This document shows, piece by piece, positions 1-62,470 of a DNA stretch of 62,470 bases (position 1 is the stretch's first letter; each line of letters begins with the position of its first letter). The stretch covers positions 1 to 62,470 of the forward strand of contig JAKSYS010000353.1 of the NCBI GenBank assembly GCA_022925895.1, read 5' to 3'. Origin of the DNA: Fragilaria crotonensis (taxonomy: Eukaryota > Bacillariophyta > Fragilariophyceae > Fragilariales > Fragilariaceae). The notes under the pieces are model-generated. The model worked only from the letters and a program-made list of their open reading frames with translations, did no database searches and had not been told where the DNA came from. The translations under genes were made by a program, and so were the position numbers.

Positions 1-1
1 A

Positions 2-10
2 TATTATAAA
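2..10. repeat. Left target-site duplication of the MULE
   Basis: The 9 bases tattataaa stand directly before the element terminus and recur exactly at 4519-4527 after the right terminus. Nine-base duplications are characteristic of Mutator-superfamily insertion. Confidence 0.85.
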
Positions 11-562
11 GGGGAAATTGCTATCGTACCTGTTATCTATTCCAAAATTGAAAACACCTGTTATCGGCTATAATATACCCCTCAAATGACAATAATAGCA
101 TGCTAACTTTTACTATATCAAAAACACCTATTATCTTTTGCCATGTTTTCAATAGCACCATTTATGTTTTACACAACTTGCAATATCACCTATTACAATT
201 TGCAATAACACCTGTTTCGATTATGCCAATTTCAACTCCACGCAAATTATCGTACCCATAACGTAGAATGCCAACACATTGACACACTTTCAAAGGTAAG
301 GATCTCACGCATTGCTTAGCATTATCATGTGCTTCTCACTGATGAAATAAGCTGTGTTATTCCATTGACAATGCTTGGTGTGATGGTGTGAGGAAGTATG
401 TGGTCATCTTGTGTGCTCTTGGGTACATTCTGGTCGCATTGTCATATGCCTTCAGATTTCTCGGGCTTGAGATGGGTCAGTAACAAAAAATCGCTCGTAT
501 ACAGTGGTGTACAAATGTACAACGACGATCTTTTATGACACCAACACAACACAATCTCATCA
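11..562 (+). repeat. Left terminal inverted repeat of the MULE
   Basis: It matches the reverse complement of 3959-4518 over nearly its whole length with scattered mismatches. The outer 220 bp hold six degenerate copies of CACCTRTTAT starting near 27, 55, 125, 156, 187 and 209. Such sub-terminal arrays are often transposase binding sites; that role is inferred here. Confidence 0.85.
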
Positions 563-645
563 GCCATTCATCATCATCAACAGCATCACCCTCTCCCTCC
601 CCCTTCCCTTTTTGACAGTCCCTGACACTGATTTCTTGTCTCATT

Positions 646-975
646 ATGCCACCAAAGAAGAAGCCAAGAAGAGCAGCAGTTGAGAAGAGCTTTTTTCCAG
701 GAGACCCAAGGTTCTCTATTCCTCTCTCGGCACATGCAGAAGATGTGCAGGCGCTGCAGGAGAATAAGTATTTGAGTACAAACCTGTTGGACTACTTGAT
801 CCAAAGAGGAGCTCCATCTCCCACACCACCGTTGCTTCCCTCTCAGGATGAAGATATATCCGCACCACCATTGTACATTGGTGGATTAGCAACAACTTTC
901 TTCATTGAGAAGGCAAATGAACTGGTGCTCAATCAACGTCGCGAAAGAGCCTTGAAATCATTCGAACGAGCCTGA
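646..975 (+). CDS. Short ORF at the 5' end of the MULE, unknown function
   Basis: This 109-aa ORF starts at an ATG just inside the left TIR with a basic N-terminus (MPPKKKPRR). Its C-terminal part (about residues 78-109) could be the start of the Ulp1-like domain that continues in another frame from 1019, in which case the two ORFs would be one gene broken by an intron or a frameshift. No recognisable domain stands by itself. It lies inside the element and is therefore transposon cargo rather than a host gene. Confidence 0.4.
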   Translation: MPPKKKPRRAAVEKSFFPGDPRFSIPLSAHAEDVQALQENKYLSTNLLDYLIQRGAPSPTPPLLPSQDEDISAPPLYIGGLATTFFIEKANELVLNQRRERALKSFERA

Positions 976-1018
976 AGAGCTACAAAGCCACCACCCTTGC
1001 CAGGGATCAAAGCTTGTT

Positions 1019-1675
1019 GTGCCAATGGTTCATAAGTCACATTTCTTTGTCCTTGTGATTGAGTTGACTGGAAAGCATGGTTGTGAATTCTACAAGGGTA
1101 TTGAGTGCTACGACTCGATGGATTTTGCAGTGCACCTACGACAAGGACACGAGGTGCAGCAAGTCATATTCGTGCATTTCTTGCTGAATTTCACAAATTC
1201 GCGCTACTTTGTCTGTGATGATAAGTTTAAGATAGGTCGCCCTCAAACTCAGGTCAAGCACTGCCCATGTCCGACTCAAGGTAATCTGATTGATTGTGGC
1301 CTCTTTTCGATTGGTGTGGTTCTGCACATCATCGACAGTATTCCAATCACCAATGAAACTTTCAAACAAGAACATATGACAAAACTACGTTCTGATTTGG
1401 CAACTCACCTTGCCGCTGTTGAAAACTTATCCAAGTATCCACTTCCTTGCAGTGTCATCAGAGGATGCTTTCCGCATTGCTCACCATGGACGACACCGAT
1501 GATGGCAGCATTGTGGTTCTTGGAGTATCAAAAAATGCAGAGGACTCAGCAAATGCCGAGTCCTCAACTACTGAAGTTGAGGTCATCATGGACGGAAAAG
1601 TATCAACAAATGATGTGTCTGCTAATGTTGCAGAGTCATCCGCAGCCTTCTCATGTAATGTCATTGAGGGTATAG
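1019..1675 (+). CDS. Ulp1-like C48 cysteine protease domain carried by the MULE
   Basis: The frame shows the order of the ULP/SENP catalytic core. A His lies in SHFFVLVIEL (about residue 8), an Asp in YDSMD (residue 32), and Gln plus Cys in TQGNLIDCGLF (Q87, C93, the Q-x5-CG pattern). Enzymes of this family cleave SUMO or related modifiers from proteins. The recognisable domain ends near 1450. The remainder of the frame overlaps the transposase ORF and is probably out of frame. The annotated start is GTG, so the true N-terminus is likely upstream, perhaps joined to the 646 ORF. Activity is not established, but all four key residues are present. Confidence 0.7.
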   Translation: MPMVHKSHFFVLVIELTGKHGCEFYKGIECYDSMDFAVHLRQGHEVQQVIFVHFLLNFTNSRYFVCDDKFKIGRPQTQVKHCPCPTQGNLIDCGLFSIGVVLHIIDSIPITNETFKQEHMTKLRSDLATHLAAVENLSKYPLPCSVIRGCFPHCSPWTTPMMAALWFLEYQKMQRTQQMPSPQLLKLRSSWTEKYQQMMCLLMLQSHPQPSHVMSLRV

Positions 1676-3879
1676 TGGATGGTAATGTAGCAACTAAAGA
1701 GTCAGCAGCAAAGGATGCAACACAGTCGCCTGGCATGCTTAAGCTTCTCATGGAAATGATCTCACCGGCAAGCCGTGCCATGAAGAAGTGTGGAGGCAAG
1801 ATATTGAGATTTGAGGAAGGAGAGGAGAAGAACGATAAGAACGATACTGAAAAGAAGAAGGTTGCTGGCGGTAGCGATATTGTACTAGTGCAAGCCAAGA
1901 AGACAGACTCCCAGGGCATGCCAAGTGAAGGTCAGGAACAACAAGGATGCCAACCACTACAAGCACCTAACAAAATGAACACCGACGCAAAAGAGCATGT
2001 TGAAGATGTTGTATTTTCCAAACTAGTGAAGGAACTCAAAATTGAGTCCTTCAAAAGCCTTGCTGATGTGACTCCAGTCATGGAGCAATACCAGAAGCAG
2101 TCGGGATGTCAGGTTGCGATTCGTCGAAGTGAAGTGGACAAGTTCCGGGTCTACAAATGCGCTGAGCACGTCAACTGTGTGTTCAAGGTTCATGTTGGGA
2201 GGAGACGAATAGATGGCAAGTATGTCATCAAGAAGCAATCTGTGTTGCGTCACACAACGGTCCGTCGTCCACTCAAAGCAAGTGATGGGCGACAGTGGAA
2301 ACAGCGGCGCGCTGAAAAAGTTCAGGAATACATTGAAGAGGCTGCAAAAACGAAGGTTGGAATACCAACTGCCCGAGATGTGATGAAAACGGGATCTCTG
2401 AAGGGAGATTCTGTGTCTTACTTTGCTGCCTACCGTGGCCTCCACAAAGACTCACTAATGTCAAAGCACAGAGCAAAAGAAGGCTACCAGCAAATGATTC
2501 CATACCTGCAACAGCTACTGAAAGGCAATGCGGCTTCAGTCATCGAGTGGGAGACAAATGAGGATCATGAATTACTACAGGCTATGGTGATTCGGGATTT
2601 ATGGATGGCATCCTTAAGTTTGTACGCCGCGTGATCTCACTCGATGCGGCGCATATGAAATGTGCAGACCATGTTGGCACTCTTTACATTGCTTCTGTAT
2701 TGTCAGGAGCTAACGAGGTATATCCGATTGGCTTCCTGCTGTCTTCTGGAAATGAAGACCGAGAAACATGGACACACTTCCTGACAAAGCTGAAACAGGC
2801 TTGCCCTTCTTTGTGTGAAAGGGATGCGACAACTGAGCTGAATCCTTTCATCTTTATCTCAGATCGTGACAAGGGACTTCAACAAGCCCTGGATGACGTG
2901 TTCCCAGACAACACAAACGTGCTGTGTGTCAAGCACATTGAAGCCAATGTGAAGCAGAGGTTTGGTGCACAATGTGCGGCATATGTATTTCGGATTGCAC
3001 GCATTCTCTACTCGGCAGGAGAAGTTCTTCATTGATCAAGTACGGAAGCTAAGACCAGCCGCTGCAACCTACATAGAAAGCATTGATGGATTGTGGAAGA
3101 ATACATCTTGGCTGGATGAGAACATGAGACTTCCGCCTCGGTATGGAATCATTACATCAAACACAAGCGAATCTGCCAATAGCATGTTCCTTGCACCTCG
3201 CAGCATGCCATGGCTCAAAGCAATCGAGAAGATTATTGACATCATGACGAGTCGCATTTCAAGAAATAGAATGAAGTATGTTGACAAGAATCCAGATAAT
3301 GTTGCTGCTGTCTGGCAAAGGATTAGAGATGAAAGGGATGCTTCGGCCGGCTTTGATGTGTACGAGTTGGCAAGTGGAGGAGGGCAATATAAGGTAACAC
3401 CTCAAACACAAGAAATGAGTTCGGGGGATCGTGCAACACACATAATTCGGGTAATCGAAAGGTGGTGTACTTGTGGCTTCTGGCAAGATATTGGTATTCC
3501 GTGCCGTCACTTCATGGCATGTTTTCGAAAATTGAGAGATAGAATGGAATTCACAAGTCTGTTGTCTGAATCACACGATGGCATACCAGACTTTTACAAG
3601 TACAAGGCACTGCAGCTTCTTTATGAACCGAACATTGTTCCAGTTGTGGTAGACACAATTGGTTATGACGGAAAAACAAAGCCTCCTCCACCAAGAATCA
3701 AGAGACAACCTGGTAGACCAAAAGTGAAAAGATACCGCAGACGGAGTGAACTCTCTGACCCATCAAAGTCGCCAATTGTGTGTTCCAAATGTAGAGAGCG
3801 TGGACACAATCGCCGAACATGTGGAATGAAACCAAAGGTGGTCCTTACAGAGGTTGCTGACAATAAACAAGAAGAATAG
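1447..3879 (+). pseudogene. Mutator-type (MULE) transposase, frameshifted
   Basis: Three overlapping frames give one transposase. Segment 1447-about 2590 has an acidic N-terminus and a MuDR-like zinc-binding region around 2100-2260 (C..C..H pattern). Segment about 2572-3000 has the catalytic core, with Asp in SLDAAHMK and in SDRDKG, followed by VKHIEANVK. Segment about 2995-3879 has the probable catalytic Glu in TSNTSESAN, a SWIM finger (CTC...CRH, about 3467-3515) and a C-terminal CCHC knuckle (CSKCRERGHNRRTC). The frame changes near 2580 and 3000 fall where the ORFs merely touch, leaving no room for normal introns, so single-base indels are the simplest reading. Assembly error cannot be excluded. 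Confidence 0.85.
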
Positions 3880-3958
3880 TAGCTCTTAAAGTAGTTCAAG
3901 TTGCATGTATATGTGGTGTTGTGGCTGTTGCTCTTGATCATGAAGAAGAGCTACTTCA

Positions 3959-4518
3959 TGATGAGATTGTGTTGCGTCTCTTGGTGTCCAAAAAGATCGA
4001 TGTTGTACATTTGTACAGCACTGTATACAAGCGATTTTTTGTTACTGACCCGTCTCAAGCCCAAGAAATCTGAAGGCATATGACAATGCGACCAGAATGT
4101 ACCCAAGAGCACACAAGATGACCACATACTTCCTCACACCAACACGCCAAGCCTTGTCAATGGAATAACACAGCTTATTTCATCAGTGAGAAGCACATGA
4201 TAATGCTAAGCAATGCATGAGATCCTTACCTTTGAAAGTGTGTCAATGTGTTGGCATTCTACGTTACTGGGTACGATAATTTGCGTGGAGTTGAAATTGG
4301 CACATTCGAAACAGGTGTTATTGCAAATTGTAACAGGTGATATTGCAAGTTGTGTAAAACATAAATGGTGCTATTGAAAACATGGCAAAAAGATAATAGG
4401 TGTTTTTGATATAGTAAAAGTTAGCATGCTATTATTGTCATTTGAGGGGGTATATTATAGCCGATAACAGGTGTTTTCAATTTTTGGAATAGATAACAGG
4501 TACGATAGCAATTTCCCC
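3959..4518 (-). repeat. Right terminal inverted repeat of the MULE
   Basis: It is the reverse-complement partner of 11-562, ending ...CAATTTCCCC. The inner limit, near tgatgagattgtgtt, is approximate. Confidence 0.85.
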
Positions 4519-4527
4519 TATTATAAA
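4519..4527. repeat. Right target-site duplication of the MULE
   Basis: Exact second copy of tattataaa (also at 2-10), immediately outside the right TIR. Confidence 0.85.
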
Positions 4528-4736
4528 TAAATTTTGTGTGCTATGTATGTTACGTGGGGCTGAGCTATGCTATGTATGATGGATGGGTGTATGAATGGGC
4601 CGGTACGACAGTGCCGTAGGCGTCGCGTAGCGGTGCGCCGGTGCTATACATCCGAAAATCTAGAATCCGGGGCGTGCTCCAGGGGAATGCGTCGAGCGGC
4701 AGCGGGAGCGGGGGCAGGGGCAAAGGGGCACATCGG

Positions 4737-5939
4737 TTACATTCGATAGAGGCCGAGGCCCGCTCCGCAGTCCCAGATCGGGGAGGGGGTTCGGCGCATC
4801 GGGTTGCGATCGGCGCGGAGGCAGCGGCTGGCGGAGCGGACCAGGGCGATCGCGAGGCGCGATCGTACGAAGCCACAAACTTCAGAGTACGATCGCTTCC
4901 ATTTGGAAGCGAGGCTGGAGGCTAGCCGCCGCGAAGCGGCGGTAGCATCCACGCCCTGCATCCCGTCCACCGAGAACACGAGGGGAGTGAAGGTACGGCG
5001 TCGCGCAATGCAGAGCGCGCCGTATTTCGCCTTCTTCTCTTTCTCGTGACGCTGGAGGACCTTCTCCGGGGTGTTGCGATGCGATGGGGCGTCCGTGTCG
5101 GTGACGCGGACATCGAAGATCGCCGTGGTGCCACGGGTCCAGAAGCCGTGGACAGCGATGTCGCCGCGGAGTTCTGGGGTGGGCTCAGTTCGGTTGGCGC
5201 CCGCCGCTTGCACGTTCTGACTCGGTTGGATGAGTGGCTCATCAGAGACTGTGGAGGGGGTGTGCGCCTGTCCGCAGAGCTGTCCCCACGTCGCCACGAG
5301 GTCGTTGTGGCGGTGGATGATTAGCCCTCCTTTGCGACAGGACATGGCGTGCTCCGTCGTGAAGCGTTCGCCGCATCCGTCGCATCGGGATGGGAGGGAG
5401 GTGGGTGTCAGGCCTACACGAAGGCGGACCCCATCGCGGAACTCCTCGGCCGAGAGGTCGGAGCCGTTGAGGAGGCTCGGCCGGGTGGAGAGCCACGCGC
5501 CGGTCGCCGCCGACCATAGGATGCGCCGCTTCGCCATCGGTCGCGAGCCGTCGAGGATCGCGGCCAGCCGGCCCTCGGTGGCGTGGCGCTGGTGCGCCTT
5601 CGCCGCTTGGCGACCGGTGGAGGCGTCGCGCCGGTGCGCTGCATCACAGAGGGAGGCGCCCTCCACCAGGGAGCAGTGAAGGAGGTTCGTGCTCGCTGTC
5701 GAGGCAGCGTAGCAGAACGCCCCCGTCGTCGTCGGGTTTGGGATACCCAATCCTCCCATGCGTAGAGGGAGAGCGAGGAGGGGGCGGAGTGTGGCGACCT
5801 CCTCGACCGACGCGTCAAGGAGGGCCGGCAAGAAGACGGTCGCGATCGCCGTCTCCAGCGGCGCGAAGGCGGGCGCGATGTCCGGCGTCACGCGCTGGAG
5901 GTACTGCCACTCCGATTGGAGTGACTGCGTCAGGCCACA
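4737..5939 (-). pseudogene. 5'-truncated R2-like non-LTR retrotransposon, C-terminal part
   Basis: The frame is open from 5939 and reads into the end of a reverse-transcriptase thumb-like region. A zinc motif of form C-x2-C-x7-H-x3-C follows in CDGCGERFTTEHAMSC, then GGLIIHRHND. Next comes a stretch with RGDIAVHGF and IFDVRVTD, spaced like the restriction-like endonuclease (PD-(D/E)xK) of R2-type elements. The palm domain is missing, so this is a 5' truncation typical of target-primed insertions. A TGA at 5940-5942 and an abrupt fall in GC mark the truncated end. The segment is strikingly GC-rich against AT-rich neighbours, which suggests its own base-composition history. Confidence 0.65.
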
Positions 5940-6291
5940 TCACAAGGCGGCGGCTTTTACATGGCGTGGACTCCTACATAGTACATTATTTTACAAATTA
6001 TGTCCAAACTTTTTACAATTTGTACCTTTATGTATTTTACATTAATATGGAATTTTTGACCAAAACCATTCAAAATAAGTGTACCACCTATGGTACGCCA
6101 ATTTTGTATTTCAAACATATCCATGCATATAGTGAACACCTCTATGTATGAAGTGTTCTGTTTCTTTTTTTGTATTCGCAACTTTCTTGGTATCGGAGTA
6201 CCACTTCATTTGTGTCATTCTCAACCTACATGCAAGGGTTTTCTGTTTAAGTCGCTCGTCCTTGTCTGTTGTTCATTTTGATGCCACCACC
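5940..6291. other. AT-rich spacer between two element relics
   Basis: About 350 bp, with no gene recognised. It presumably holds the target sequence of the R2-like insertion and the 5' untranslated part of the next transposase. I found no convincing terminal repeat. Confidence 0.5.
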
Positions 6292-9200
6292 ATGAGCCTC
6301 CAGGCCAGGCTTTCACGTCGGATCGAAAATTCACGCAGGAGAAATGCCAAGAAAGTCCTCATGTTATCCCCAGAGAAAGACCAATGTATTTCATGTGGTC
6401 GATTTGTTGTTGCTGGCCCAATGGGTCTGTCCTGTCATCTCTCAACGCATCCTCAGTGTTCCTTGGATTATTCAAAAGAACCTTCCATTCATGGTGGCAT
6501 AATGGACGCACCCTTCATCACCAACAAACCAATGCGAGCTTTCATGCTGCCTTGTCATCTGTTACTGGTGCCCATGCAAACAACGATCACATATCTTTAC
6601 TACCCTTGCACGTTGAGGATGATTTTGTTGGTACCTCGTCATTTGCTGATGTTGATGAAAATGACCCTTTACTATCCATCGCTGAGGACTCCACCACCTT
6701 TGCATCCAACCATCCCAACAGCAGTGTCCCTATGTCTGCTGCTGAGATTGGCGATGCCCCTTCTTTTTCTGATACATTCAAGGATCCATGGTCAAATGAT
6801 CACGATGATGGCCTTGAACTGTCGTTGTTTTCTGTTGAAGAAAAGGTTCAGATTGATCTCCTTCAGACCCTGAAGAGACTCAAAGCTCCAATGATTGCTT
6901 ATGACGAGGTTATGAAGTGGGCTGTTAGATCCTGCTCAGAAGGACACATTTTTCGCGACATGCCGATCACTTCACGTAAGACGGTTATGGACAAGCTGCG
7001 TGGACGTGTTGGCCTCGATTCTTTGACTCCCATTGTGAAAGAGCTCTACCTCCCTTATTCAAACTGCCACATTGAGGTTGTTTATTTTAGTGCCCATGCC
7101 GTATTCAGTTCTCTTCTTTCTTGTCCGGACCTTAACCAGGACGAGAACTATATATTTCACGACCCCAACAATCACCACCTTGACCCATTTGCAAAACCGT
7201 CCGGGTCAGTTTTGGGTGATATCAATACTGGCATGTCCTACCTGAAAACCTACGACAAGCTTATCAAGAATCCTGAGGATATGTTACTTCCATGCACACT
7301 TGCAATTGATAAGACAACATGCGACATTGGTGGCGGTGGTAGGTTGAGTTTGGAACCCATTGTTCTTTCCTATGGACTGATGAAGCATGACATTCGCAAG
7401 ACACCCGCCGCAATGAGGGTGTTGGGTTTCATCAACACAACTCCTGTGAAGGAACGTGATTCCTCTTCTGGTGTTCCAAAAGCCAATACGCCACTCCCAA
7501 TTGTATCATCTTCACTTGTTTCTGATGCTTGCTACCGCGTAAATGAATATCACCTTCAAATTGACTTCATTCTTCGTGAGTCAGGATATCTTCAACTCCA
7601 AGAAACAGGTATGAAATGGAACCTTTGTTATCGCGGTAAATCTTTCCCTGTTGTCTTGCACCCTTACGTTCCATTCATTGTTGGAGACACTGAGGGACAT
7701 GACACTCTCTGTGGTCATTACCGATCTCGCACAGCAGGTGTTGCACAGCTATGTCGTGCTTGCGAGTGTCCAACTGGGAAATCAGGTTATTCCAAGGCAC
7801 GTGCCTATCCAAAACGCACACCCAAGTCCGTCAATGAAATGGTCACCAAGCGACAGTTTGACTTGTTGAAGTCCCAATTCTCAACAGTTTCTGATCAATG
7901 CGTTCGATTCTGTCCGATTTGGCGCCCACAACGATCGCGGCATTTTTGGTGCCTGCCCTGGCGAGATCCTTCACTTGGTTCTTTTAGGCTGGTTCAAAAA
8001 TGTTCTTGACTCGTTCTTTAAGCAAATTGGAAAGACATCCGAATTTGCAAGGAGGTATAATAATCTGTTATTGGACATCAACCAGCAAGTACGCCGGCAA
8101 AGTGATCGTCAGATTCCCAAGACAAATGTCACAAAGGGTTTTTCCTCCACCGCTAACATTCCTGGACATGAATATGCGGGATGCCTGTTCATCATGCTGA
8201 TTTCATTGTACACCACTCAATTCTCAGAAATATTTCAATCAAAAAAGGCATCGTCTCATCAGCCCGATGTTGACATGAACCTGAGCAACCCTGATTTTGT
8301 CAACGACTGGAAGCTTTACTCAGTTCTTTGCTTGAATGGCACGCCTGGCTGAAGCAACCTCATATCCCGTCTATCCGCATTGAGATCTGGCTATGCAACA
8401 TCGTCGCTGATGCGAACCCTGAAGTTTGTTGCCCCCAGACTTGCCGGTGCCATGGGCAATGCAACAATCAAAACACATCTTGTGTTGCATATTGCAGACG
8501 ACATCCTCAATTTTGGTGTCCCCGAGGTTATGAATAGTTCCTATGCAGAGTCTGCTCACATCACCATCTCCAAAGATACCACACGGAATACCCAAAAGCG
8601 TCAAGAAACATTTACAGTCCAGGCTGCTATGCGTTATGTTGAGAACCTTGCAATTAGGAAGTCTGTTTCCAGTGTCAGCGATTCCTCTCCAAGCACCAAC
8701 TTGCCTCCCACCACTCATCGCTTGCAAGGCAAGAGGTATTCCATGGAGAGGGATGCTCATGGTAATGTAAAGTGCCGCCGTTTTGCATCAAAGAAGAAAG
8801 TTGACGACTCCATTCCTGAGGAGTACCACCTGAATTCACATGTTACCAACACCCTGGCATCGTATTGCCTCCCTCACTTGACTACGTCAATTCTTCACTG
8901 TCACACTGAATACAAATCTGCTGATGGACAGATCTATCGTGCCCATCCCAACTATCACCAAAAACCATGGTTCGACTATGCTTTGGTCAAGTGGTCCGGA
9001 TTCAATGATCTCTTCCTTCTCGAATTCACACCTTCTCAACCTTCACAATGTACAAAGTGGTTCCCGTATCAGTTTCCCCCACTCAGGACAATCTGTTGCC
9101 GTCAAAACGCCTGGTTTTTATGCGGTTATTGAGTCTTACAATGAGGTTGTGCTTGACAATGATGATGACAGCAGTGATGTGGAAGACCTTGACGTCGAAG

Positions 9201-9664
9201 AAGTCAATGACCACAACAATGTGGAAGAGGAAGTTGACAGATCCATCTTTCGAGAGTTCAAGCTCTCATTAATCCCCGGAACTCTCCAACCAATCCTCTA
9301 CCTTGTCCATGTCAATGCAATATGGAGACCTACTGTGGCCATTCCCGATACATTCAGCGATTCGCCCCCCGACAACAATGCGCAAAGTCTTCCCGACATC
9401 AAGTACCTATTCATGATTCTCTCCCCATCTGAGTGGTCAACAACGTGGGACTCCTTCATTCACAAGAAGCACAGAGAAGTAGTCATCACTCGTGAGAAAC
9501 CCGAATCCGACGAAAGTGGGGATGAAGGATTTGTGCAACGGCGTCAAATTGTCGCACCAGCACCCGTGAAATCCAAACGTCGCAAACCACGCGTTCGCAA
9601 CAGTGGAGTCATCGGAAGGGGAAGGGAAGCCCGAATTGCAAAAAGCCCGCAAACGAAAACGTAG
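6292..9664 (+). pseudogene. Plavaka/CACTA-like DDE transposase with several frameshifts
   Basis: From ATG 6292 a basic N-terminus leads to a zinc-finger-like segment (CISCGRFVV...CHLSTHPQC). The frame then changes to an acidic linker and the core (about 6500-7890). That core has AIDKTTCDIGGGGRLSLEP, an Ile/Arg-rich strand (KHDIRKTPAAMRVLGF) and GDTEGHDTLCGHY followed by a CxxC cluster, which is the order of Plavaka-type transposases. Near 7895 the frame shifts to HNDRGIFGACPGEILHLV. Near 8330-8370 two more shifts surround EWHAWLKQP, and near 9080 another leads to a C-terminal domain with YAVIESYNEV. At least four disruptions over 3.4 kb make it a relic. Terminal repeats were not found. Confidence 0.6.
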
Positions 9665-9816
9665 TAAGTAGACGAATTATATCTCTGAAGTCCATGTCAT
9701 TCTTCCCTATTATGTATCATTTTGTTGCCCTGTGGGTAGACCAGCCAGTGTGTCGCATGTTCCAGTCGATTGCGGGGTGACCGGAAAGACCAACAAGGTT
9801 TCCCCTCCTTCTTTCG

Positions 9817-10745
9817 TCACCTCGTCAAGAATGTTGCATTTTTTGTTGGCTGCAGCCTTTCTGTTCCACCTCGCGAAGTCTGCACCGGTTCACCAACAAT
9901 TCCGGCACCTCCGAGGCCTCTCAGATCAGATGGTATTACCGTGTTGATTGTTTTTTCGATCAGGTGTCCATCTTTCGTCGTGAAGGGCATAGTCCTAACA
10001 AAATTAAGAATCAACTTTCGAAGTAGGAATACGTCGTCACAGGCAAGGGCGTGAACCAGAATTACATCAGGAATCAGCGTAGTGATCATCGAAGCAAATG
10101 CCGATAGAATGTTGTCCACCAGCCGCGATGGAAGACGTGCAATTGCATGTTTTATGCTGAGGCACATCCTGTCAAAGATCATGGCATACCTCAAACCAAA
10201 TCCAATGGTTTCTCGAAGAGCCAGAACCATAGTCTCAGTGGCATGTCTAGCCACAACATCTCGGTGATCATCATCGCATTGTAGGGTCAAGATTGACTGT
10301 AACGCAGTTGATAGACTCTCCAGCGATTTCCATCGGAACATGGGAGGAACCTCCTTTGCAGCCATGAATCTCCGTTTGTACCAGCTTAACCTCTCATCAT
10401 ACAATGGTGAGTTAAGGTCATAGCAGAATAACCCATCATCTTCTTCATACTTTGAAAGAGCACCACTCGTCACTTCATCAGTCCAATTGGGACAAGTGTC
10501 ACTTAATGACGCCACACCAGCTGTAGCAGCCGGAACCTTAACTAGAAATAGTACAGACGTATCTGACGGTTTTCTCCATGTGGGCAGGACCGGGAACCAT
10601 CACTCTCTTGTTCCCCAACCTGTGCATGCGCACCGGGAGGCAAGAAGGGTTCAAATTTTCTACGGAACACATCCCGTAGTTTCTTTGTTGGGAAAAGACT
10701 CTGTTTCCACCAAGGAAAGTTCCCGCAGTCAGAGATTGATTGCAA
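9817..10745 (-). pseudogene. Downstream ORFs, possible C-terminal continuation of the 10757-13975 ORF
   Basis: Two minus-strand frames follow the large ORF. 10745-10542 contains CGNFPWWKQSLFPTKKLRD. 10515-9817 (232 aa, predicted helical) opens upstream as PTWRKPSDTSVLFLVKVP, out of frame with the first. They read like protein but need frame changes to join each other and the upstream ORF. No domain was recognised. They are either the decayed end of one long polyprotein or separate exons. Confidence 0.35.
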
Positions 10746-10756
10746 TCATACGCCTG

Positions 10757-13700
10757 TCAGATCCGCATTCCCGACACACCTATCATGACGTTATGCCGAA
10801 TGGCGTCATCAAATGTTCTCCAGTCACAGTCGTTGACTTTGATCCACGTATCGTAAGCACACCCGTATGACTGGACATGAGGATACTGGGTCTTACACGC
10901 AACCATCCGAACGTAATACCATGGAACATCCAATATCCATTCCACACCAGTACGGAGTGTTGTGAACCCCGGTAAAAACAACTTCCAGAACTCTTCGAAG
11001 TGGTATTGCAAATGAGGACATGGAACCAAGATGTGCGATGCGCGAACCAAATGAGACGCCGTGACCTCCGATGGTTGCAGGATATCAAAGAGTGTTTCCG
11101 ATTCTCCATTCCTGCTGCAAAGGAAATATGGATAATAAATTCGAACATCGAAGCCACTCCCATCGTTGATTGGCCGATGCAGATATCGACAAGCATATCC
11201 GGGAGTTCGACGCCCACCCGTAAGGCCACGAGGGGAGGGGGCAAGAGGTTCGCGAGGGTCCAACATCGTTCGATAGCGGCCACCCGCACAAACAAAATGA
11301 AGAGCATCTCGTTTACTTCCCCGGTTGTTCACGCACAACAAATCACACACCCCACACGTCTCTTGCCCCACCAGAGGAAGCAAGTTGGGCAGCCCTTTCG
11401 TGGACTCGTGATGAACAGCTTTTTCACAGTTCCGTTCCAGTGTCAATGAACGGGCGGATATTTTGCCGATCGTCACCGCATCATCAACTTTCTTGAGATG
11501 CAACGTTGTTGTCGTGCACGTAGAGTTGACACCACCGTAATCATCTTCAGGTGCTGATGAAGATGGGGCATCACATGAAATAGCCGTGTGCATGGAAGCG
11601 GAGTTCCGACAATTGTCCCAAACAAGTAAGTCGTCAGACACCCCCCTCCCCAACAGCATCAGAAGCTGGGACTCCTTCATCAACACTGCTGTCGTCTTCA
11701 TCATCGCCCTCGTCTCCAAGACCGAGATCAGATTCAAATCCATCCATCCAATTGCATGCCAATGATGGGGAGACGCCGCAACGTCCAACAAGAACGCCAT
11801 CGACATCACCAACAACAACTTTCGATTCCTCAGTTGGCGTTTCATCAACGATACCTTCGGGTAAATCCTCAGCATCAGACCGGGGTGCAACACTCCGGTT
11901 GTGCTTCCCCACCTGCCCACGTCGCTTTTGCTCCAAAGCGATGGCCCGTTGCACACCATACCGAACGATGGCTGTCTTTGCCGCAAAAAAGTGCCATAAA
12001 CATGACAGTCCTTCTTTCTTTGCATCATAGAGGTGCAGTGCCTAATCAGCCTCCCATCCCAGCTTATAAGGACACCGTGAGTTAGCTTTATTGCCATGCC
12101 GTTGTATGTTGTACCAGCACTATTTTTTTTCCCGAAGACATTGGGAAGCACAAAGTACCAATCTGTTGTGGTACCAGGCTCATCTTCAGTCCAGATGCTG
12201 AACCCTTGCGACGCGTCGTTAACGTCATAGTGGGAGGAGTTTGCCAAATCAACACTAACATCCATTGTATGGGACACACGACAAGATGCACCATCACCCC
12301 TCATGCCACCCGAAGGTTTCAGGTCGGCATCATCTTCCATGTCCTGCATGACCCTTAGCACAGCAGGAACCGATTCCGAGGCCAGCTGGGCTGCAGCTCG
12401 AACACACGCCCCAAGAACCGGACGGTCCAAAAGAGTAGAAGATGCAACATATTGTGTTCTAGTCACAAGATCCCTTTCAATTCGAGTCCCCACCGGGTGC
12501 ATAGACCCAAGATCACCCTGGTTTGCCCTTACCCCCGAAGCACCACGACTTCGACGAACACTGGCAGCATGGTCACGAACAAGTCCAACCAGATCAAGGG
12601 CACCCCTGCCAAGTGCAGGAAGGTACCTTACATGTATCACAGAATCGCGAAATAGGGCAACCATATTGTTCCCCTGATGGTGACGAATATGAACGGAAAC
12701 ATTGACATCCACATCGCCTTCCTTTTCAGGATCAATGATCCAAACCGAATCTGGATTTATATGGTGATGGAGGTATCCCGCAACATAATGACGGCAGCCT
12801 CTTCTTGCCGATGTTGACTGTAAATACTTTTCAAGGTAGTCTCGCCGAAGCTCTTGTGTATTCCTTGTGGAATGAAAGTCCGCCCCCCAAATATAGTCCG
12901 GTGGTAAGCGGGGAGAATCCTCGTCGGCACATTGCTGTACATGATACACAGACTTGGGTGGAGATTTGTCGAAAGTGATTCCGACAGCATTACCAGTGAG
13001 ACGGTCGGGAATGACAAGTTTCGGCGAACCCCGATGGATCCTCCATCTCCAGACACAGTCGGGATCACCACCCCACAGACGTGTCACATAACCACCTTTC
13101 CCAAATCTCCTCTCCTTCTTCCCGTTCTTGACAACCCGAAGCCAGTTAATGTCAAGTGGTACATGCGTATTTGGCACGCCAACACATACCTTCCTCCTCT
13201 CCCGGTGGCAGTAAAACACACCCGCCTCCGGAAGCACAGCGACCAACGCCCTGAAACGGTGGTCGTGACAGGGCTCCTTCAGGGAAATGTCATCAATACG
13301 CATCTTGACAGGAGTATCAACCGTAGCGCGGGTGGAAGACAATGGCCTTGGAACTTTCTTGGAACGCGCCAAGACAGCATCGAGAACAATGATCTCAAGA
13401 ACGTGAGGAACAGCCACACCACACGTCTTGTCGCGATCACACTTCATGAATTGGCACTGTTCCACGGAAACATTACCAACACCAAAGGTATCCACTAGTG
13501 CTTCGTGAATACTGGAAACGAAGGTTTTGCAAACCTGTGCTCCAGGCGGGATGGCATCATGCACCCACTTTGAACCGGCTGTGGGCAATCCCTGATGATG
13601 GAGAAAGCGCTTGGTGAAAGACTCCGACAGATGACGTGGAATGCATTTCGACAACACCGCCGCAGCCTGCACTTGACTAGGGCAGAATGTCTTGCGGCGC

Positions 13701-13975
13701 GCGGGATCCGAAAAATGCAACTCATCTCCAGACGAAAGACCGCGAAAGACACGAGGATTTTTGTACCCCGCAATGATATAACGCGAAAGCTCTCCAGGAA
13801 ACGTTCGGCCCCCAACCACATGGGAAGCCACCAACACACGACGACGTACCGGCGAGGCGAGATCCTGAACATCCAAGACATCAGAGTCCGCCTTGCGTTT
13901 GCGGTTCTCACAAGGAGAGGAGCCACATTCCCGAGTATGATTGCAAGAGCGTCTCCCAAATGGTGAAGTTGACAT
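10757..13975 (-). CDS. Large ORF of unknown function, possible 2-oxoglutarate dioxygenase-like fold, homopolymer frameshifts
   Basis: The frame is open from 14071, but residues upstream of ATG 13975 come from satellite DNA, so 13975 is the better start (about 1070 aa). The N-terminus is basic and Cys-containing. In the middle, NSSHYDVNDASQGFSIW (HxD at 12224-12232), DWYFVLPNV, then ISWDGR and IRHCTSM (His near 12038) resemble the HxD...H order of Fe(II)/2-oxoglutarate oxygenases; this is an inference from motifs only. After YGTF (run of six A at 11985-11990) the protein-like frame moves to FFAAKTAIVRYG...QRAIALEQKRRGQ, an acidic stretch. It returns near a G/C run at about 11641-11656 to VSDDLLVWDNC and a Cys-rich end. 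Both shifts sit in homopolymers, so sequencing error is plausible. Probably mobile-element encoded. Confidence 0.45.
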   Translation of the reverse strand: MSTSPFGRRSCNHTRECGSSPCENRKRKADSDVLDVQDLASPVRRRVLVASHVVGGRTFPGELSRYIIAGYKNPRVFRGLSSGDELHFSDPARRKTFCPSQVQAAAVLSKCIPRHLSESFTKRFLHHQGLPTAGSKWVHDAIPPGAQVCKTFVSSIHEALVDTFGVGNVSVEQCQFMKCDRDKTCGVAVPHVLEIIVLDAVLARSKKVPRPLSSTRATVDTPVKMRIDDISLKEPCHDHRFRALVAVLPEAGVFYCHRERRKVCVGVPNTHVPLDINWLRVVKNGKKERRFGKGGYVTRLWGGDPDCVWRWRIHRGSPKLVIPDRLTGNAVGITFDKSPPKSVYHVQQCADEDSPRLPPDYIWGADFHSTRNTQELRRDYLEKYLQSTSARRGCRHYVAGYLHHHINPDSVWIIDPEKEGDVDVNVSVHIRHHQGNNMVALFRDSVIHVRYLPALGRGALDLVGLVRDHAASVRRSRGASGVRANQGDLGSMHPVGTRIERDLVTRTQYVASSTLLDRPVLGACVRAAAQLASESVPAVLRVMQDMEDDADLKPSGGMRGDGASCRVSHTMDVSVDLANSSHYDVNDASQGFSIWTEDEPGTTTDWYFVLPNVFGKKNSAGTTYNGMAIKLTHGVLISWDGRLIRHCTSMMQRKKDCHVYGTFLRQRQPSFGMVCNGPSLWSKSDVGRWGSTTGVLHPGLMLRIYPKVSLMKRQLRNRKLLLVMSMAFLLDVAASPHHWHAIGWMDLNLISVLETRAMMKTTAVLMKESQLLMLLGRGVSDDLLVWDNCRNSASMHTAISCDAPSSSAPEDDYGGVNSTCTTTTLHLKKVDDAVTIGKISARSLTLERNCEKAVHHESTKGLPNLLPLVGQETCGVCDLLCVNNRGSKRDALHFVCAGGRYRTMLDPREPLAPSPRGLTGGRRTPGYACRYLHRPINDGSGFDVRIYYPYFLCSRNGESETLFDILQPSEVTASHLVRASHILVPCPHLQYHFEEFWKLFLPGFTTLRTGVEWILDVPWYYVRMVACKTQYPHVQSYGCAYDTWIKVNDCDWRTFDDAIRHNVMIGVSGMRI

Positions 13976-13984
13976 AATTGCAAG

Positions 13985-15610
13985 AACAACAAGCACCGCG
14001 TCACTGGATGGCAACGACGATCCTCTTCGCAACGTCAGGTACCGCGGCGTCAACAAACAATCGAGCGTCACTGGATGGCAACGACGATTCGTTTCTTCGC
14101 AACGTCAAGCGATGGCGACAACAATTCTCTTCGCAACGTCAAGTTCCGCGTCACTGGATGGCAACGACGATTCTCCTCGCAACGTCAAGCGATGGCGACA
14201 ACAATTCTTCGCAACGTCAAGCACCGCGTCACTGGATGGCAACGACGATCCTTTCGCAACGTCAAGTACCGCGGCGTCAACAAACAATCGAGCGTCACTG
14301 GATGGCAACGACGATTCGTTTCTCGCAACGTCAAGCGATGGCGACGACAATTCTCTTCGCAACGTCAAGCACCGCGTCACTGGATGGCAACGACGATCCT
14401 CTTCGCAACGTCAAGTACCACGGCGTCAACAAACAATCGAGCGTCACTGGATGGCAACGACGATTCTTTTTCGCAACGTCAAAGCGATGGCGACGACAAT
14501 TCTCTTCGCAACGTCAAGCACCGCGTCACTGGATGGCAACGACGATCCTTTCGCAACGTCAAGTACCGCGGCGTCAACAAACAATCGAGCGTCACTGGAT
14601 GGCAACGACGATTTGTTTCTTCGCAACGTCAAAGCGATGGCGATGACAATTCTCTTCGCAACGTCAAGCACCGCGTCACTGGATTGCAACGACGATCCTT
14701 TCGCAACGTCAAGAACTGCGGCGTCAACAAACAATCGAGCGTCACTGGATGGCAACGACGATTTGTTTCTTCGCAACGTCAAAGCGATGGCGATGACAAT
14801 TCTCTTCGCAACGTCAAGCACCGCGTCACTGGATGGCAACGACGATCCTCTTCGCAACGTCAAGAACTGCGGCGTCAACAAACAATCGAGCGTCACTGGA
14901 TGGCAACGACGATTCGTTTCTTCGCAACGTCAAAGCGATGGCGATGACAATTCTCTTCGCAACGTCAAGCACCGCGTCACTGGATGGCAACGACGATTCT
15001 CTTCGCAACGTCAAGTACCGCGGCGTCAACAAACAATCGAGCGTCACTGGATGGCAACGACGATTCGTTTCTTCGCGACGTCAAAGCAATGGCGACGACA
15101 ATTCTCTTCGCAACGTCAAGCACCGCGTCACTGGATGGCAACGACGATTCTCTTCGCAACGTCAAGTACCGCGGCGTCAACAAACAATCGAGCGTCACTG
15201 GATGGCAACGACGATTTGTTTCTTCGCAACGTCAAAGCGATGGCGATGACAATTCTCTTCGCAACGTCAAGCACCGCGTCACTGGATTGCAACGACGATC
15301 CTCTTCGCAACGTCAAGAACTGCGGCGTCAACACACAATCGAGCGTCACTGGATGGCAACGACGATTTGTTTCTTTGCGACGTTAAGTTTCCTTTCTTTG
15401 CAGCGATGCGAACCGCGTCACTGGATGGCAGCGACGATTCACTTTGAAACCTTAAGTACAACGTCGGTAAGGGCGACGAAGATTCCTTTCGCACCGTTAA
15501 GCGGCACCGCGTCAGCGAGCGACGGGAACGACAATTCCTCTCGCAACGTTAAGCACCGTGTCACTGGATGGAAGCGACGATTTGATCTTGATTGTTACTG
15601 GATGGCAACA
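13985..15610. repeat. Satellite-like higher-order tandem repeat, about 150-bp period
   Basis: A unit built of three related sub-repeats, each ending CTTCGCAACGTCAA, recurs with starts at about 14221, 14369, 14518, 14668, 14818, 14969, 15120 and 15271 (spacing 148-151). The left edge is a partial unit and the tail from 15370 to 15610 is degenerate. Stop-poor sequence makes long ORFs appear in several frames on both strands; because the period drifts between 148 and 151, these are artefacts. The array abuts the 5' end of the 10757-13975 ORF. Confidence 0.9.
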
Positions 15611-15783
15611 AAAGATCGTATTCGTCAAACCTTGTGAACGTGTGTTAATTGCTACAAATTGCGGGAAAGAAACTAAAAAAGCAGAGCGGTGAAAAAAGTA
15701 CTAGAGGACTACGTAATGTTGCACAAACAACAAGACTGCAATGTGGGACTTCATTTTGCCGCTTAAAAACCACAAATTTGCGC

Positions 15784-15932
15784 TGTACAAGCATACATAC
15801 AAAGAAGGTATCTACATATATGCCATATATGTAGAAACTTAGTTACATAGGGAATTTGCCATGTACACGCATACATGCAAAGAAGGTATCTAGGTATATG
15901 CCATGTATGAAGAAACTTAGTTACATAGGGAA
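15784..15932. repeat. Two tandem copies of a 76-bp AT-rich repeat
   Basis: Copies at about 15784-15855 and 15861-15932 share tgcaaagaaggtatct and cttagttacatagggaa with few changes. No coding signal is seen in 15611-16229. Confidence 0.75.
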
Positions 15933-16229
15933 TAAGTTGAAACTTGGAAACCATTTGATAACTGTAGCTTACACTGGCAATACGTGCAAAACGACGTATC
16001 ATAACCGTCGTGGCACTGACATGTTTGCAGTACGTATCAACCTGTGCTAAGTATCAAAGATATGCATACTACAACTTGCTCATAATGGGAGCATATGCGC
16101 ATATGCACGCAAAATTTCGTTCGAAATACTACATACGTGACTATATATCTTTGCATTGAGAAAATGCGTTGCAAACCGGTGTAGAATTGAATTCAGGTAC
16201 TATGCCTCAAAGTACCCGGCACAGACATC

Positions 16230-16678
16230 TACATCATGCTGGTACAAACAAAATTCAAATACCATGCGAGGTACTAAACGTACTACAGTAACATAGCAAT
16301 TCGTACGTGGAGACATATGTATATGTACACCACGTAATAGAACACAAACGTAGTAAATATAGCTGTACATACAGCATGTACAGGGAGTAATAGTATGCAT
16401 ACGGTGATTTGAAATCAAATGTACGACCGGTTGTCCTCGCATTCGCCCAACGAAAACATCATGCTGGTACCTGGTACAAACAAAATTCAAATACCATGCG
16501 TGGTACTAAACGTACTACAGTAACATAGCAATGCGTACGTGGAGACATATGTATACACCATGTATACAATAGAACATAAACGTAGTAAATATAGCTGTAC
16601 ATACAGCATGTACAAGGAGTACTAGTACGGTGATTTGAAATCAAATGTACGACCGGTTGTCCTCGCATCCGCCCAACA
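16230..16678. repeat. Direct tandem duplication of about 230 bp
   Basis: 16230-16457 and 16459-16678 are near-identical, both starting acatcatgctggta and both containing gtgatttgaaatcaaatg and cggttgtcctcgca. Small indels separate them. It lies just upstream of the 16697 ORF and may hold its promoter region. It lacks LTR hallmarks. Confidence 0.8.
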
Positions 16679-16696
16679 AAAAGGAGCGCACAAAAC

Positions 16697-18421
16697 ATGA
16701 AAAGAAACACAAACTCCAACACATTGTCTGAAACATTGTACGACCAGGTAAGAGGAAACAAGCAATTAAGACGAACAGGAATGCCGCCAAAGAGGGTTTG
16801 GAATGATGAAAACATAGACCCAGAATCAGGAGGTAGGTCAAAAGATGTGCAGGGAAGGAGAGTACAGCAGAGGAGGAGTCTGCGCAACTTGAATCAAAAT
16901 TTGGAACGGCATTTGAACGCAAATGGCAACGAGAGTAGAGGAAGCTCACCATCTAAGTCTGTATTGGAGGAACTAGACACCCTTTCACAAGATAACTGCT
17001 CTAGTAGTGAGGATGACTCTCATGCAGTAGGAGAAGGTCACCATGAGCGGGATCGCCAGCAACAGGAGGGAGGACCCCATTTTTCTGGTGATGTGCAAGT
17101 CGACGGCATGCCTCCATCCAGAGACATTCCAGGTGACACTTCATATCACCTGAACAATGGGAATATGCTGCAGGGTGGAAGCAACAGTACTGCAAATATG
17201 CAAGTCGGTGGCAGGCCGCCATCTACCGGAGGCAGACCTCCATTCGGAGACAGACCCATCCAAACTGCACGTGACCAGAACAGGACACAAGCTCCACTCA
17301 ATCATTGGACAAGCACACAGTCAGACAACCATGTTCGTCAGAATGGACGATTGCCTCCATCCAGAGGAAACGACTTCAATGATGACTTGTTGGTCTCTCG
17401 ACAGCAGCAACCTCCAATGAATCAGGAAATGCACCAGAGACACCACGTGCAGAACCAGCAGGAGTCCATTTGGGAACATCACGAAGGTGTTGGACAAGAT
17501 ATCAGGTACAGGGCAGGAGATCGGACACTACTACATGAAGCCGGAAGACGAGCCATGTCCTACAGAGCCGCAAAAGCAATGCAGCAGAAACATGTTGCCG
17601 ATCGCATACAGATTGTGGTGAAAACGAAAGTCTTCCGGAAATGCAAGTTCATTACAAGCGGGAACACTTCGACAAGGTAATGCAGGTGGTTGTGGATTCG
17701 AGAAACCAGCTGATGCTTCCAAATTTGTGAGGATCTACAAAACATGTGTCGTTGGAAGCCTGAATACTAAACGTAGCACATGTGGGCAAGCTGCTACTGA
17801 AGCAGTGATGAAACTGCTGAAGATTAAAACCATGTTGATGAAGTGGAGCCACCGCCCTATTCAATGGATATCCTTTGCAAGCTACGGCAGTCACAGTCTG
17901 ATCTGGAGAGAGAGGCCTTTCTGTGGTTTGCTGGTGAATTGCTGGAATGTGTCAGTGGAAAGAGGGCATGGGGGGCGAGGACAAAGTATAAGGCAATGAT
18001 ATCAGAAGCAACATCAAACGATACCGGAGAACTGATTGTGACGGTTTCGGACGAAGCATTTGCGTTGCTTCTATATGAAAATTATATTGACAAGTGGATC
18101 AAGAGGTACCACGAGGATCGAAGGGGAGAAGAGAGGTCAAAACGGATTGCTGGGAGGTACACAAGAAGTAGCGTTGGGTACTGTGAATATGGAGGCTGGA
18201 GCGAGGACGGTGTGCTGCGATTCAATGAATTGTGCCAAATGGTGCAAGAGGACAGGGCCAGTCGAAATGCAAGGGAGGCTGAGGGTAGGCTAATGGCAAG
18301 TCTTCGGCAACAAGCAGGACAGGGAGTGGAGAGGAGCAATGAGAGGGAGGTGGATTACAGTGATTCGCAAAGGAGTTTGGACCGGAATGAACAAGTAGTC
18401 AATGCATTTATTGAGTTGTAA
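16697..18421 (+). pseudogene. Frame-broken ORF of an unknown, probably repetitive diatom family
   Basis: From ATG 16697 a 327-aa frame is Gln/Asn/Pro-rich and low-complexity up to about residue 280, then reads FRKCKFITSG. The homologous-looking continuation moves to another frame near 17660 (GFEKPADASKFVRIYKTCVV, then NTKRSTCGQAATEAVMK). It returns near 17830 to EPPPYSMDILCKLR, followed by VTVSDEAFALLLYENYIDKW, GRYTRSSVGYCEYGGWSEDG and a charged helical tail ending at 18421. Blocks of this type are, to my recollection, common in diatom proteins of unknown function. Two frame changes without splice-like spacing suggest a relic, but small introns are possible. No function is assigned. Confidence 0.5.
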
Positions 18422-18920
18422 CTAGCAACAATTGAACGCAGCGACCCAGTACTATGAAAAGCAGTATTATTATACAGGGAATGGTACTGTGACAAGATGA
18501 TACATTGTAACAAAGAATGGACATCCAAAGCATGCGTGGTGCAGTGACAAAAAGGTGATTGGTGTAGAATGAATGTTACAACGCTGTACTGGACTAAAAA
18601 AAACATTGTACAAAGACAAACAAATTACGGACAGTAAGCAGGCAATGGTACAATAAAAAAAATGTTACATGTAACATGCACGTCGGGACGATGTACTGGA
18701 CTCAAAAAATATTGGTACATGCACAAAAAAATAAACAGGAAAAACAATATGGTACATTGTAATAAGATATTTCAAAGTGTACCGGACTCAAAAAAAAACA
18801 GTCTATGTAACAAACATGTTACATGTACCACCCGCCACCTTGTGATGTAGTACATGTACTCGTAGCAAGCTCCAGGCTCCAGGCTCCAGGCTCAAGGTAC
18901 AAGGTACCAGGTACTGGTAC
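18422..18920. other. AT-rich spacer with GTAC-bearing simple repeats
   Basis: About 500 bp with no gene. It holds repeated short motifs (gtacattgtaa, ggactcaaaaaa) and the direct repeat caggctcc, and leads into the 8-bp minisatellite. Confidence 0.6.
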
Positions 18921-19016
18921 ACGGGTACACGGGTACACGGGTACACGGGTACACGGGTACACGGGTACACGGGTACACGGGTACACGGGTACACGGGTAC
19001 ATGGGTACATGGGTAC
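18921..19016. repeat. Minisatellite of 8-bp units (acgggtac)
   Basis: Ten perfect copies of acgggtac are followed by two copies of atgggtac, with no spacers. The surrounding sequence is also rich in GGTACC and GTAC. Confidence 0.95.
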
Positions 19017-19024
19017 AAGTACAA

Positions 19025-19041
19025 GTATCAGTGAAGGATTG
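19025..19041. repeat. Left 17-bp target-site duplication of the LINE-like element
   Basis: gtatcagtgaaggattg occurs here and again exactly at 22433-22449, bracketing the retroelement. Confidence 0.75.
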
Positions 19042-19089
19042 AACACCATCCTTTGCTGGTTCATCAGACCCGCAAGTTATTCCCGAGAG

Positions 19090-19150
19090 TGCCTAATGCG
19101 CTTAGAATTAATGCGCTTATAAAGCACTTGCACCAATCAAAATCGTCCAA
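19090..19150. repeat. Inverted repeat with 19630-19690
   Basis: About 61 bp match the reverse complement of 19630-19690 with roughly three mismatches, with a spacer of about 480 bp. Interpreted as the inverted 5' piece of the LINE-like element. Confidence 0.8.
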
Positions 19151-19593
19151 AACGTCATCGTTGCAATTTCGAAGTCAATAATTCTGTTACACCCCCTGCC
19201 TAAGTATGAAGGTCACTTTTAACGCTCATGACCACACGATCAAACATGTAACATGTAAGACGAAGTCCTACTCACAGTACCTGGTACTTTTTTAAATAGA
19301 TCAACCAAATTAGCAGTCTTCGCCGCACTTCGCAACACTCGGAGTACTTGTGTTTTCACCAAGAGATCGTAAAAAAAAAAGAACCAAAAGAAGATCTTCT
19401 CGCACACGATCTTCGTGCCTGCGATGTATACGCGTCATTAAATGTCACACATGCAAGACCCACTACTCCCAGCACTACGCCATCGCCAAACATTCACATT
19501 TCACATTGAAGTAGAAGTTAAGATATATAACCTCTCGACTGGTGTTGCTTGCAACCTGACTTGAACCGTTATTGATATTTTCAGAAAAGGTAG

Positions 19594-22255
19594 ATGACTC
19601 TTTCGGGGAGGGGCAACCCCACCCGAAATTTGGACGATTTTGATTGGTGCAAGTGCTTTATAAGCGCATCAATTCCAAGCGCATTAGGCATATTCGTTAT
19701 TCCCAGGATGCCTGTTGACCATTCTTCCCGCATTCTCGGCGTTTCCTTATCTCCGATTGGGAACTTCTCGGACGCGATCAACAAGTATCGGGTAAAGGCG
19801 GACGGTTTTGCCGCACGCCTGAAATCACCGAGGATCGGACACACGGAAGAAGCGGTTTTTCACAGATCAATCTACATCCCGTCGATGCGGTATGGGCTGG
19901 CTGCTATCTCCGCCTCCAGGAATACAGACAAAGGTTCTCGCATCTCTTCTCCAAAAGATGAACGTAAGTAGCACCATTCCTACATCAATACGACATGGTC
20001 CTATAGACCTTGGAGGTCTTGATCTCTACGACATGCGAACAGAAATGGGCATCGAACAACTTAAATTTCTCCGCAACGCTATCTTTTCCAACTCGTCGGC
20101 AGGTCGTTTGATACTTTTGAACCTCCAGTACCTGCAGCTGGAAGCAGGTATTGCTGAAGGACTCTTGGCGAATCCTGGTATCGAAGTGTTATACTTAACC
20201 CCATCTTGGCTCATCTCAGTTCGCGACTTCCTTGCAACACATAATATGTTAGTCACTCTGACCGATCAACCGACCATTCAGACAGCGGGCCCTACAGTCC
20301 AATTCATCATACAATCACAGCATCTGCAACGCTACAGCAAGAGCCAACAAATGGATATAAACTTGGTACGTATATATCTTCAGGTAAACACCCTGGCTGA
20401 TATGACGGATGAGCTTCAACCCAATCGCATATGCCTCGAGTATCTTGACGGGATGCGTCCGCATGGGTGGACCACCACTATGCGATGGCCAAAACAGCTG
20501 GAACCATCCAAGTCTCAGCGGCGCCTTTGGAAACGATTCATCACATCCTCTTATTTGTGATATATTCCTTACTGGAGTCAACCGCCTCTTTCGAATACAG
20601 AGTTCACTGGCTCCGCGTATAAAAGACACTACGTAGCACGCCAGACTTCGTTCACGCGACTACGACGCCATTGTTGCAGTATTTATCAACCCTTCCACGC
20701 ACTCAACGTCGCATGGTGTCTGACGTGGAACAAGTCGCTGATGATGTCCATATCTGGCGCGCCTTCCGCTCCAAGGAACGTCTTCACCTCGCATCGGATG
20801 GCGGTTTAATGGGACGATAGGGAGCATTCGGTTGGGTCTTGAGTCTTGACAACCTCCAAACGAGTTCTTTTCAAATGTGGCGGACCAGTCGACGGTCCAC
20901 ATGACACAGCCACATCTACTCGAAGCGAATTGTGTGGCATCGCTTCCGCTCTCCTTCTGATCGCTTCAGTGGCACGCAATTGGGGTTTCGTCATAAATGC
21001 TCATTTTGGATTATAACTGACAGCCGATCTGCTCTTGCAAAAATTAGACACATCTTGAAACGTCGCGGCCTCAAGAGTCGGCAACCACCTGAGTCCGACC
21101 TTCTGATGATGATTCACTCTTTGCTCCGGGAGATCCAACGTAAGGTTTCTTTCCGATGGACAAAAGGCCACCAAGACTCCATTGCCTCCTATGCGAGTCT
21201 TCCCCGCGATGCTCGGATGAATGTTGACGCCAACTTTTTAGCTACTAGATACCGTTTGCGTGGTAAACTGAAGTCCTTGAGCTATATTGATCATTATCCT
21301 GAGCAACTGATATCTATCTCCATTCAAGGCATCCGCTTGACTAGCCAGCTGGATTTGTGCATACGATACCATGTCAATGGCTATCATCTGAAACAGTACA
21401 TGCTTGAACGGAAGGGCTGGAATGAAGACATCTGGAATTCCATCGACTTGTCAACATACTACTCGTTCTTTGTCATCTTCACATCGCATTCTAAAAATGA
21501 AAATGGTTCACGATCAACTTCCCCTTGGTGTTCGGCGGCATCAACGTTCACTGAGTAAAACGGAGTCCTTGAAACATTGCCCGTGTTGCAACAATAGCAT
21601 TGAGGGGAATCCTCATCACTTCTGGAGATGTGCGGCAAACTCGTTCTCAGCAAATGGGATTGCAAACCTTCGACGGGCGTCAAGTGGGCGCCAGGAGGAC
21701 GGGCTTAACCCTTCTCGCACATTATTGGTTTCCGGAATCGAGCACTGGCGGGCGACGGGATCTTCCAAGTTTCGGGTGGATGTCAACGACTATCCTTCCC
21801 ATATGCGGGATCATGTCCAGAATATTCTGCGCGATCAAGAACTCATCGGCTGGGACAATGCAATCCACGGTTTGCTCAGTAAGTCATGGGTCGACTTAGC
21901 TTCCCTCGACTATTGTAGCTCCCATCGATCGCCGACCGATGGCGCGCGACGCATGCGGGAGTGCGCGAAAGCCTTATTTTTATTCTCTCAAGGGTTATGG
22001 AAGGCACGGAACGCGGCTCTTCATGAGTCCGAGGAAGCACATCATCGGAACATTAGGTCCGGTTTGTCTGGCACCATCACCTGGCTACATAACCAACAGG
22101 ATCAAATATGTTTTGATGATAGATACCTGGTCGACATGCCTTTAGACAAGATTCTGCAATGCTCCGCATCTACGCAGCGCCGATGGATCAAGCGCATGCA
22201 AGACTCGAAGGCTCTTCATACGCGACGGGGCGAACGACAGACTTTGATTACGTAA
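19594..22255 (+). pseudogene. Reverse transcriptase (distal part) and RNase H of the LINE-like element, frame-broken
   Basis: Frames joined end to end give SRILGVSLSPIGNFSDAINK and YIPSMRYGL (thumb-like region, 19594-19910). Then come GPIDLGGLDLYDMRTEMGIE and an alpha-helical connector to 20560. An RNase H follows, with DGG near 20800, ELCGI near 20930, ITDSRSALAKI near 21020 and KGHQDS near 21170. The C-terminal domain has CPCCNNS...HHFWRC (about 21580-21630). At least four frame changes and a stop after DGGL show that it is inactive. It lacks the reverse-transcriptase palm entirely. Confidence 0.7.
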
Positions 22256-22432
22256 TTCTTCCGGAAGACGGCCTCGTAATCACGACTCACAGTAGCGCAA
22301 TGTCCTGAGTTCCGGAGTGTCTAGGTAGCGTGTCAAAACAATTTCTCGCTGCCCTGTGGCCGCTGGAAAGGGGTACTCACCAGAGTCCGTTTGGTCTCTG
22401 GACGGCGATAACCCTATAATTAGTTTTGGTTT

Positions 22433-22449
22433 GTATCAGTGAAGGATTG
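22433..22449. repeat. Right 17-bp target-site duplication of the LINE-like element
   Basis: Exact second copy of gtatcagtgaaggattg, beginning directly after the element's 3' end. Confidence 0.75.
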
Positions 22450-22729
22450 TTGTATCTTGTACATACATATATTCTTGTTTTTAGTCGTGGATAGGGTTTG
22501 GGGTTTGGGTGTCTCGCGTCTCGGTAAGTGGTTGTATTATTATTATTAGTCAATCACGTGCGATTGGGATCATAAAGCAGCAGTGAGCATGGCTCCGTAC
22601 TTATTACGTACGGTACTCCAGTACTACATGTGCGCGGGTACTTGTACTCGGGCTGGATAGCAAAAGCGTGGAAAGAATTGGACTGTCGACTGTCGACTGA
22701 TGGCTGGTAAATTACTCCGGTAGGTGTGG

Positions 22730-23290
22730 TTTTGGTCATCATTCCTTTGTCAAACCCCACGCGACCAGAGATCCGATGGTTCAATCGGCAGACGAGCATG
22801 AAATGGTCGATGATGTTTTGGGTTAATTCTTTGATGATGACTTCATGCGTGTGTGATTGAAGATTGCCAACAACGGCTACGACGTCGAACCGAAGTTGGC
22901 GCACGCTGTCTTTGCCAACCCACAATCACAACTACTTCCGTTTTTGTGTCACGACACACAACGCAGTGAATGACACCCAAAAGTAGAGAAGGCTATTTGC
23001 CGAGACGTGGCGAGAACCATCACATCAGCCGGACCTATTGCAGCTTCAATGTTCCAAATGTCCCACTCTCCGAATTGATTCACTAGTTGGATACTGTACG
23101 ACACCACATTGGCAGATGGACACCATCGATTGCGTAATCGACTCCGTCGTGTACCCTTTGAATCGAATTTGGAAATGTATATCAACTCACAATTCCCTAT
23201 GGCCCCAGAAGTATGTACTGGCGGCATTCAGTGTCACCACAGGAGTGCACGAGCCTCTCCATCGCCTCGTTTCGAGGTTATAATAAAACA
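22730..23290. repeat. RING-gene 3'-flanking repeat block, copy 1
   Basis: This block lies 3' of RING gene 1 and resembles blocks at 26390, 28300, 38220, 47873 and 50110. Shared landmarks are tttgatgatgactt, a segment with ccaaaag.gagag and cgagac..ggcgaga, and gcattcagtgtcaccacag. No frame is open across all copies, so it is not annotated as a gene. 22450-22730 is a GTAC-rich spacer. Confidence 0.6.
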
Positions 23291-23446
23291 TTGGAAGTAG
23301 CATCTGGAATGGCGATGTTGTTGTGGATGGAGTCTTGATTGAGAAATCGTCGCGATCAACTTTGGCCTTTCACGACACAAGTCACCAGAAAAGGAGAGAC
23401 GATGTCCCAACGAAAAGCGCCAAGTAAAGATTGCAGATCATCTCAA

Positions 23447-24635
23447 TCATACTGCGAAGGGGCTTGCACTTTCTCCATTCTTGATACATATGTCAACCAT
23501 CTCGTAAGTTTCAGGATCCCACATTGTTTGTCGACAATTTGGACATTCATCATGACCGCCTTGGAGCCAATTCATGATACACTCACGATGATAAGTATGT
23601 GAACACAAACCGGTCACCGTATCATCAGTAGGAACTGGAGCAAGATTAAAGCACGGATGAATACTTCACTGACAACAGATGATCAAAGCAAAGGGAAGTA
23701 GATGTATCACGTACCAAGAAATTCCATGCATATGGAGCACGAGACAGCGTCTGGAGCATCCTCACAAAATACATAGTGTTTTGATTGCGGGTCGTACTTC
23801 AAGTTACCACGCCCGCCTGAGTGTTCGTCACTTTCCAACTTTGAGGGCAACAGGTGAGAATGTGCTAAATTTTGCCGACGTTCCATACGATTCAATGCAC
23901 ATGGGCCGTACGTACCCTGCCTTCCCTCGGAAAGAGTGCCGCCAAAACGAGGGGACGACGTGACCGAGCATTTCCAATCGGCACTGTCGGCGTTGAGACA
24001 GGAATCGTCGGGAAGTTCTGTTGCGTTCCTTCACCATAACGACTTGGCGCATGATAGACACACCAGCGCCTGCATACACCAGCGCCACCATTCTGCATGC
24101 ACTTTTTGACGCAGGCACAGATACAAGGACCGAAGAAGCACACGGAAAATATAACATAAAACAATATTGCAAAAAGCTGATCTCCTGCCGGTGCAGGAGT
24201 TGGCGCGTTGGTAGCGGGGAGAAAAAGAACTGGAGAAGCAACGGGATAATAGGTTGGGGCCACTGGGGCATCCATGGCATAAGAGGGTAGAAACAAGTCA
24301 GAAACGGGAGGCGAGATTGGAGCATATGTGGGATGTAAGGTTGTAAACCAGGTGTTCTGTGTAGTGTTCTCCTGACAATCACACGTCGTAAAAATCGCTG
24401 ATGAAACGTTTGCGCATTTTTCTATCGGAATTGATCCTTGAAGTCCGGCAAGCGCGAGTTCGATGCAAGTACATGTTCCGTTAGTTTGATTTGGACACTG
24501 TGCGCTGGTTTTGGCAAATGGGTTTCCAACTTCGTATCCATCGCCACAAACGAAGCAGGTACTGCTTTGACCGGAGTTGACAGTGACAAGGAGTGATGCA
24601 ACCAAAAAACTTTGTAAACGTTCTCGGAGCATCAT
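23447..24635 (-). CDS. Membrane RING-H2 protein, gene 1 of 6 (probable E3 ubiquitin ligase)
   Basis: Predicted exons 24635-23916, 23838-23715 and 23634-23447 join in frame to 343 aa. Introns are 77 bp (phase 0, GTACGT...AAAG) and 80 bp (phase 1, GTACGT...CCAG). Residues 1-22 form a signal peptide. The ectodomain has eight cysteines (27, 30, 47, 55, 57, 74, 85, 87) around GDGYEVGNP and AGLQGSIP. A Pro-rich linker follows, then a transmembrane segment (about 153-177), a basic Cys-containing juxtamembrane part, and a C3H2C3 RING: Cys274, Cys277, Cys292, His294, His297, Cys300, Cys312, Cys315. A type I membrane protein with a cytosolic RING should ubiquitinate targets at an endomembrane or the plasma membrane. 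From mid exon 1 to intron 2 it is about 99% identical to gene 3, whereas its ectodomain resembles gene 2. Confidence 0.8.
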
Positions 24636-25490
24636 AAAGCTTGTCAAGTTGTCGAGTTCTCCTGATGAGGCTTGAGAATTGTATTCTGTAATATTCTCTC
24701 TCTTATAACCGAAGTGTGGATTTGACGATTTGACTGCTTCTCACCCCACTGCAGTATTTGGCAGGCTGCCAACTCTTGGCAGCATATGCATACACCAAAT
24801 ACTTCGAGTACTTTGTGTACTTTTCTACGTAAAGGTACTGGAGTAGTGGAGACGACATTTTGTTCTGTTGTCATTTGAGTCGTTGATCGGTTTGCGTGTC
24901 TGGGCACTGGGCACAGCCTTGGCGGCTCGTTGCTCTGGTAACAACGTGAGTTATGTTGCAGACAGAACTCTCCCTGCTAAGGAGACTCAATCGTTCGATC
25001 GCACACCCACGCTGACAGACAAGCAGAATTTGGTTGACATGTCGAGCATAACCCCTGATACGTGATACGCAATACGCGCGACGCACCGAGGTATGTCGTG
25101 TTATATAAATGCACGTTAAAATCCCCATGCAAACCGAAGAGTATCAGGATATCCGCACAGGATGCATCCATTCCACAAATCCGGGAAGCCAACGCCTTTA
25201 TATCGTTCTTATATTAACCGCAACGACGACAGGAGTCAGCAAATTCTATATCCCGCCCGCCCCCTCCGTAATCGGACACCTTGTGCCCTCTTCTGGTTAG
25301 CGAGGCAGCGGCTCCTAGTGAAAACGCCTTTACCCATCCAACCGCCATATCGCGACATGTTCTACACGACCTCACCACGAGAGCGAGGAGGGCAGAATGC
25401 TGGCTGTAACAGGAGTATCCCGCCTAGCTTCCCGCTTTTAGGTCTTGGTATGCATGTCAGACAACAGACAACCCTGCACATTAAATCTGT
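24636..25490. other. Spacer upstream of RING gene 1
   Basis: No gene seen. It contains a GTAC-rich patch (24795-24850) and the motif gagtcgttgatcggtttgcg at 24878, which recurs in similar form upstream of other RING genes. Confidence 0.5.
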
Positions 25491-25494
25491 TTCG

Positions 25495-25893
25495 TCAAGG
25501 TTCTCCGTCATGATCGGAATGCACGCGCCCAAGCATGGAAATTCGGCAACACATGCAAATTAACGAGACTATGAGAACATCGCGTGGTAGCTTGTCTTGG
25601 ACAACTGCCATGTGAGTGGACTCAAGATAGATTTGATCGCCATCATAGTCTTCTGTTGCGAATGTTATTTCCATCTCGTCGGATTCAGAGGTCCGATTCA
25701 ACGTTGTCATCTCACGAACACACATTCGTCGTCGCCCACTTCCGAGGACTGGGGTGCCCTTGGATTGAATGCCGACCAGGCTGATTGTGTGGGAGATTGG
25801 TGTTGTACCTTGAGATGAGTAGCCTGCCTTCATGGTATCAAGGGAATGCGACGGAAATCCACACATGACGATTGCTTCTGAGGCCAGCAGCAC
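25495..25893 (-). pseudogene. Degenerate copy of a second duplicated block
   Basis: This minus-strand frame (132 aa) is related at nucleotide level to 55290-55640 and 60342-60640. The shared landmarks read GACGGAGAACCTTGAC, a VAEFP-coding stretch and TTGCTAATG-like ends. The three copies do not keep one common frame, so the ancestral product cannot be stated. It may have been a small acidic protein: the peptide VVEDLYD is visible in the two right-hand copies. Confidence 0.35.
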
Positions 25894-26389
25894 GACATTT
25901 CAACAATTCAAGAATGAATTGAACCCGCAGCACTCCAACACCAACAGGCAGAGTTGTCACTGTTGATGCCAGTTCATGCCAATAATGTCGGTATTGATGG
26001 AAACCATGTCAATACTAACACCAGAATTACGAAAATGCACCCAGTCACGCATTCAGATAGTACAGTCATTATGCTCGGTGATGCATGACAACGTGTCGCT
26101 GAGGAGGACTCTAATCTTTACTCCTGTACAACGATTGATTGGCAATTTGTTGCATGCATTCGACATAAAAGTTACGTACTTTATCGTTCTAATTGTAGTT
26201 GAAAGTGTCTACTGGTACTACCGGTTGTATGTTTCGATGAAAGTGATTGAGGGTTGGAAGGTGACAAGATGGTCTTCCCTTGTCAAAGCCCAAGAGATTC
26301 GAAACAGGTGCTTCTACCGCCAGATGATAAATTGACTCATCAGGCTAATGTGAGATCGCCAACAAGGCTTCAGTAATGCCACGCCATAA

Positions 26390-26930
26390 TTGGCGCCTGT
26401 TGTCGTTGTCCATCCACAATCACAACTGCGGTTTTGAGTCACTGCCCACAAAGCAGTAAATGACATCCAAAAGACGAGAGAGCTACCACCTGAGACGCGG
26501 CGAGAACCATGCCATCAACCGGACCAATCTCAGCTTGCAATCAACCTCAGGCATCAGTGTTCCAAATGTCCTGTTCTCCGAATTGAATCACTGGTTGGAT
26601 ACTGTACGACACCACTTTGGGAGTTGGATTGCATCGATTGCTTACTAGACTCCGTCGTGTACCCTTCGAATCAAATTTGGAAGAACAAACCACAAATTCC
26701 CTACTGCCCCAGAAGTATGTGCTGGCGGCATTCAGTGTCACCACAGGAGTGCCCAAGCCTCTCCATCGCCATGTCTCGAGGTCATGATAAAACTGTATAA
26801 ATAACATGCGGAATTGCGACTTTGTTGTGGATCGAGTCTGGATTGAGAAATCGTCGCGATCAACTTGGCCTTTCACGACATGAGACACCAGAAAGGGAGA
26901 GTCGAGGTCCCAACGAGAGGGGCCAAGAAA
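26390..26930. repeat. RING-gene 3'-flanking repeat block, copy 2
   Basis: Aligned by eye to 22730-23290 through gacatccaaaagacgagag, the cgaattgaatcactgg segment and gcattcagtgtcaccacagg. It stands directly 3' of RING gene 2. 25900-26390 shows no gene. Confidence 0.6.
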
Positions 26931-26949
26931 CGTATGCAGATCACCTCAA

Positions 26950-28034
26950 TCATACTGCGGAGGGGCTGGAACTTTCTCCATTCTTGATGCATGCGTCAAC
27001 CATGTCATAGGTTTCGGGATCCCACATTGCTTGTCGACAATTCGGACAATCATCATGACCGCCTTGCAACCAATTCAGGATGCACTCACGATGATAAGCA
27101 TGTGAACACAAACCGGCTACTGTATCATCCGTAGGAGCTGCAACAACATGGGGAAGTGGATTAATAATTGGTCAACGTCAGATGCTTGAAAGTTAAAGGG
27201 AGGCATTTGTACCACGTACCCAGCAATTCCATGCATATGGAGCACACGGTAGCGTCTGGAGCGTCCTCGCAAAATACATAGTGTTTGGATTGCGGGTCGT
27301 ACTTCAAGTTACTTTTTCGCCCGCCTGAGTTTACGTCACTTTCCAACTTTGAGGGCAACAAGTGAGAATGTGCAAAACGCTGCTGACATTCCATACCATC
27401 CATCATGCGCCGTACGTACCCTGCCTTCCTTCGGAAAGAGAACCGCCAAAACGAGGGGACGTCGTGACTGAGCATTTTCATTCGGCGCTGTCGGCGTTGT
27501 GACAGGAATCGTCGGCAAGGTCTGTTGCGTTGCTTCACTATAACGACTTGGCGCAAGATACACACACCACCGCCTGCACAAGCCACCCTGCTTCGAGCAT
27601 TGTATTAGGCAGAAACAGCAGCAAAAAAAACCGACCAAGATAACTGTAAACAAAACATTAAACAACGTTGAATCGTTTGAAGCCCCTGGCGGTGTAGGAG
27701 TTGGGGCGATCATGATCGGAAGTCGGATAATCGGTCGGATGCCAAAAAGATAGGGTGTGGCGCCTGGAGCATAAGTGGTCTTTTCCTGACAATCACATGT
27801 CGAAAAAACCGCTGAAGAAACGTTTGCGCATTTTCCTATTGGAATTGATTCTTGAAGTCCGGCAAACGCGAGTTCGATGCAGGTACATTCAGTTTGATTT
27901 GGACACGGCACGCTGGTTTTGGCAAAAGGGTTTCCAACTTCGTATCCATCGCCACAAATAAGGCACTGTTTGGAGGTGACCCTGACAAGGATTGCAGCAA
28001 CCAAGAAGCTTTGTAAACATTCTCGGAGCATCAT
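26950..28034 (-). CDS. Membrane RING-H2 protein, gene 2 of 6
   Basis: Exons 28034-27420, 27346-27220 and 27137-26950 join in frame to 309 aa. Introns are 73 bp (GTACGT...AAAG) and 82 bp (GTACGT...TGCAG). It has a signal peptide, an eight-Cys ectodomain close to that of gene 1 (GDGYEVGNPFAKTS), the shortest Pro-rich linker of the family, a Cys-rich transmembrane segment (FCCCFC) and an intact RING-H2 (CSICMELL...CSHAYHREC...CPNC). The C-terminal tail after the RING, with WDPETYDMVD, is conserved across the family. It reads as a functional gene. The role as E3 ligase is inferred from the RING alone. Confidence 0.8.
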
Positions 28035-28299
28035 CAAGGCTTGTCAAGCTGCGTTATCTGAGAGTTGATACTTTGCGTAGCACTCTCTCAAATGGATTGA
28101 CCTTTCCCTCTGTGCCAGAATACCGAATACCGTAACGGAGGACAGTTCCACGTCATACGTAAGCAGAATTCTCCTGCTACCCATTGTACCTGGTAGTAGA
28201 GTACGTAAAGTACCATACAACTACAATAGCGGTAGTACTGTAGGACAGAGACGTATGCCCGTATGCCGTATGCATTATGCATTCTGTTCTTTGTGTCGT

Positions 28300-29250
28300 G
28301 GATTGGTTTGCGTGTTTGGGAAAGCATGCCAGGGAAATCCCTTCATGCGCCACGCTTTCTCCAAGACCCAGAGACCCGAAAACCGATGGTTCTATTGCCA
28401 TATGAACATGGTATGGTCGATAATGCAGTGCGTTATGTCTTTGATGATGACTTCATGCATCAGCGATTGCAAAATTGCCAAAAGGCTACAGTCCCACACA
28501 GTCCCACAGATGTTGGTAGCCGCCGTCGTTGCCCGTCCACAAATCACGAATGCAGAGAATGATTTCCAAAAGTCAAGAGAGCCATCACCCGAGACGCGGA
28601 GAGGAAAACCACAACAGCTGAACCAATTGCAGTTCGTTCCACTCGCCGCATTGATTCACTGGTGTGGTGTTGTACGAAACCGCGTGGAACCTGTGCTTGC
28701 TGGAATCGGTGTTTCGTTGGACAGCATCGATTGCCTAACAGTCTCGGTCAAGCACCGTATGTATCGAATCTGGAATATGCTCACCAACCCACAATTTTCA
28801 AATGCCAGTATGATGCTGCTTCGATATCATAATGTAACGGTAGACCTAATATCCAGAGTCGGGGACATTTCTGCGAATCGAGGCTCCCCATCGCCCTGTC
28901 TCGAGTCATTGGTGGGCGCAACGACCGGAGTCGGCAATTGTGCTGCGAATCAAGACTTGATTGAGAAGTCGTCGCGATCAACTTGGCCTTTCACGACATG
29001 GGTCACCGGGAAAAGGAATGTTGTGTCGCTAAGGTATTTGCTACCAGCACTCAGTGACGCCACAGAAGCGCCCTCGGCTCTCCATCGTCCTGTCTCGAGA
29101 CATTGGTGAACGAAACATCCGAGTCGGTAATACTGCTCCGCAAATCGAGACTTGATTAGAAATTGTCGCAGATCAAATCGGCCTCATATGGCCTGAGTCG
29201 CCGGAAAGGGGAAATCGTGGCCTCGACGACAAATGTCAAGAGAAGAATGA
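28300..29250. repeat. RING-gene 3'-flanking repeat block, copy 3 (longest)
   Basis: It begins gtcgtggattggtttgcg, matching 47873, and runs through the tttgatgatgacttcatgca landmark to the 3' end of RING gene 3. A plus-strand frame (28255-29109) is open but is not conserved in other copies, so it is not called a gene. 28035-28300 is a GTAC-rich spacer. Confidence 0.6.
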
Positions 29251-29262
29251 AGATCATCTCAA

Positions 29263-30511
29263 TCATACTGCGAAGGGACTGAAACAGTCTCCATTCTTGA
29301 TGCATTCGTCAACCATCTCGTAAGTTTCAGGATCCCACATTAGTTGTCGACAATTTGGACATTCATCATGACCGCCTTGGAGCCAATTCATGACACACTC
29401 ACGATGATAAGTATGTGAACACAAACCGGTCACAGTATCATCAGTAGGAACTGGAGCAAGATTAAAGCACGGATGAATACTTCACTGACAACAGATGATC
29501 AAAGCAAAGGGAAGTAGATGTATCACGTACCAAGAAATTCCATGCAGATGGAGCACGAGACAGCGTCTGGAGCATCCTCGCAAAATACATAGTGTTTTGA
29601 TTGCGGGTCGTACTTCAAGTTACCACGCCCGCCTGAGTGTTCGTCACTTTCCAACTTTGAGGGCAACAGGTGAGAATGTGCCAAATGTTGCCGACGTTCC
29701 ATACGATTCAATGCACATGGGCCGTACGTACCCTGCCTTCCCTCGGAAAGAGTGCCGCCAAAACGAGGGGACGACGTGACCGAGCATTTCCAATCGGCAC
29801 TGTCGGCGTTGAGACAGGAATCGTCGGGAAGTTCTGTTGCGTTCCTTCACCATAACGACTTGGCGCATGATAGACACACCAGCGCCTGCATACACCAGCG
29901 CCACCATTCTGCATGCACGTTTTGACGCAGGCACAGATACAAGGACCGAAGAAGCACACGGAAAATATAACAAAAAACAATAATGCAAAAAGCTGATCTC
30001 CTGCCGGTGCAGGAGTTGGCGCGTTGGTAGCGGGGAGAAAAAGAACTGGAGAAGCAACGGGATAATAGTTTGGGGCGACGGGGGAGATTGAACCTGCTAG
30101 TGCAGGAGTTGGGAAATTGGTTGCGGGACGCAATGAAAGTGGAGAAGCAACGGGATAATAGGTTGGGACGACTGGGGCAATTGGGGCAAATGGAGCAAGA
30201 CTGGGAGAAGACGTTGGAAACCAGGTGTTCTGCGAAGTGTTTTCCTGACAATGACATGCCTCAAAAATCACTAAGGAAACGATAGAGCACTCTGAAATCA
30301 ATCCTTGAAGTCCCGCAATCTCGAGGTCTTTGCAAGTGCATAAAGTTGCTGATGACCCCTGCACTGGATCAGAACAGCTTAAGCTGGTTCTGACGTACGG
30401 GCTTCCAACTTCGTATCCATCGCCACAAATGGAGCAGTTTCTACTTGGTTCGGAGATGACATTGACAAGGAGTGCTGCAACCAAGAAACATTGTAAACGT
30501 TGTCGGAGCAT
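29263..30511 (-). CDS. Membrane RING-H2 protein, gene 3 of 6
   Basis: Exons 30511-29732, 29654-29531 and 29450-29263 join in frame to 363 aa, the longest member. Introns are 77 and 80 bp with the family's splice sites. It has a signal peptide, an eight-Cys ectodomain of the second type (GDGYEVGSPYVRTS, CTCKDLEIAGLQG), and a Pro-rich linker that contains an internal duplication (PTYYPVASPLSLRPATN and PNYYPVASPVLFLPATN). A transmembrane segment and an intact C3H2C3 RING follow. Exon 3 ends ...KNGDCFSPFAV. The start is the only Met before the hydrophobic segment. Upstream, 33 bp away, a hAT-type MITE has inserted into its 5' flank and may alter its promoter. Confidence 0.8.
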
Positions 30512-30543
30512 CCTCCAGCAGATTTGTCAAGTTGAGTTATGTT

Positions 30544-30896
30544 CAGGGCTGATTTTTTTAGGCGATCTGGCCGGCGCGCCTACGAGCGCCTAAAACTCGC
30601 AAATTTAGGCGCTTTGTCGAAGTCTAATTTAGGCGCTGGGGTTAGGGGTTAGGGTTACAGTACAGTGTCACAGTGCCAGTACTAAAATCAAGACATAGGA
30701 TCACGACAGTACTACTGTACAACTAATGTATCGTCCTACTGGTACCGGCTACTGTTTATAGTCGTACTGTCTACTGTATATAAATATATATACAGTATGT
30801 ATATCTATATTTTCGTTTAATTTAGGCGCTTTGTCGAAGTCGAATTTAGGCGATCATGCCGATTTTTTAGGCGCCCGCCTAAAAAAATCACCCCTG
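30544..30896. mobile_element. hAT-type MITE, 353 bp
   Basis: TIRs of 21 bp (CAGGGSTGATTTTTTTAGG...) lie at 30544-30564 and 30876-30896. The 8-bp duplication gttatgtt flanks it (30536-30543, 30897-30904). CAGGG termini and an 8-bp duplication are hAT hallmarks. The equivalent place upstream of RING gene 4 (about 49708) reads gttatgttcattcgctg without insertion, so the empty site is visible. The element has no coding capacity. It carries internal repeats of TTTAGGCGC and a ggggttaggggttaggg stretch. Confidence 0.9.
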
Positions 30897-30904
30897 GTTA
30901 TGTT

Positions 30905-31451
30905 CATTCGCTGTCAACAATCTGGACGATTGATGACGCTTTTCATCCGGGTCACCGGGTCTCAGAACAGGAAGTGTCGAAATAGTACTTTCTATGGCTG
31001 GTTGAAAAATTCGGAAACCTCCCGTAGCTCTGCGTAGCCCTAATACGTGACGTCATAGTTAGCGCCGTCCGATGATAGCGCGCCACTATTTTACCGCACA
31101 AACAACACGACATACTCCTCTCGACCATGGCGAAAACGCCGTCGTGGATTTCTCGTGCTATAGTGTGTATCAGGTGGAGCCAAAGCATCTATTCATTTTG
31201 TCACTTGGTTGAAAATGCAATCAAGCTTTTGGCTCCACCCAAAGGAAAGGTAGTATCGCTTCATTAGAAGTTCCATAAAATACCTTTGTCGGGAACCACG
31301 CTTCCGACACAGGTGGAGGACTGCTGACCACCTTGTTTCACTCTGTCATGAGTGGTTTACATTTCCAGAGCCCCTTCAATTCAATGCAGATGATCTCAAT
31401 AATGCTTTGTTGAAAGATCCAGCATTGAAGCTAGGTATGAAGGCAGAAAAG
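30905..31451. other. Spacer with family-related flank
   Basis: 30905-30985 is the continuation of the RING-gene 5' flank (matches 49716-49785, gatgacgcttttcatccggg). From there to 31451 no gene is recognised. Confidence 0.5.
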
Positions 31452-32749
31452 GCGGCTTCAAATCAGTTCGGGATCTATCACGATACGTACCGGCCACAGG
31501 ATACAAAATGAAGAAATCATTGCTACTACTTGTGTGATCCAGATGGAAATGAACATGTCAACAGTCCACCAATAGGAAAAGCATGGTACAACACATTCCC
31601 ACAATTGGTTGATGAGATACAGGCACTGGAACGTGCAACTCGGAACAAGGACGAACAACGACGACAATTTCCACCCGACGTAATCGACTTGGTTTCAATC
31701 TCAAATCAAGCAATGCTACATAAAAGACAAAATAACGAAGACAAAGAATGAGCAGCTAAAAGAGTTCGCCAATCTGAAATTACTACTAAGTACTCTGCAC
31801 CATGTCATTCCACTAGTAGGAGCAGGAGCGGGAATGAGGATTGCAGTGCTGGAATTCTAGACGATGACAAAGTCACGACGGAAAATGCATCTCCTGGACT
31901 CACGCCACCACAACTTGCACCAGGTTCCAACATTTGATGGGAGTCGACAGAGGCATTCAGGCTTTTTAATGCCTCCAAAGGGAAGGAGACTACCATTGAC
32001 CGACTAGAGGACTTGATAACCGTGCTCGACAACGCAAACTCAACTGCAGTGTCGTACAAGATGATTGTAGAGGGTCTGGATGATTACAAAACAATGAGTG
32101 AGCACAAGAAAGAAGACATACAAATGAAAGCAAGATATCTTGCACAGGCTTACCGTATTGCCATTGAAGAGATGCCATTCAAGACTTGGAACGATTGCTG
32201 CCGTGACGCAATTGATCAACTTGCTATGGTTCATATCAAATACATCAAGAATGAAAAAGTTTCTGCAACGATGGAATGTTGAGTTTTGCAAAAAGAAACC
32301 ATTTCGCGTCAAGAGTAGGGGAAAAAGAGACTTACCTGCCTTCCTGGAGAGTCATCCTATTGTCGTTACCGTAATGAAAGAGTATGGGCGCGAGAATCTC
32401 TCTGAGCTTTCCATCGATATGATGCATTCGTACCTTCACAATACAATAGTTTAGTCACTTGTCATGGAACGCCTGCAAGGAAAGGAAAGAATAAGCGACA
32501 ATGAGTATGAAGATGAAAAAAATGAATCTGTTTCGAGAGTATGGCTTGAGCTGCCTTTGCCATGCCACAACTTACCGATGGATGCTGCACCTTGGATTTC
32601 GATATGAAACGCGTCGAAAGGGATACTATGTTGATGGACACGAGAAGAAAGCTACGGTTGAGTATCGGTGGGACTTCTGTGAACGGTACTTGCTGCTTGA
32701 GCGCCAACACCACAAGGTGCGTTTGGATAGTACCATTATTTTTTGTTAA
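31452..32749 (+). pseudogene. Relic of a transposase-like ORF, N-terminal part
   Basis: Reading through several stops and two frame changes gives protein-like text: GIYHDTYRPQDTK, then NEHVNSPPIGKAWYNTFPQL, an acidic linker, EDLITVLDNANSTAVSYKM, and a helix-turn-helix-like stretch (FLESHPIVVTVMKEYGREN). Near 32510-32745 comes CHATTYRWMLHLGFRYETR followed by KKGYYVDGHEK-like residues. I recall similar blocks in front of DDE-type transposase domains in stramenopile genomes, but I cannot name the family. The catalytic part is absent. The relic stops about 60 bp before the truncated copia element. Confidence 0.45.
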
Positions 32750-32810
32750 CACCTCTTGTATTTTGGCCCAAAATGGTTCACTTACTAAGCGTATTATGTG
32801 ATACTTAAAT

Positions 32811-35800
32811 TTATATGAGATAGCCAAATAAGTGGTACGCCAACTCCAAGTGATGGGTACGAGGAGATGCCGAAAACCGACTCAAAGACGACACGGCAAA
32901 AGTTATATCCAATTGTCCAATGGTGCACGCCCATTGTGCCATACCGATAAGCGTTTGATACCGACGGATTCCATCTTCCGCTAACGGTACGCTCTCGTCA
33001 AGCTCTGGGTGGCACCCTTCAGGAAGAGGCGTGCGATGAGTATATAGGTCACCATCGAGTCCAAATTCAGACTCGATACGGCGAATGCACTCCTTAATAT
33101 AGGTGGCACATCCAAGTACCCATGCGTTTTCATCCTTCGAGAAGTTGTAGTCATTCCCCAAGTAGTGTGCCGGTGGGCCGACAGACTTCAAGAGAAACGC
33201 TGCTGCAATTTGGTCCTTCCAGCGGTTTGGATTACGTGCGACGATCTTGAAATCGTCCACATGCGTACACACATAGTCGTAACCATCGAGCTCCTCTCTT
33301 TCCCGCATCCATACATCACGATCGTATCGAGAAGCGGAGAAGCCCATGGCTCGCAAGAAATCAGCGAAGTGCGCTCGAAACGCCCTGCTGGATGAACGCA
33401 ATCCATACAACGCCTTCTTTAAGATTAAAATCGAACCTTCACGCTCACCAAACTCCGGACCTGCCCTGGAGTATATCTTCTCCAAGCAATCAGCTGTAAT
33501 AAAGGCATTTCCGATGTCGCCGCAAAGGATCTGAAGCCCATCCCGATGTGCAATGAGATCCAAGAGGCGTACACTTATGCCTTTAACAACCGTGGACCGG
33601 GTATTGATTCCCATCGGATCTACCATGTGACCACCTGCAACCAGGCGCGCCTTGCGACGTCCGTCTTGCTTGACTTCAAAAATCATAGTAAGACGTGCCA
33701 TTTGAAAATCCGAGCTGGGTTTGTAGTCCGGGGGATGGAAAGAGAAGCAGTGCAAAGCAAGAAGGGATTCAATTTCCTTACGGATTGCATCCGCCCATAA
33801 CGTAGTACCATCCTCGCGATCGAGCTCGTAAGCGTGTTTCACGCTGCGAGGGATGATCACTCCGTATTTTACTTGCACTGGACGACTGAGCCGCCCAGGT
33901 TTACGCCGCTTTCGTTTACCCCCGGTGGTAGCAACCGAATGGACAACTCGTCGGATAAGACGAGTGCCATCTGGCAACTTGTCCGAAATTGTGAGGTGTC
34001 GTCCATCGTTGCCTGGAGTAAGCACCCCGTCAGAGCAGCGAAGGATGCGACGCAGCACTCGATTAAACTGTCGCTGGTAACTCCGAGCCCAACGCGTATA
34101 TCTTCCACCAGAATAGCGTCCGCCCGAGTTACCAACCTTATTCGCAAGGATATACCGTGCAGTTTCACTTGGATAATCTCGCTGGACTTGCGAGAACGGA
34201 ACAAATGAAGTTTCATCCGTTTTCCATTGCACTTCCATCATCAAAACACCGTCTCGCCAATCGTGAGAACGTATCGAATCGAACATCTCATCAGTGTCCC
34301 GGTCTTCAGCAACGCGGGACAACTGATGTGACACATTGTCAAGAATTGCGGGTGTCAATTCCTCGTCCTGAGTAACCAAAGAGCCTTCAAAAACTGGTCC
34401 TGGAAGATGGTCATCAACATCAGCACGGTCGTCACCAGTGCGATCCGTCGGGGTGGCAACGGCAGGGACAGCAACAGCATCTGGGTTATCTGACGTCACC
34501 GATTCGAATACTTGTGGCACAGCACGAGATGGGTAACGGATGTCTGATGAGGCAGCAAGGACAGATTGGTCATGGGGAGACGTCAATGTGGGAACGGAAG
34601 ACTGAAGATGAGTTCCCAATAAAGACGACTCTCCGGCATGTTGGGGCTCATCATCCAACAGTCGAGGGCGTGTCAAGGCTGGACCATGAACCTCGAAGAT
34701 CCCATCGGTGGTGACGGCTTCCGACTGCAAATCAACGTTCAAGGACTCCACTGCAACGGATGGCGCAGGAAAGGATTCGGATTGAGCAACAGCGTCCGGC
34801 ATCATTTCAAGCTCCTCTGAATCCGCTGGTGGGTCCTCCAACACAGTAACCTCGTCGTTACAATAAAATGTAAGATGGTCACCAGCAAGAGAACTCAAGT
34901 GATCGCTTCGAGTAGTCTCCAGCTCCCGAGATGTTGGCGAGTCCGAATAACGACGCCGAATAACAGATCGGGCGAGAACTTGAGGTCTTGCGTTCGTCTC
35001 CGTCTCGTCAGGTTCCGTCAGTATGAGGTAGCAAAAAGCATCCCCAACATTAGCCGCAATTCCCAAAAACCTACCCTTTGACATCTTTGGATTCGGGAAT
35101 GACTGCCGGGGTTGGTGAAACCAAATGGGTTCCCAAAAAACGAAACGGAAGACACCTATGTCAGGACGGTCACCCCAATGGCACTCGTGCGGAGTCAACC
35201 AATCCAAACTCCGACGAGCGAGGACAGTTCGTACCAAGCACATATACTCAAGAGCATAACACCAATAATCCAAAGGTGCACCTGTCGCCAACAATAAATG
35301 CATCGTGGCTGCTTTTAACGCACCGCCACGTCGCTCAGCAAGGTTCTGGTTTGGATGATGCGCCTCCGTGAACTCTGACCTGATGCACAGGCTTGCCAAG
35401 TATGAAATCCATCGTTTACCTTTGAACTCCGGAGCGTTATCAGACTTGATGACGTTCGGAGCACCACAGTCTGCAATCATACGAGGTAGAGTTGTTGGAC
35501 TTTGCGAGCGCCGTTGCATCAAATAGACAACATCCAAACCTGTCCTCTTGAACGCGAACAAATTCCAACATGTGTAACCCCCGACGGAAGTAATGGAAGA
35601 GAAGAAAGTATCGACGTAACAAATATCGTTAGACCGTCGAACTTTAAGCTGTGGTAAACGGGTCTGAAAGTGATCCCGCATTATCTCCCGAGTCTCGGAC
35701 TCCACTGAAGGAACAAGCTGCGTCGTCGCACACAACGTTTTGTGAACGACATGATTAGGAGCAAAACCAAGAGTCCGCTTCCAATCCAAAGGGAAGGCGC

Positions 35801-36428
35801 GTCCGTCACCATGCTCATTGGCCGATCGACGTCGAGAATGAACTCGATCCATCGGCTCATAAGGAACGGTACCATCCGTGATATTAACGGATGGCAAAAC
35901 TTGGAGCTCCGCGTCAGTGATCGGATGTACGACGAAGAAACACTTGGTACCATCGAAGTAAAATGGCATCCTGGTCGACTGGAATCGCGCCATTTGGAGC
36001 CCAGGATTCCCATGCACATCACGTTCACAGCGAGCTCGGTCATCGATCCCATTGTCAACGTTACGCAAGGATTGATGAACCGAAAGAAGTGATTCCCGCT
36101 GTGCGGGATTCGAATCAAACAGTGCTTCATGGACATATGCGGCATACTCGCGACCATCTTCGCACTGTAGTTTGGCTACAGCCGAAACAACAGGAAAGAT
36201 CTCGCCAACGTTCCGCCCAGCAAAAGCACCTGTCATCATCACCTCCCGCCCAGTGTATTGAAGAATTCTCCAAGCGGTTGTCACCAATGTCTGATCATTT
36301 CCAGTATCAGACACAAAAATCTGTTGGGAGGAATCGACCTCCGAGATAAACTCGTTGATCCGAGTGACTTGCCGAATAACTCGAATAGCCGACTCCTCCC
36401 ACCAGTCAAGCCCGCTCTGTGACCACAC
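32811..36428 (-). pseudogene. Copia pol polyprotein, lacks RNase H
   Basis: 1205 aa. The aspartic protease motif is VSDTGND (about residue 40). The integrase DDE triad is in YVDTFFSS, KSDNAPEF and NLAERRGG. The reverse transcriptase has FEVKQDGRRKARLVAGGH and the catalytic THVDDF. The frame ends at HLFGYLI where element 2 continues for over 200 residues with RNase H. It overlaps the gag end by 23 bp in the +1 frame. The frame itself is otherwise open. Confidence 0.85.
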
Positions 36429-37948
36429 GACGGCTCTTCTGCAATCTAATCCGTTTCCGCTGCGGCTCCTCTAGAGTAGAAGACTGGTCAGTAGAAACGG
36501 AAGCAGTACCCTCCGACTCGCCCGTAGACGACGTCATAGACGAGGAGGATGCCACAGAAGACGTCGTCGTCTTAGCACGTCGCGAATTGGGCGGATTTGG
36601 ACGATATGCCTCAACGAATGTGGCATACTCAGCATCCAATTCCAGCTGAGATCGACCCTTATGGGCATCAGTACGCCAATCCAATATCAGTTTGAACAAC
36701 GCGGCTCCAAAGGACTTTTTCCACGTGTCAGGGAGACGAGGAATAATCCATTTCCGATTGTTATTGGCTGCTGACTGTCCACTGGAGGGTAGCGACTTAC
36801 CGGACCGAGAACCTGATTGCTGCGGAGTGCGGCGCGAGTAACGAGTACCCGTAGCGCCATCACCCGACAACTTCGAAGCCTGGTCCTTCATCATCAAAGA
36901 CGTTTCCCGTTCTCGAAGCTCCGTCAAGATCGACTCAACTGTACTATCTGGTTTATGGACAATCGAGTCCCTTACCATGTCGAAGTCGTCATCCTGGATA
37001 GCAACGAGAAGGAGCGCCCGCAGAGTGTCAACGTCTTCGGAAAGGCGTGCGTTATTCTTACGTAAACGCTGAAGACAACTGCGAAACTCAGATATGAACT
37101 TCGTCGCCGTCGAATCAGGATCGAGGCGGATATTCAAGAGTCGTCGTATGTCAAACAAGACGACATTCGCCCGATTGAGAGCGGTATTATAGTACCCCTC
37201 CAAAGCGGACCAAAGGGGTGCAGGGACTAGCTGTTTATCATCAAGCATAGCCTGCGCAATCGACTGCGCCTGTCCCCCATGGACCGCTCCTCTGAGCGAA
37301 TAAAACACACTCTCCGCCACCTCAGGGTGCTCGGCAGCCATCGCGCTGTCATCCAGGAATCTCCCGAAACCAGCAGTGCCCAATACGTTAATGGTGGACT
37401 CACGCCAAGTGAAATAATCTTCATCCTGGCCAGAGAACTTATCCAAAGTTGGGACGGCTTTCTTATCGAAGACTTGGATCGCGCGACGCGACGGAGAGGT
37501 CGGAGAAGCAATGGACGTACCCTGGCTGTTTAACAGGAGCCGTCACAGCTTTCACAATGTCATTCATCGTCGTTTCAGGCGTCAACGATCCAATCCGAGC
37601 GAAGTCAACAATATAGCCGAGCTTCTTTATGAGTACGAGAGATCGCAACTCCTCTGGAATGGCCACTCCGTCGGAAGAATCCGACAACGAAGTGGAGACG
37701 TCCGCCGACGTGAAAACCATCAAATCCAACCACCAACACGTTGCCTGCCACTTCAGGGTGAACAGGGTATCCAAACTCGCACGAAGAATGTCAGCATTGG
37801 TATCACCCGAAACAAGGAGGTTCAGAATCATCTCCAAGACCGCAGGTTCAAACACGCTTGACGTAACCGCCGAAGTACCACCGCCCTTGTCATCAGGTGA
37901 CACAGCAAGGGTAACGGGGTGCGTAGTCGGAGAAGTTGGTGGCGCCAT
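36406..37948 (-). pseudogene. Copia gag, one frameshift
   Basis: Two frames, 37948-about 37518 and about 37518-36406, give a Gag collinear with that of element 2 (MNDIVKAVTA; then KKAVPTLDKFSG, NRANVVLFDIRRLLNIRLD, IRLQKSRRVVTERA). The shift lies near CAGCCAGGGTACG. No zinc knuckle is visible in either Gag. Confidence 0.8.
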
Positions 37949-37989
37949 GGTAAAACGAAGAAGGAAGAACAACGAAAAAGCTGTTAATC

Positions 37990-38097
37990 GTCATGCACAA
38001 AAGGAAGTGATATCTAGAATAGAATAACTACTCGATGTGCTGGCTAGGTTGGTGACGTGGCTGGAACGGATGCAGGACAGACGACTATATCCTGACA
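37990..38097 (-). repeat. 5' LTR of copia element 1
   Basis: On the minus strand it starts TGTCAGGATATAGTCGTC and ends before GATTAAC. It is about 108 bp, clearly related to but diverged from the element 2 LTR. Confidence 0.75.
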
Positions 38098-38219
38098 TAT
38101 GATCATATTGTTTTACTGTGCACACGGGAAACAGTTAGGGATAGGGATACATGTAAAAATATATAGGGCGATACTGGAAGTCTGTCACTTGTCACTTCCA
38201 CCCCTGCTTGCAACAATCC

Positions 38220-38940
38220 TGTTCGCGTATGGTTTTGGCGTTTTGGCCGTCGTTCTTGCCTCAAAAAGCCACCGAGACTCTATGTCATAGGACCGTTGGT
38301 TCTATGGTTCTTTCGCCCGATGAACATGCTATTGCCGATGATGTTGTGGTTTATGTCTTCGATGATGACTTTTTGCGTCAGCGATTGCAAGATCGTACCA
38401 CGTTCGTTTTTTTGTCACAGCCCCAAGCAGCGACTGAAATCCAAAAGTCGAGAGAGCTACCACGCGAGACGTGACGAGAACCATCCCCACAACCAAACTT
38501 AATGCTCCTTGTCATTCAGTCAGTGCTCCCAGAGGTTCCACTCTCCGTATTCATTCGCTAATGGAATGCTGTATGAAACCTCGTTGGACGCTGTGTTTGC
38601 AGGAATCGATGTTTCGTTGGGCTGCATCGATTGCCTAATAGACTCTGGCGTGCACCTTTTGAATCGCATCTGGAAAACGCTCCCTAAACTGCAAATCTCT
38701 AATACCGCCGAAGTATTTGCTTGCGGCATTCAGTGTCATCGCAGGAGTACCCTCGGCTCGCAATCGCATGTCTCGAGATGAAAATGATAGTGTGGGCGTT
38801 GCATCCGGAGTCGCCCATGTTGCTGTGAATCGAGACTTGAGATTGAGAAAATTGTCACACATCAACTCGGCCTCGTATGGCAAGGGGAAGGCGAGGCATG
38901 CAGGAAAAGTGCCAAGAAAAGAATGCAGATGATGATGCAT
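38220..38940. repeat. Orphan RING-gene 3'-flanking block, copy 4
   Basis: It carries all block landmarks but stops at gaaaagaatgcagatgatg, exactly where exon 3 of a RING gene would begin. The RING gene is missing here. The frame VLSPDEHAIADDVVVYVF is shared with the 50110 copy. Confidence 0.6.
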
Positions 38941-40280
38941 TATGAGGTCTCAATGCGTTCCTTGCTAGCCACAGTTGTGTTGCCGATCGAAAAAGATGAC
39001 GCCAAACCTTTGGCAACATCCGACTTTCGGCCGCACAAACACCTTCACGCCTACAAAACACCCAAAGAGAGATGCCCTTCATGATTTCCCAAGTCTCTTC
39101 CACCGGTCATGCTCCGGGTACCTGTTTTACGGAAGATATTACCATGTTGCCAGGACAAGATTCGAGTGGAGGATAGCAAGATTCTGGCAATGATCGAAAA
39201 CGTGTCATGGTATTGTTTTTATCGTCGGAACGAGTGATAATCAACAAGCGTAGGAGGTCCGTGGCACATGAAATCCACTAACTTTTGAGAGTGAATATGA
39301 TGATGGATGAAACATGAAGCATGGACAACCAGTTGTTGGCACTGGTCGTGTTCCACAATACCTTGAACTTTCAATTCTTTACAATTAGAGAGTCGCAGCG
39401 ACACGCGCTGTCAGTTTGGTACTTGATAATCATGCCTTAAAGCACATTTCACGTGTGTTCACTGTCGCTTTTGCAAGAGTGAATGCCGAAGCTGCGCTGT
39501 CTTTCAGATTTGGCGAACAACGTGCACCTTAGAAGATTGAACTTATTCTATACTTCGTCGGCACCAATCATCCTGGCAAAACTCTTGTGTTGTTGTATGG
39601 TTTCACAGTGCTTACATGGGTTGCAAACATTTCCAATTTTCACAAAAATCAAGAAAACCTAGGTCGCATCACTGGCAGGGTAAGGCTGTGATTGCCTCTC
39701 GAGGCCACGAAGTTCGATAACGGTCGACTTGCTAAAGTTGGGCAACAATTCGAAATAGATCCGAACGCCCTATCGGTGCAATTGGCGTGGTCCACAGTCG
39801 GTGGTGCCTAAACATGTATACTAGAATGTTGCTTTCACGTCCAACCTCTGTATTTACTTTATAGTTGCGCGTAAATCCGGTTGTTGGACTTGAAGAACCT
39901 TGTCGAGTTAACAACCCCGTTATTTGGTTCTACTACTCATTGGAAATAGTCGGTGAAATGAATGCATGCAGACTTTTTGTATTCCTTTAGCCGAATTCAG
40001 TCTTCATGAAGGATGACATGAAGTAATGCCATCGATGTACAAGGAGTGAGCATTCGCACGTCTTCAATGGTACGCGCTCTTGTTGAGAATCAGACATATG
40101 GCAATCCTCAGCGATATACCACAACTACTGCACTGTGCAACTGATTTGATGCTTGTGGCCATGGCAGTAGTTCAACTGCCTGCATCTCTTGCAGACACTA
40201 CTCGATACTCAGCTTCGAGCAATACGTCTTCGTACCTAACTCCATGTTCACAGCAGTCAACGCAATGCGAAAACACGCCA
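38941..40280. other. 1.3 kb with no gene recognised
   Basis: Only short, unconserved frames occur on either strand. No repeat or element ends were identified. Confidence 0.5.
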
Positions 40281-40464
40281 AACGTCGATTTCGGTGTCAG
40301 CAGCTTAGCCCTGTGCCAATGCATAAATGGATCCAACTAAGAGAACAATAATTTAACTCCGTTTTCGTTCTCGCCCTTCGATAAATCATCTCACTTCCAT
40401 AATCTGATGGCGACCATCAGGGTTGTCGTGTTCATATCTGGTTCTCAGGTGGAGGCAGTCTTTG

Positions 40465-41016
40465 TTACGCAATCAGTGCGAATAAGTCGTCAACATGCTC
40501 TACACCCGAAAGAGAGCAGGCCTCGTCGTTGTCTTCACCCATGAGTAAACGTCGCCAGAATTTGTCATCCTCATGGTCTCCGAGGAAGACTGCATTTGGA
40601 TAATCAGCAAGTGTCCTTTCCAATTCGTGATTCATGTGATTTTGCTCCAACGAGTCGTGCATGGATGAGTCGATCAGCACTTTATTCAGTGCGCACTCCA
40701 TGCCATCCAAGTCATCCAAGTATTTCATCGTCAACGACCCGTGCAGACCCAGACTGTCTGGAGCCGTAACGACGTTGAGACCATGTTGCTGTTGAGAGGC
40801 AGAGTTATCGCCGGACCTTGCATCACTGGCACCGATCGAAGCAATTCGGGTGACCTCGTCATTGAAATCTGAGTCCGGAATTGTCGTTCGCGACGCTACT
40901 GCGTCGTCGTTGAAGTCATTGTCCCAATGACCAGTAATGGAAATCTCGTCGTCCGTGGAAAAGATTGAGGAGGAGATTGACCAGCTTTCATCTGAGTCAG
41001 ATGCGGTCGGCGTTCC
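40465..41016 (-). pseudogene. Truncated duplicate of the DUF6824-type gene
   Basis: It is nearly identical to the 3' part of the 50651-51532 gene (MKYLDDLDGMECALNK, DNDEACSLSGVEHVDD) and is truncated at 41016. There the parent continues toward the DUF6824 domain and this copy switches to GTAC-rich DNA. The domain itself is absent. A 3-bp insertion (gaggaggag) and single substitutions separate the copies. The duplicated tract extends 3' to 40281. Confidence 0.8.
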
Positions 41017-41600
41017 TTCAAGTACTCTACTACTACCGGTAGTACTGAATGACAGAGACGTAAGAGCATCCTCACCGGCTGGAGCCCTGAATCGGACAAA
41101 TTGGTCTCGCGCCTTTAGAAACCTATTTTGGACATATTTGATCTTTCTCGCAACAATTTTCGAGCAGCAGGATTACTGACGCACTCTGTAAATTGACTGC
41201 TTTTTCTATGACGCGGTGGTAATGGAATGTGGAACTTGCGTTGTATGCACTGGAGTACTGGTACCAATGTACTACCAGTACCGGTAGTGGCAAAGAAATC
41301 TACAAAATCATGGAAGAGGACAGGCGAGAAACCGGCAAAGCACCTCTTGTTGGGTGTTATACGACTAGTAGAAACCCTAGTAGAGTACCTGTACTACTGG
41401 TACCAGAAGAAATCTGCTTGTGCCGGATCTCGTCATTGTTTCCATGGTGTCATCATCCTCTTCCGAGATGATGTCAATTTTCCATACAGATGACAGACAA
41501 ACTGACATGAGTCACGGTGTGCATCGGCATCCGTGATAAAATTCTATTGGTTAATGTTTTATTCGAATGGGTCAAATAGGACAAAACGAGGGGCGCGAGA
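41017..41600. other. GTAC/CCGGTA-rich spacer
   Basis: No gene. Many copies of gtac, actaccggtagtac and ggtacc occur at 41020-41045 and 41240-41410. Confidence 0.6.
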
Positions 41601-41601
41601 A

Positions 41602-41685
41602 TCTGGCGCCGGCGCCAGAATTCATCGATTTTGCTGAATTCTGGCGCCCCAATTCAGATTTCGCGCCCGAGGGGCGCGAAATCTG
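41602..41685. repeat. Nested GC-rich palindromes
   Basis: Three perfect inverted repeats follow each other: TCTGGCGCCGGCGCCAGA (41602-41619, no loop), GGCGCCAGAATTCA / its complement (41611-41624 and 41635-41648), and CAGATTTCGCGCCC / its complement with a 3-nt loop (41655-41685). They sit 108 bp before the intact copia LTR. Confidence 0.85.
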
Positions 41686-41792
41686 AGGTATCGAGCCCAA
41701 GCGGTGCCATGCATTTTGGACAAAATTGTCGACGCAAATGGTCCTATCGGGTCATATCTCAGATTTAGCTCCAGCGGTGAGGATGCTCTAAA

Positions 41793-41901
41793 TGTCAGGA
41801 TAGGGTCGTCTGTCCTGCCGTCCACCAATGCCACGTCGTTCCCACACACGAGAATAGAATGTGTAATCTATATCTTAGGATCACTTCTATTAGTGCTGAC
41901 G
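41793..41901 (+). repeat. 5' LTR of copia element 2
   Basis: Very short LTR (about 107-109 bp). It is followed by gattaactttt, the presumed primer-binding region, since GATTAAC also follows the LTR of element 1. Confidence 0.85.
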
Positions 41902-41928
41902 ATTAACTTTTCCTTGCTTACTTTGACC

Positions 41929-43458
41929 ATGTCTCCCCCATCTACCCCTAGTCCAGCTAGCCAGCAGCATGCCGCCGTTACCCCCGGTGATGTAGCTGGC
42001 ATGACTCCTGTGCGTTTGGTGCGATTCACGCCGGCCGATCTGAAGTTGATTGTGAACCTCGTGTCCAATGACAGTGACGAACATGATCCTTTGGCATCGG
42101 GCATCGATGCGCTCTTCTCGCACCACTGGAAGGTGTTCAGTTGGGAGGATTTAATGGTTTTCTCGTCGGCGGATGTCGCAGCGGCTCTAGTTTCTGGTAC
42201 TAACGTTCCGCCAGAGTTGACAGCTCCGGTCATTATCAAGAAGCTGGGATATATCGTTGATTATGCCCAGTTTGGGACTTTGAGCCCTACCTTGACTATG
42301 AACGACATTGTATCGGCCGTGACCACGTTTAAGCAACGTGGGTCAACGGGGAGTGGCGCTGCATCCTCGCCGACGCGTCGCGCTGTTCAAGCGTACGACA
42401 AGAAGGCCGTGCCAACTCTCGACAAGTTTTCGGGTCACGATGAGGACTACTTTACTTGGAAAGAGGCCACGGTTAATGTCTTGGGTACCGCGGGGTTTGG
42501 GCGTTTTTTGGACGACCCTGCGCTGTCGGGGAAACATCCGGAGATCGCGGAGAGTATCTTCTATGCCCTTCGCGGTGCCGTTCATGGCGGGCAGGCGCAG
42601 TCAATTGCCCAGGGCATGCTCGATGACAAGCGCCTGGACCCAACGGCATTGTGGAACGGTTTGGAGTCTTACTACGACACTGCGCTTAACCGTGCAAACG
42701 TAGTACTCTTTGACATTCGCCGCTTGTTGAATATCCGGCTTGATCCGGACACGACTGCGACGAAGTTCCTGTCGGATTTCCGAGATTGTCTTCAACGTTT
42801 ACGCAAGAACAACGCGCGTATCTCAGACGATACGGACACACTGCGTGCCTTGTTACTGGTGGCAATCCAGGACGATGACTTTGACATTGTCCGGGACTCC
42901 ATTGTCCACAAGCCGGACAGTAGTGTCGCGACTATTTTGACTGAGATCAGGGAACGCGAGACGTCCCTGATGATGAAAGACCGCGCTGCCAGTATTGGTG
43001 GTGACGGCGCGAGTGCGACCCGTTACTCACGGCGCACTAGCCAGGCTACCGCAGGGACTCAAAACAAGTCCGGCGGCACCGGCGATTCCAGTGTTCCACG
43101 GAAGTGGTCGATTCCAAAATATCCGGACTCTTGGAGAAAGGCGTTTGGACTCCCACTTTTCAAGTTACTTTTGGATTGGCGCACTGAGGCCCACCGCGGG
43201 AGGTCGCAACTACATTTAAGTGAGCAATTTGCTACTTTTATCGAGTCTGCGCCACCACCTAAACCTGCGGGTGCTGGGAAATCCAAAGCGAAGTCGCGTC
43301 GAGTGTCGACGACGACAGCATCTGGTGAGAGTGGTGATGCGGGTACCGCTAGTGCTGCGGAAACCGCTGGTGAGAGTGCCAATCAATCGGAGGAACCCGC
43401 ACGTAAGCAAATCCGCCTTCAGAAGTCACGTCGCGTCGTTACGGAACGCGCAGCATGA
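41929..43458 (+). CDS. gag: Copia Gag
   Basis: 509 aa from ATG 41929, just after the 5' LTR, to TGA 43456-43458. It forms the particle shell of the retrotransposon. A Ser/Pro/Ala-rich N-terminus, a region with EDYFTWKEATVNVLGTAGF and NRANVVLFDIRRLLNIRLD (Gag-like helical core), and a basic C-terminus (KSKAKSRRVS, IRLQKSRRVV) are visible. There is no CCHC knuckle. An in-frame upstream extension to 41704 crosses the LTR and is not meaningful. Pol follows in the same frame after the single TGA. Confidence 0.85.
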   Translation: MSPPSTPSPASQQHAAVTPGDVAGMTPVRLVRFTPADLKLIVNLVSNDSDEHDPLASGIDALFSHHWKVFSWEDLMVFSSADVAAALVSGTNVPPELTAPVIIKKLGYIVDYAQFGTLSPTLTMNDIVSAVTTFKQRGSTGSGAASSPTRRAVQAYDKKAVPTLDKFSGHDEDYFTWKEATVNVLGTAGFGRFLDDPALSGKHPEIAESIFYALRGAVHGGQAQSIAQGMLDDKRLDPTALWNGLESYYDTALNRANVVLFDIRRLLNIRLDPDTTATKFLSDFRDCLQRLRKNNARISDDTDTLRALLLVAIQDDDFDIVRDSIVHKPDSSVATILTEIRERETSLMMKDRAASIGGDGASATRYSRRTSQATAGTQNKSGGTGDSSVPRKWSIPKYPDSWRKAFGLPLFKLLLDWRTEAHRGRSQLHLSEQFATFIESAPPPKPAGAGKSKAKSRRVSTTTASGESGDAGTASAAETAGESANQSEEPARKQIRLQKSRRVVTERAA

Positions 43459-43479
43459 CTGATTGCAGAGGAGCCCGCT

Positions 43480-46400
43480 ATGCGAGTGCTACGGCGCGTG
43501 ACCCGTCTTGATGGTTTTATCTCCCAGGCGGACTCCTCACAACAGATTTTAGTTTCCGATACCGGGAACGACCAGACGCTCATCACTTCGGTTTGGAGGG
43601 TTATTGGGACGACGGGCCGAGAAGTTATGATGACTGGTGCGTTCGCTGGCCGTAATGTGGGCGAACTGTTCCCTGTCGTCTCGGCTGTGGCTAAGTTGAT
43701 AGGCGAGGATGGCGTTGCCTACGCGGCCTACGTACACGAAGCTTTGTTTGATTCCAATCCTGCACAGAAGGAATCTCTTCTTTCTGTGCATCAGTCCTTG
43801 CGTGATCGGCGCAACGGTATCGATGATCGAGCGCGCTGTGAAAGGGACCTTCACGGTAACCCTGGACTACAGGCCGCTCGCTTCGGTGATAAGGTCGTGC
43901 CATTTTATTTTGATGGCACGAAGTGCTTCTATGCGGTTTATCGGCTTACGGAAGAAGAGGAGCGTTCCTTGCCGAGGGTTGTCCTTACTGACGGTTCGGT
44001 TCCGTACGATCCGACAGCTCGACTGCACTCGCGGCGGCGCCCCACTACTTCTCCTGACCTGACCAATTGGAAACATCATTTAGGATTTATTCCTGACCAT
44101 GTGGTGTCGAAGACGCTGAGCGTCACGTCACAACTGGTCCCGACGGTGGAGGCTGAGACACGTGAAATCATGCGCGATCACTTTCAGACTCGTCTCCCTG
44201 AGCTCCGAGTCCGACGTGTCAACGACGCATGCTATGTCGATACGTTTTTCTCTTCCATCCCGTCGGTGCGAGGGTTCACGTGTTGGAATTTGTTCTGTTT
44301 CCAACGCACCGGGTTGGACGTCGTCTACTTGATGCGCCGGCGGTCACAGAGTCCGACTACTTTGCCTCGGATGGTGGCCGAGTGCGGCGCCCCGTTGACA
44401 TTGAAGTCGGATAACGCCCCCGAGTTCAAAGGGAAGCGTTGGGTCGATTATCTAAATTCGATGGCGATCCAGTCTGTGTTCACTGAGGCCCATCACCCGA
44501 ATGAGAACCTTGCTGAACGCCGCGGCGGTTCTTTGAAAGCCGCAACGGTTCATTTGCTGAGGGTGACGGGTTGTCCTTTACAGTATTGGTGTTTTGCACT
44601 TGAATACGTTTGCCTCTTGCGAACGGTTCTTGCACGCAGGAGTCTTGGTTGGCTTACACCACACGAAGTACATTGGGGCGACCGTCCTGACATCAGCATG
44701 TTTCGTTTCGTTTTCTGGCAACCGGTATGGTATTACCAACCGCGTCAGTCGTTTCCTAAAACTAAAATGCTAAAAGGACGTTTTCTGGGAATCGCACAGA
44801 ATGTCGGCGATGCTTTTTGTTTTTTGATCCTGACGGAACCTGAAAACGATGACGACCCGCCTCCGCAGGTACTCGCACGATCTGTTATTCGGAAGCGTTA
44901 CCCGCGTGAGGAACCGCCGGTGGTGGAAACGACTTCCCTCTCGGCACCGTTACTCTTCTATAAGAGCGACGGCATCACACCATTGGAAGATCCGGCTAGC
45001 TTTTCTACGTCGGATATTGAAGACATTTACTCCGACGTTGTGGCTGATTGTCCTTCGGATACGAGGCCACCGTTCGGTGCCATGTCGTCTCACCCTGATG
45101 GTGCTCGCGACGAAGTTTCAGACGCGTTCGACGACGGAATCCTTGAGGTTTATGGGCCGCTTACAACGCGTCCACGTCTTTCGAATGACGACTCTGATCC
45201 TCGCACCTCTGATCTATCAACTTTGGGTCCGCATTCCCAGTTGCTCCATTCAGAGGAGCGGTCTGATTCCCCACTACGTGATCATACGACTACTTTTGCG
45301 ACTGTTGAACAACCGTTTTCTTCGCCAATCTCACCGAACGATCCTGTGCTACAGTCTGCCAATTATGGTGGACATTCGGGTTTTCCCGCCGCGGTTCCCA
45401 CTGCGGATCCTTTGAACGACGGTTCGATGGATGACCGGCCAATGAGTCCAGTAGGTCCGGGATCGAATGGCGACATTCGCCAGATTACGCAGGACGAGGA
45501 CGTGGAACCCCCCGTCCTCGATGATGTTTCTTATCAACTGTCTCGAGTTACTGCGGACTCGTCAGATGATGCGATGTTCGAGAGGCTGGACGGTCACAGT
45601 TGGAAAGATGGCGTATTGTTCCTGGTGATTCGTTGGAAAACAGACGAGACGTCTTGCTTGCCGTTCTCTCAGGTGAAGCTTGACTTCCCGAGGGAAACGG
45701 CGGATTATGTGTTAAAACACAAACTCGGTTGTGCTGATGGCAAGTATCTTGGCGGTCGCTATACGCGATGGGCACGCCAATTTAATCGCCAGTACGCACG
45801 GGTCGTGCGACGTATTCTGCGTGGGCATCGCTCTATGCCCATTCGTCATGAGGTGGCGACGCCGATAATTCGAGTTTCAGAGCGTTTACCGGACGGCACT
45901 CGTCTCATTCGACGAGTGACCCGCGAGGTTTCTAACAAATCTGGCATGAGTCGAAAGAGGAAGAAGCCCGGGCGGATTAGCCGTCCTGTTGAGACCAAGT
46001 ACGGTGTAGCGGTTCCGCATAACGTTCGTCACGCCCTCGAATTGGATCGGGAGGCGGGCAACACGTATTGGGCTGACGCCATACGCAAGGAGGTTGCGTC
46101 CTTGTTGGCTCTCGACTGTTTCGAGTTCCATGACCCGGATTACAAGCCCAGCTCGGAGTTCCAGTGGACGAAGCTCACAATGATCTTCGAAGTCAAACAA
46201 GACGGTCGCCGGAAGGCACGCTTGGTTGCTGGTGGCCACATGGTAGACCCGATGGGTGTCAGCTCGCGTTCCACGGTAGTGAAAGGCATCAGTGTGCGAC
46301 TCCTTGACTTAATCGCACACCGCGACCAGCTCCCGATTCTTTGCGGAGATATTGGCAATGCCTTCATCACGGCCGATTGTTTAGAGAAGATCTATGCAAG

Positions 46401-47676
46401 AGCGGGACCTGAGTTTGACGAACGCGAGGGATCGATTCTGATTTTCAAGAAAGCGCTTTACGGTCTCCGATCGTCGAGTCGCGCTTTTCGGGCACATTTC
46501 GCGGATTTTCTTCGTTCGCTTGGTTTTTCTGCGACGAGGTACGACCGTGATGTGTGGATGCGGCAACGTGAAGAGTGCGATGGGCATGACTATATTTGTA
46601 CCCACGTGGACGACTTCAAGATAGTGGCTCGCGACCCGGAACGTTGGAAGTCGCATATCTCTGCGGCGTTTTTACTCAAATCAATTGGACCCCCATCCTA
46701 CTATTTGGGTAATGACTATAACTTTTCGAAGGATGAGAATGCGTGGGTTTTGAGTTGTGCTACCTATTTAAAGGAATGTGTTCGTCGAATTGAATCTGAT
46801 GACGAATTACCTCTTGATGGTACTCTATGGACTCATCGCACTCCCCTTCCAGAAGGATGCCACCCTGAGCTTGACGATAGCGCATTGTTAACGGACGTGG
46901 GAATCCGCAAGTATCAAATGCTTATCGGGATGGCGCAGTGGGCATGCACTATTGGGCGGCTTGACATTGCATTTGCCGTCTCTTCTCTCAGCCGATTCTC
47001 GGCAGCTCCGAGGGAGCACCACCTCGAGTTGGCGTTGCATTTGTTTGGCTATCTGAAAAAGAATCCCAATCGTCGCATCGTTCTCGATTCTCGACCGTTA
47101 GTGATCGATGAGGGTTTGCGACATGATTCCTTCCACCCCGATTTCCTTGACGACTACCCGGACGCGAGCGAAGACGTCGGTGACGACTTTCCTAAAGCAT
47201 TTGGTCGCGAGTTGGAAACCACCGTCTTTTTTGACGCGGACCATGCGCACGACCATGTCACCAGACGCTCCATTTCTGGTCTGATTGTTTTTGTTGGCAG
47301 CACCCCAGTTATATGGACTAGCAAACGTCAGGGCTGTATCGCAACTAGCACGTATTGTGCTGAGTTCGTTGCTATGCGATCAGCTGTGGAAGAGGCTATT
47401 TCGATCCGATATATGCTCCGATGCCTGGGAGTCCCGGTTACTCGACCTACTGACTTGTTTGGCGACAATTTTGGAGTCATCCAGAGTGCCGAGATCCCGG
47501 AAGGTGAATTAAAGAAGAAGCACATTGCAATATCATACCACTATGTGCGTGAGGCTATTGCAGCTCGGATCGTTAATGCCGCCTGGTGCAGGTCCGACGA
47601 GAACTTCGCGGATATATGTACGAAGGCACTCGGATCTAATATCTTCCATAGTATAGTTGAGGATTTGATGGCCTAA
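43480..47676 (+). CDS. pol: Copia Pol (protease, integrase, reverse transcriptase, RNase H)
   Basis: 1398 aa, uninterrupted. Protease motif VSDTGND is near residue 25. The integrase catalytic residues are in ACYVDTFFSS, KSDNAPEFKG and NLAERRGGS. A Ser/Asp-rich linker of variable sequence follows. The reverse transcriptase has EVKQDGRRKARLVAGGH, GDIGNAFITAD and THVDDF. The RNase H has VFFDADHAHD, ATSTYCAEFVAM and FGDNFGV. It lies in the same frame as gag, 21 bases beyond the gag TGA, so it may be made as Gag-Pol by read-through of UGA-CUG rather than from its own ATG. Confidence 0.9.
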   Translation: MRVLRRVTRLDGFISQADSSQQILVSDTGNDQTLITSVWRVIGTTGREVMMTGAFAGRNVGELFPVVSAVAKLIGEDGVAYAAYVHEALFDSNPAQKESLLSVHQSLRDRRNGIDDRARCERDLHGNPGLQAARFGDKVVPFYFDGTKCFYAVYRLTEEEERSLPRVVLTDGSVPYDPTARLHSRRRPTTSPDLTNWKHHLGFIPDHVVSKTLSVTSQLVPTVEAETREIMRDHFQTRLPELRVRRVNDACYVDTFFSSIPSVRGFTCWNLFCFQRTGLDVVYLMRRRSQSPTTLPRMVAECGAPLTLKSDNAPEFKGKRWVDYLNSMAIQSVFTEAHHPNENLAERRGGSLKAATVHLLRVTGCPLQYWCFALEYVCLLRTVLARRSLGWLTPHEVHWGDRPDISMFRFVFWQPVWYYQPRQSFPKTKMLKGRFLGIAQNVGDAFCFLILTEPENDDDPPPQVLARSVIRKRYPREEPPVVETTSLSAPLLFYKSDGITPLEDPASFSTSDIEDIYSDVVADCPSDTRPPFGAMSSHPDGARDEVSDAFDDGILEVYGPLTTRPRLSNDDSDPRTSDLSTLGPHSQLLHSEERSDSPLRDHTTTFATVEQPFSSPISPNDPVLQSANYGGHSGFPAAVPTADPLNDGSMDDRPMSPVGPGSNGDIRQITQDEDVEPPVLDDVSYQLSRVTADSSDDAMFERLDGHSWKDGVLFLVIRWKTDETSCLPFSQVKLDFPRETADYVLKHKLGCADGKYLGGRYTRWARQFNRQYARVVRRILRGHRSMPIRHEVATPIIRVSERLPDGTRLIRRVTREVSNKSGMSRKRKKPGRISRPVETKYGVAVPHNVRHALELDREAGNTYWADAIRKEVASLLALDCFEFHDPDYKPSSEFQWTKLTMIFEVKQDGRRKARLVAGGHMVDPMGVSSRSTVVKGISVRLLDLIAHRDQLPILCGDIGNAFITADCLEKIYARAGPEFDEREGSILIFKKALYGLRSSSRAFRAHFADFLRSLGFSATRYDRDVWMRQREECDGHDYICTHVDDFKIVARDPERWKSHISAAFLLKSIGPPSYYLGNDYNFSKDENAWVLSCATYLKECVRRIESDDELPLDGTLWTHRTPLPEGCHPELDDSALLTDVGIRKYQMLIGMAQWACTIGRLDIAFAVSSLSRFSAAPREHHLELALHLFGYLKKNPNRRIVLDSRPLVIDEGLRHDSFHPDFLDDYPDASEDVGDDFPKAFGRELETTVFFDADHAHDHVTRRSISGLIVFVGSTPVIWTSKRQGCIATSTYCAEFVAMRSAVEEAISIRYMLRCLGVPVTRPTDLFGDNFGVIQSAEIPEGELKKKHIAISYHYVREAIAARIVNAAWCRSDENFADICTKALGSNIFHSIVEDLMA

Positions 47677-47747
47677 GAGGAGGAGTCTGGGCTTGAGAGG
47701 AGGTGGGGTACCGGGCATTGGCACTGGCTAGTTCCAGTCGAAGAGGA

Positions 47748-47856
47748 GGTCAGGATAGGGTCGTCTGTCCTGCCGTCCACCAATGCCACGTCGTTCCCAC
47801 ACACGAGAATAGAATGTGTAATCTATATCTTAGGATCACTTCTATTAGTGCTGACA
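47748..47856 (+). repeat. 3' LTR of copia element 2
   Basis: Identical to the 5' LTR over the 107-bp core. The inner first base is g instead of t. The polypurine-like aagaggaggt lies just upstream. Confidence 0.85.
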
Positions 47857-47872
47857 GTAAACATTCTGTGAT

Positions 47873-48540
47873 ATTGTGTCGTGGATTGGTTTGCGTGTTT
47901 GGGGGAAAGCGAACGAAGTCCCTACATGCGTCTCGCTTTGTCAAAGACCCAGAGACCTGAAAACCGATCGCTCTATTGCTAGATGAACATGGTATGGTCA
48001 GTAATACAGTGTGTTATGTCTTTGATGATGACTTCATGCATCAGCGATTGCAAAATCGCCTAAAGGATATAGTCCCACACGTGTTGGTAGTAGCCGTCGT
48101 TGCCCCAGCCACGACTACGGCTTCCGCTTTGAGTCAGTCGCGGCCACAATGCAGCGATTGATATCCAAAAAGTCGAGAGAGCCATCACCCGAGACGTGGA
48201 GAGGAAAACTTCAACAACCGGACCAAATGCAGTTCGTTCCACTCTCCGAATTGATTCACGGGTGTGATGTGGTACGAGACCATGTGGAAACTGCGCTTGC
48301 AGCAGTCGGTGTCTCGTTGGGCAGCATTGATTGCCTAACAGACTTGGTTATACTTCTTTTGCATCGAATCTGGAATATGATCATCTACCCATAAATTCTA
48401 GTGCAACTGACGTATTTGCTAGCTGCTGAGAGTCGAAACTTAACTTAGAAATTGTCACAAATCAAGTCGGCCTCACATAGCCTGGGCTAGCGGAAAGGGG
48501 AAGTCGAGGCCTCGACGACAAGCGCCAAAAAATGCAGATC
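47873..48540. repeat. RING-gene 3'-flanking repeat block, copy 5
   Basis: It starts tgtgtcgtggattggtttgc, as at 28300, and keeps tttgatgatgacttcatgca and atatccaaaaagtcgagag. It ends at the 3' end of RING gene 4. Copia element 2 is inserted beside its left end. Confidence 0.6.
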
Positions 48541-48547
48541 TTCTCAA

Positions 48548-49688
48548 TCATACTGCGAAGGGGTTTGTACTTTCTCCATTCTCGATACATTTGTCAACCA
48601 CCTCGTAAGTTTCAGGATCCCACATTAGTTGTCGACAATTTGGACATTCATCATGACCTCCATGCACCCAATTCATGATACACTCACGATGATAAGTATG
48701 TGAACACAAACCGGTCACCGTATCATCTGTTGGGACTGGAGCATCATTAAAGGACGGATCAATACTTCACTGACAACAGATACTCAAAGCAAAGGGAAGT
48801 AGATGTATCACGTACCAAGAAATTCCATGCATATGGAGCACGAGACAGCGTCTGGAGCATCCTCACAAAAAACATAGTGTTTTGATTGCGGGTCGTACTT
48901 CAAGTTACTACGCCCGCCTGAGTGTTCGTCACTTTCCAACTTTGAGTGCAACAGGTGAGAATGTGTTAAATGTTGCCGACGTTCCATACGATACAATGCA
49001 CTTGGGCCGTACTTACCCTGTCTTCCATCGAAAATAGTGCCGCCAAAACGAGGGGACGTCGTGACCAAGCATGTCCAATCGGCAATGTCGGCGTTCTGAC
49101 AGGAATCGTCGGGAAGTTCTGTTGCGTTCCTTCACTATAAAGACTTGGCGCATGATAGATACACCAACGCCTGCATAAACCAGCGCCACCATTCTGCATG
49201 CACTTCATGACGCAGATACAGATACAAAGACCGAAGAAGCACGCGAAAAAAATAAAATCAAACAATATTAGAAAAGGCTGAGCTCCTGCTGGTGCAGGAG
49301 TTGGCGCGTTGGTAACTGGAGCAGCAACGGAATAATAAGTTGGGGCGGCTGGGCCGACTGGGGCAAATTGAGCAAGACTGGGAGAATACGTTGGAAGCCA
49401 GGTGTTCGGCGAAGTGCTTTCCTGACAATGACATTCCTTGAAAATCACTAAGGAAACCACAGAGCACTCTGAAATCAATCCTTGAAGTCCCGCAATCTCG
49501 AGGTCTTTGCAAGTGCATGAAGTGGTTGAGGATTCGTGCACAGGATCAGGACAGCCTAAGCTGGTTCTGACATAAGGGCTTCCAACTTCGTATCCATCGC
49601 CACAAATGGAGCAGTTTCTGCTTTGTTCACTGGCAACACTGACAAGGAGTGCTGCAACCAAGAAACTGCGCATAACTTCTCGGAGCAT
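48548..49688 (-). CDS. Membrane RING-H2 protein, gene 4 of 6
   Basis: Exons 49688-49017, 48939-48816 and 48735-48548 join in frame to 327 aa. Introns are 77 bp (GTAAGT...AAAG) and 80 bp. It has a signal peptide, an eight-Cys ectodomain of the gene 3 type (GDGYEVGSPYVRTS), a Pro/Ala-rich linker, a transmembrane segment (LFDFIFFACFFGLCICICV) and an intact RING-H2. Its upstream region (49690-49785) retains the uninterrupted sequence into which the hAT MITE inserted beside gene 3. Apparently functional. Confidence 0.8.
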
Positions 49689-50105
49689 CCTCCAGGTTTG
49701 TCAAGTTTGTTATGTTCATTCGCTGTCAACAATCAGGGCGATTGATGACGCTTTTCATCCGGGTCTTAGAACAGGAAGTGTCGACATGTTTTCTAATTTT
49801 GAATCGAATCGTTGGTTGTTGTGCATCTCTTGTTTAGTCGTGGGTTGTGTTGCATGTCTTGCTTGAACAAGTACAAGCACTGCTACCAGTTATTGTACCA
49901 GCTCTGTACCGGTAGTAGAGTAATTGGTCAATTGGAGGGCCGTATATACTATATACTCAAGTATTTATACTTGTATACGTTACAAGTACATGCTCTAAAA
50001 CGTTGCTTGTTTAAAAATGATTTGATACAGTATTAGGCGACTGATGGCTTGGAACTGGTACATGCTACCTGGTACTACGAGTACTGTACATGTGGCAGTC
50101 GTTCT
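49689..50105. other. Upstream spacer of RING gene 4, GTAC-rich
   Basis: No gene. It contains tagtcgtgggttgtgttgc (49838), a diverged form of the motif seen upstream of the other copies, and GTAC-rich stretches to 50100. Confidence 0.5.
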
Positions 50106-50109
50106 GATG

Positions 50110-50428
50110 TCATGAAGCCCCCGAGACCCTTGGTTCTATCACCAGATGAACATGCAATGGTCGATGATGTTGTGGTTTATGTCTTCGATGATGACGTCGC
50201 GCGTCAGCGATTGCAAGATCGTACCACGTTCTTTTTGTCACGGCCCCCAAAGCAGCGACTGAAATCCAAAAGTCGAGAGAGCTACCGCCCGAGACATGGC
50301 GAGAATCATCCCCACAACCAAACCTAATGCTCTTCGTAATTCAGTCAGTGCTCCCAGAGATTCCACTCTCCGTATTCATTCACTTATGGGACGTTGTACG
50401 AAACCGCGTTGGACGCTGCGATTGCAGG
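50110..50428. repeat. Orphan RING-gene 3'-flanking block, copy 6, truncated
   Basis: It matches 38290-38610 closely (VLSPDEHAMVDDVVVYVF frame, gaaatccaaaagtcgagagag). It ends abruptly at ttgcaggaa, where the DUF6824-gene duplication begins. This is a fusion of two duplicated tracts. Confidence 0.65.
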
Positions 50429-50650
50429 AACGTCGATTTCGGTGTCAGCAGCTAGCCCTGCGCCAATGCGTAAATGGATCCAACTAACAAAAAAACCGGA
50501 ACTAATGCATAAATGGATCCAACTAAGAGAACAATAATTTAACTCCGTTCTCGTTCTCGCCCTTCGATAAATCATCTCACTTCCATAATCTGATGGCGAC
50601 CATCAGGGTTGTCGTGTTCATATCTGGTTCTCAGGTGGAGGCAGTCTTTG

Positions 50651-51532
50651 TTACGCAATCAGTGCGAATAAGTCGTCAACATGCTCTACACCCGAAAGAG
50701 AGCAGGCCTCGTCGTTGTCTTCACCCATGAGTAAACGTCGCCAGAATTTGTCATCCTCATGGTCTCCGAGGAAGACTGCATTTGGATAATCAGCAAGTGT
50801 CCTTTCCAATTCGTGATTCATGTGATTTTGCTCCAACGAGTCGTGCATGGATGAGTCGATCAGCACTTTATTCAGTGCGCACTCCATGCCATCCAAGTCA
50901 TCCAAGTATTTCATCGTCAACGACCCGTGCAGACCCAGACTGTCTGGAGCCGTAACGACGTTGAGACAATGTTGCTGTTGAGAGGCAGAGTTATCGCCGG
51001 ACCTTGCATCACTGGCACCGATCGAAGCAATTCGGGTGACCTCGTCATTGAAATCTGAGTCCGGAATTGTCGTTCGCGACGCTACTGCGTCGTCGTTGAA
51101 GTCATTGTCCCAATGACCAGTAATGGAAATCTCGTCGTCCGTGGAAAAGATTGAGGAGATTGACCAGCTTTCATCTGAGTCAGATGCGGTCGGCGTTCCC
51201 CCGGCGTTGGTCGAGTTGGAGTTCCCATTGCTGTAAATGCGGGCTTGACGAGAGGCATCGCGAAACAGGTGAGCGACTTTAGTTCGTGCTTTGCCATTGC
51301 TTAGCCTCACCCAGTCACTATCATCGCTCGTCCTCATGACAAATACCATGTTCATCTTGAACAGCTCTCGAGTCGTGGCATCAACCAACCTGGTCTTGGC
51401 AGTTCGTCCCATCGCCTTGTCCATGTACTGTTCGAGGCGTCTTTCCACAACTCGTCGACAGATCCTGTTCCCTTCATGGTTGTAGTTTCGCTGTCCCCGG
51501 CCGCATACGATGTGCTTGTTGTGGAGCTGCAT
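50651..51532 (-). CDS. DUF6824-type domain protein
   Basis: 293 aa. The N-terminal 100 residues carry HIVCGRGQRNYNHEGNR (the GRG...H-x-GN signature), a helical stretch with VVERRLEQYM, and KARTKVAHLFRDAS. This agrees with my memory of DUF6824, a domain abundant in diatom proteins of unknown role and often proposed to be nuclear. The C-terminal two thirds are acidic and Ser-rich, low complexity. Start chosen at the first Met, six residues before the domain. A truncated duplicate without the domain lies at 40465-41016. Cellular role unknown. Confidence 0.7.
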   Translation of the reverse strand: MQLHNKHIVCGRGQRNYNHEGNRICRRVVERRLEQYMDKAMGRTAKTRLVDATTRELFKMNMVFVMRTSDDSDWVRLSNGKARTKVAHLFRDASRQARIYSNGNSNSTNAGGTPTASDSDESWSISSIFSTDDEISITGHWDNDFNDDAVASRTTIPDSDFNDEVTRIASIGASDARSGDNSASQQQHCLNVVTAPDSLGLHGSLTMKYLDDLDGMECALNKVLIDSSMHDSLEQNHMNHELERTLADYPNAVFLGDHEDDKFWRRLLMGEDNDEACSLSGVEHVDDLFALIA

Positions 51533-53165
51533 GTTGCTGTTTTACATCCACCTGGGAATATACCCGTGCTCGAGATGGTGTGAAAAAAGTTGACTTTGCG
51601 CAGGAGAATCTGATCTTGCAAAAGCGTTCCTCCAATTCCATTGGTCAATTCTCAATCACAGTTGGGACATCACCGCGGCAGAACCCTCAACTTGACTAAT
51701 GTAAGTGTCGACGTCATGAGGCGACCATCCGAAGGTTGCCCGGTACCAGGTACTTTTGTCGACATGTAACACCTGGTACAAGTTGTACGTTTGTGCCGAA
51801 CGGGGAATTCTGCACCCTCGCACCATTCTTTCACATTGTAAATGTCGCATACGCGTTTAAGGTTTATAAGGGACTTTCAGCAAATCTTTAAAAAGGTGTG
51901 GGCGCGCGCAACCTTAGCATTCGTTGAGTACCGGATTGTGAGCTCCGGCACTCAGAAGTTCGAGTTGCAAAAAGTTAGGACCCTTCTGGAAGGTCCGGAC
52001 GCACCGCCGGAGTCGTGGAAAATCCGAGATCAAGTACTGTATACTGTATACTACAAGTACTAGAAGCAGGATGACGATATCTGAATAGGCAATTCGAAAG
52101 ATCTTACTGAGTTCTGTCGAAATACGTTTCGAATTTTATAATTTGAATCGACAGTTGTCTCAGAATTTTGAGTCGTATTTTTTGGGGATTCTCGGCCCGA
52201 ATTCATTAAGCTGACTTGGTTGGACACGTGGTGATTCGCCTAGTTAAATTATCGACGCCAGCCCGTGGTCACCCTATCTCCTAAGTTCATGATATTATTG
52301 CTGATTTGGAGACAAGAGATCATGGCCTTGAATATTGCCAGTGAACAAAACAAAAATTAAGATACCCTTAATGGTGTAATTTGATGAAAACTAACCAAAG
52401 TATTCTCAGGTAGTATTGATGAAGTAGTCTAGTACTATACCAGTAGTACGTACTAGGCTCACGAGCTGCTGGATCATCTCTTAAAGCAATCAATTGATTT
52501 GTTATATCAATGACAAGGTCTGTCTTCTTCATTGTCAACATGCCTTTAATTCTGACACCAAAATACAATTTGAGAATGTCTTTGAGCATAGTCCTCCGTC
52601 AAAGTTGTCCCCAGCAGCCGCAGTCTTGAAGCGCCCCATCAATTCCGTGAGGGTAGGGCATCATCTCACATTGTTGTACTTCTTCTGTTGATTCAGTTGC
52701 TTTTTTGCTTTTCTACCTTCTTCAATGCTTTCTGATACCATCTGATCTGTTGATATTGTCCAGCCATTTGTTTCATTGCGTGTTTGATCGCAATAAGTCT
52801 AGACCTACCGTGGTACGTGGTACTAGTACGTAGCGTCTACCGGGTGCAGGTACTGAACTATGGGAGCAGCACGGAATGCGTAGGAGCGCATGCAGGAGCA
52901 CACCTGAATGTCGATTTTTATTGCATAAATGAATAGATCATGGCAAGGGGATTCCAGAGCCGCCAATTTTTTTGTTATTGATTAAAAACTGAACGAGTAA
53001 AAAAATTATCAAATCCTACGGCAGTTTCTACGCAACGTATACCACAGCCATTTGTCCAGAAGTGTCAGCTGTCCATCCAAGTCAACCTGCTTCTACCGGT
53101 AGTTCCCATGCTGAGTCGTTTTCAACTGAAAAAATCAAGGCCGGGGCGTTTATCATGTGGATCCT
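51533..53165. other. 1.6 kb without recognised gene
   Basis: 51656-51850 holds a short open minus frame without similarity. GTAC-rich patches lie at 51740-51785, 52425-52460 and 52810-52860. Nothing else is supported. Confidence 0.5.
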
Positions 53166-53169
53166 ACTG

Positions 53170-53302
53170 AGTGAAATTCCACTTACGGTAAGTGAAGTGA
53201 AATTCCGCTGACAATAAGTGAAATTCCACTTATCGTAAGTGGAAATTCACTTACGGTAAGTGGAATTCCACTTACTGAAAAGTGGAATTCCACTTAGAAT
53301 AA
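53170..53302. repeat. Cluster of palindromic AAGTGGAATTCCACTT repeats
   Basis: Five to six half-units of gtgaaattccacttacggtaa alternate in both orientations. They include perfect palindromes aagtggaattccactt around 53258-53273 and 53280-53296. The block can fold as one or more hairpins. Confidence 0.85.
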
Positions 53303-53536
53303 GAATACCTTGCCGGCTCGTTTGGATCAACCGTTCCAGCTACAAATATCGCAACACACGTTATTGGAAGCCAGCGTACGTGGAAATCACTTGGGTAACG
53401 GAGCTTAACGGCTAGAAATTGTTTTGTCCGGACCTTCCTGCAAAGTTCAGTTACGCAAAAACGTTTCGTCGCGCGCCCCCAAAAACATGGAAGTACTGTT
53501 GCAAAGTGCAAGTACCAGGTACTACGGGAGTTGTAG

Positions 53537-54568
53537 ATGCTGATACAATGTGGTGAGTATCATAAATATGTAACTCTTACGATGGCGACTGCGACAGGTT
53601 GGAATGACATCGACACAAGCGGCCCATTGGAGAGAGAAACTTTGGCTTGTGCTGTCTTTTCTTCACTTCTTGCTCTTTGGTTTGACCAAGAAGAAATGAA
53701 ATGGGCTGTGTGTTTGTTGCCTTTTCCGGATACAATCATCACCCACAAAAGAGACAGAATCCATCTACTGGAAGCATATGCAATTTTCTGTAGAAGGCTC
53801 TGTTTCCCAATCCGGTGGTGTGATCTGCACAAAGAGTTCGGACAATCTACAAGTGCACTATCAAGAATATTCAGGAGGCTAATGGTACATTTGATTCTTG
53901 TTTCAAGGGTCGGCCCAAAGGTTGTTTTCTATCCTCTGAAGCAGGAGCAATATGACCAATATCTGCTTTGCACGGAAGGGTGCAGATGCTGAGCTCAGAA
54001 TTGTCGCAGTGATTGATGCAAAAAACTTATGAGTTGCCGACCCACACCACATTTGCAAGGGTCACAGTATGATCGACATAAAAAAGGGCATGGTCTCAAG
54101 GTTCAGATATTAGAAGGGCCAGATGGTTTAGGTATCAGTTGTGTTTGCACCTATGATGGCAGACGAGGTGATGGCTATATCTTCCGTCATTCCAATCTGG
54201 AAAACTTCTGGCAGAACCATCCAATCGCATGTAACTACAGAAAGTAAGCTGTTTCAGCCTACCAAACAACAAACTGGACATTGTCTAAATTCAAAAAGCT
54301 GCCGGGATGGGCTTCCAATACTTTAATCAGTCCTATGCGAACCTGCGTTGAATGGTGATACGAGAAGGTAGGTCGACATTGGGCATACTACGTTGACTTC
54401 AAAAAACAAATGAGAATGGAAATGGTGCGAATGGAAGCAATGTGGCACGGTGCATTCTGGCTTACAAATGTTGTCACTTGTGTTAGAGGTGGCAACCAAA
54501 TCTCGGAGTACTTTGAGCTACCACCACCGACACTTGAAGAGTACCTCAGAACAACTCTAGAATCGTAG
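53537..54568 (+). pseudogene. PIF/Harbinger transposase relic
   Basis: An N-terminal helical segment (RLCFPIRWCDLHKEFGQSTS) is followed by a frame change to VAVIDAKN (first catalytic Asp region). Then come CRPTPHLQGSQYDRHKKGHG and GPDGLGISCVCTYDGRRGDG (second Asp region) and a C-terminal ISEYFELPPPTLEEYL typical of diatom Harbinger ends. Several stops and shifts occur, and the third acidic region is not intact. It is dead. No TIR or 3-bp duplication was located. Confidence 0.65.
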
Positions 54569-55290
54569 TAGTAGAGTTGGTTGTCATGTCGCTCTGGGAA
54601 TGAATTGACCATTTCCAATTTTGGGAGGGTAACTGATGAGGCGACTGTAACTTTAAGCCTATCGGTAGTACGTTTGCCACCCCATAGGCATGTCGGAACC
54701 ATCACTTAGTCGAAAGAGACGAAGGTGGAGAGCATGCCGCGCGTGCTCGTGTTACGATCATACCTTTGATCCTGGGAGGGTACTTCAGTACAAGTACCTG
54801 GTAGGTACGCTGTAAGCCAAATTACTGTGTTTTAAAATTCAACTAGAAGATTTTGACCGTTAATTTGTAGTTTTCAGTCTAGCATGGTTCTACCGGTAGT
54901 ACTTTGTACAATCCTGCGATGCTGAATGCTGAGTACCTGGTAACGTAAACGAACGAGGTCATCGTGGTATGGTCGATAAAAGCATTCACTACCGGTACTC
55001 GAGTAGTAAGCGGACGATACCATACTAGCCACGATACAGTATCTTCTGCAATACTACAACACCATTAGTCCCCCGCCCCAGAGAATGACCTTTCTGGCTA
55101 CTTGCTGCTATCCTCCTTCACGTGACCTCATCGTTCAACCATCAGCACGCTTAAGTAACGCGCTGCAGGTTATGCTGAATATGCGAAGAGGTATGTTGTT
55201 GATGTTTTCACAATGTTGGATTAGGTATGTTACCTCATACTAGCTCCAGGTGCTCATGTCCGACAACCCTCCACATCATTCCTGACATCC
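54569..55290. other. Spacer with GTAC-rich sequence
   Basis: No gene. GTAC/CCGGTA patches occur at 54780-54815, 54890-54960 and 54990-55040. Confidence 0.5.
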
Positions 55291-55640
55291 AAAAACCAAA
55301 AAACGCCTCATCTCTTTTGTCAAGGTTCTCCTCCCTGATCGGAATACACGCCCCCGCAAAATATCGCGGAGTACTCTCCTCTTCGTCGCCCCATCAACAC
55401 AATCTTGGAAATTCGGCGACGCTTGCATGACAAACAGGCATCGAGAACAGCGCATCATAGAGGTCTTCAACAACTTCTATGTTCAGGGAACCAAGCTTGA
55501 TTTGATCGGCATCATCCTCATCATTTGCTAATGTGGTTCCAGTGTCGTCAGAATTAGGGATGCAATTCAATTCCAAATCACACGCACCTTTCCCGTCGCC
55601 CACTCTCTGAGGATTTGGTTGCCCTTGGATTGAATGACGA
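55290..55640 (-). pseudogene. Degenerate second-family block, middle copy
   Basis: Related to 25495-25893 and 60342-60640. On the minus strand a 69-aa frame (55603-55394) reads DADQIKLGSLNIEVVEDLYD then SVAEFPRLC and stops. Too short and unsupported to call functional. It lies 60 bp from the 3' end of RING gene 5. Confidence 0.35.
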
Positions 55641-55697
55641 CTAGGATGGTAGAATAGTTAATGAGAAGCGTCAAGATAAGAATGCAGATCATCTCAA

Positions 55698-56839
55698 TCA
55701 TACTGCCGACGGGCTGTGCCACTCGTCATCCTCGATGCATTGTTCAATCATTTCGTAGGTTTCGGGATCCCACATTGGCTGTCGACAATTTGGACATTCA
55801 TGATGGTCCCCATGCAACCAATTCATTATGCATTCACGATGATACGCATGTGAACACAAACCAGTCACTGAATCATCTGTAGGGACTGCAACAACATGAA
55901 GATGAACCGGTGAATACTACATTATTGACGCCCGATGCTAAACCGCAAGGAAGGAAGTTGTTGTATCACTTACCAAGAACGTCCATGCATATGGAGCACG
56001 CGACAGCGTCTGGAACATCCGTGCAAACTACATAGTGTTTTAATTGTGGGTCGTACTTTTCATTACTGCTGCGCCCAGCATGCGGGTGACCGTCCGATTC
56101 CAGCTTTGGAGACGACATGCGAGGAATGTGTCAGAGTCAGAAGTCGCTTCATACAACATTGCTACGAGCGCCCATCCCTTACCTTGCCTTCCTTTGGAAA
56201 GAGTGCTGCCAAAACAAGGGGACGTCGTGACTGTGTTTCTTCTGCAATCGACACTGTCGGCGATGCGACAGGAATTGTCGGCAAGTTCTGTTGCGTTTCT
56301 TCAATGTAGTGACGTGCTGGTGCACGATAGAAAGTACAAAGTTGTCTGCAAACGTCAGTGGCGTGATTATCCATCAAGCAGCGTACGAGACAAAAACAGA
56401 AGCAAGGAACGAGTATGAACAATGACAATAAGAAATCAAGTTCAATCTCGCTTCGACCTCCTGGACGTGTAGGAACTGAGACAGAAGTAATTGTGGGAGG
56501 AGTTGATGCTGGATAAATGGTTGGGGCGATTGGCGCATCACTGGGATTTGTGAATGGAGTTGCGTTCTGTGTAGTGTTTTCCTGGCAATCACATGTCGAT
56601 AAGATTGCGGAGGAAACGTTAGAGCAATTTTCGGTCGGAATCGATCCTTCCAATCCGGCAAGCGCGAGTTCGTTGCAAGTACACGAAGTGAAATTGTGAC
56701 ACTGAACGCTGGTTTTGGCCAAGGGACTTCCAACTTGGTATCCATAGCCACAAATGAAGCAGGGACTTCTTTGTTCAGAGGTGATAGTGACAAGGAGTAC
56801 AGCAACCAAGAAACGTCGTAAACGTTCTCGGAGCATCAT
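55698..56839 (-). CDS. Membrane RING-H2 protein, gene 5 of 6
   Basis: Exons 56839-56183, 56103-55974 and 55885-55698 join in frame to 324 aa. Introns are 79 bp (GTAAGG...AAAG) and 88 bp (GTAAGT...TGCAG). It is the most diverged copy: CGYGYQVGSP instead of CGDGYEVG, a different transmembrane segment (SLFILVPCFCFCLV) and juxtamembrane part. All eight ectodomain cysteines and the RING ligands (CSICMDVL...CSHAYHREC...CPNC) remain. The frame is open upstream to 57016, but MMLRER matches the start of its paralogues. Apparently functional. Confidence 0.8.
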
Positions 56840-57430
56840 CCAGGCTTGTTGAGTTGTGTTGTAGTGGTGTAGGCGAGAGTTGAGAATTGTGTTTCGCTCT
56901 CTCATCGGCAGGGAGGATGGATTGTCGTTTTTCACATGCACCCGTGCCCAGCCAGGGTGGCAATTTCGCAAATAGAGGACGAGTGTACTCGAGTGCAAGT
57001 ACAGTCCGATGAACACAATCGAAGGAGGTGTTTTCTTATTAGGTTCTGTTGCCTTGAGTCGTTGATCGGCTTGCTGCCGTTGTATTCATAGCGCGGGACT
57101 CTGGGCTGTGGTGTTGTACTCCGATTATGAAGCGCGTGCTTTGTGCATCGTTTATTACACGGGAACAGTACACATATAGCGTAATCGAGTGACCGGCCGA
57201 ACTGTATAGTGGTTTTATTTAGGTTCGTTCCGTCTTTCCACATTAAAACCCTCAATATGTAAACAAACAAATAAAAACAGGGTTTTCGAACTCTGTAAGA
57301 TGCGACGACGGTTAAACTGCTTTTCTGTTCATGGAAAAGACGAAATTTTTGGATGCCACATTCGATCGAACGGACGATAACATGTGTTCGACGTGAGGAG
57401 ACCTACCGGTAGTTCAGTTGTTTCAAAAAC
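56840..57430. other. Upstream spacer of RING gene 5
   Basis: It contains gagtcgttgatcggcttgc (57056), the conserved upstream motif. No gene seen. Confidence 0.5.
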
Positions 57431-58191
57431 GAGCGTATCAATGGCCTGGCTGGTCGGAGCTATTGGAGGTATGCTCAGGATTGTCTTCGTAAAGGACATT
57501 TAAAACCAGTCGATGTGCCTTGAGGTGTGGTGCTGGTGAAAACCATGTCACACGACCTGATGTTATTGGTTCGGATGTTTAAACCAGCATTCTATCGTAC
57601 TCGGAATACATCCTCTATGTGGTCACATCTATTTGAATTTGGATTGGTCAGCACGGTGTTAAATGTTAGGGGAATGTTGTTGGATTGCCATTCTGCGTGT
57701 CGACTGGAGCCATTTACGTAACCAGGATAAACAGCGGCGATTGATTTCCGCATCATGAGTAGTAATGAATTCTCTCATAAAGGTTTAGCCTCGACTGTGA
57801 TGGCATCCCTCACACCATTACCTTCCGATACAAACGTCTCATCACGGACGCCTCCTCCGCCTTTGGTCTCAAAGTCGTCAATGATTCCTTGCAAAGCGAG
57901 CGCATTGAGAGGCGAGAATCGACCCAAGTGAACCGAATTCGTGAGGGAAAGCATTCCTTCGACAGCATATTCCGGATCATCCGGATGGTAGGTTCGGCAT
58001 CCAAACTTGGCACACGAGGATTCAACCGACTCAATGAGTTCATGAATGAATTGCTGAACAATCGCAATGGTTGAATTCTCATCATTAATCATGGTACGGA
58101 CTTAATGAGCATCGTCGAATTTGAGCCATGATCGATCATCACTGTCATCGTACGTTTGGTCGTGGACTTCGTCGGTGGGATTCGAGTCTAT
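57430..58191. repeat. Segmental duplication, left copy (pairs with 61440-62250)
   Basis: Aligned landmarks include ggaggtatgctc, gatgttattggtt, and the entire short acidic protein frame. Confidence 0.75.
57775..58191 (-). pseudogene. Pseudogene of the short acidic protein at 61823-62242
   Basis: It is collinear with the right-hand copy, but the start codon is ATA (58191-58189) instead of ATG, and a Gln codon CAA is TAA (58104-58102). The rest (AIVQQFIHELIESVESSCAK onward) stays open to 57775. Because two independent knock-outs accompany an otherwise conserved frame, the loss looks recent. Confidence 0.75.
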
Positions 58192-58509
58192 TTTTGATTT
58201 TTGATTTTGTGGTTTGTGGTTTTTTACAGAAAGTGTACTACTTTGAGTTATTGTGAATGATAAAGTGAATCAATCTCGAGCTGCCTTCCGATTGAAAAGT
58301 CACCCGCGCAACTGCTCTTGTTTTCAACGTTCAGAGAGTGTCTTCCTTCCTCGTCAGGAGGTTGGAAAGTTGATGTACCACTCAGCTACTTTAACGCCGT
58401 TGCGCAATCAACCTCACACTCAGTCGGGACGCGTCATTGCAATCATACTGCATCTTCATTTGATGCGAATTCAAGGCTTATCCCGCTCAATCGAAACTCA
58501 TCATCTTAA

Positions 58510-59728
58510 TCATACCGCCGATAGGCTGTGCCACTCCTGATCATTTATGTATTGGTCAACCATCTCGTAGGCTTCGGGATCCCACATCGGTTGTCGACAG
58601 TTCGGGCAGTCATCATGGTCACCTTGCAACCAGTTCATGATGCACTCACGATGATAAGAATGTGAACACAAACCAGTCACTGAGTCATCTGTAGGGACTA
58701 CAACAACATGAAGACACGGACAAATACTTTAGTGACGTTGGATTCTCAAAGACATGCAAGGGGAAGTAGATGTACCACGTACCAAGAAATTCCATGCATA
58801 TCGAGCACGAGACAGCGTCTGGAGCATCCTCGCAAAACACGTACTGTTTAGACTGCGGATCGTATGTCAAGTTGCTACGCCCGGCCTGTGGTGATCCATC
58901 TCCTTCCTGCTTTTGGAGAAGAGTCCACAAGTGAGAATGTGTCAAATGCAATGGTCGTTTCGTTCCATGGCAACAAGACATGCCATCACGCGCCGTACTT
59001 ACCCTACTACCTTCCTTCGGAAAGAGTGCCTCCAAAACAAGTGGTCGTCGTGATCGAGGATTTCCAATCGACAATGTCGGCGTTGAGACAGGAATCGTCG
59101 GCAAGGGATGTTGCGTTCCTTCAGCATGATAAATTGGCGTCGGCAAGTGCTGTTGCGTCACAGTTCCTTCACTATAACGACTTGACGCATGATAGACACA
59201 CCAACGCCTGCAAGCACGTGCGCCACGATTCGTCAAGCGTCGTATGAGGCAGTAACAAATGAAAGGAATCAGCACGATGAGCGATACAAAAAGAACAGTA
59301 TACAAAGTCCAAAGCTCCTGTTTGTGTAGAAACTGGTGCCTGGGAAGTGGGGCGAAATAAACTGGGATAATGTGATGGGGCGACTGGGGCAACGGGGGCA
59401 AATGGAACAAGACTGGGAGAATGCGTTGGAAACCATGTGTTCTGCGAAGTGGTTTCCTGACAATTACACATGTCGCAAAAATCACCAAGGAAACGTTAGA
59501 GCACTCTGAAATCAATCCTTGAAGTCCCGCAATCTCCAGGTCTTTGCAAGTGCATGAAGAGTCTGAGGACCCTTGTCCTGCATCAGGACAGCTTAAGCTG
59601 GCGCTGGCATACGGGCTTCCAACTTCGTATCCATCGCCACACATGGAGCAGTTTCCGCTTGGTTGAGATGTGACACTGACAACGAGTGCTGCAGCCATCA
59701 AGAAGCTGTGTGTATCATGTCGGAGCAT
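58510..59728 (-). CDS. Membrane RING-H2 protein, gene 6 of 6, with two compensating frameshifts
   Basis: Exons 59728-59003, 58909-58783 and 58697-58510 join to 346 aa. Introns are 93 bp (GTAAGT...AAAG; in frame and stop-free, so retention is tolerated) and 85 bp (GTAAGT...TGTAG). It has a signal peptide, the first seven of eight ectodomain cysteines, a transmembrane segment (VLFVSLIVLIPFICYCLI) and an intact RING-H2. From about 59460 to 59315 it is read in a different frame from its paralogues (the usual CDCQE and Pro-rich linker are visible in the neighbouring frame), then returns. The result is an open frame with a novel linker. The tail has an extra repeat (THLPTPIYHAEGT-like). Confidence 0.7.
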
Positions 59729-60341
59729 GATCAAGGTTTGTCAAGTTCTCGAATTAGGAGGGGGGTTTGAGAATTGTATTTAGCTGTCATCCAGCAGGGC
59801 GGTGGTTTGATGCTTTTGAGGATCGCTTTTCACTGCAGTATGTACGAGAACCACGTTCTTTGCATATATATTATACGAGTACATGCCCACAGGATGAGAA
59901 GAATTTTTGATCTGTTGTTGATTGTTGAGTCGTTGATCGGCTTGCTTGTTTGATGTGTTGGGTCCGAGTACAGTACACAGTACACACACCGACTACTTGT
60001 ACAGTATGTACGACAGTACAGTGTAGATTATAGACGTGTATGAATAGATGTGCTTGGAGTACCAGTACCATTGCGATCTAAAGTACTACAAGTACCGGTA
60101 GTACATGATTCAAGGTAAAATAGCATGCACACTTGAACTGTAGTGAAAGGTTTTACTGTACTGGAGTAAGAGGGCGTGACGGCGTGACTGTCAGCAACTG
60201 TCAAGTCGTTTAACGGTACAAGTACTTGTAGCAATGATTGAGGGGCCACGATCAAACATCGACCATCGTTCATTAATTTTAAGCAGGGCCGTTGGTCCTG
60301 AAGGTGGTACAACGCAATCTGTGCTCTTTGAGCATCATATA
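59729..60341. other. Upstream spacer of RING gene 6 with GTAC patches
   Basis: It includes gagtcgttgatcggcttgct (59927) and many gtac at 59965-60110. A minus-strand frame (60381-60028, 117 aa) has no recognisable domain and no copy elsewhere in the window. Confidence 0.5.
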
Positions 60342-60640
60342 TCATACGCATAGAAGGAGAACGCCGAGGGACCACAGACATGATTTTGAAACACGCTTCG
60401 TGGTGTCGAGGGTCGAGGCGGCATTAGATCGTGAGACGAGTTCATTTGACATGCGAGTAACATGAACTACAGTAACTGGTACCACAGTAATGCCGAGGAG
60501 GGATGTTGTCAGGGTTCTCCATACCTCATCGTACTCGAGTATTAGGAATGGAAATTCGGCAACGTTTCCATGATAACAAAGCAACGACAACAACACGTCG
60601 TAGAGGTCTTCAACTACTGTCACGTTATTGGAACCAAGAT
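60342..60640 (-). pseudogene. Degenerate second-family block, right copy
   Basis: A minus frame (93 aa) contains VTVVEDLYDVLLSL and GNVAEFPFLILEYDEVW, related to the 55290 and 25495 blocks. Incomplete at the N-terminal side; function unknown. Confidence 0.4.
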
Positions 60641-61439
60641 TGGTGTGATCGGCATCATTTTCTTCCTCTTGACTCTGCGAATGTCGTTCACCTCGTCAGG
60701 ATAAGTGGTCCGTTTCACATTCTCATCACCAACGTATTTTTCTTCACCCACTTTATGGATCAATTTGCCGAAAATGAAGTTTCCGTTCGTTTCGTCGGCT
60801 GTCGTAGTGGTTCAGAAAGTGTACATCCCGTTGCTTGTCGTCGGACATTTTTTCGAGTCTCTTCGTTTCATATTGCGAGTCAGACGGTTGTAATAAAAGA
60901 GAGGCGGAATGGCACTCTTTCTGATCGTTGACACCTTGCTAAAATGGTCAGCTATACGACGAATACTTCACAAGTGGATCAAACAAAGGCGTGCTCCTGG
61001 AACCAGTCCCCGAAATCCGTCTGCGATGTTGACACGACGCCATTTTCCTTTATCCGAGAGAGATATCTGTATAATACTGCACCAAGAGGAGTAACGCTTT
61101 CTATGAGATCCGATCCATGTGCTCGTTTGGTTGGATTTCAAGTCAATACCAATGCTTTTCACGTATCACGTATCATATTCTACGAAAATGTCGAACTTTC
61201 TACTCGATTCAAATATCCCCACGTACCGTACTGCGTGGTCTCTTTGAAAAGGGAAATGAATGGAATCAACTCGCTACCGTGTTCTACGGAGTAACCCTTT
61301 GCTTAGGAATCAAATGGAGCTCAGTTTTGACGTGGTATCGTTGAGATTGGAGAAGTTTCACTTCATGGATGCTGCTGAGTGTTGGCGTCTGGTAGCATTA
61401 AGGACATGCCGAGTTGAATGCTGTGCTGAGAGATGAATT
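60641..61439. other. 800 bp without recognised gene
   Basis: Short frames only, none supported by repetition or motif. Confidence 0.5.
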
Positions 61440-62250
61440 GGAGGACTGGCTGATCGGAGGTGCTGGAGGTATGCTCTGGGGTGTGTCTTCATATCTATGC
61501 GCAATGCAGTCAAAACCAGATATGTTGTGAGATTAGTGCCGCTACAAACCATGTCACCAGATCTAATGTTATTGGTTGGTTCGGATGTTTAAAACAAATT
61601 ATATCGTACTTGGAGAACATCGTGTATGTGTGGTACCATCCAACTAGCATCGACGAAACGAGGACCGTCATCGACGGCGTAAAGTGCTAGGCTAATGGTG
61701 ATGGACTGCCAATCCGCGTGTCGGCTGGTGCCATTCACATAACCATGCTAAAGAGCGATGGTTCTTCGCATCATGAGGAATAATAAACGCATTAAATAGT
61801 TTGAGCGATTCTATATAACACATTAAAATGTAGCCTCATCCGTCACGGCATCCCACACACCATTATCTTCCGATACAAACGTCTCATCGTGAACGCCGCC
61901 TCCTCCTCCGCCATTGGTCGCACAGTCGTCCAAGTCTTCTTGCGATGCGAGCGCATGGAGAGGTGGGAATTGACTCAAATGAACCGAATTCGTAAGGGAA
62001 AGCATTCCTTCCACAGCATATTCCGATTCATCCGGATGATAGGTTCGGCATCCAAACTTGGCACACGAGGTTTCAACCGACTCGATGAGTTCATGAATGA
62101 ATTGCTGAACAATCGCAATGGTTGTTTTCTCATCATTATTGCTGGTACGGACTTGATGAGCATCGTCGAACTTGAGCCACGATCGATCATCAATGTCATC
62201 GTACGTTTGGTCTTGGACGTCGTCAGTGGGATTCGAATCCATTTTTGAAC
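61440..62250. repeat. Segmental duplication, right copy (pairs with 57430-58191)
   Basis: Same order of landmarks as the left copy, including the acidic-protein gene. It contains extra sequence around 61630-61690. Confidence 0.75.
61823..62242 (-). CDS. Short acidic protein of unknown function
   Basis: 139 aa from ATG 62242. It has an acidic N-terminus (DDVQDQTYDDIDD), a helical segment (TIAIVQQFIHELIESVETS), a Cys pair (CAKFGC), and an acidic Gly-rich end with six consecutive Gly codons. No domain recognised. The duplicate at 57775-58191 is a pseudogene, so this is the only intact copy in the window. The conserved frame between the two copies supports it being coding. Confidence 0.6.
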   Translation of the reverse strand: MDSNPTDDVQDQTYDDIDDRSWLKFDDAHQVRTSNNDEKTTIAIVQQFIHELIESVETSCAKFGCRTYHPDESEYAVEGMLSLTNSVHLSQFPPLHALASQEDLDDCATNGGGGGGVHDETFVSEDNGVWDAVTDEATF

Positions 62251-62470
62251 TTTTGTGCGGGTGTGTGATTTTTCAATCAAGTCGACTGCTGATTGAAAAT
62301 TTGTGATTCAAAATGGTGATGGGACAACTTGTCGAGCGCATGTGAACGCCAGGGATTCGACGTTCAACACGTTGACGACGAAACGGAAAATCTTGCACGT
62401 TCCGTTCCGCTGTAGAATGTACTCCAAACACTGGCATGGTACACACACACACAACCACGACTGTCACGCT
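62251..62470. other. Right edge
   Basis: Upstream region of the acidic-protein gene. It contains a (ca)n run near 62440. No gene seen. Confidence 0.4.

Follow-up and report, generated by a model that had tools for sequence, protein, structure and literature searches.

A clustered family of predicted membrane RING-H2 genes with a Cys-rich ectodomain in the diatom Fragilaria crotonensis

A contig of F. crotonensis, analyzed over its whole length of 62,470 nucleotides (the window), carries an array of six minus-strand genes, g24635, g28034, g30511, g49688, g56839, and g59728. Their products consist, in order, of a hydrophobic N-terminus, a Cys-rich ectodomain, a linker, a transmembrane segment (TM), and a C3H2C3 RING. 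These genes belong to a wider family, of which they are recent members, and the array copies are mosaics of ectodomain and tail. Judging from profile matches, the ectodomain is homologous to the six-Cys domain of secreted-type proteins encoded in the same genome. Receptor-like ubiquitin ligases are known from plants and animals, and the family appears to be a version of them that is specific to its lineage.

Gene models and membrane topology

The gene models are listed in Table 1. All six starts given in an earlier note on this DNA were correct in the spliced models, and the two introns that it had described were found at the same place and in the same phases in each: intron 1 (73-93 bp) in phase 0 and intron 2 (80-88 bp) in phase 1, both bounded by GT...AG in 6/6 models. 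Exon 3 is 188 bp in every gene, as had also been stated. The splicing of the six genes is predicted from this conservation. The interval had been drawn from position 22730, which lies ~700 bp beyond the end of the last exon (23447). RVT_2 retroelements are located between the array copies, and a DUF6824 protein, from a family that supports the diatom assignment, is encoded at 50651-51541, within the array region.

In all six proteins, Kyte-Doolittle hydropathy showed the N-terminus to be hydrophobic and gave a single strong segment further inside, in agreement with the signal peptide and transmembrane segment proposed previously, but a second, weaker hydrophobic segment (1.81-1.97) was present within the ectodomain of g30511, g49688, and g59728. 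Because three of the six proteins have this segment, we can only infer a single-pass, type-I topology with one TM between the ectodomain and the RING. NxS/T sequons occur in the first 200 residues of each protein.

The eight-Cys ectodomain and the Pro-rich linker had been ascribed to all six genes. Eight Cys were found in five of them; in g59728, a +2 frameshift caused by a 2-bp insertion leaves seven Cys, and Cys8 and the in-frame Pro/Thr-rich linker are lost. The frame is regained near the TM, via small gaps at about 59301-59268, a placement that depends on the alignment.

Table 1. Coordinates of array features in the window (g24635 to g59728 are named after their starts)
Feature	Position	Strand	Details
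g24635, 343 aa	23447-24635	-	exons 24635-23916, 23838-23715, 23634-23447
g24635 ectodomain, 8 Cys	24557-24375	-	spliced model
g24635 TM	about 24176-24120	-	hydropathy
g24635 mosaic breakpoint, end of ectodomain	24353-24366	-	MaxChi, 4/7 triplets listed
Block 93.7% identical to 29144-30084	23327-24268		linker, TM, cytosolic part, into 3' flank
g28034, 309 aa	26950-28034	-	exons 28034-27420, 27346-27220, 27137-26950; ectodomain 27965-27789
g30511, 363 aa	29263-30511	-	exons 30511-29732, 29654-29531, 29450-29263; ectodomain 30436-30248
g49688, 327 aa	48548-49688	-	exons 49688-49017, 48939-48816, 48735-48548; ectodomain 49613-49425
g56839, 324 aa	55698-56839	-	exons 56839-56183, 56103-55974, 55885-55698; ectodomain 56761-56585
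g59728, 346 aa as sequence stands	58510-59728	-	exons 59728-59003, 58909-58783, 58697-58510
g59728 ectodomain, seven Cys	59650-59468	-	spliced model
g59728 shifted-frame stretch	59268-59471	-	2-bp insertion at about 59471

The ectodomain and its six-Cys relatives

The six-Cys domain is probably common in diatoms. In the F. crotonensis genome, it was found in all 20 non-RING loci fetched, with the pattern CxxCGxG ... C ... C ... CxC and often with Pro/Thr-rich tails, and the array ectodomain is mostly an eight-Cys variant of it. A profile built from the non-RING copies alone found all six array ectodomains at 30-50 bits (E 1.5e-14 to 2.7e-8); as a control, the best of 1200 shuffles reached 15 bits (E 0.0013). 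The secreted-type proteins share the homologous domain with the array but have no TM-RING and sometimes contain several copies of the domain, whereas most array members carry two extra Cys. The earlier note, which knew of no named family with this architecture, was right in so far as the ectodomain has no Pfam name but took too narrow a view, given these non-RING loci. Among 26 members of the domain family scanned against Pfam, there was no significant match (four families with one member each, best E 0.013), and PDB sequences contained no relative (best E 0.048 over 20 positions). Viral and prokaryote collections yielded no convincing relative, and one match there, spanning 17 query residues, was taken as chance.

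The Cys pairs C3/C4 and C1/C6 were jointly kept or jointly lost in 26/26 aligned domains, the loss of C1/C6 being one row. Disulfides would give this pattern, and it points to bonds C1-C6 and C3-C4. Structure prediction of the ectodomain, proposed in the earlier note, gave a poor model (mean pLDDT 54). Two ectodomain classes were distinguished, one comprising g24635, g28034, and g56839 and the other g30511, g49688, and g59728.

The RING tail and known ligase families

The C-terminal C3H2C3 RING claimed previously was evident in all six genes, each of which matched PF13639 exon by exon and had the identical ligand spacing C-x2-C-x14-C-x-H-x2-H-x2-C-x11-C-x2-C. The same Pfam model was above the cut-off in 3/3 spliced proteins scanned (three of the six array proteins were given). 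In the cytosolic part, a variable linker is followed by a conserved RRPLVLAALFP-type juxtamembrane motif and then by the RING-H2. All six proteins have the RING-H2 ligands and the isoleucine of CxIC, together with the Trp, the CP, and the trailing Arg; we take the Trp, Pro, and Arg to be E2 or ubiquitin contact residues. In Arabidopsis RMR1, replacing the CxIC Ile with Tyr eliminates E2 binding and strongly reduces activity (PMC12552968). This Ile and the other conserved residues suggest E3 activity of the six predicted RING-H2 proteins.

The RMR/PA-TM-RING proteins (Arabidopsis RMR1-4; RNF13, ZNRF3) have the order that is predicted for the array, a type-I one of signal peptide, lumenal domain, TM, and cytosolic RING-H2, and share the E2-contact Ile in the RING. 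Their lumenal domain is a PA domain, whereas the array proteins have a small six/eight-Cys domain and mostly a Pro/Thr-rich linker. None of the three array proteins scanned matched the PA domain PF02225, even with E values up to 1 allowed, and the six PF02225 matches in the genome are all on contigs other than that of the array. Plant ATL proteins likewise form a large family with a TM toward the N-terminus and then a RING-H2, but the array proteins carry an ectodomain. Furthermore, the ATL spacing of 15 and 10, counted in a model sequence given by PMC3161093, differs from 14 and 11 in 6/6 array proteins, and a literal GLD, the ATL motif, is absent from residue 151 on in all six. The PA-TM-RING/ATL-like logic with an unrelated ectodomain that had been suggested therefore stands for the PA-TM-RING order without a PA match, but not for ATL. 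Among the matches listed in open-licence papers, the same architecture was not found; a passage of PMC8027222 on diatom E3 genes deals with an RBR and a U-box gene.

We see about an even chance that the array encodes type-I RING-H2 ligases with a lumenal domain that act like plant RMR/PA-TM-RING receptors through an unrelated binding domain. The lumenal or external Cys-rich domain would capture a soluble or surface partner, possibly a secreted six-Cys protein or a ligand common to such proteins. The RING would ubiquitinate the receptor itself or a neighbor, and the complex would then be sorted to the endosome or vacuole. Ligand, compartment, and sorting role are guesses by analogy with plant RMR and animal PA-TM-RING proteins. 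The array thus provides candidate membrane receptor ligases of diatom-type algae that lack a PA domain, and it draws attention to a secreted-type six-Cys domain, common in this genome, that has no Pfam model. If ligands are found, the family would show that the joining of a lumenal binding domain to a RING tail took another route beside that of the PA-domain receptors, and receptor turnover in diatoms would become directly testable.

Mosaic copies, selection, and the wider family

The tails of g24635 and g30511 are near-identical and their ectodomains differ: identity is 93.7% in the tail block (Table 1) versus 70% in the ectodomain-holding stretch. MaxChi with 1000 permutations (p = 0.001, the lowest attainable value) placed the g24635 breakpoint at the end of the ectodomain in four of the seven triplets listed (Table 1) and at 24396, 24254, and 24212 in the other three. 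On the 5' side, g24635 resembles g28034 and g56839, and on the 3' side g30511 and g49688. The clustered, copying membrane RING-H2 family described in the earlier note is supported, and there are at least eight further ecto-RING loci outside the array. The limitation to six genes was too narrow, with members on seven other contigs, C872 among them; these family counts are lower bounds because they come from single-protein searches of the same genome.

The dN/dS comparison of ectodomain and RING, also proposed earlier, gave 0.29-0.86 versus 0.11-0.39 (15 pairs each), and the RING is under more constraint than the ectodomain. Pairwise values for the ectodomain never reached 1 in the 15 pairs and do not demonstrate positive selection. 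The stretch from the TM to the juxtamembrane motif was near neutral (0.59-1.91, pairwise). Two ectodomain classes on exchangeable tails would suit cell-surface receptors like ZNRF3/RNF43, in which a putative external ligand would change how a partner receptor is turned over and ectodomain swaps would diversify ligand specificity, but ectodomain dN/dS below 1 argues against this reading. The ZNRF3 RING is among the PDB matches to the array RING, but this match is unspecific because 51 distinct sequences reach an E value of 0.001 or lower, and chain 7c96 (RING-type E3 ubiquitin transferase) and EL5 rank ahead of it. We regard such a role as unlikely. It is quite unlikely that the proteins are ER/Golgi quality-control ligases that would use their lumenal domain to detect misfolding in secreted six-Cys proteins, members of the same domain family, a role with which a domain common to the receptor and many secreted-type proteins would be consistent.

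Three more loci, on contigs C307/C872 and C650, have frameshifted or cut ectodomains. Since one of the six array copies and these three loci are damaged, some copies may be dispensable. Assembly error may be the cause, though the C307/C872 damage is common to both presumed haplotypes (we regard C872 as the second C307 haplotype). These damaged ectodomains and the retroelements between copies would fit mostly decaying tandem copies without a special role, numerous through duplication in a transposon-rich region, but low RING dN/dS in all 15 pairs and splice-site positions conserved in 6/6 make this very doubtful. A long shot is a receptor-ligase repertoire of a unicellular alga, in which gene conversion would swap ectodomains of its own secreted family on a common RING tail and recognition of a mate, symbiont, or matrix would lead to ubiquitin-driven receptor turnover.

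A tree of the cytosolic parts was poorly supported, with 1 of 20 inner branches starred and 16 open. TM-RING genes on contigs C29 and C669, unlike the array genes, had no ectodomain in the stretches fetched. They have the RING intron in common with the array, with GT in phase 1 after CSICxExxG, and share the TM, the ...IFP/MFP juxtamembrane motif, and, in most, the CP.CR..MWD tail; matches similar to those on C29 were obtained on contig C151.

Gene models and products of the six array genes

In the six minus-strand genes of the array, named by start position (g24635, g28034, g30511, g49688, g56839, and g59728), exon 1 was open from each start to a GT donor just after an LFP-type motif. Exon 2 spanned 124-130 bp and exon 3 188 bp, with introns of 73-93 and 80-88 bp in phases 0 and 1, all GT...AG. 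The starts, introns, and constant third exon proposed in the earlier note were thus borne out by the sequence models in all six. Each product (309-363 aa) had a hydrophobic N-terminus and a Cys-rich ectodomain, followed by a variable linker (24-45% Pro+Thr+Ser at residues 96-150) that leads to one strong transmembrane (TM) segment. Next came a SRRPLVLAALFPKEG-type motif, conserved for the most part, and a C-terminal RING; a second, weaker hydrophobic segment lay within the ectodomain of g30511, g49688, and g59728. The RING assignment also held, as the Pfam RING profile PF13639 exceeded its threshold in three of three spliced proteins scanned and exon by exon in 6/6, with identical zinc-ligand spacing throughout. 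The proposed eight cysteines with an in-frame Pro-rich linker were found in five genes but not in g59728, where a 2-bp insertion at about 59471 places VIVRK after the seventh Cys instead of xCQE, and the linker runs in a different frame, which small gaps close to where the TM begins bring back into register. The spliced frame of g59728 is nevertheless open throughout.

A short R..xVL..LFP-type motif at the end of exon 1, sitting in an otherwise drifting linker, was kept with or without the ectodomain, as read by eye in the window genes and in stretches fetched from other contigs (L001-L005, L008, L010-L012, L018-L020, and L041-L044).

Relatives of the ectodomain and of the RING scaffold

The genome (62.1 Mb in 881 contigs, the window being one contig, C285) was searched with the g24635 ectodomain, giving 43 matches at E <=10: 17 at loci encoding both ectodomain and RING, and 26 elsewhere (E 3.1e-4 to 0.45). 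Twenty stretches with matches of the latter kind were inspected. The pattern CxxC[G/R/E]xG revealed the domain in 18 of them, and a profile of 16 non-RING domains drawn from these same stretches (L023, L025, L034, L035, L038, and L040 not contributing rows) matched all 20 at E 3.3e-6 or better. The number of distinct genes is below 20, because some stretches are near-copies by eye (L021/L023 and L024/L025). None of the genome's 118 PF13639 matches fell in these stretches. Many of the non-RING proteins had a signal-peptide-like start and a Pro/Thr-, Lys-, or Asp-rich tail, and some stretches held several domain copies, with five matches on contig C786. One C786 copy as query gave 45 matches at E <=1 and 37 at E <=1e-3, 35 of the latter outside the ectodomain-RING loci and several on contigs known from matches alone. 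With the non-RING profile, the E-values of the six array products were 1.5e-14, 8.3e-14, 4e-13, 4.2e-9, 2.4e-8, and 2.7e-8, and none of 1200 shuffled N-terminal parts did better than 0.0013. A Pfam scan of 26 domains gave no convincing match (best E 0.013, one member), and a PDB sequence search with the ectodomain found no relative (best E 0.048). As far as Pfam and PDB are concerned, the ectodomain belongs to no named family, but it has kin in many secreted-type proteins of this genome.

A blended third exon as query gave 73 matches at E <=1. Profile-supported ectodomain-RING loci, with the TM outside the window read by eye, were the six window genes and those on C250, C273, C108, C696, C307 (two), C650 (two), and C872 (two). 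With identities of 98.7% and 99.4% to the C307 loci, the two on C872 are regarded as the other haplotype, so that 16 loci become 14. In four of these 14 (g59728, one C307/C872 locus, and both C650 loci) the ectodomain is frameshifted or cut. Weak ectodomain matches came from C14 and C543, whose loci share 99.8% identity, and from one C652 locus: E was 1.6e-4 to 5.2e-4 with a 26-row profile and 3.4e-5 to 0.0017 with that of the non-RING domains. A second C652 locus had no ectodomain profile match and was assigned by eye alone.

Across 26 aligned domains, cysteines numbered eight in 7 (five window domains, C273, and C696), six in 18, and seven in one; the alignment covers neither g59728, C650, C872, C14/C543, C652, and the second C307 locus nor several non-RING copies. 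C3 and C4 were absent from all 16 non-RING domains and from C250 and C108, and the C307 domain had both while lacking C1 and C6. Because C1/C6 and C3/C4 were each jointly present or jointly absent in 26/26 domains, the alignment suggests disulfides C1-C6 (from one row) and C3-C4.

TM-RING genes on C669 and on C29 (matches on C151 being similar) resemble the window genes in having a TM, an ...IFP/MFP-type motif, and a RING built alike; the likeness was less clear on C643 and on C437, the latter without a visible TM. The stretches inspected from C29, C669, C437, and C643 yielded no ectodomain. Outside the window, 15 of the 19 scanned loci, C29 and C669 among them, had a phase 1 GT after CSICxExxG (L009, L018, L020, and L044 were missed by the pattern). 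We read this as an older TM-RING scaffold that probably gained a secreted domain. Alternatively, the domain may have been lost; a tree of the cytosolic parts left most inner branches open. The C29 genes form a second tandem TM-RING array without ectodomain (L042 and L043, C29:63800-78200; similar on C151), several with a long RING insert that separates zinc ligands six and seven.

Duplication, mosaicism, and selection in the array

The array copies are segmental duplicates, flanks included. Between g24635 and g30511, the tail was 93-100% identical in all 80-column blocks except the last, and blocks up to the linker were 72-83% identical. Synonymous change was zero in the TM/juxtamembrane part of this pair, and dS was 0.46 in the ectodomain. 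MaxChi placed a breakpoint in g24635 against g28034/g30511 at nt 270, nine bases past Cys8, with g28034-like informative sites numbering 35/48 to its left and 14/174 to its right. Of up to 60 triplets tested with 1000 permutations, 22 were at the floor (uncorrected p of about 0.001). Their breakpoints were spread over several positions, and weight was put on the large ones.

Nei-Gojobori dN/dS over 15 non-independent pairs, with dS distorted by conversion, was 0.29-0.86 (median 0.63) for the ectodomain and 0.11-0.39 (median 0.22) for exons 2-3. Values were 0.59-1.91 from TM to juxtamembrane (14 pairs defined) and 0.45-2.20, on few sites, for the signal peptide, those above 1 being nominal. From the ranges over the 15 pairs, the RING is clearly under purifying selection and the ectodomain is looser; the pairwise values for the window did not show positive selection. 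The proposal of a clustered, copying family was upheld.

Comparison with known ligases and other features of the window

The array genes are candidate RING-H2 ligases, judged from their sequence; no description of the domain combination was found in the literature searched. One article (PMC12552968) describes the CxIC Ile of Arabidopsis RMR1 (I234) as required for E2 binding and activity. RMR proteins bind cargo via a lumenal protease-associated (PA) domain and are retained in the Golgi by a ligase-dead change. The CxIC Ile was found in 6/6 window proteins, whose predicted topology is like that of RMR proteins. By analogy, they may follow RMR logic with a different lumenal domain in place of PA. 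The earlier likening to PA-TM-RING and ATL ligases survives in the predicted RMR-like order; membership of RMR/PA-TM-RING fails, as the three window proteins scanned gave no PA match, and that of ATL fails, since both the RING-H2 spacing and the GLD motif described in PMC3161093 are absent. The array is not this genome's PA-RING, because a separate protein on C146 (L047, C146:29700-31300) carries PA (PF02225) directly before a RING-H2, with TM and signal peptide not seen by eye.

Coordinates of other features in the window
Feature	Positions	Remark
DUF6824 protein	50651-51541	
699-bp repeat, 99.3% identical, 10 kb apart	40318-41016 and 50504-51199	partly over DUF6824 gene
Two RVT_2 retroelements, opposite orientation	32811-37542 and 41638-47676	between third and fourth gene copies
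Inverted repeats, about 600 bp, 93.5% identical	4-591 and 3923-4526	ORFs between, one with SWIM zinc finger
Tandem array, units of about 150 bp	13990-15582	long open stretches, more than one frame
Stretch pair, 75.8% identical	57443-58224 and 61443-62273	outside gene models; one between fifth and sixth copies

The DUF6824 protein is consistent with a diatom genome. The 699-bp pair is a recent duplication. The element bounded by inverted repeats looks like a MULE-type DNA transposon, and the RVT_2 (Copia-type) elements are about 70% identical across aligned parts.
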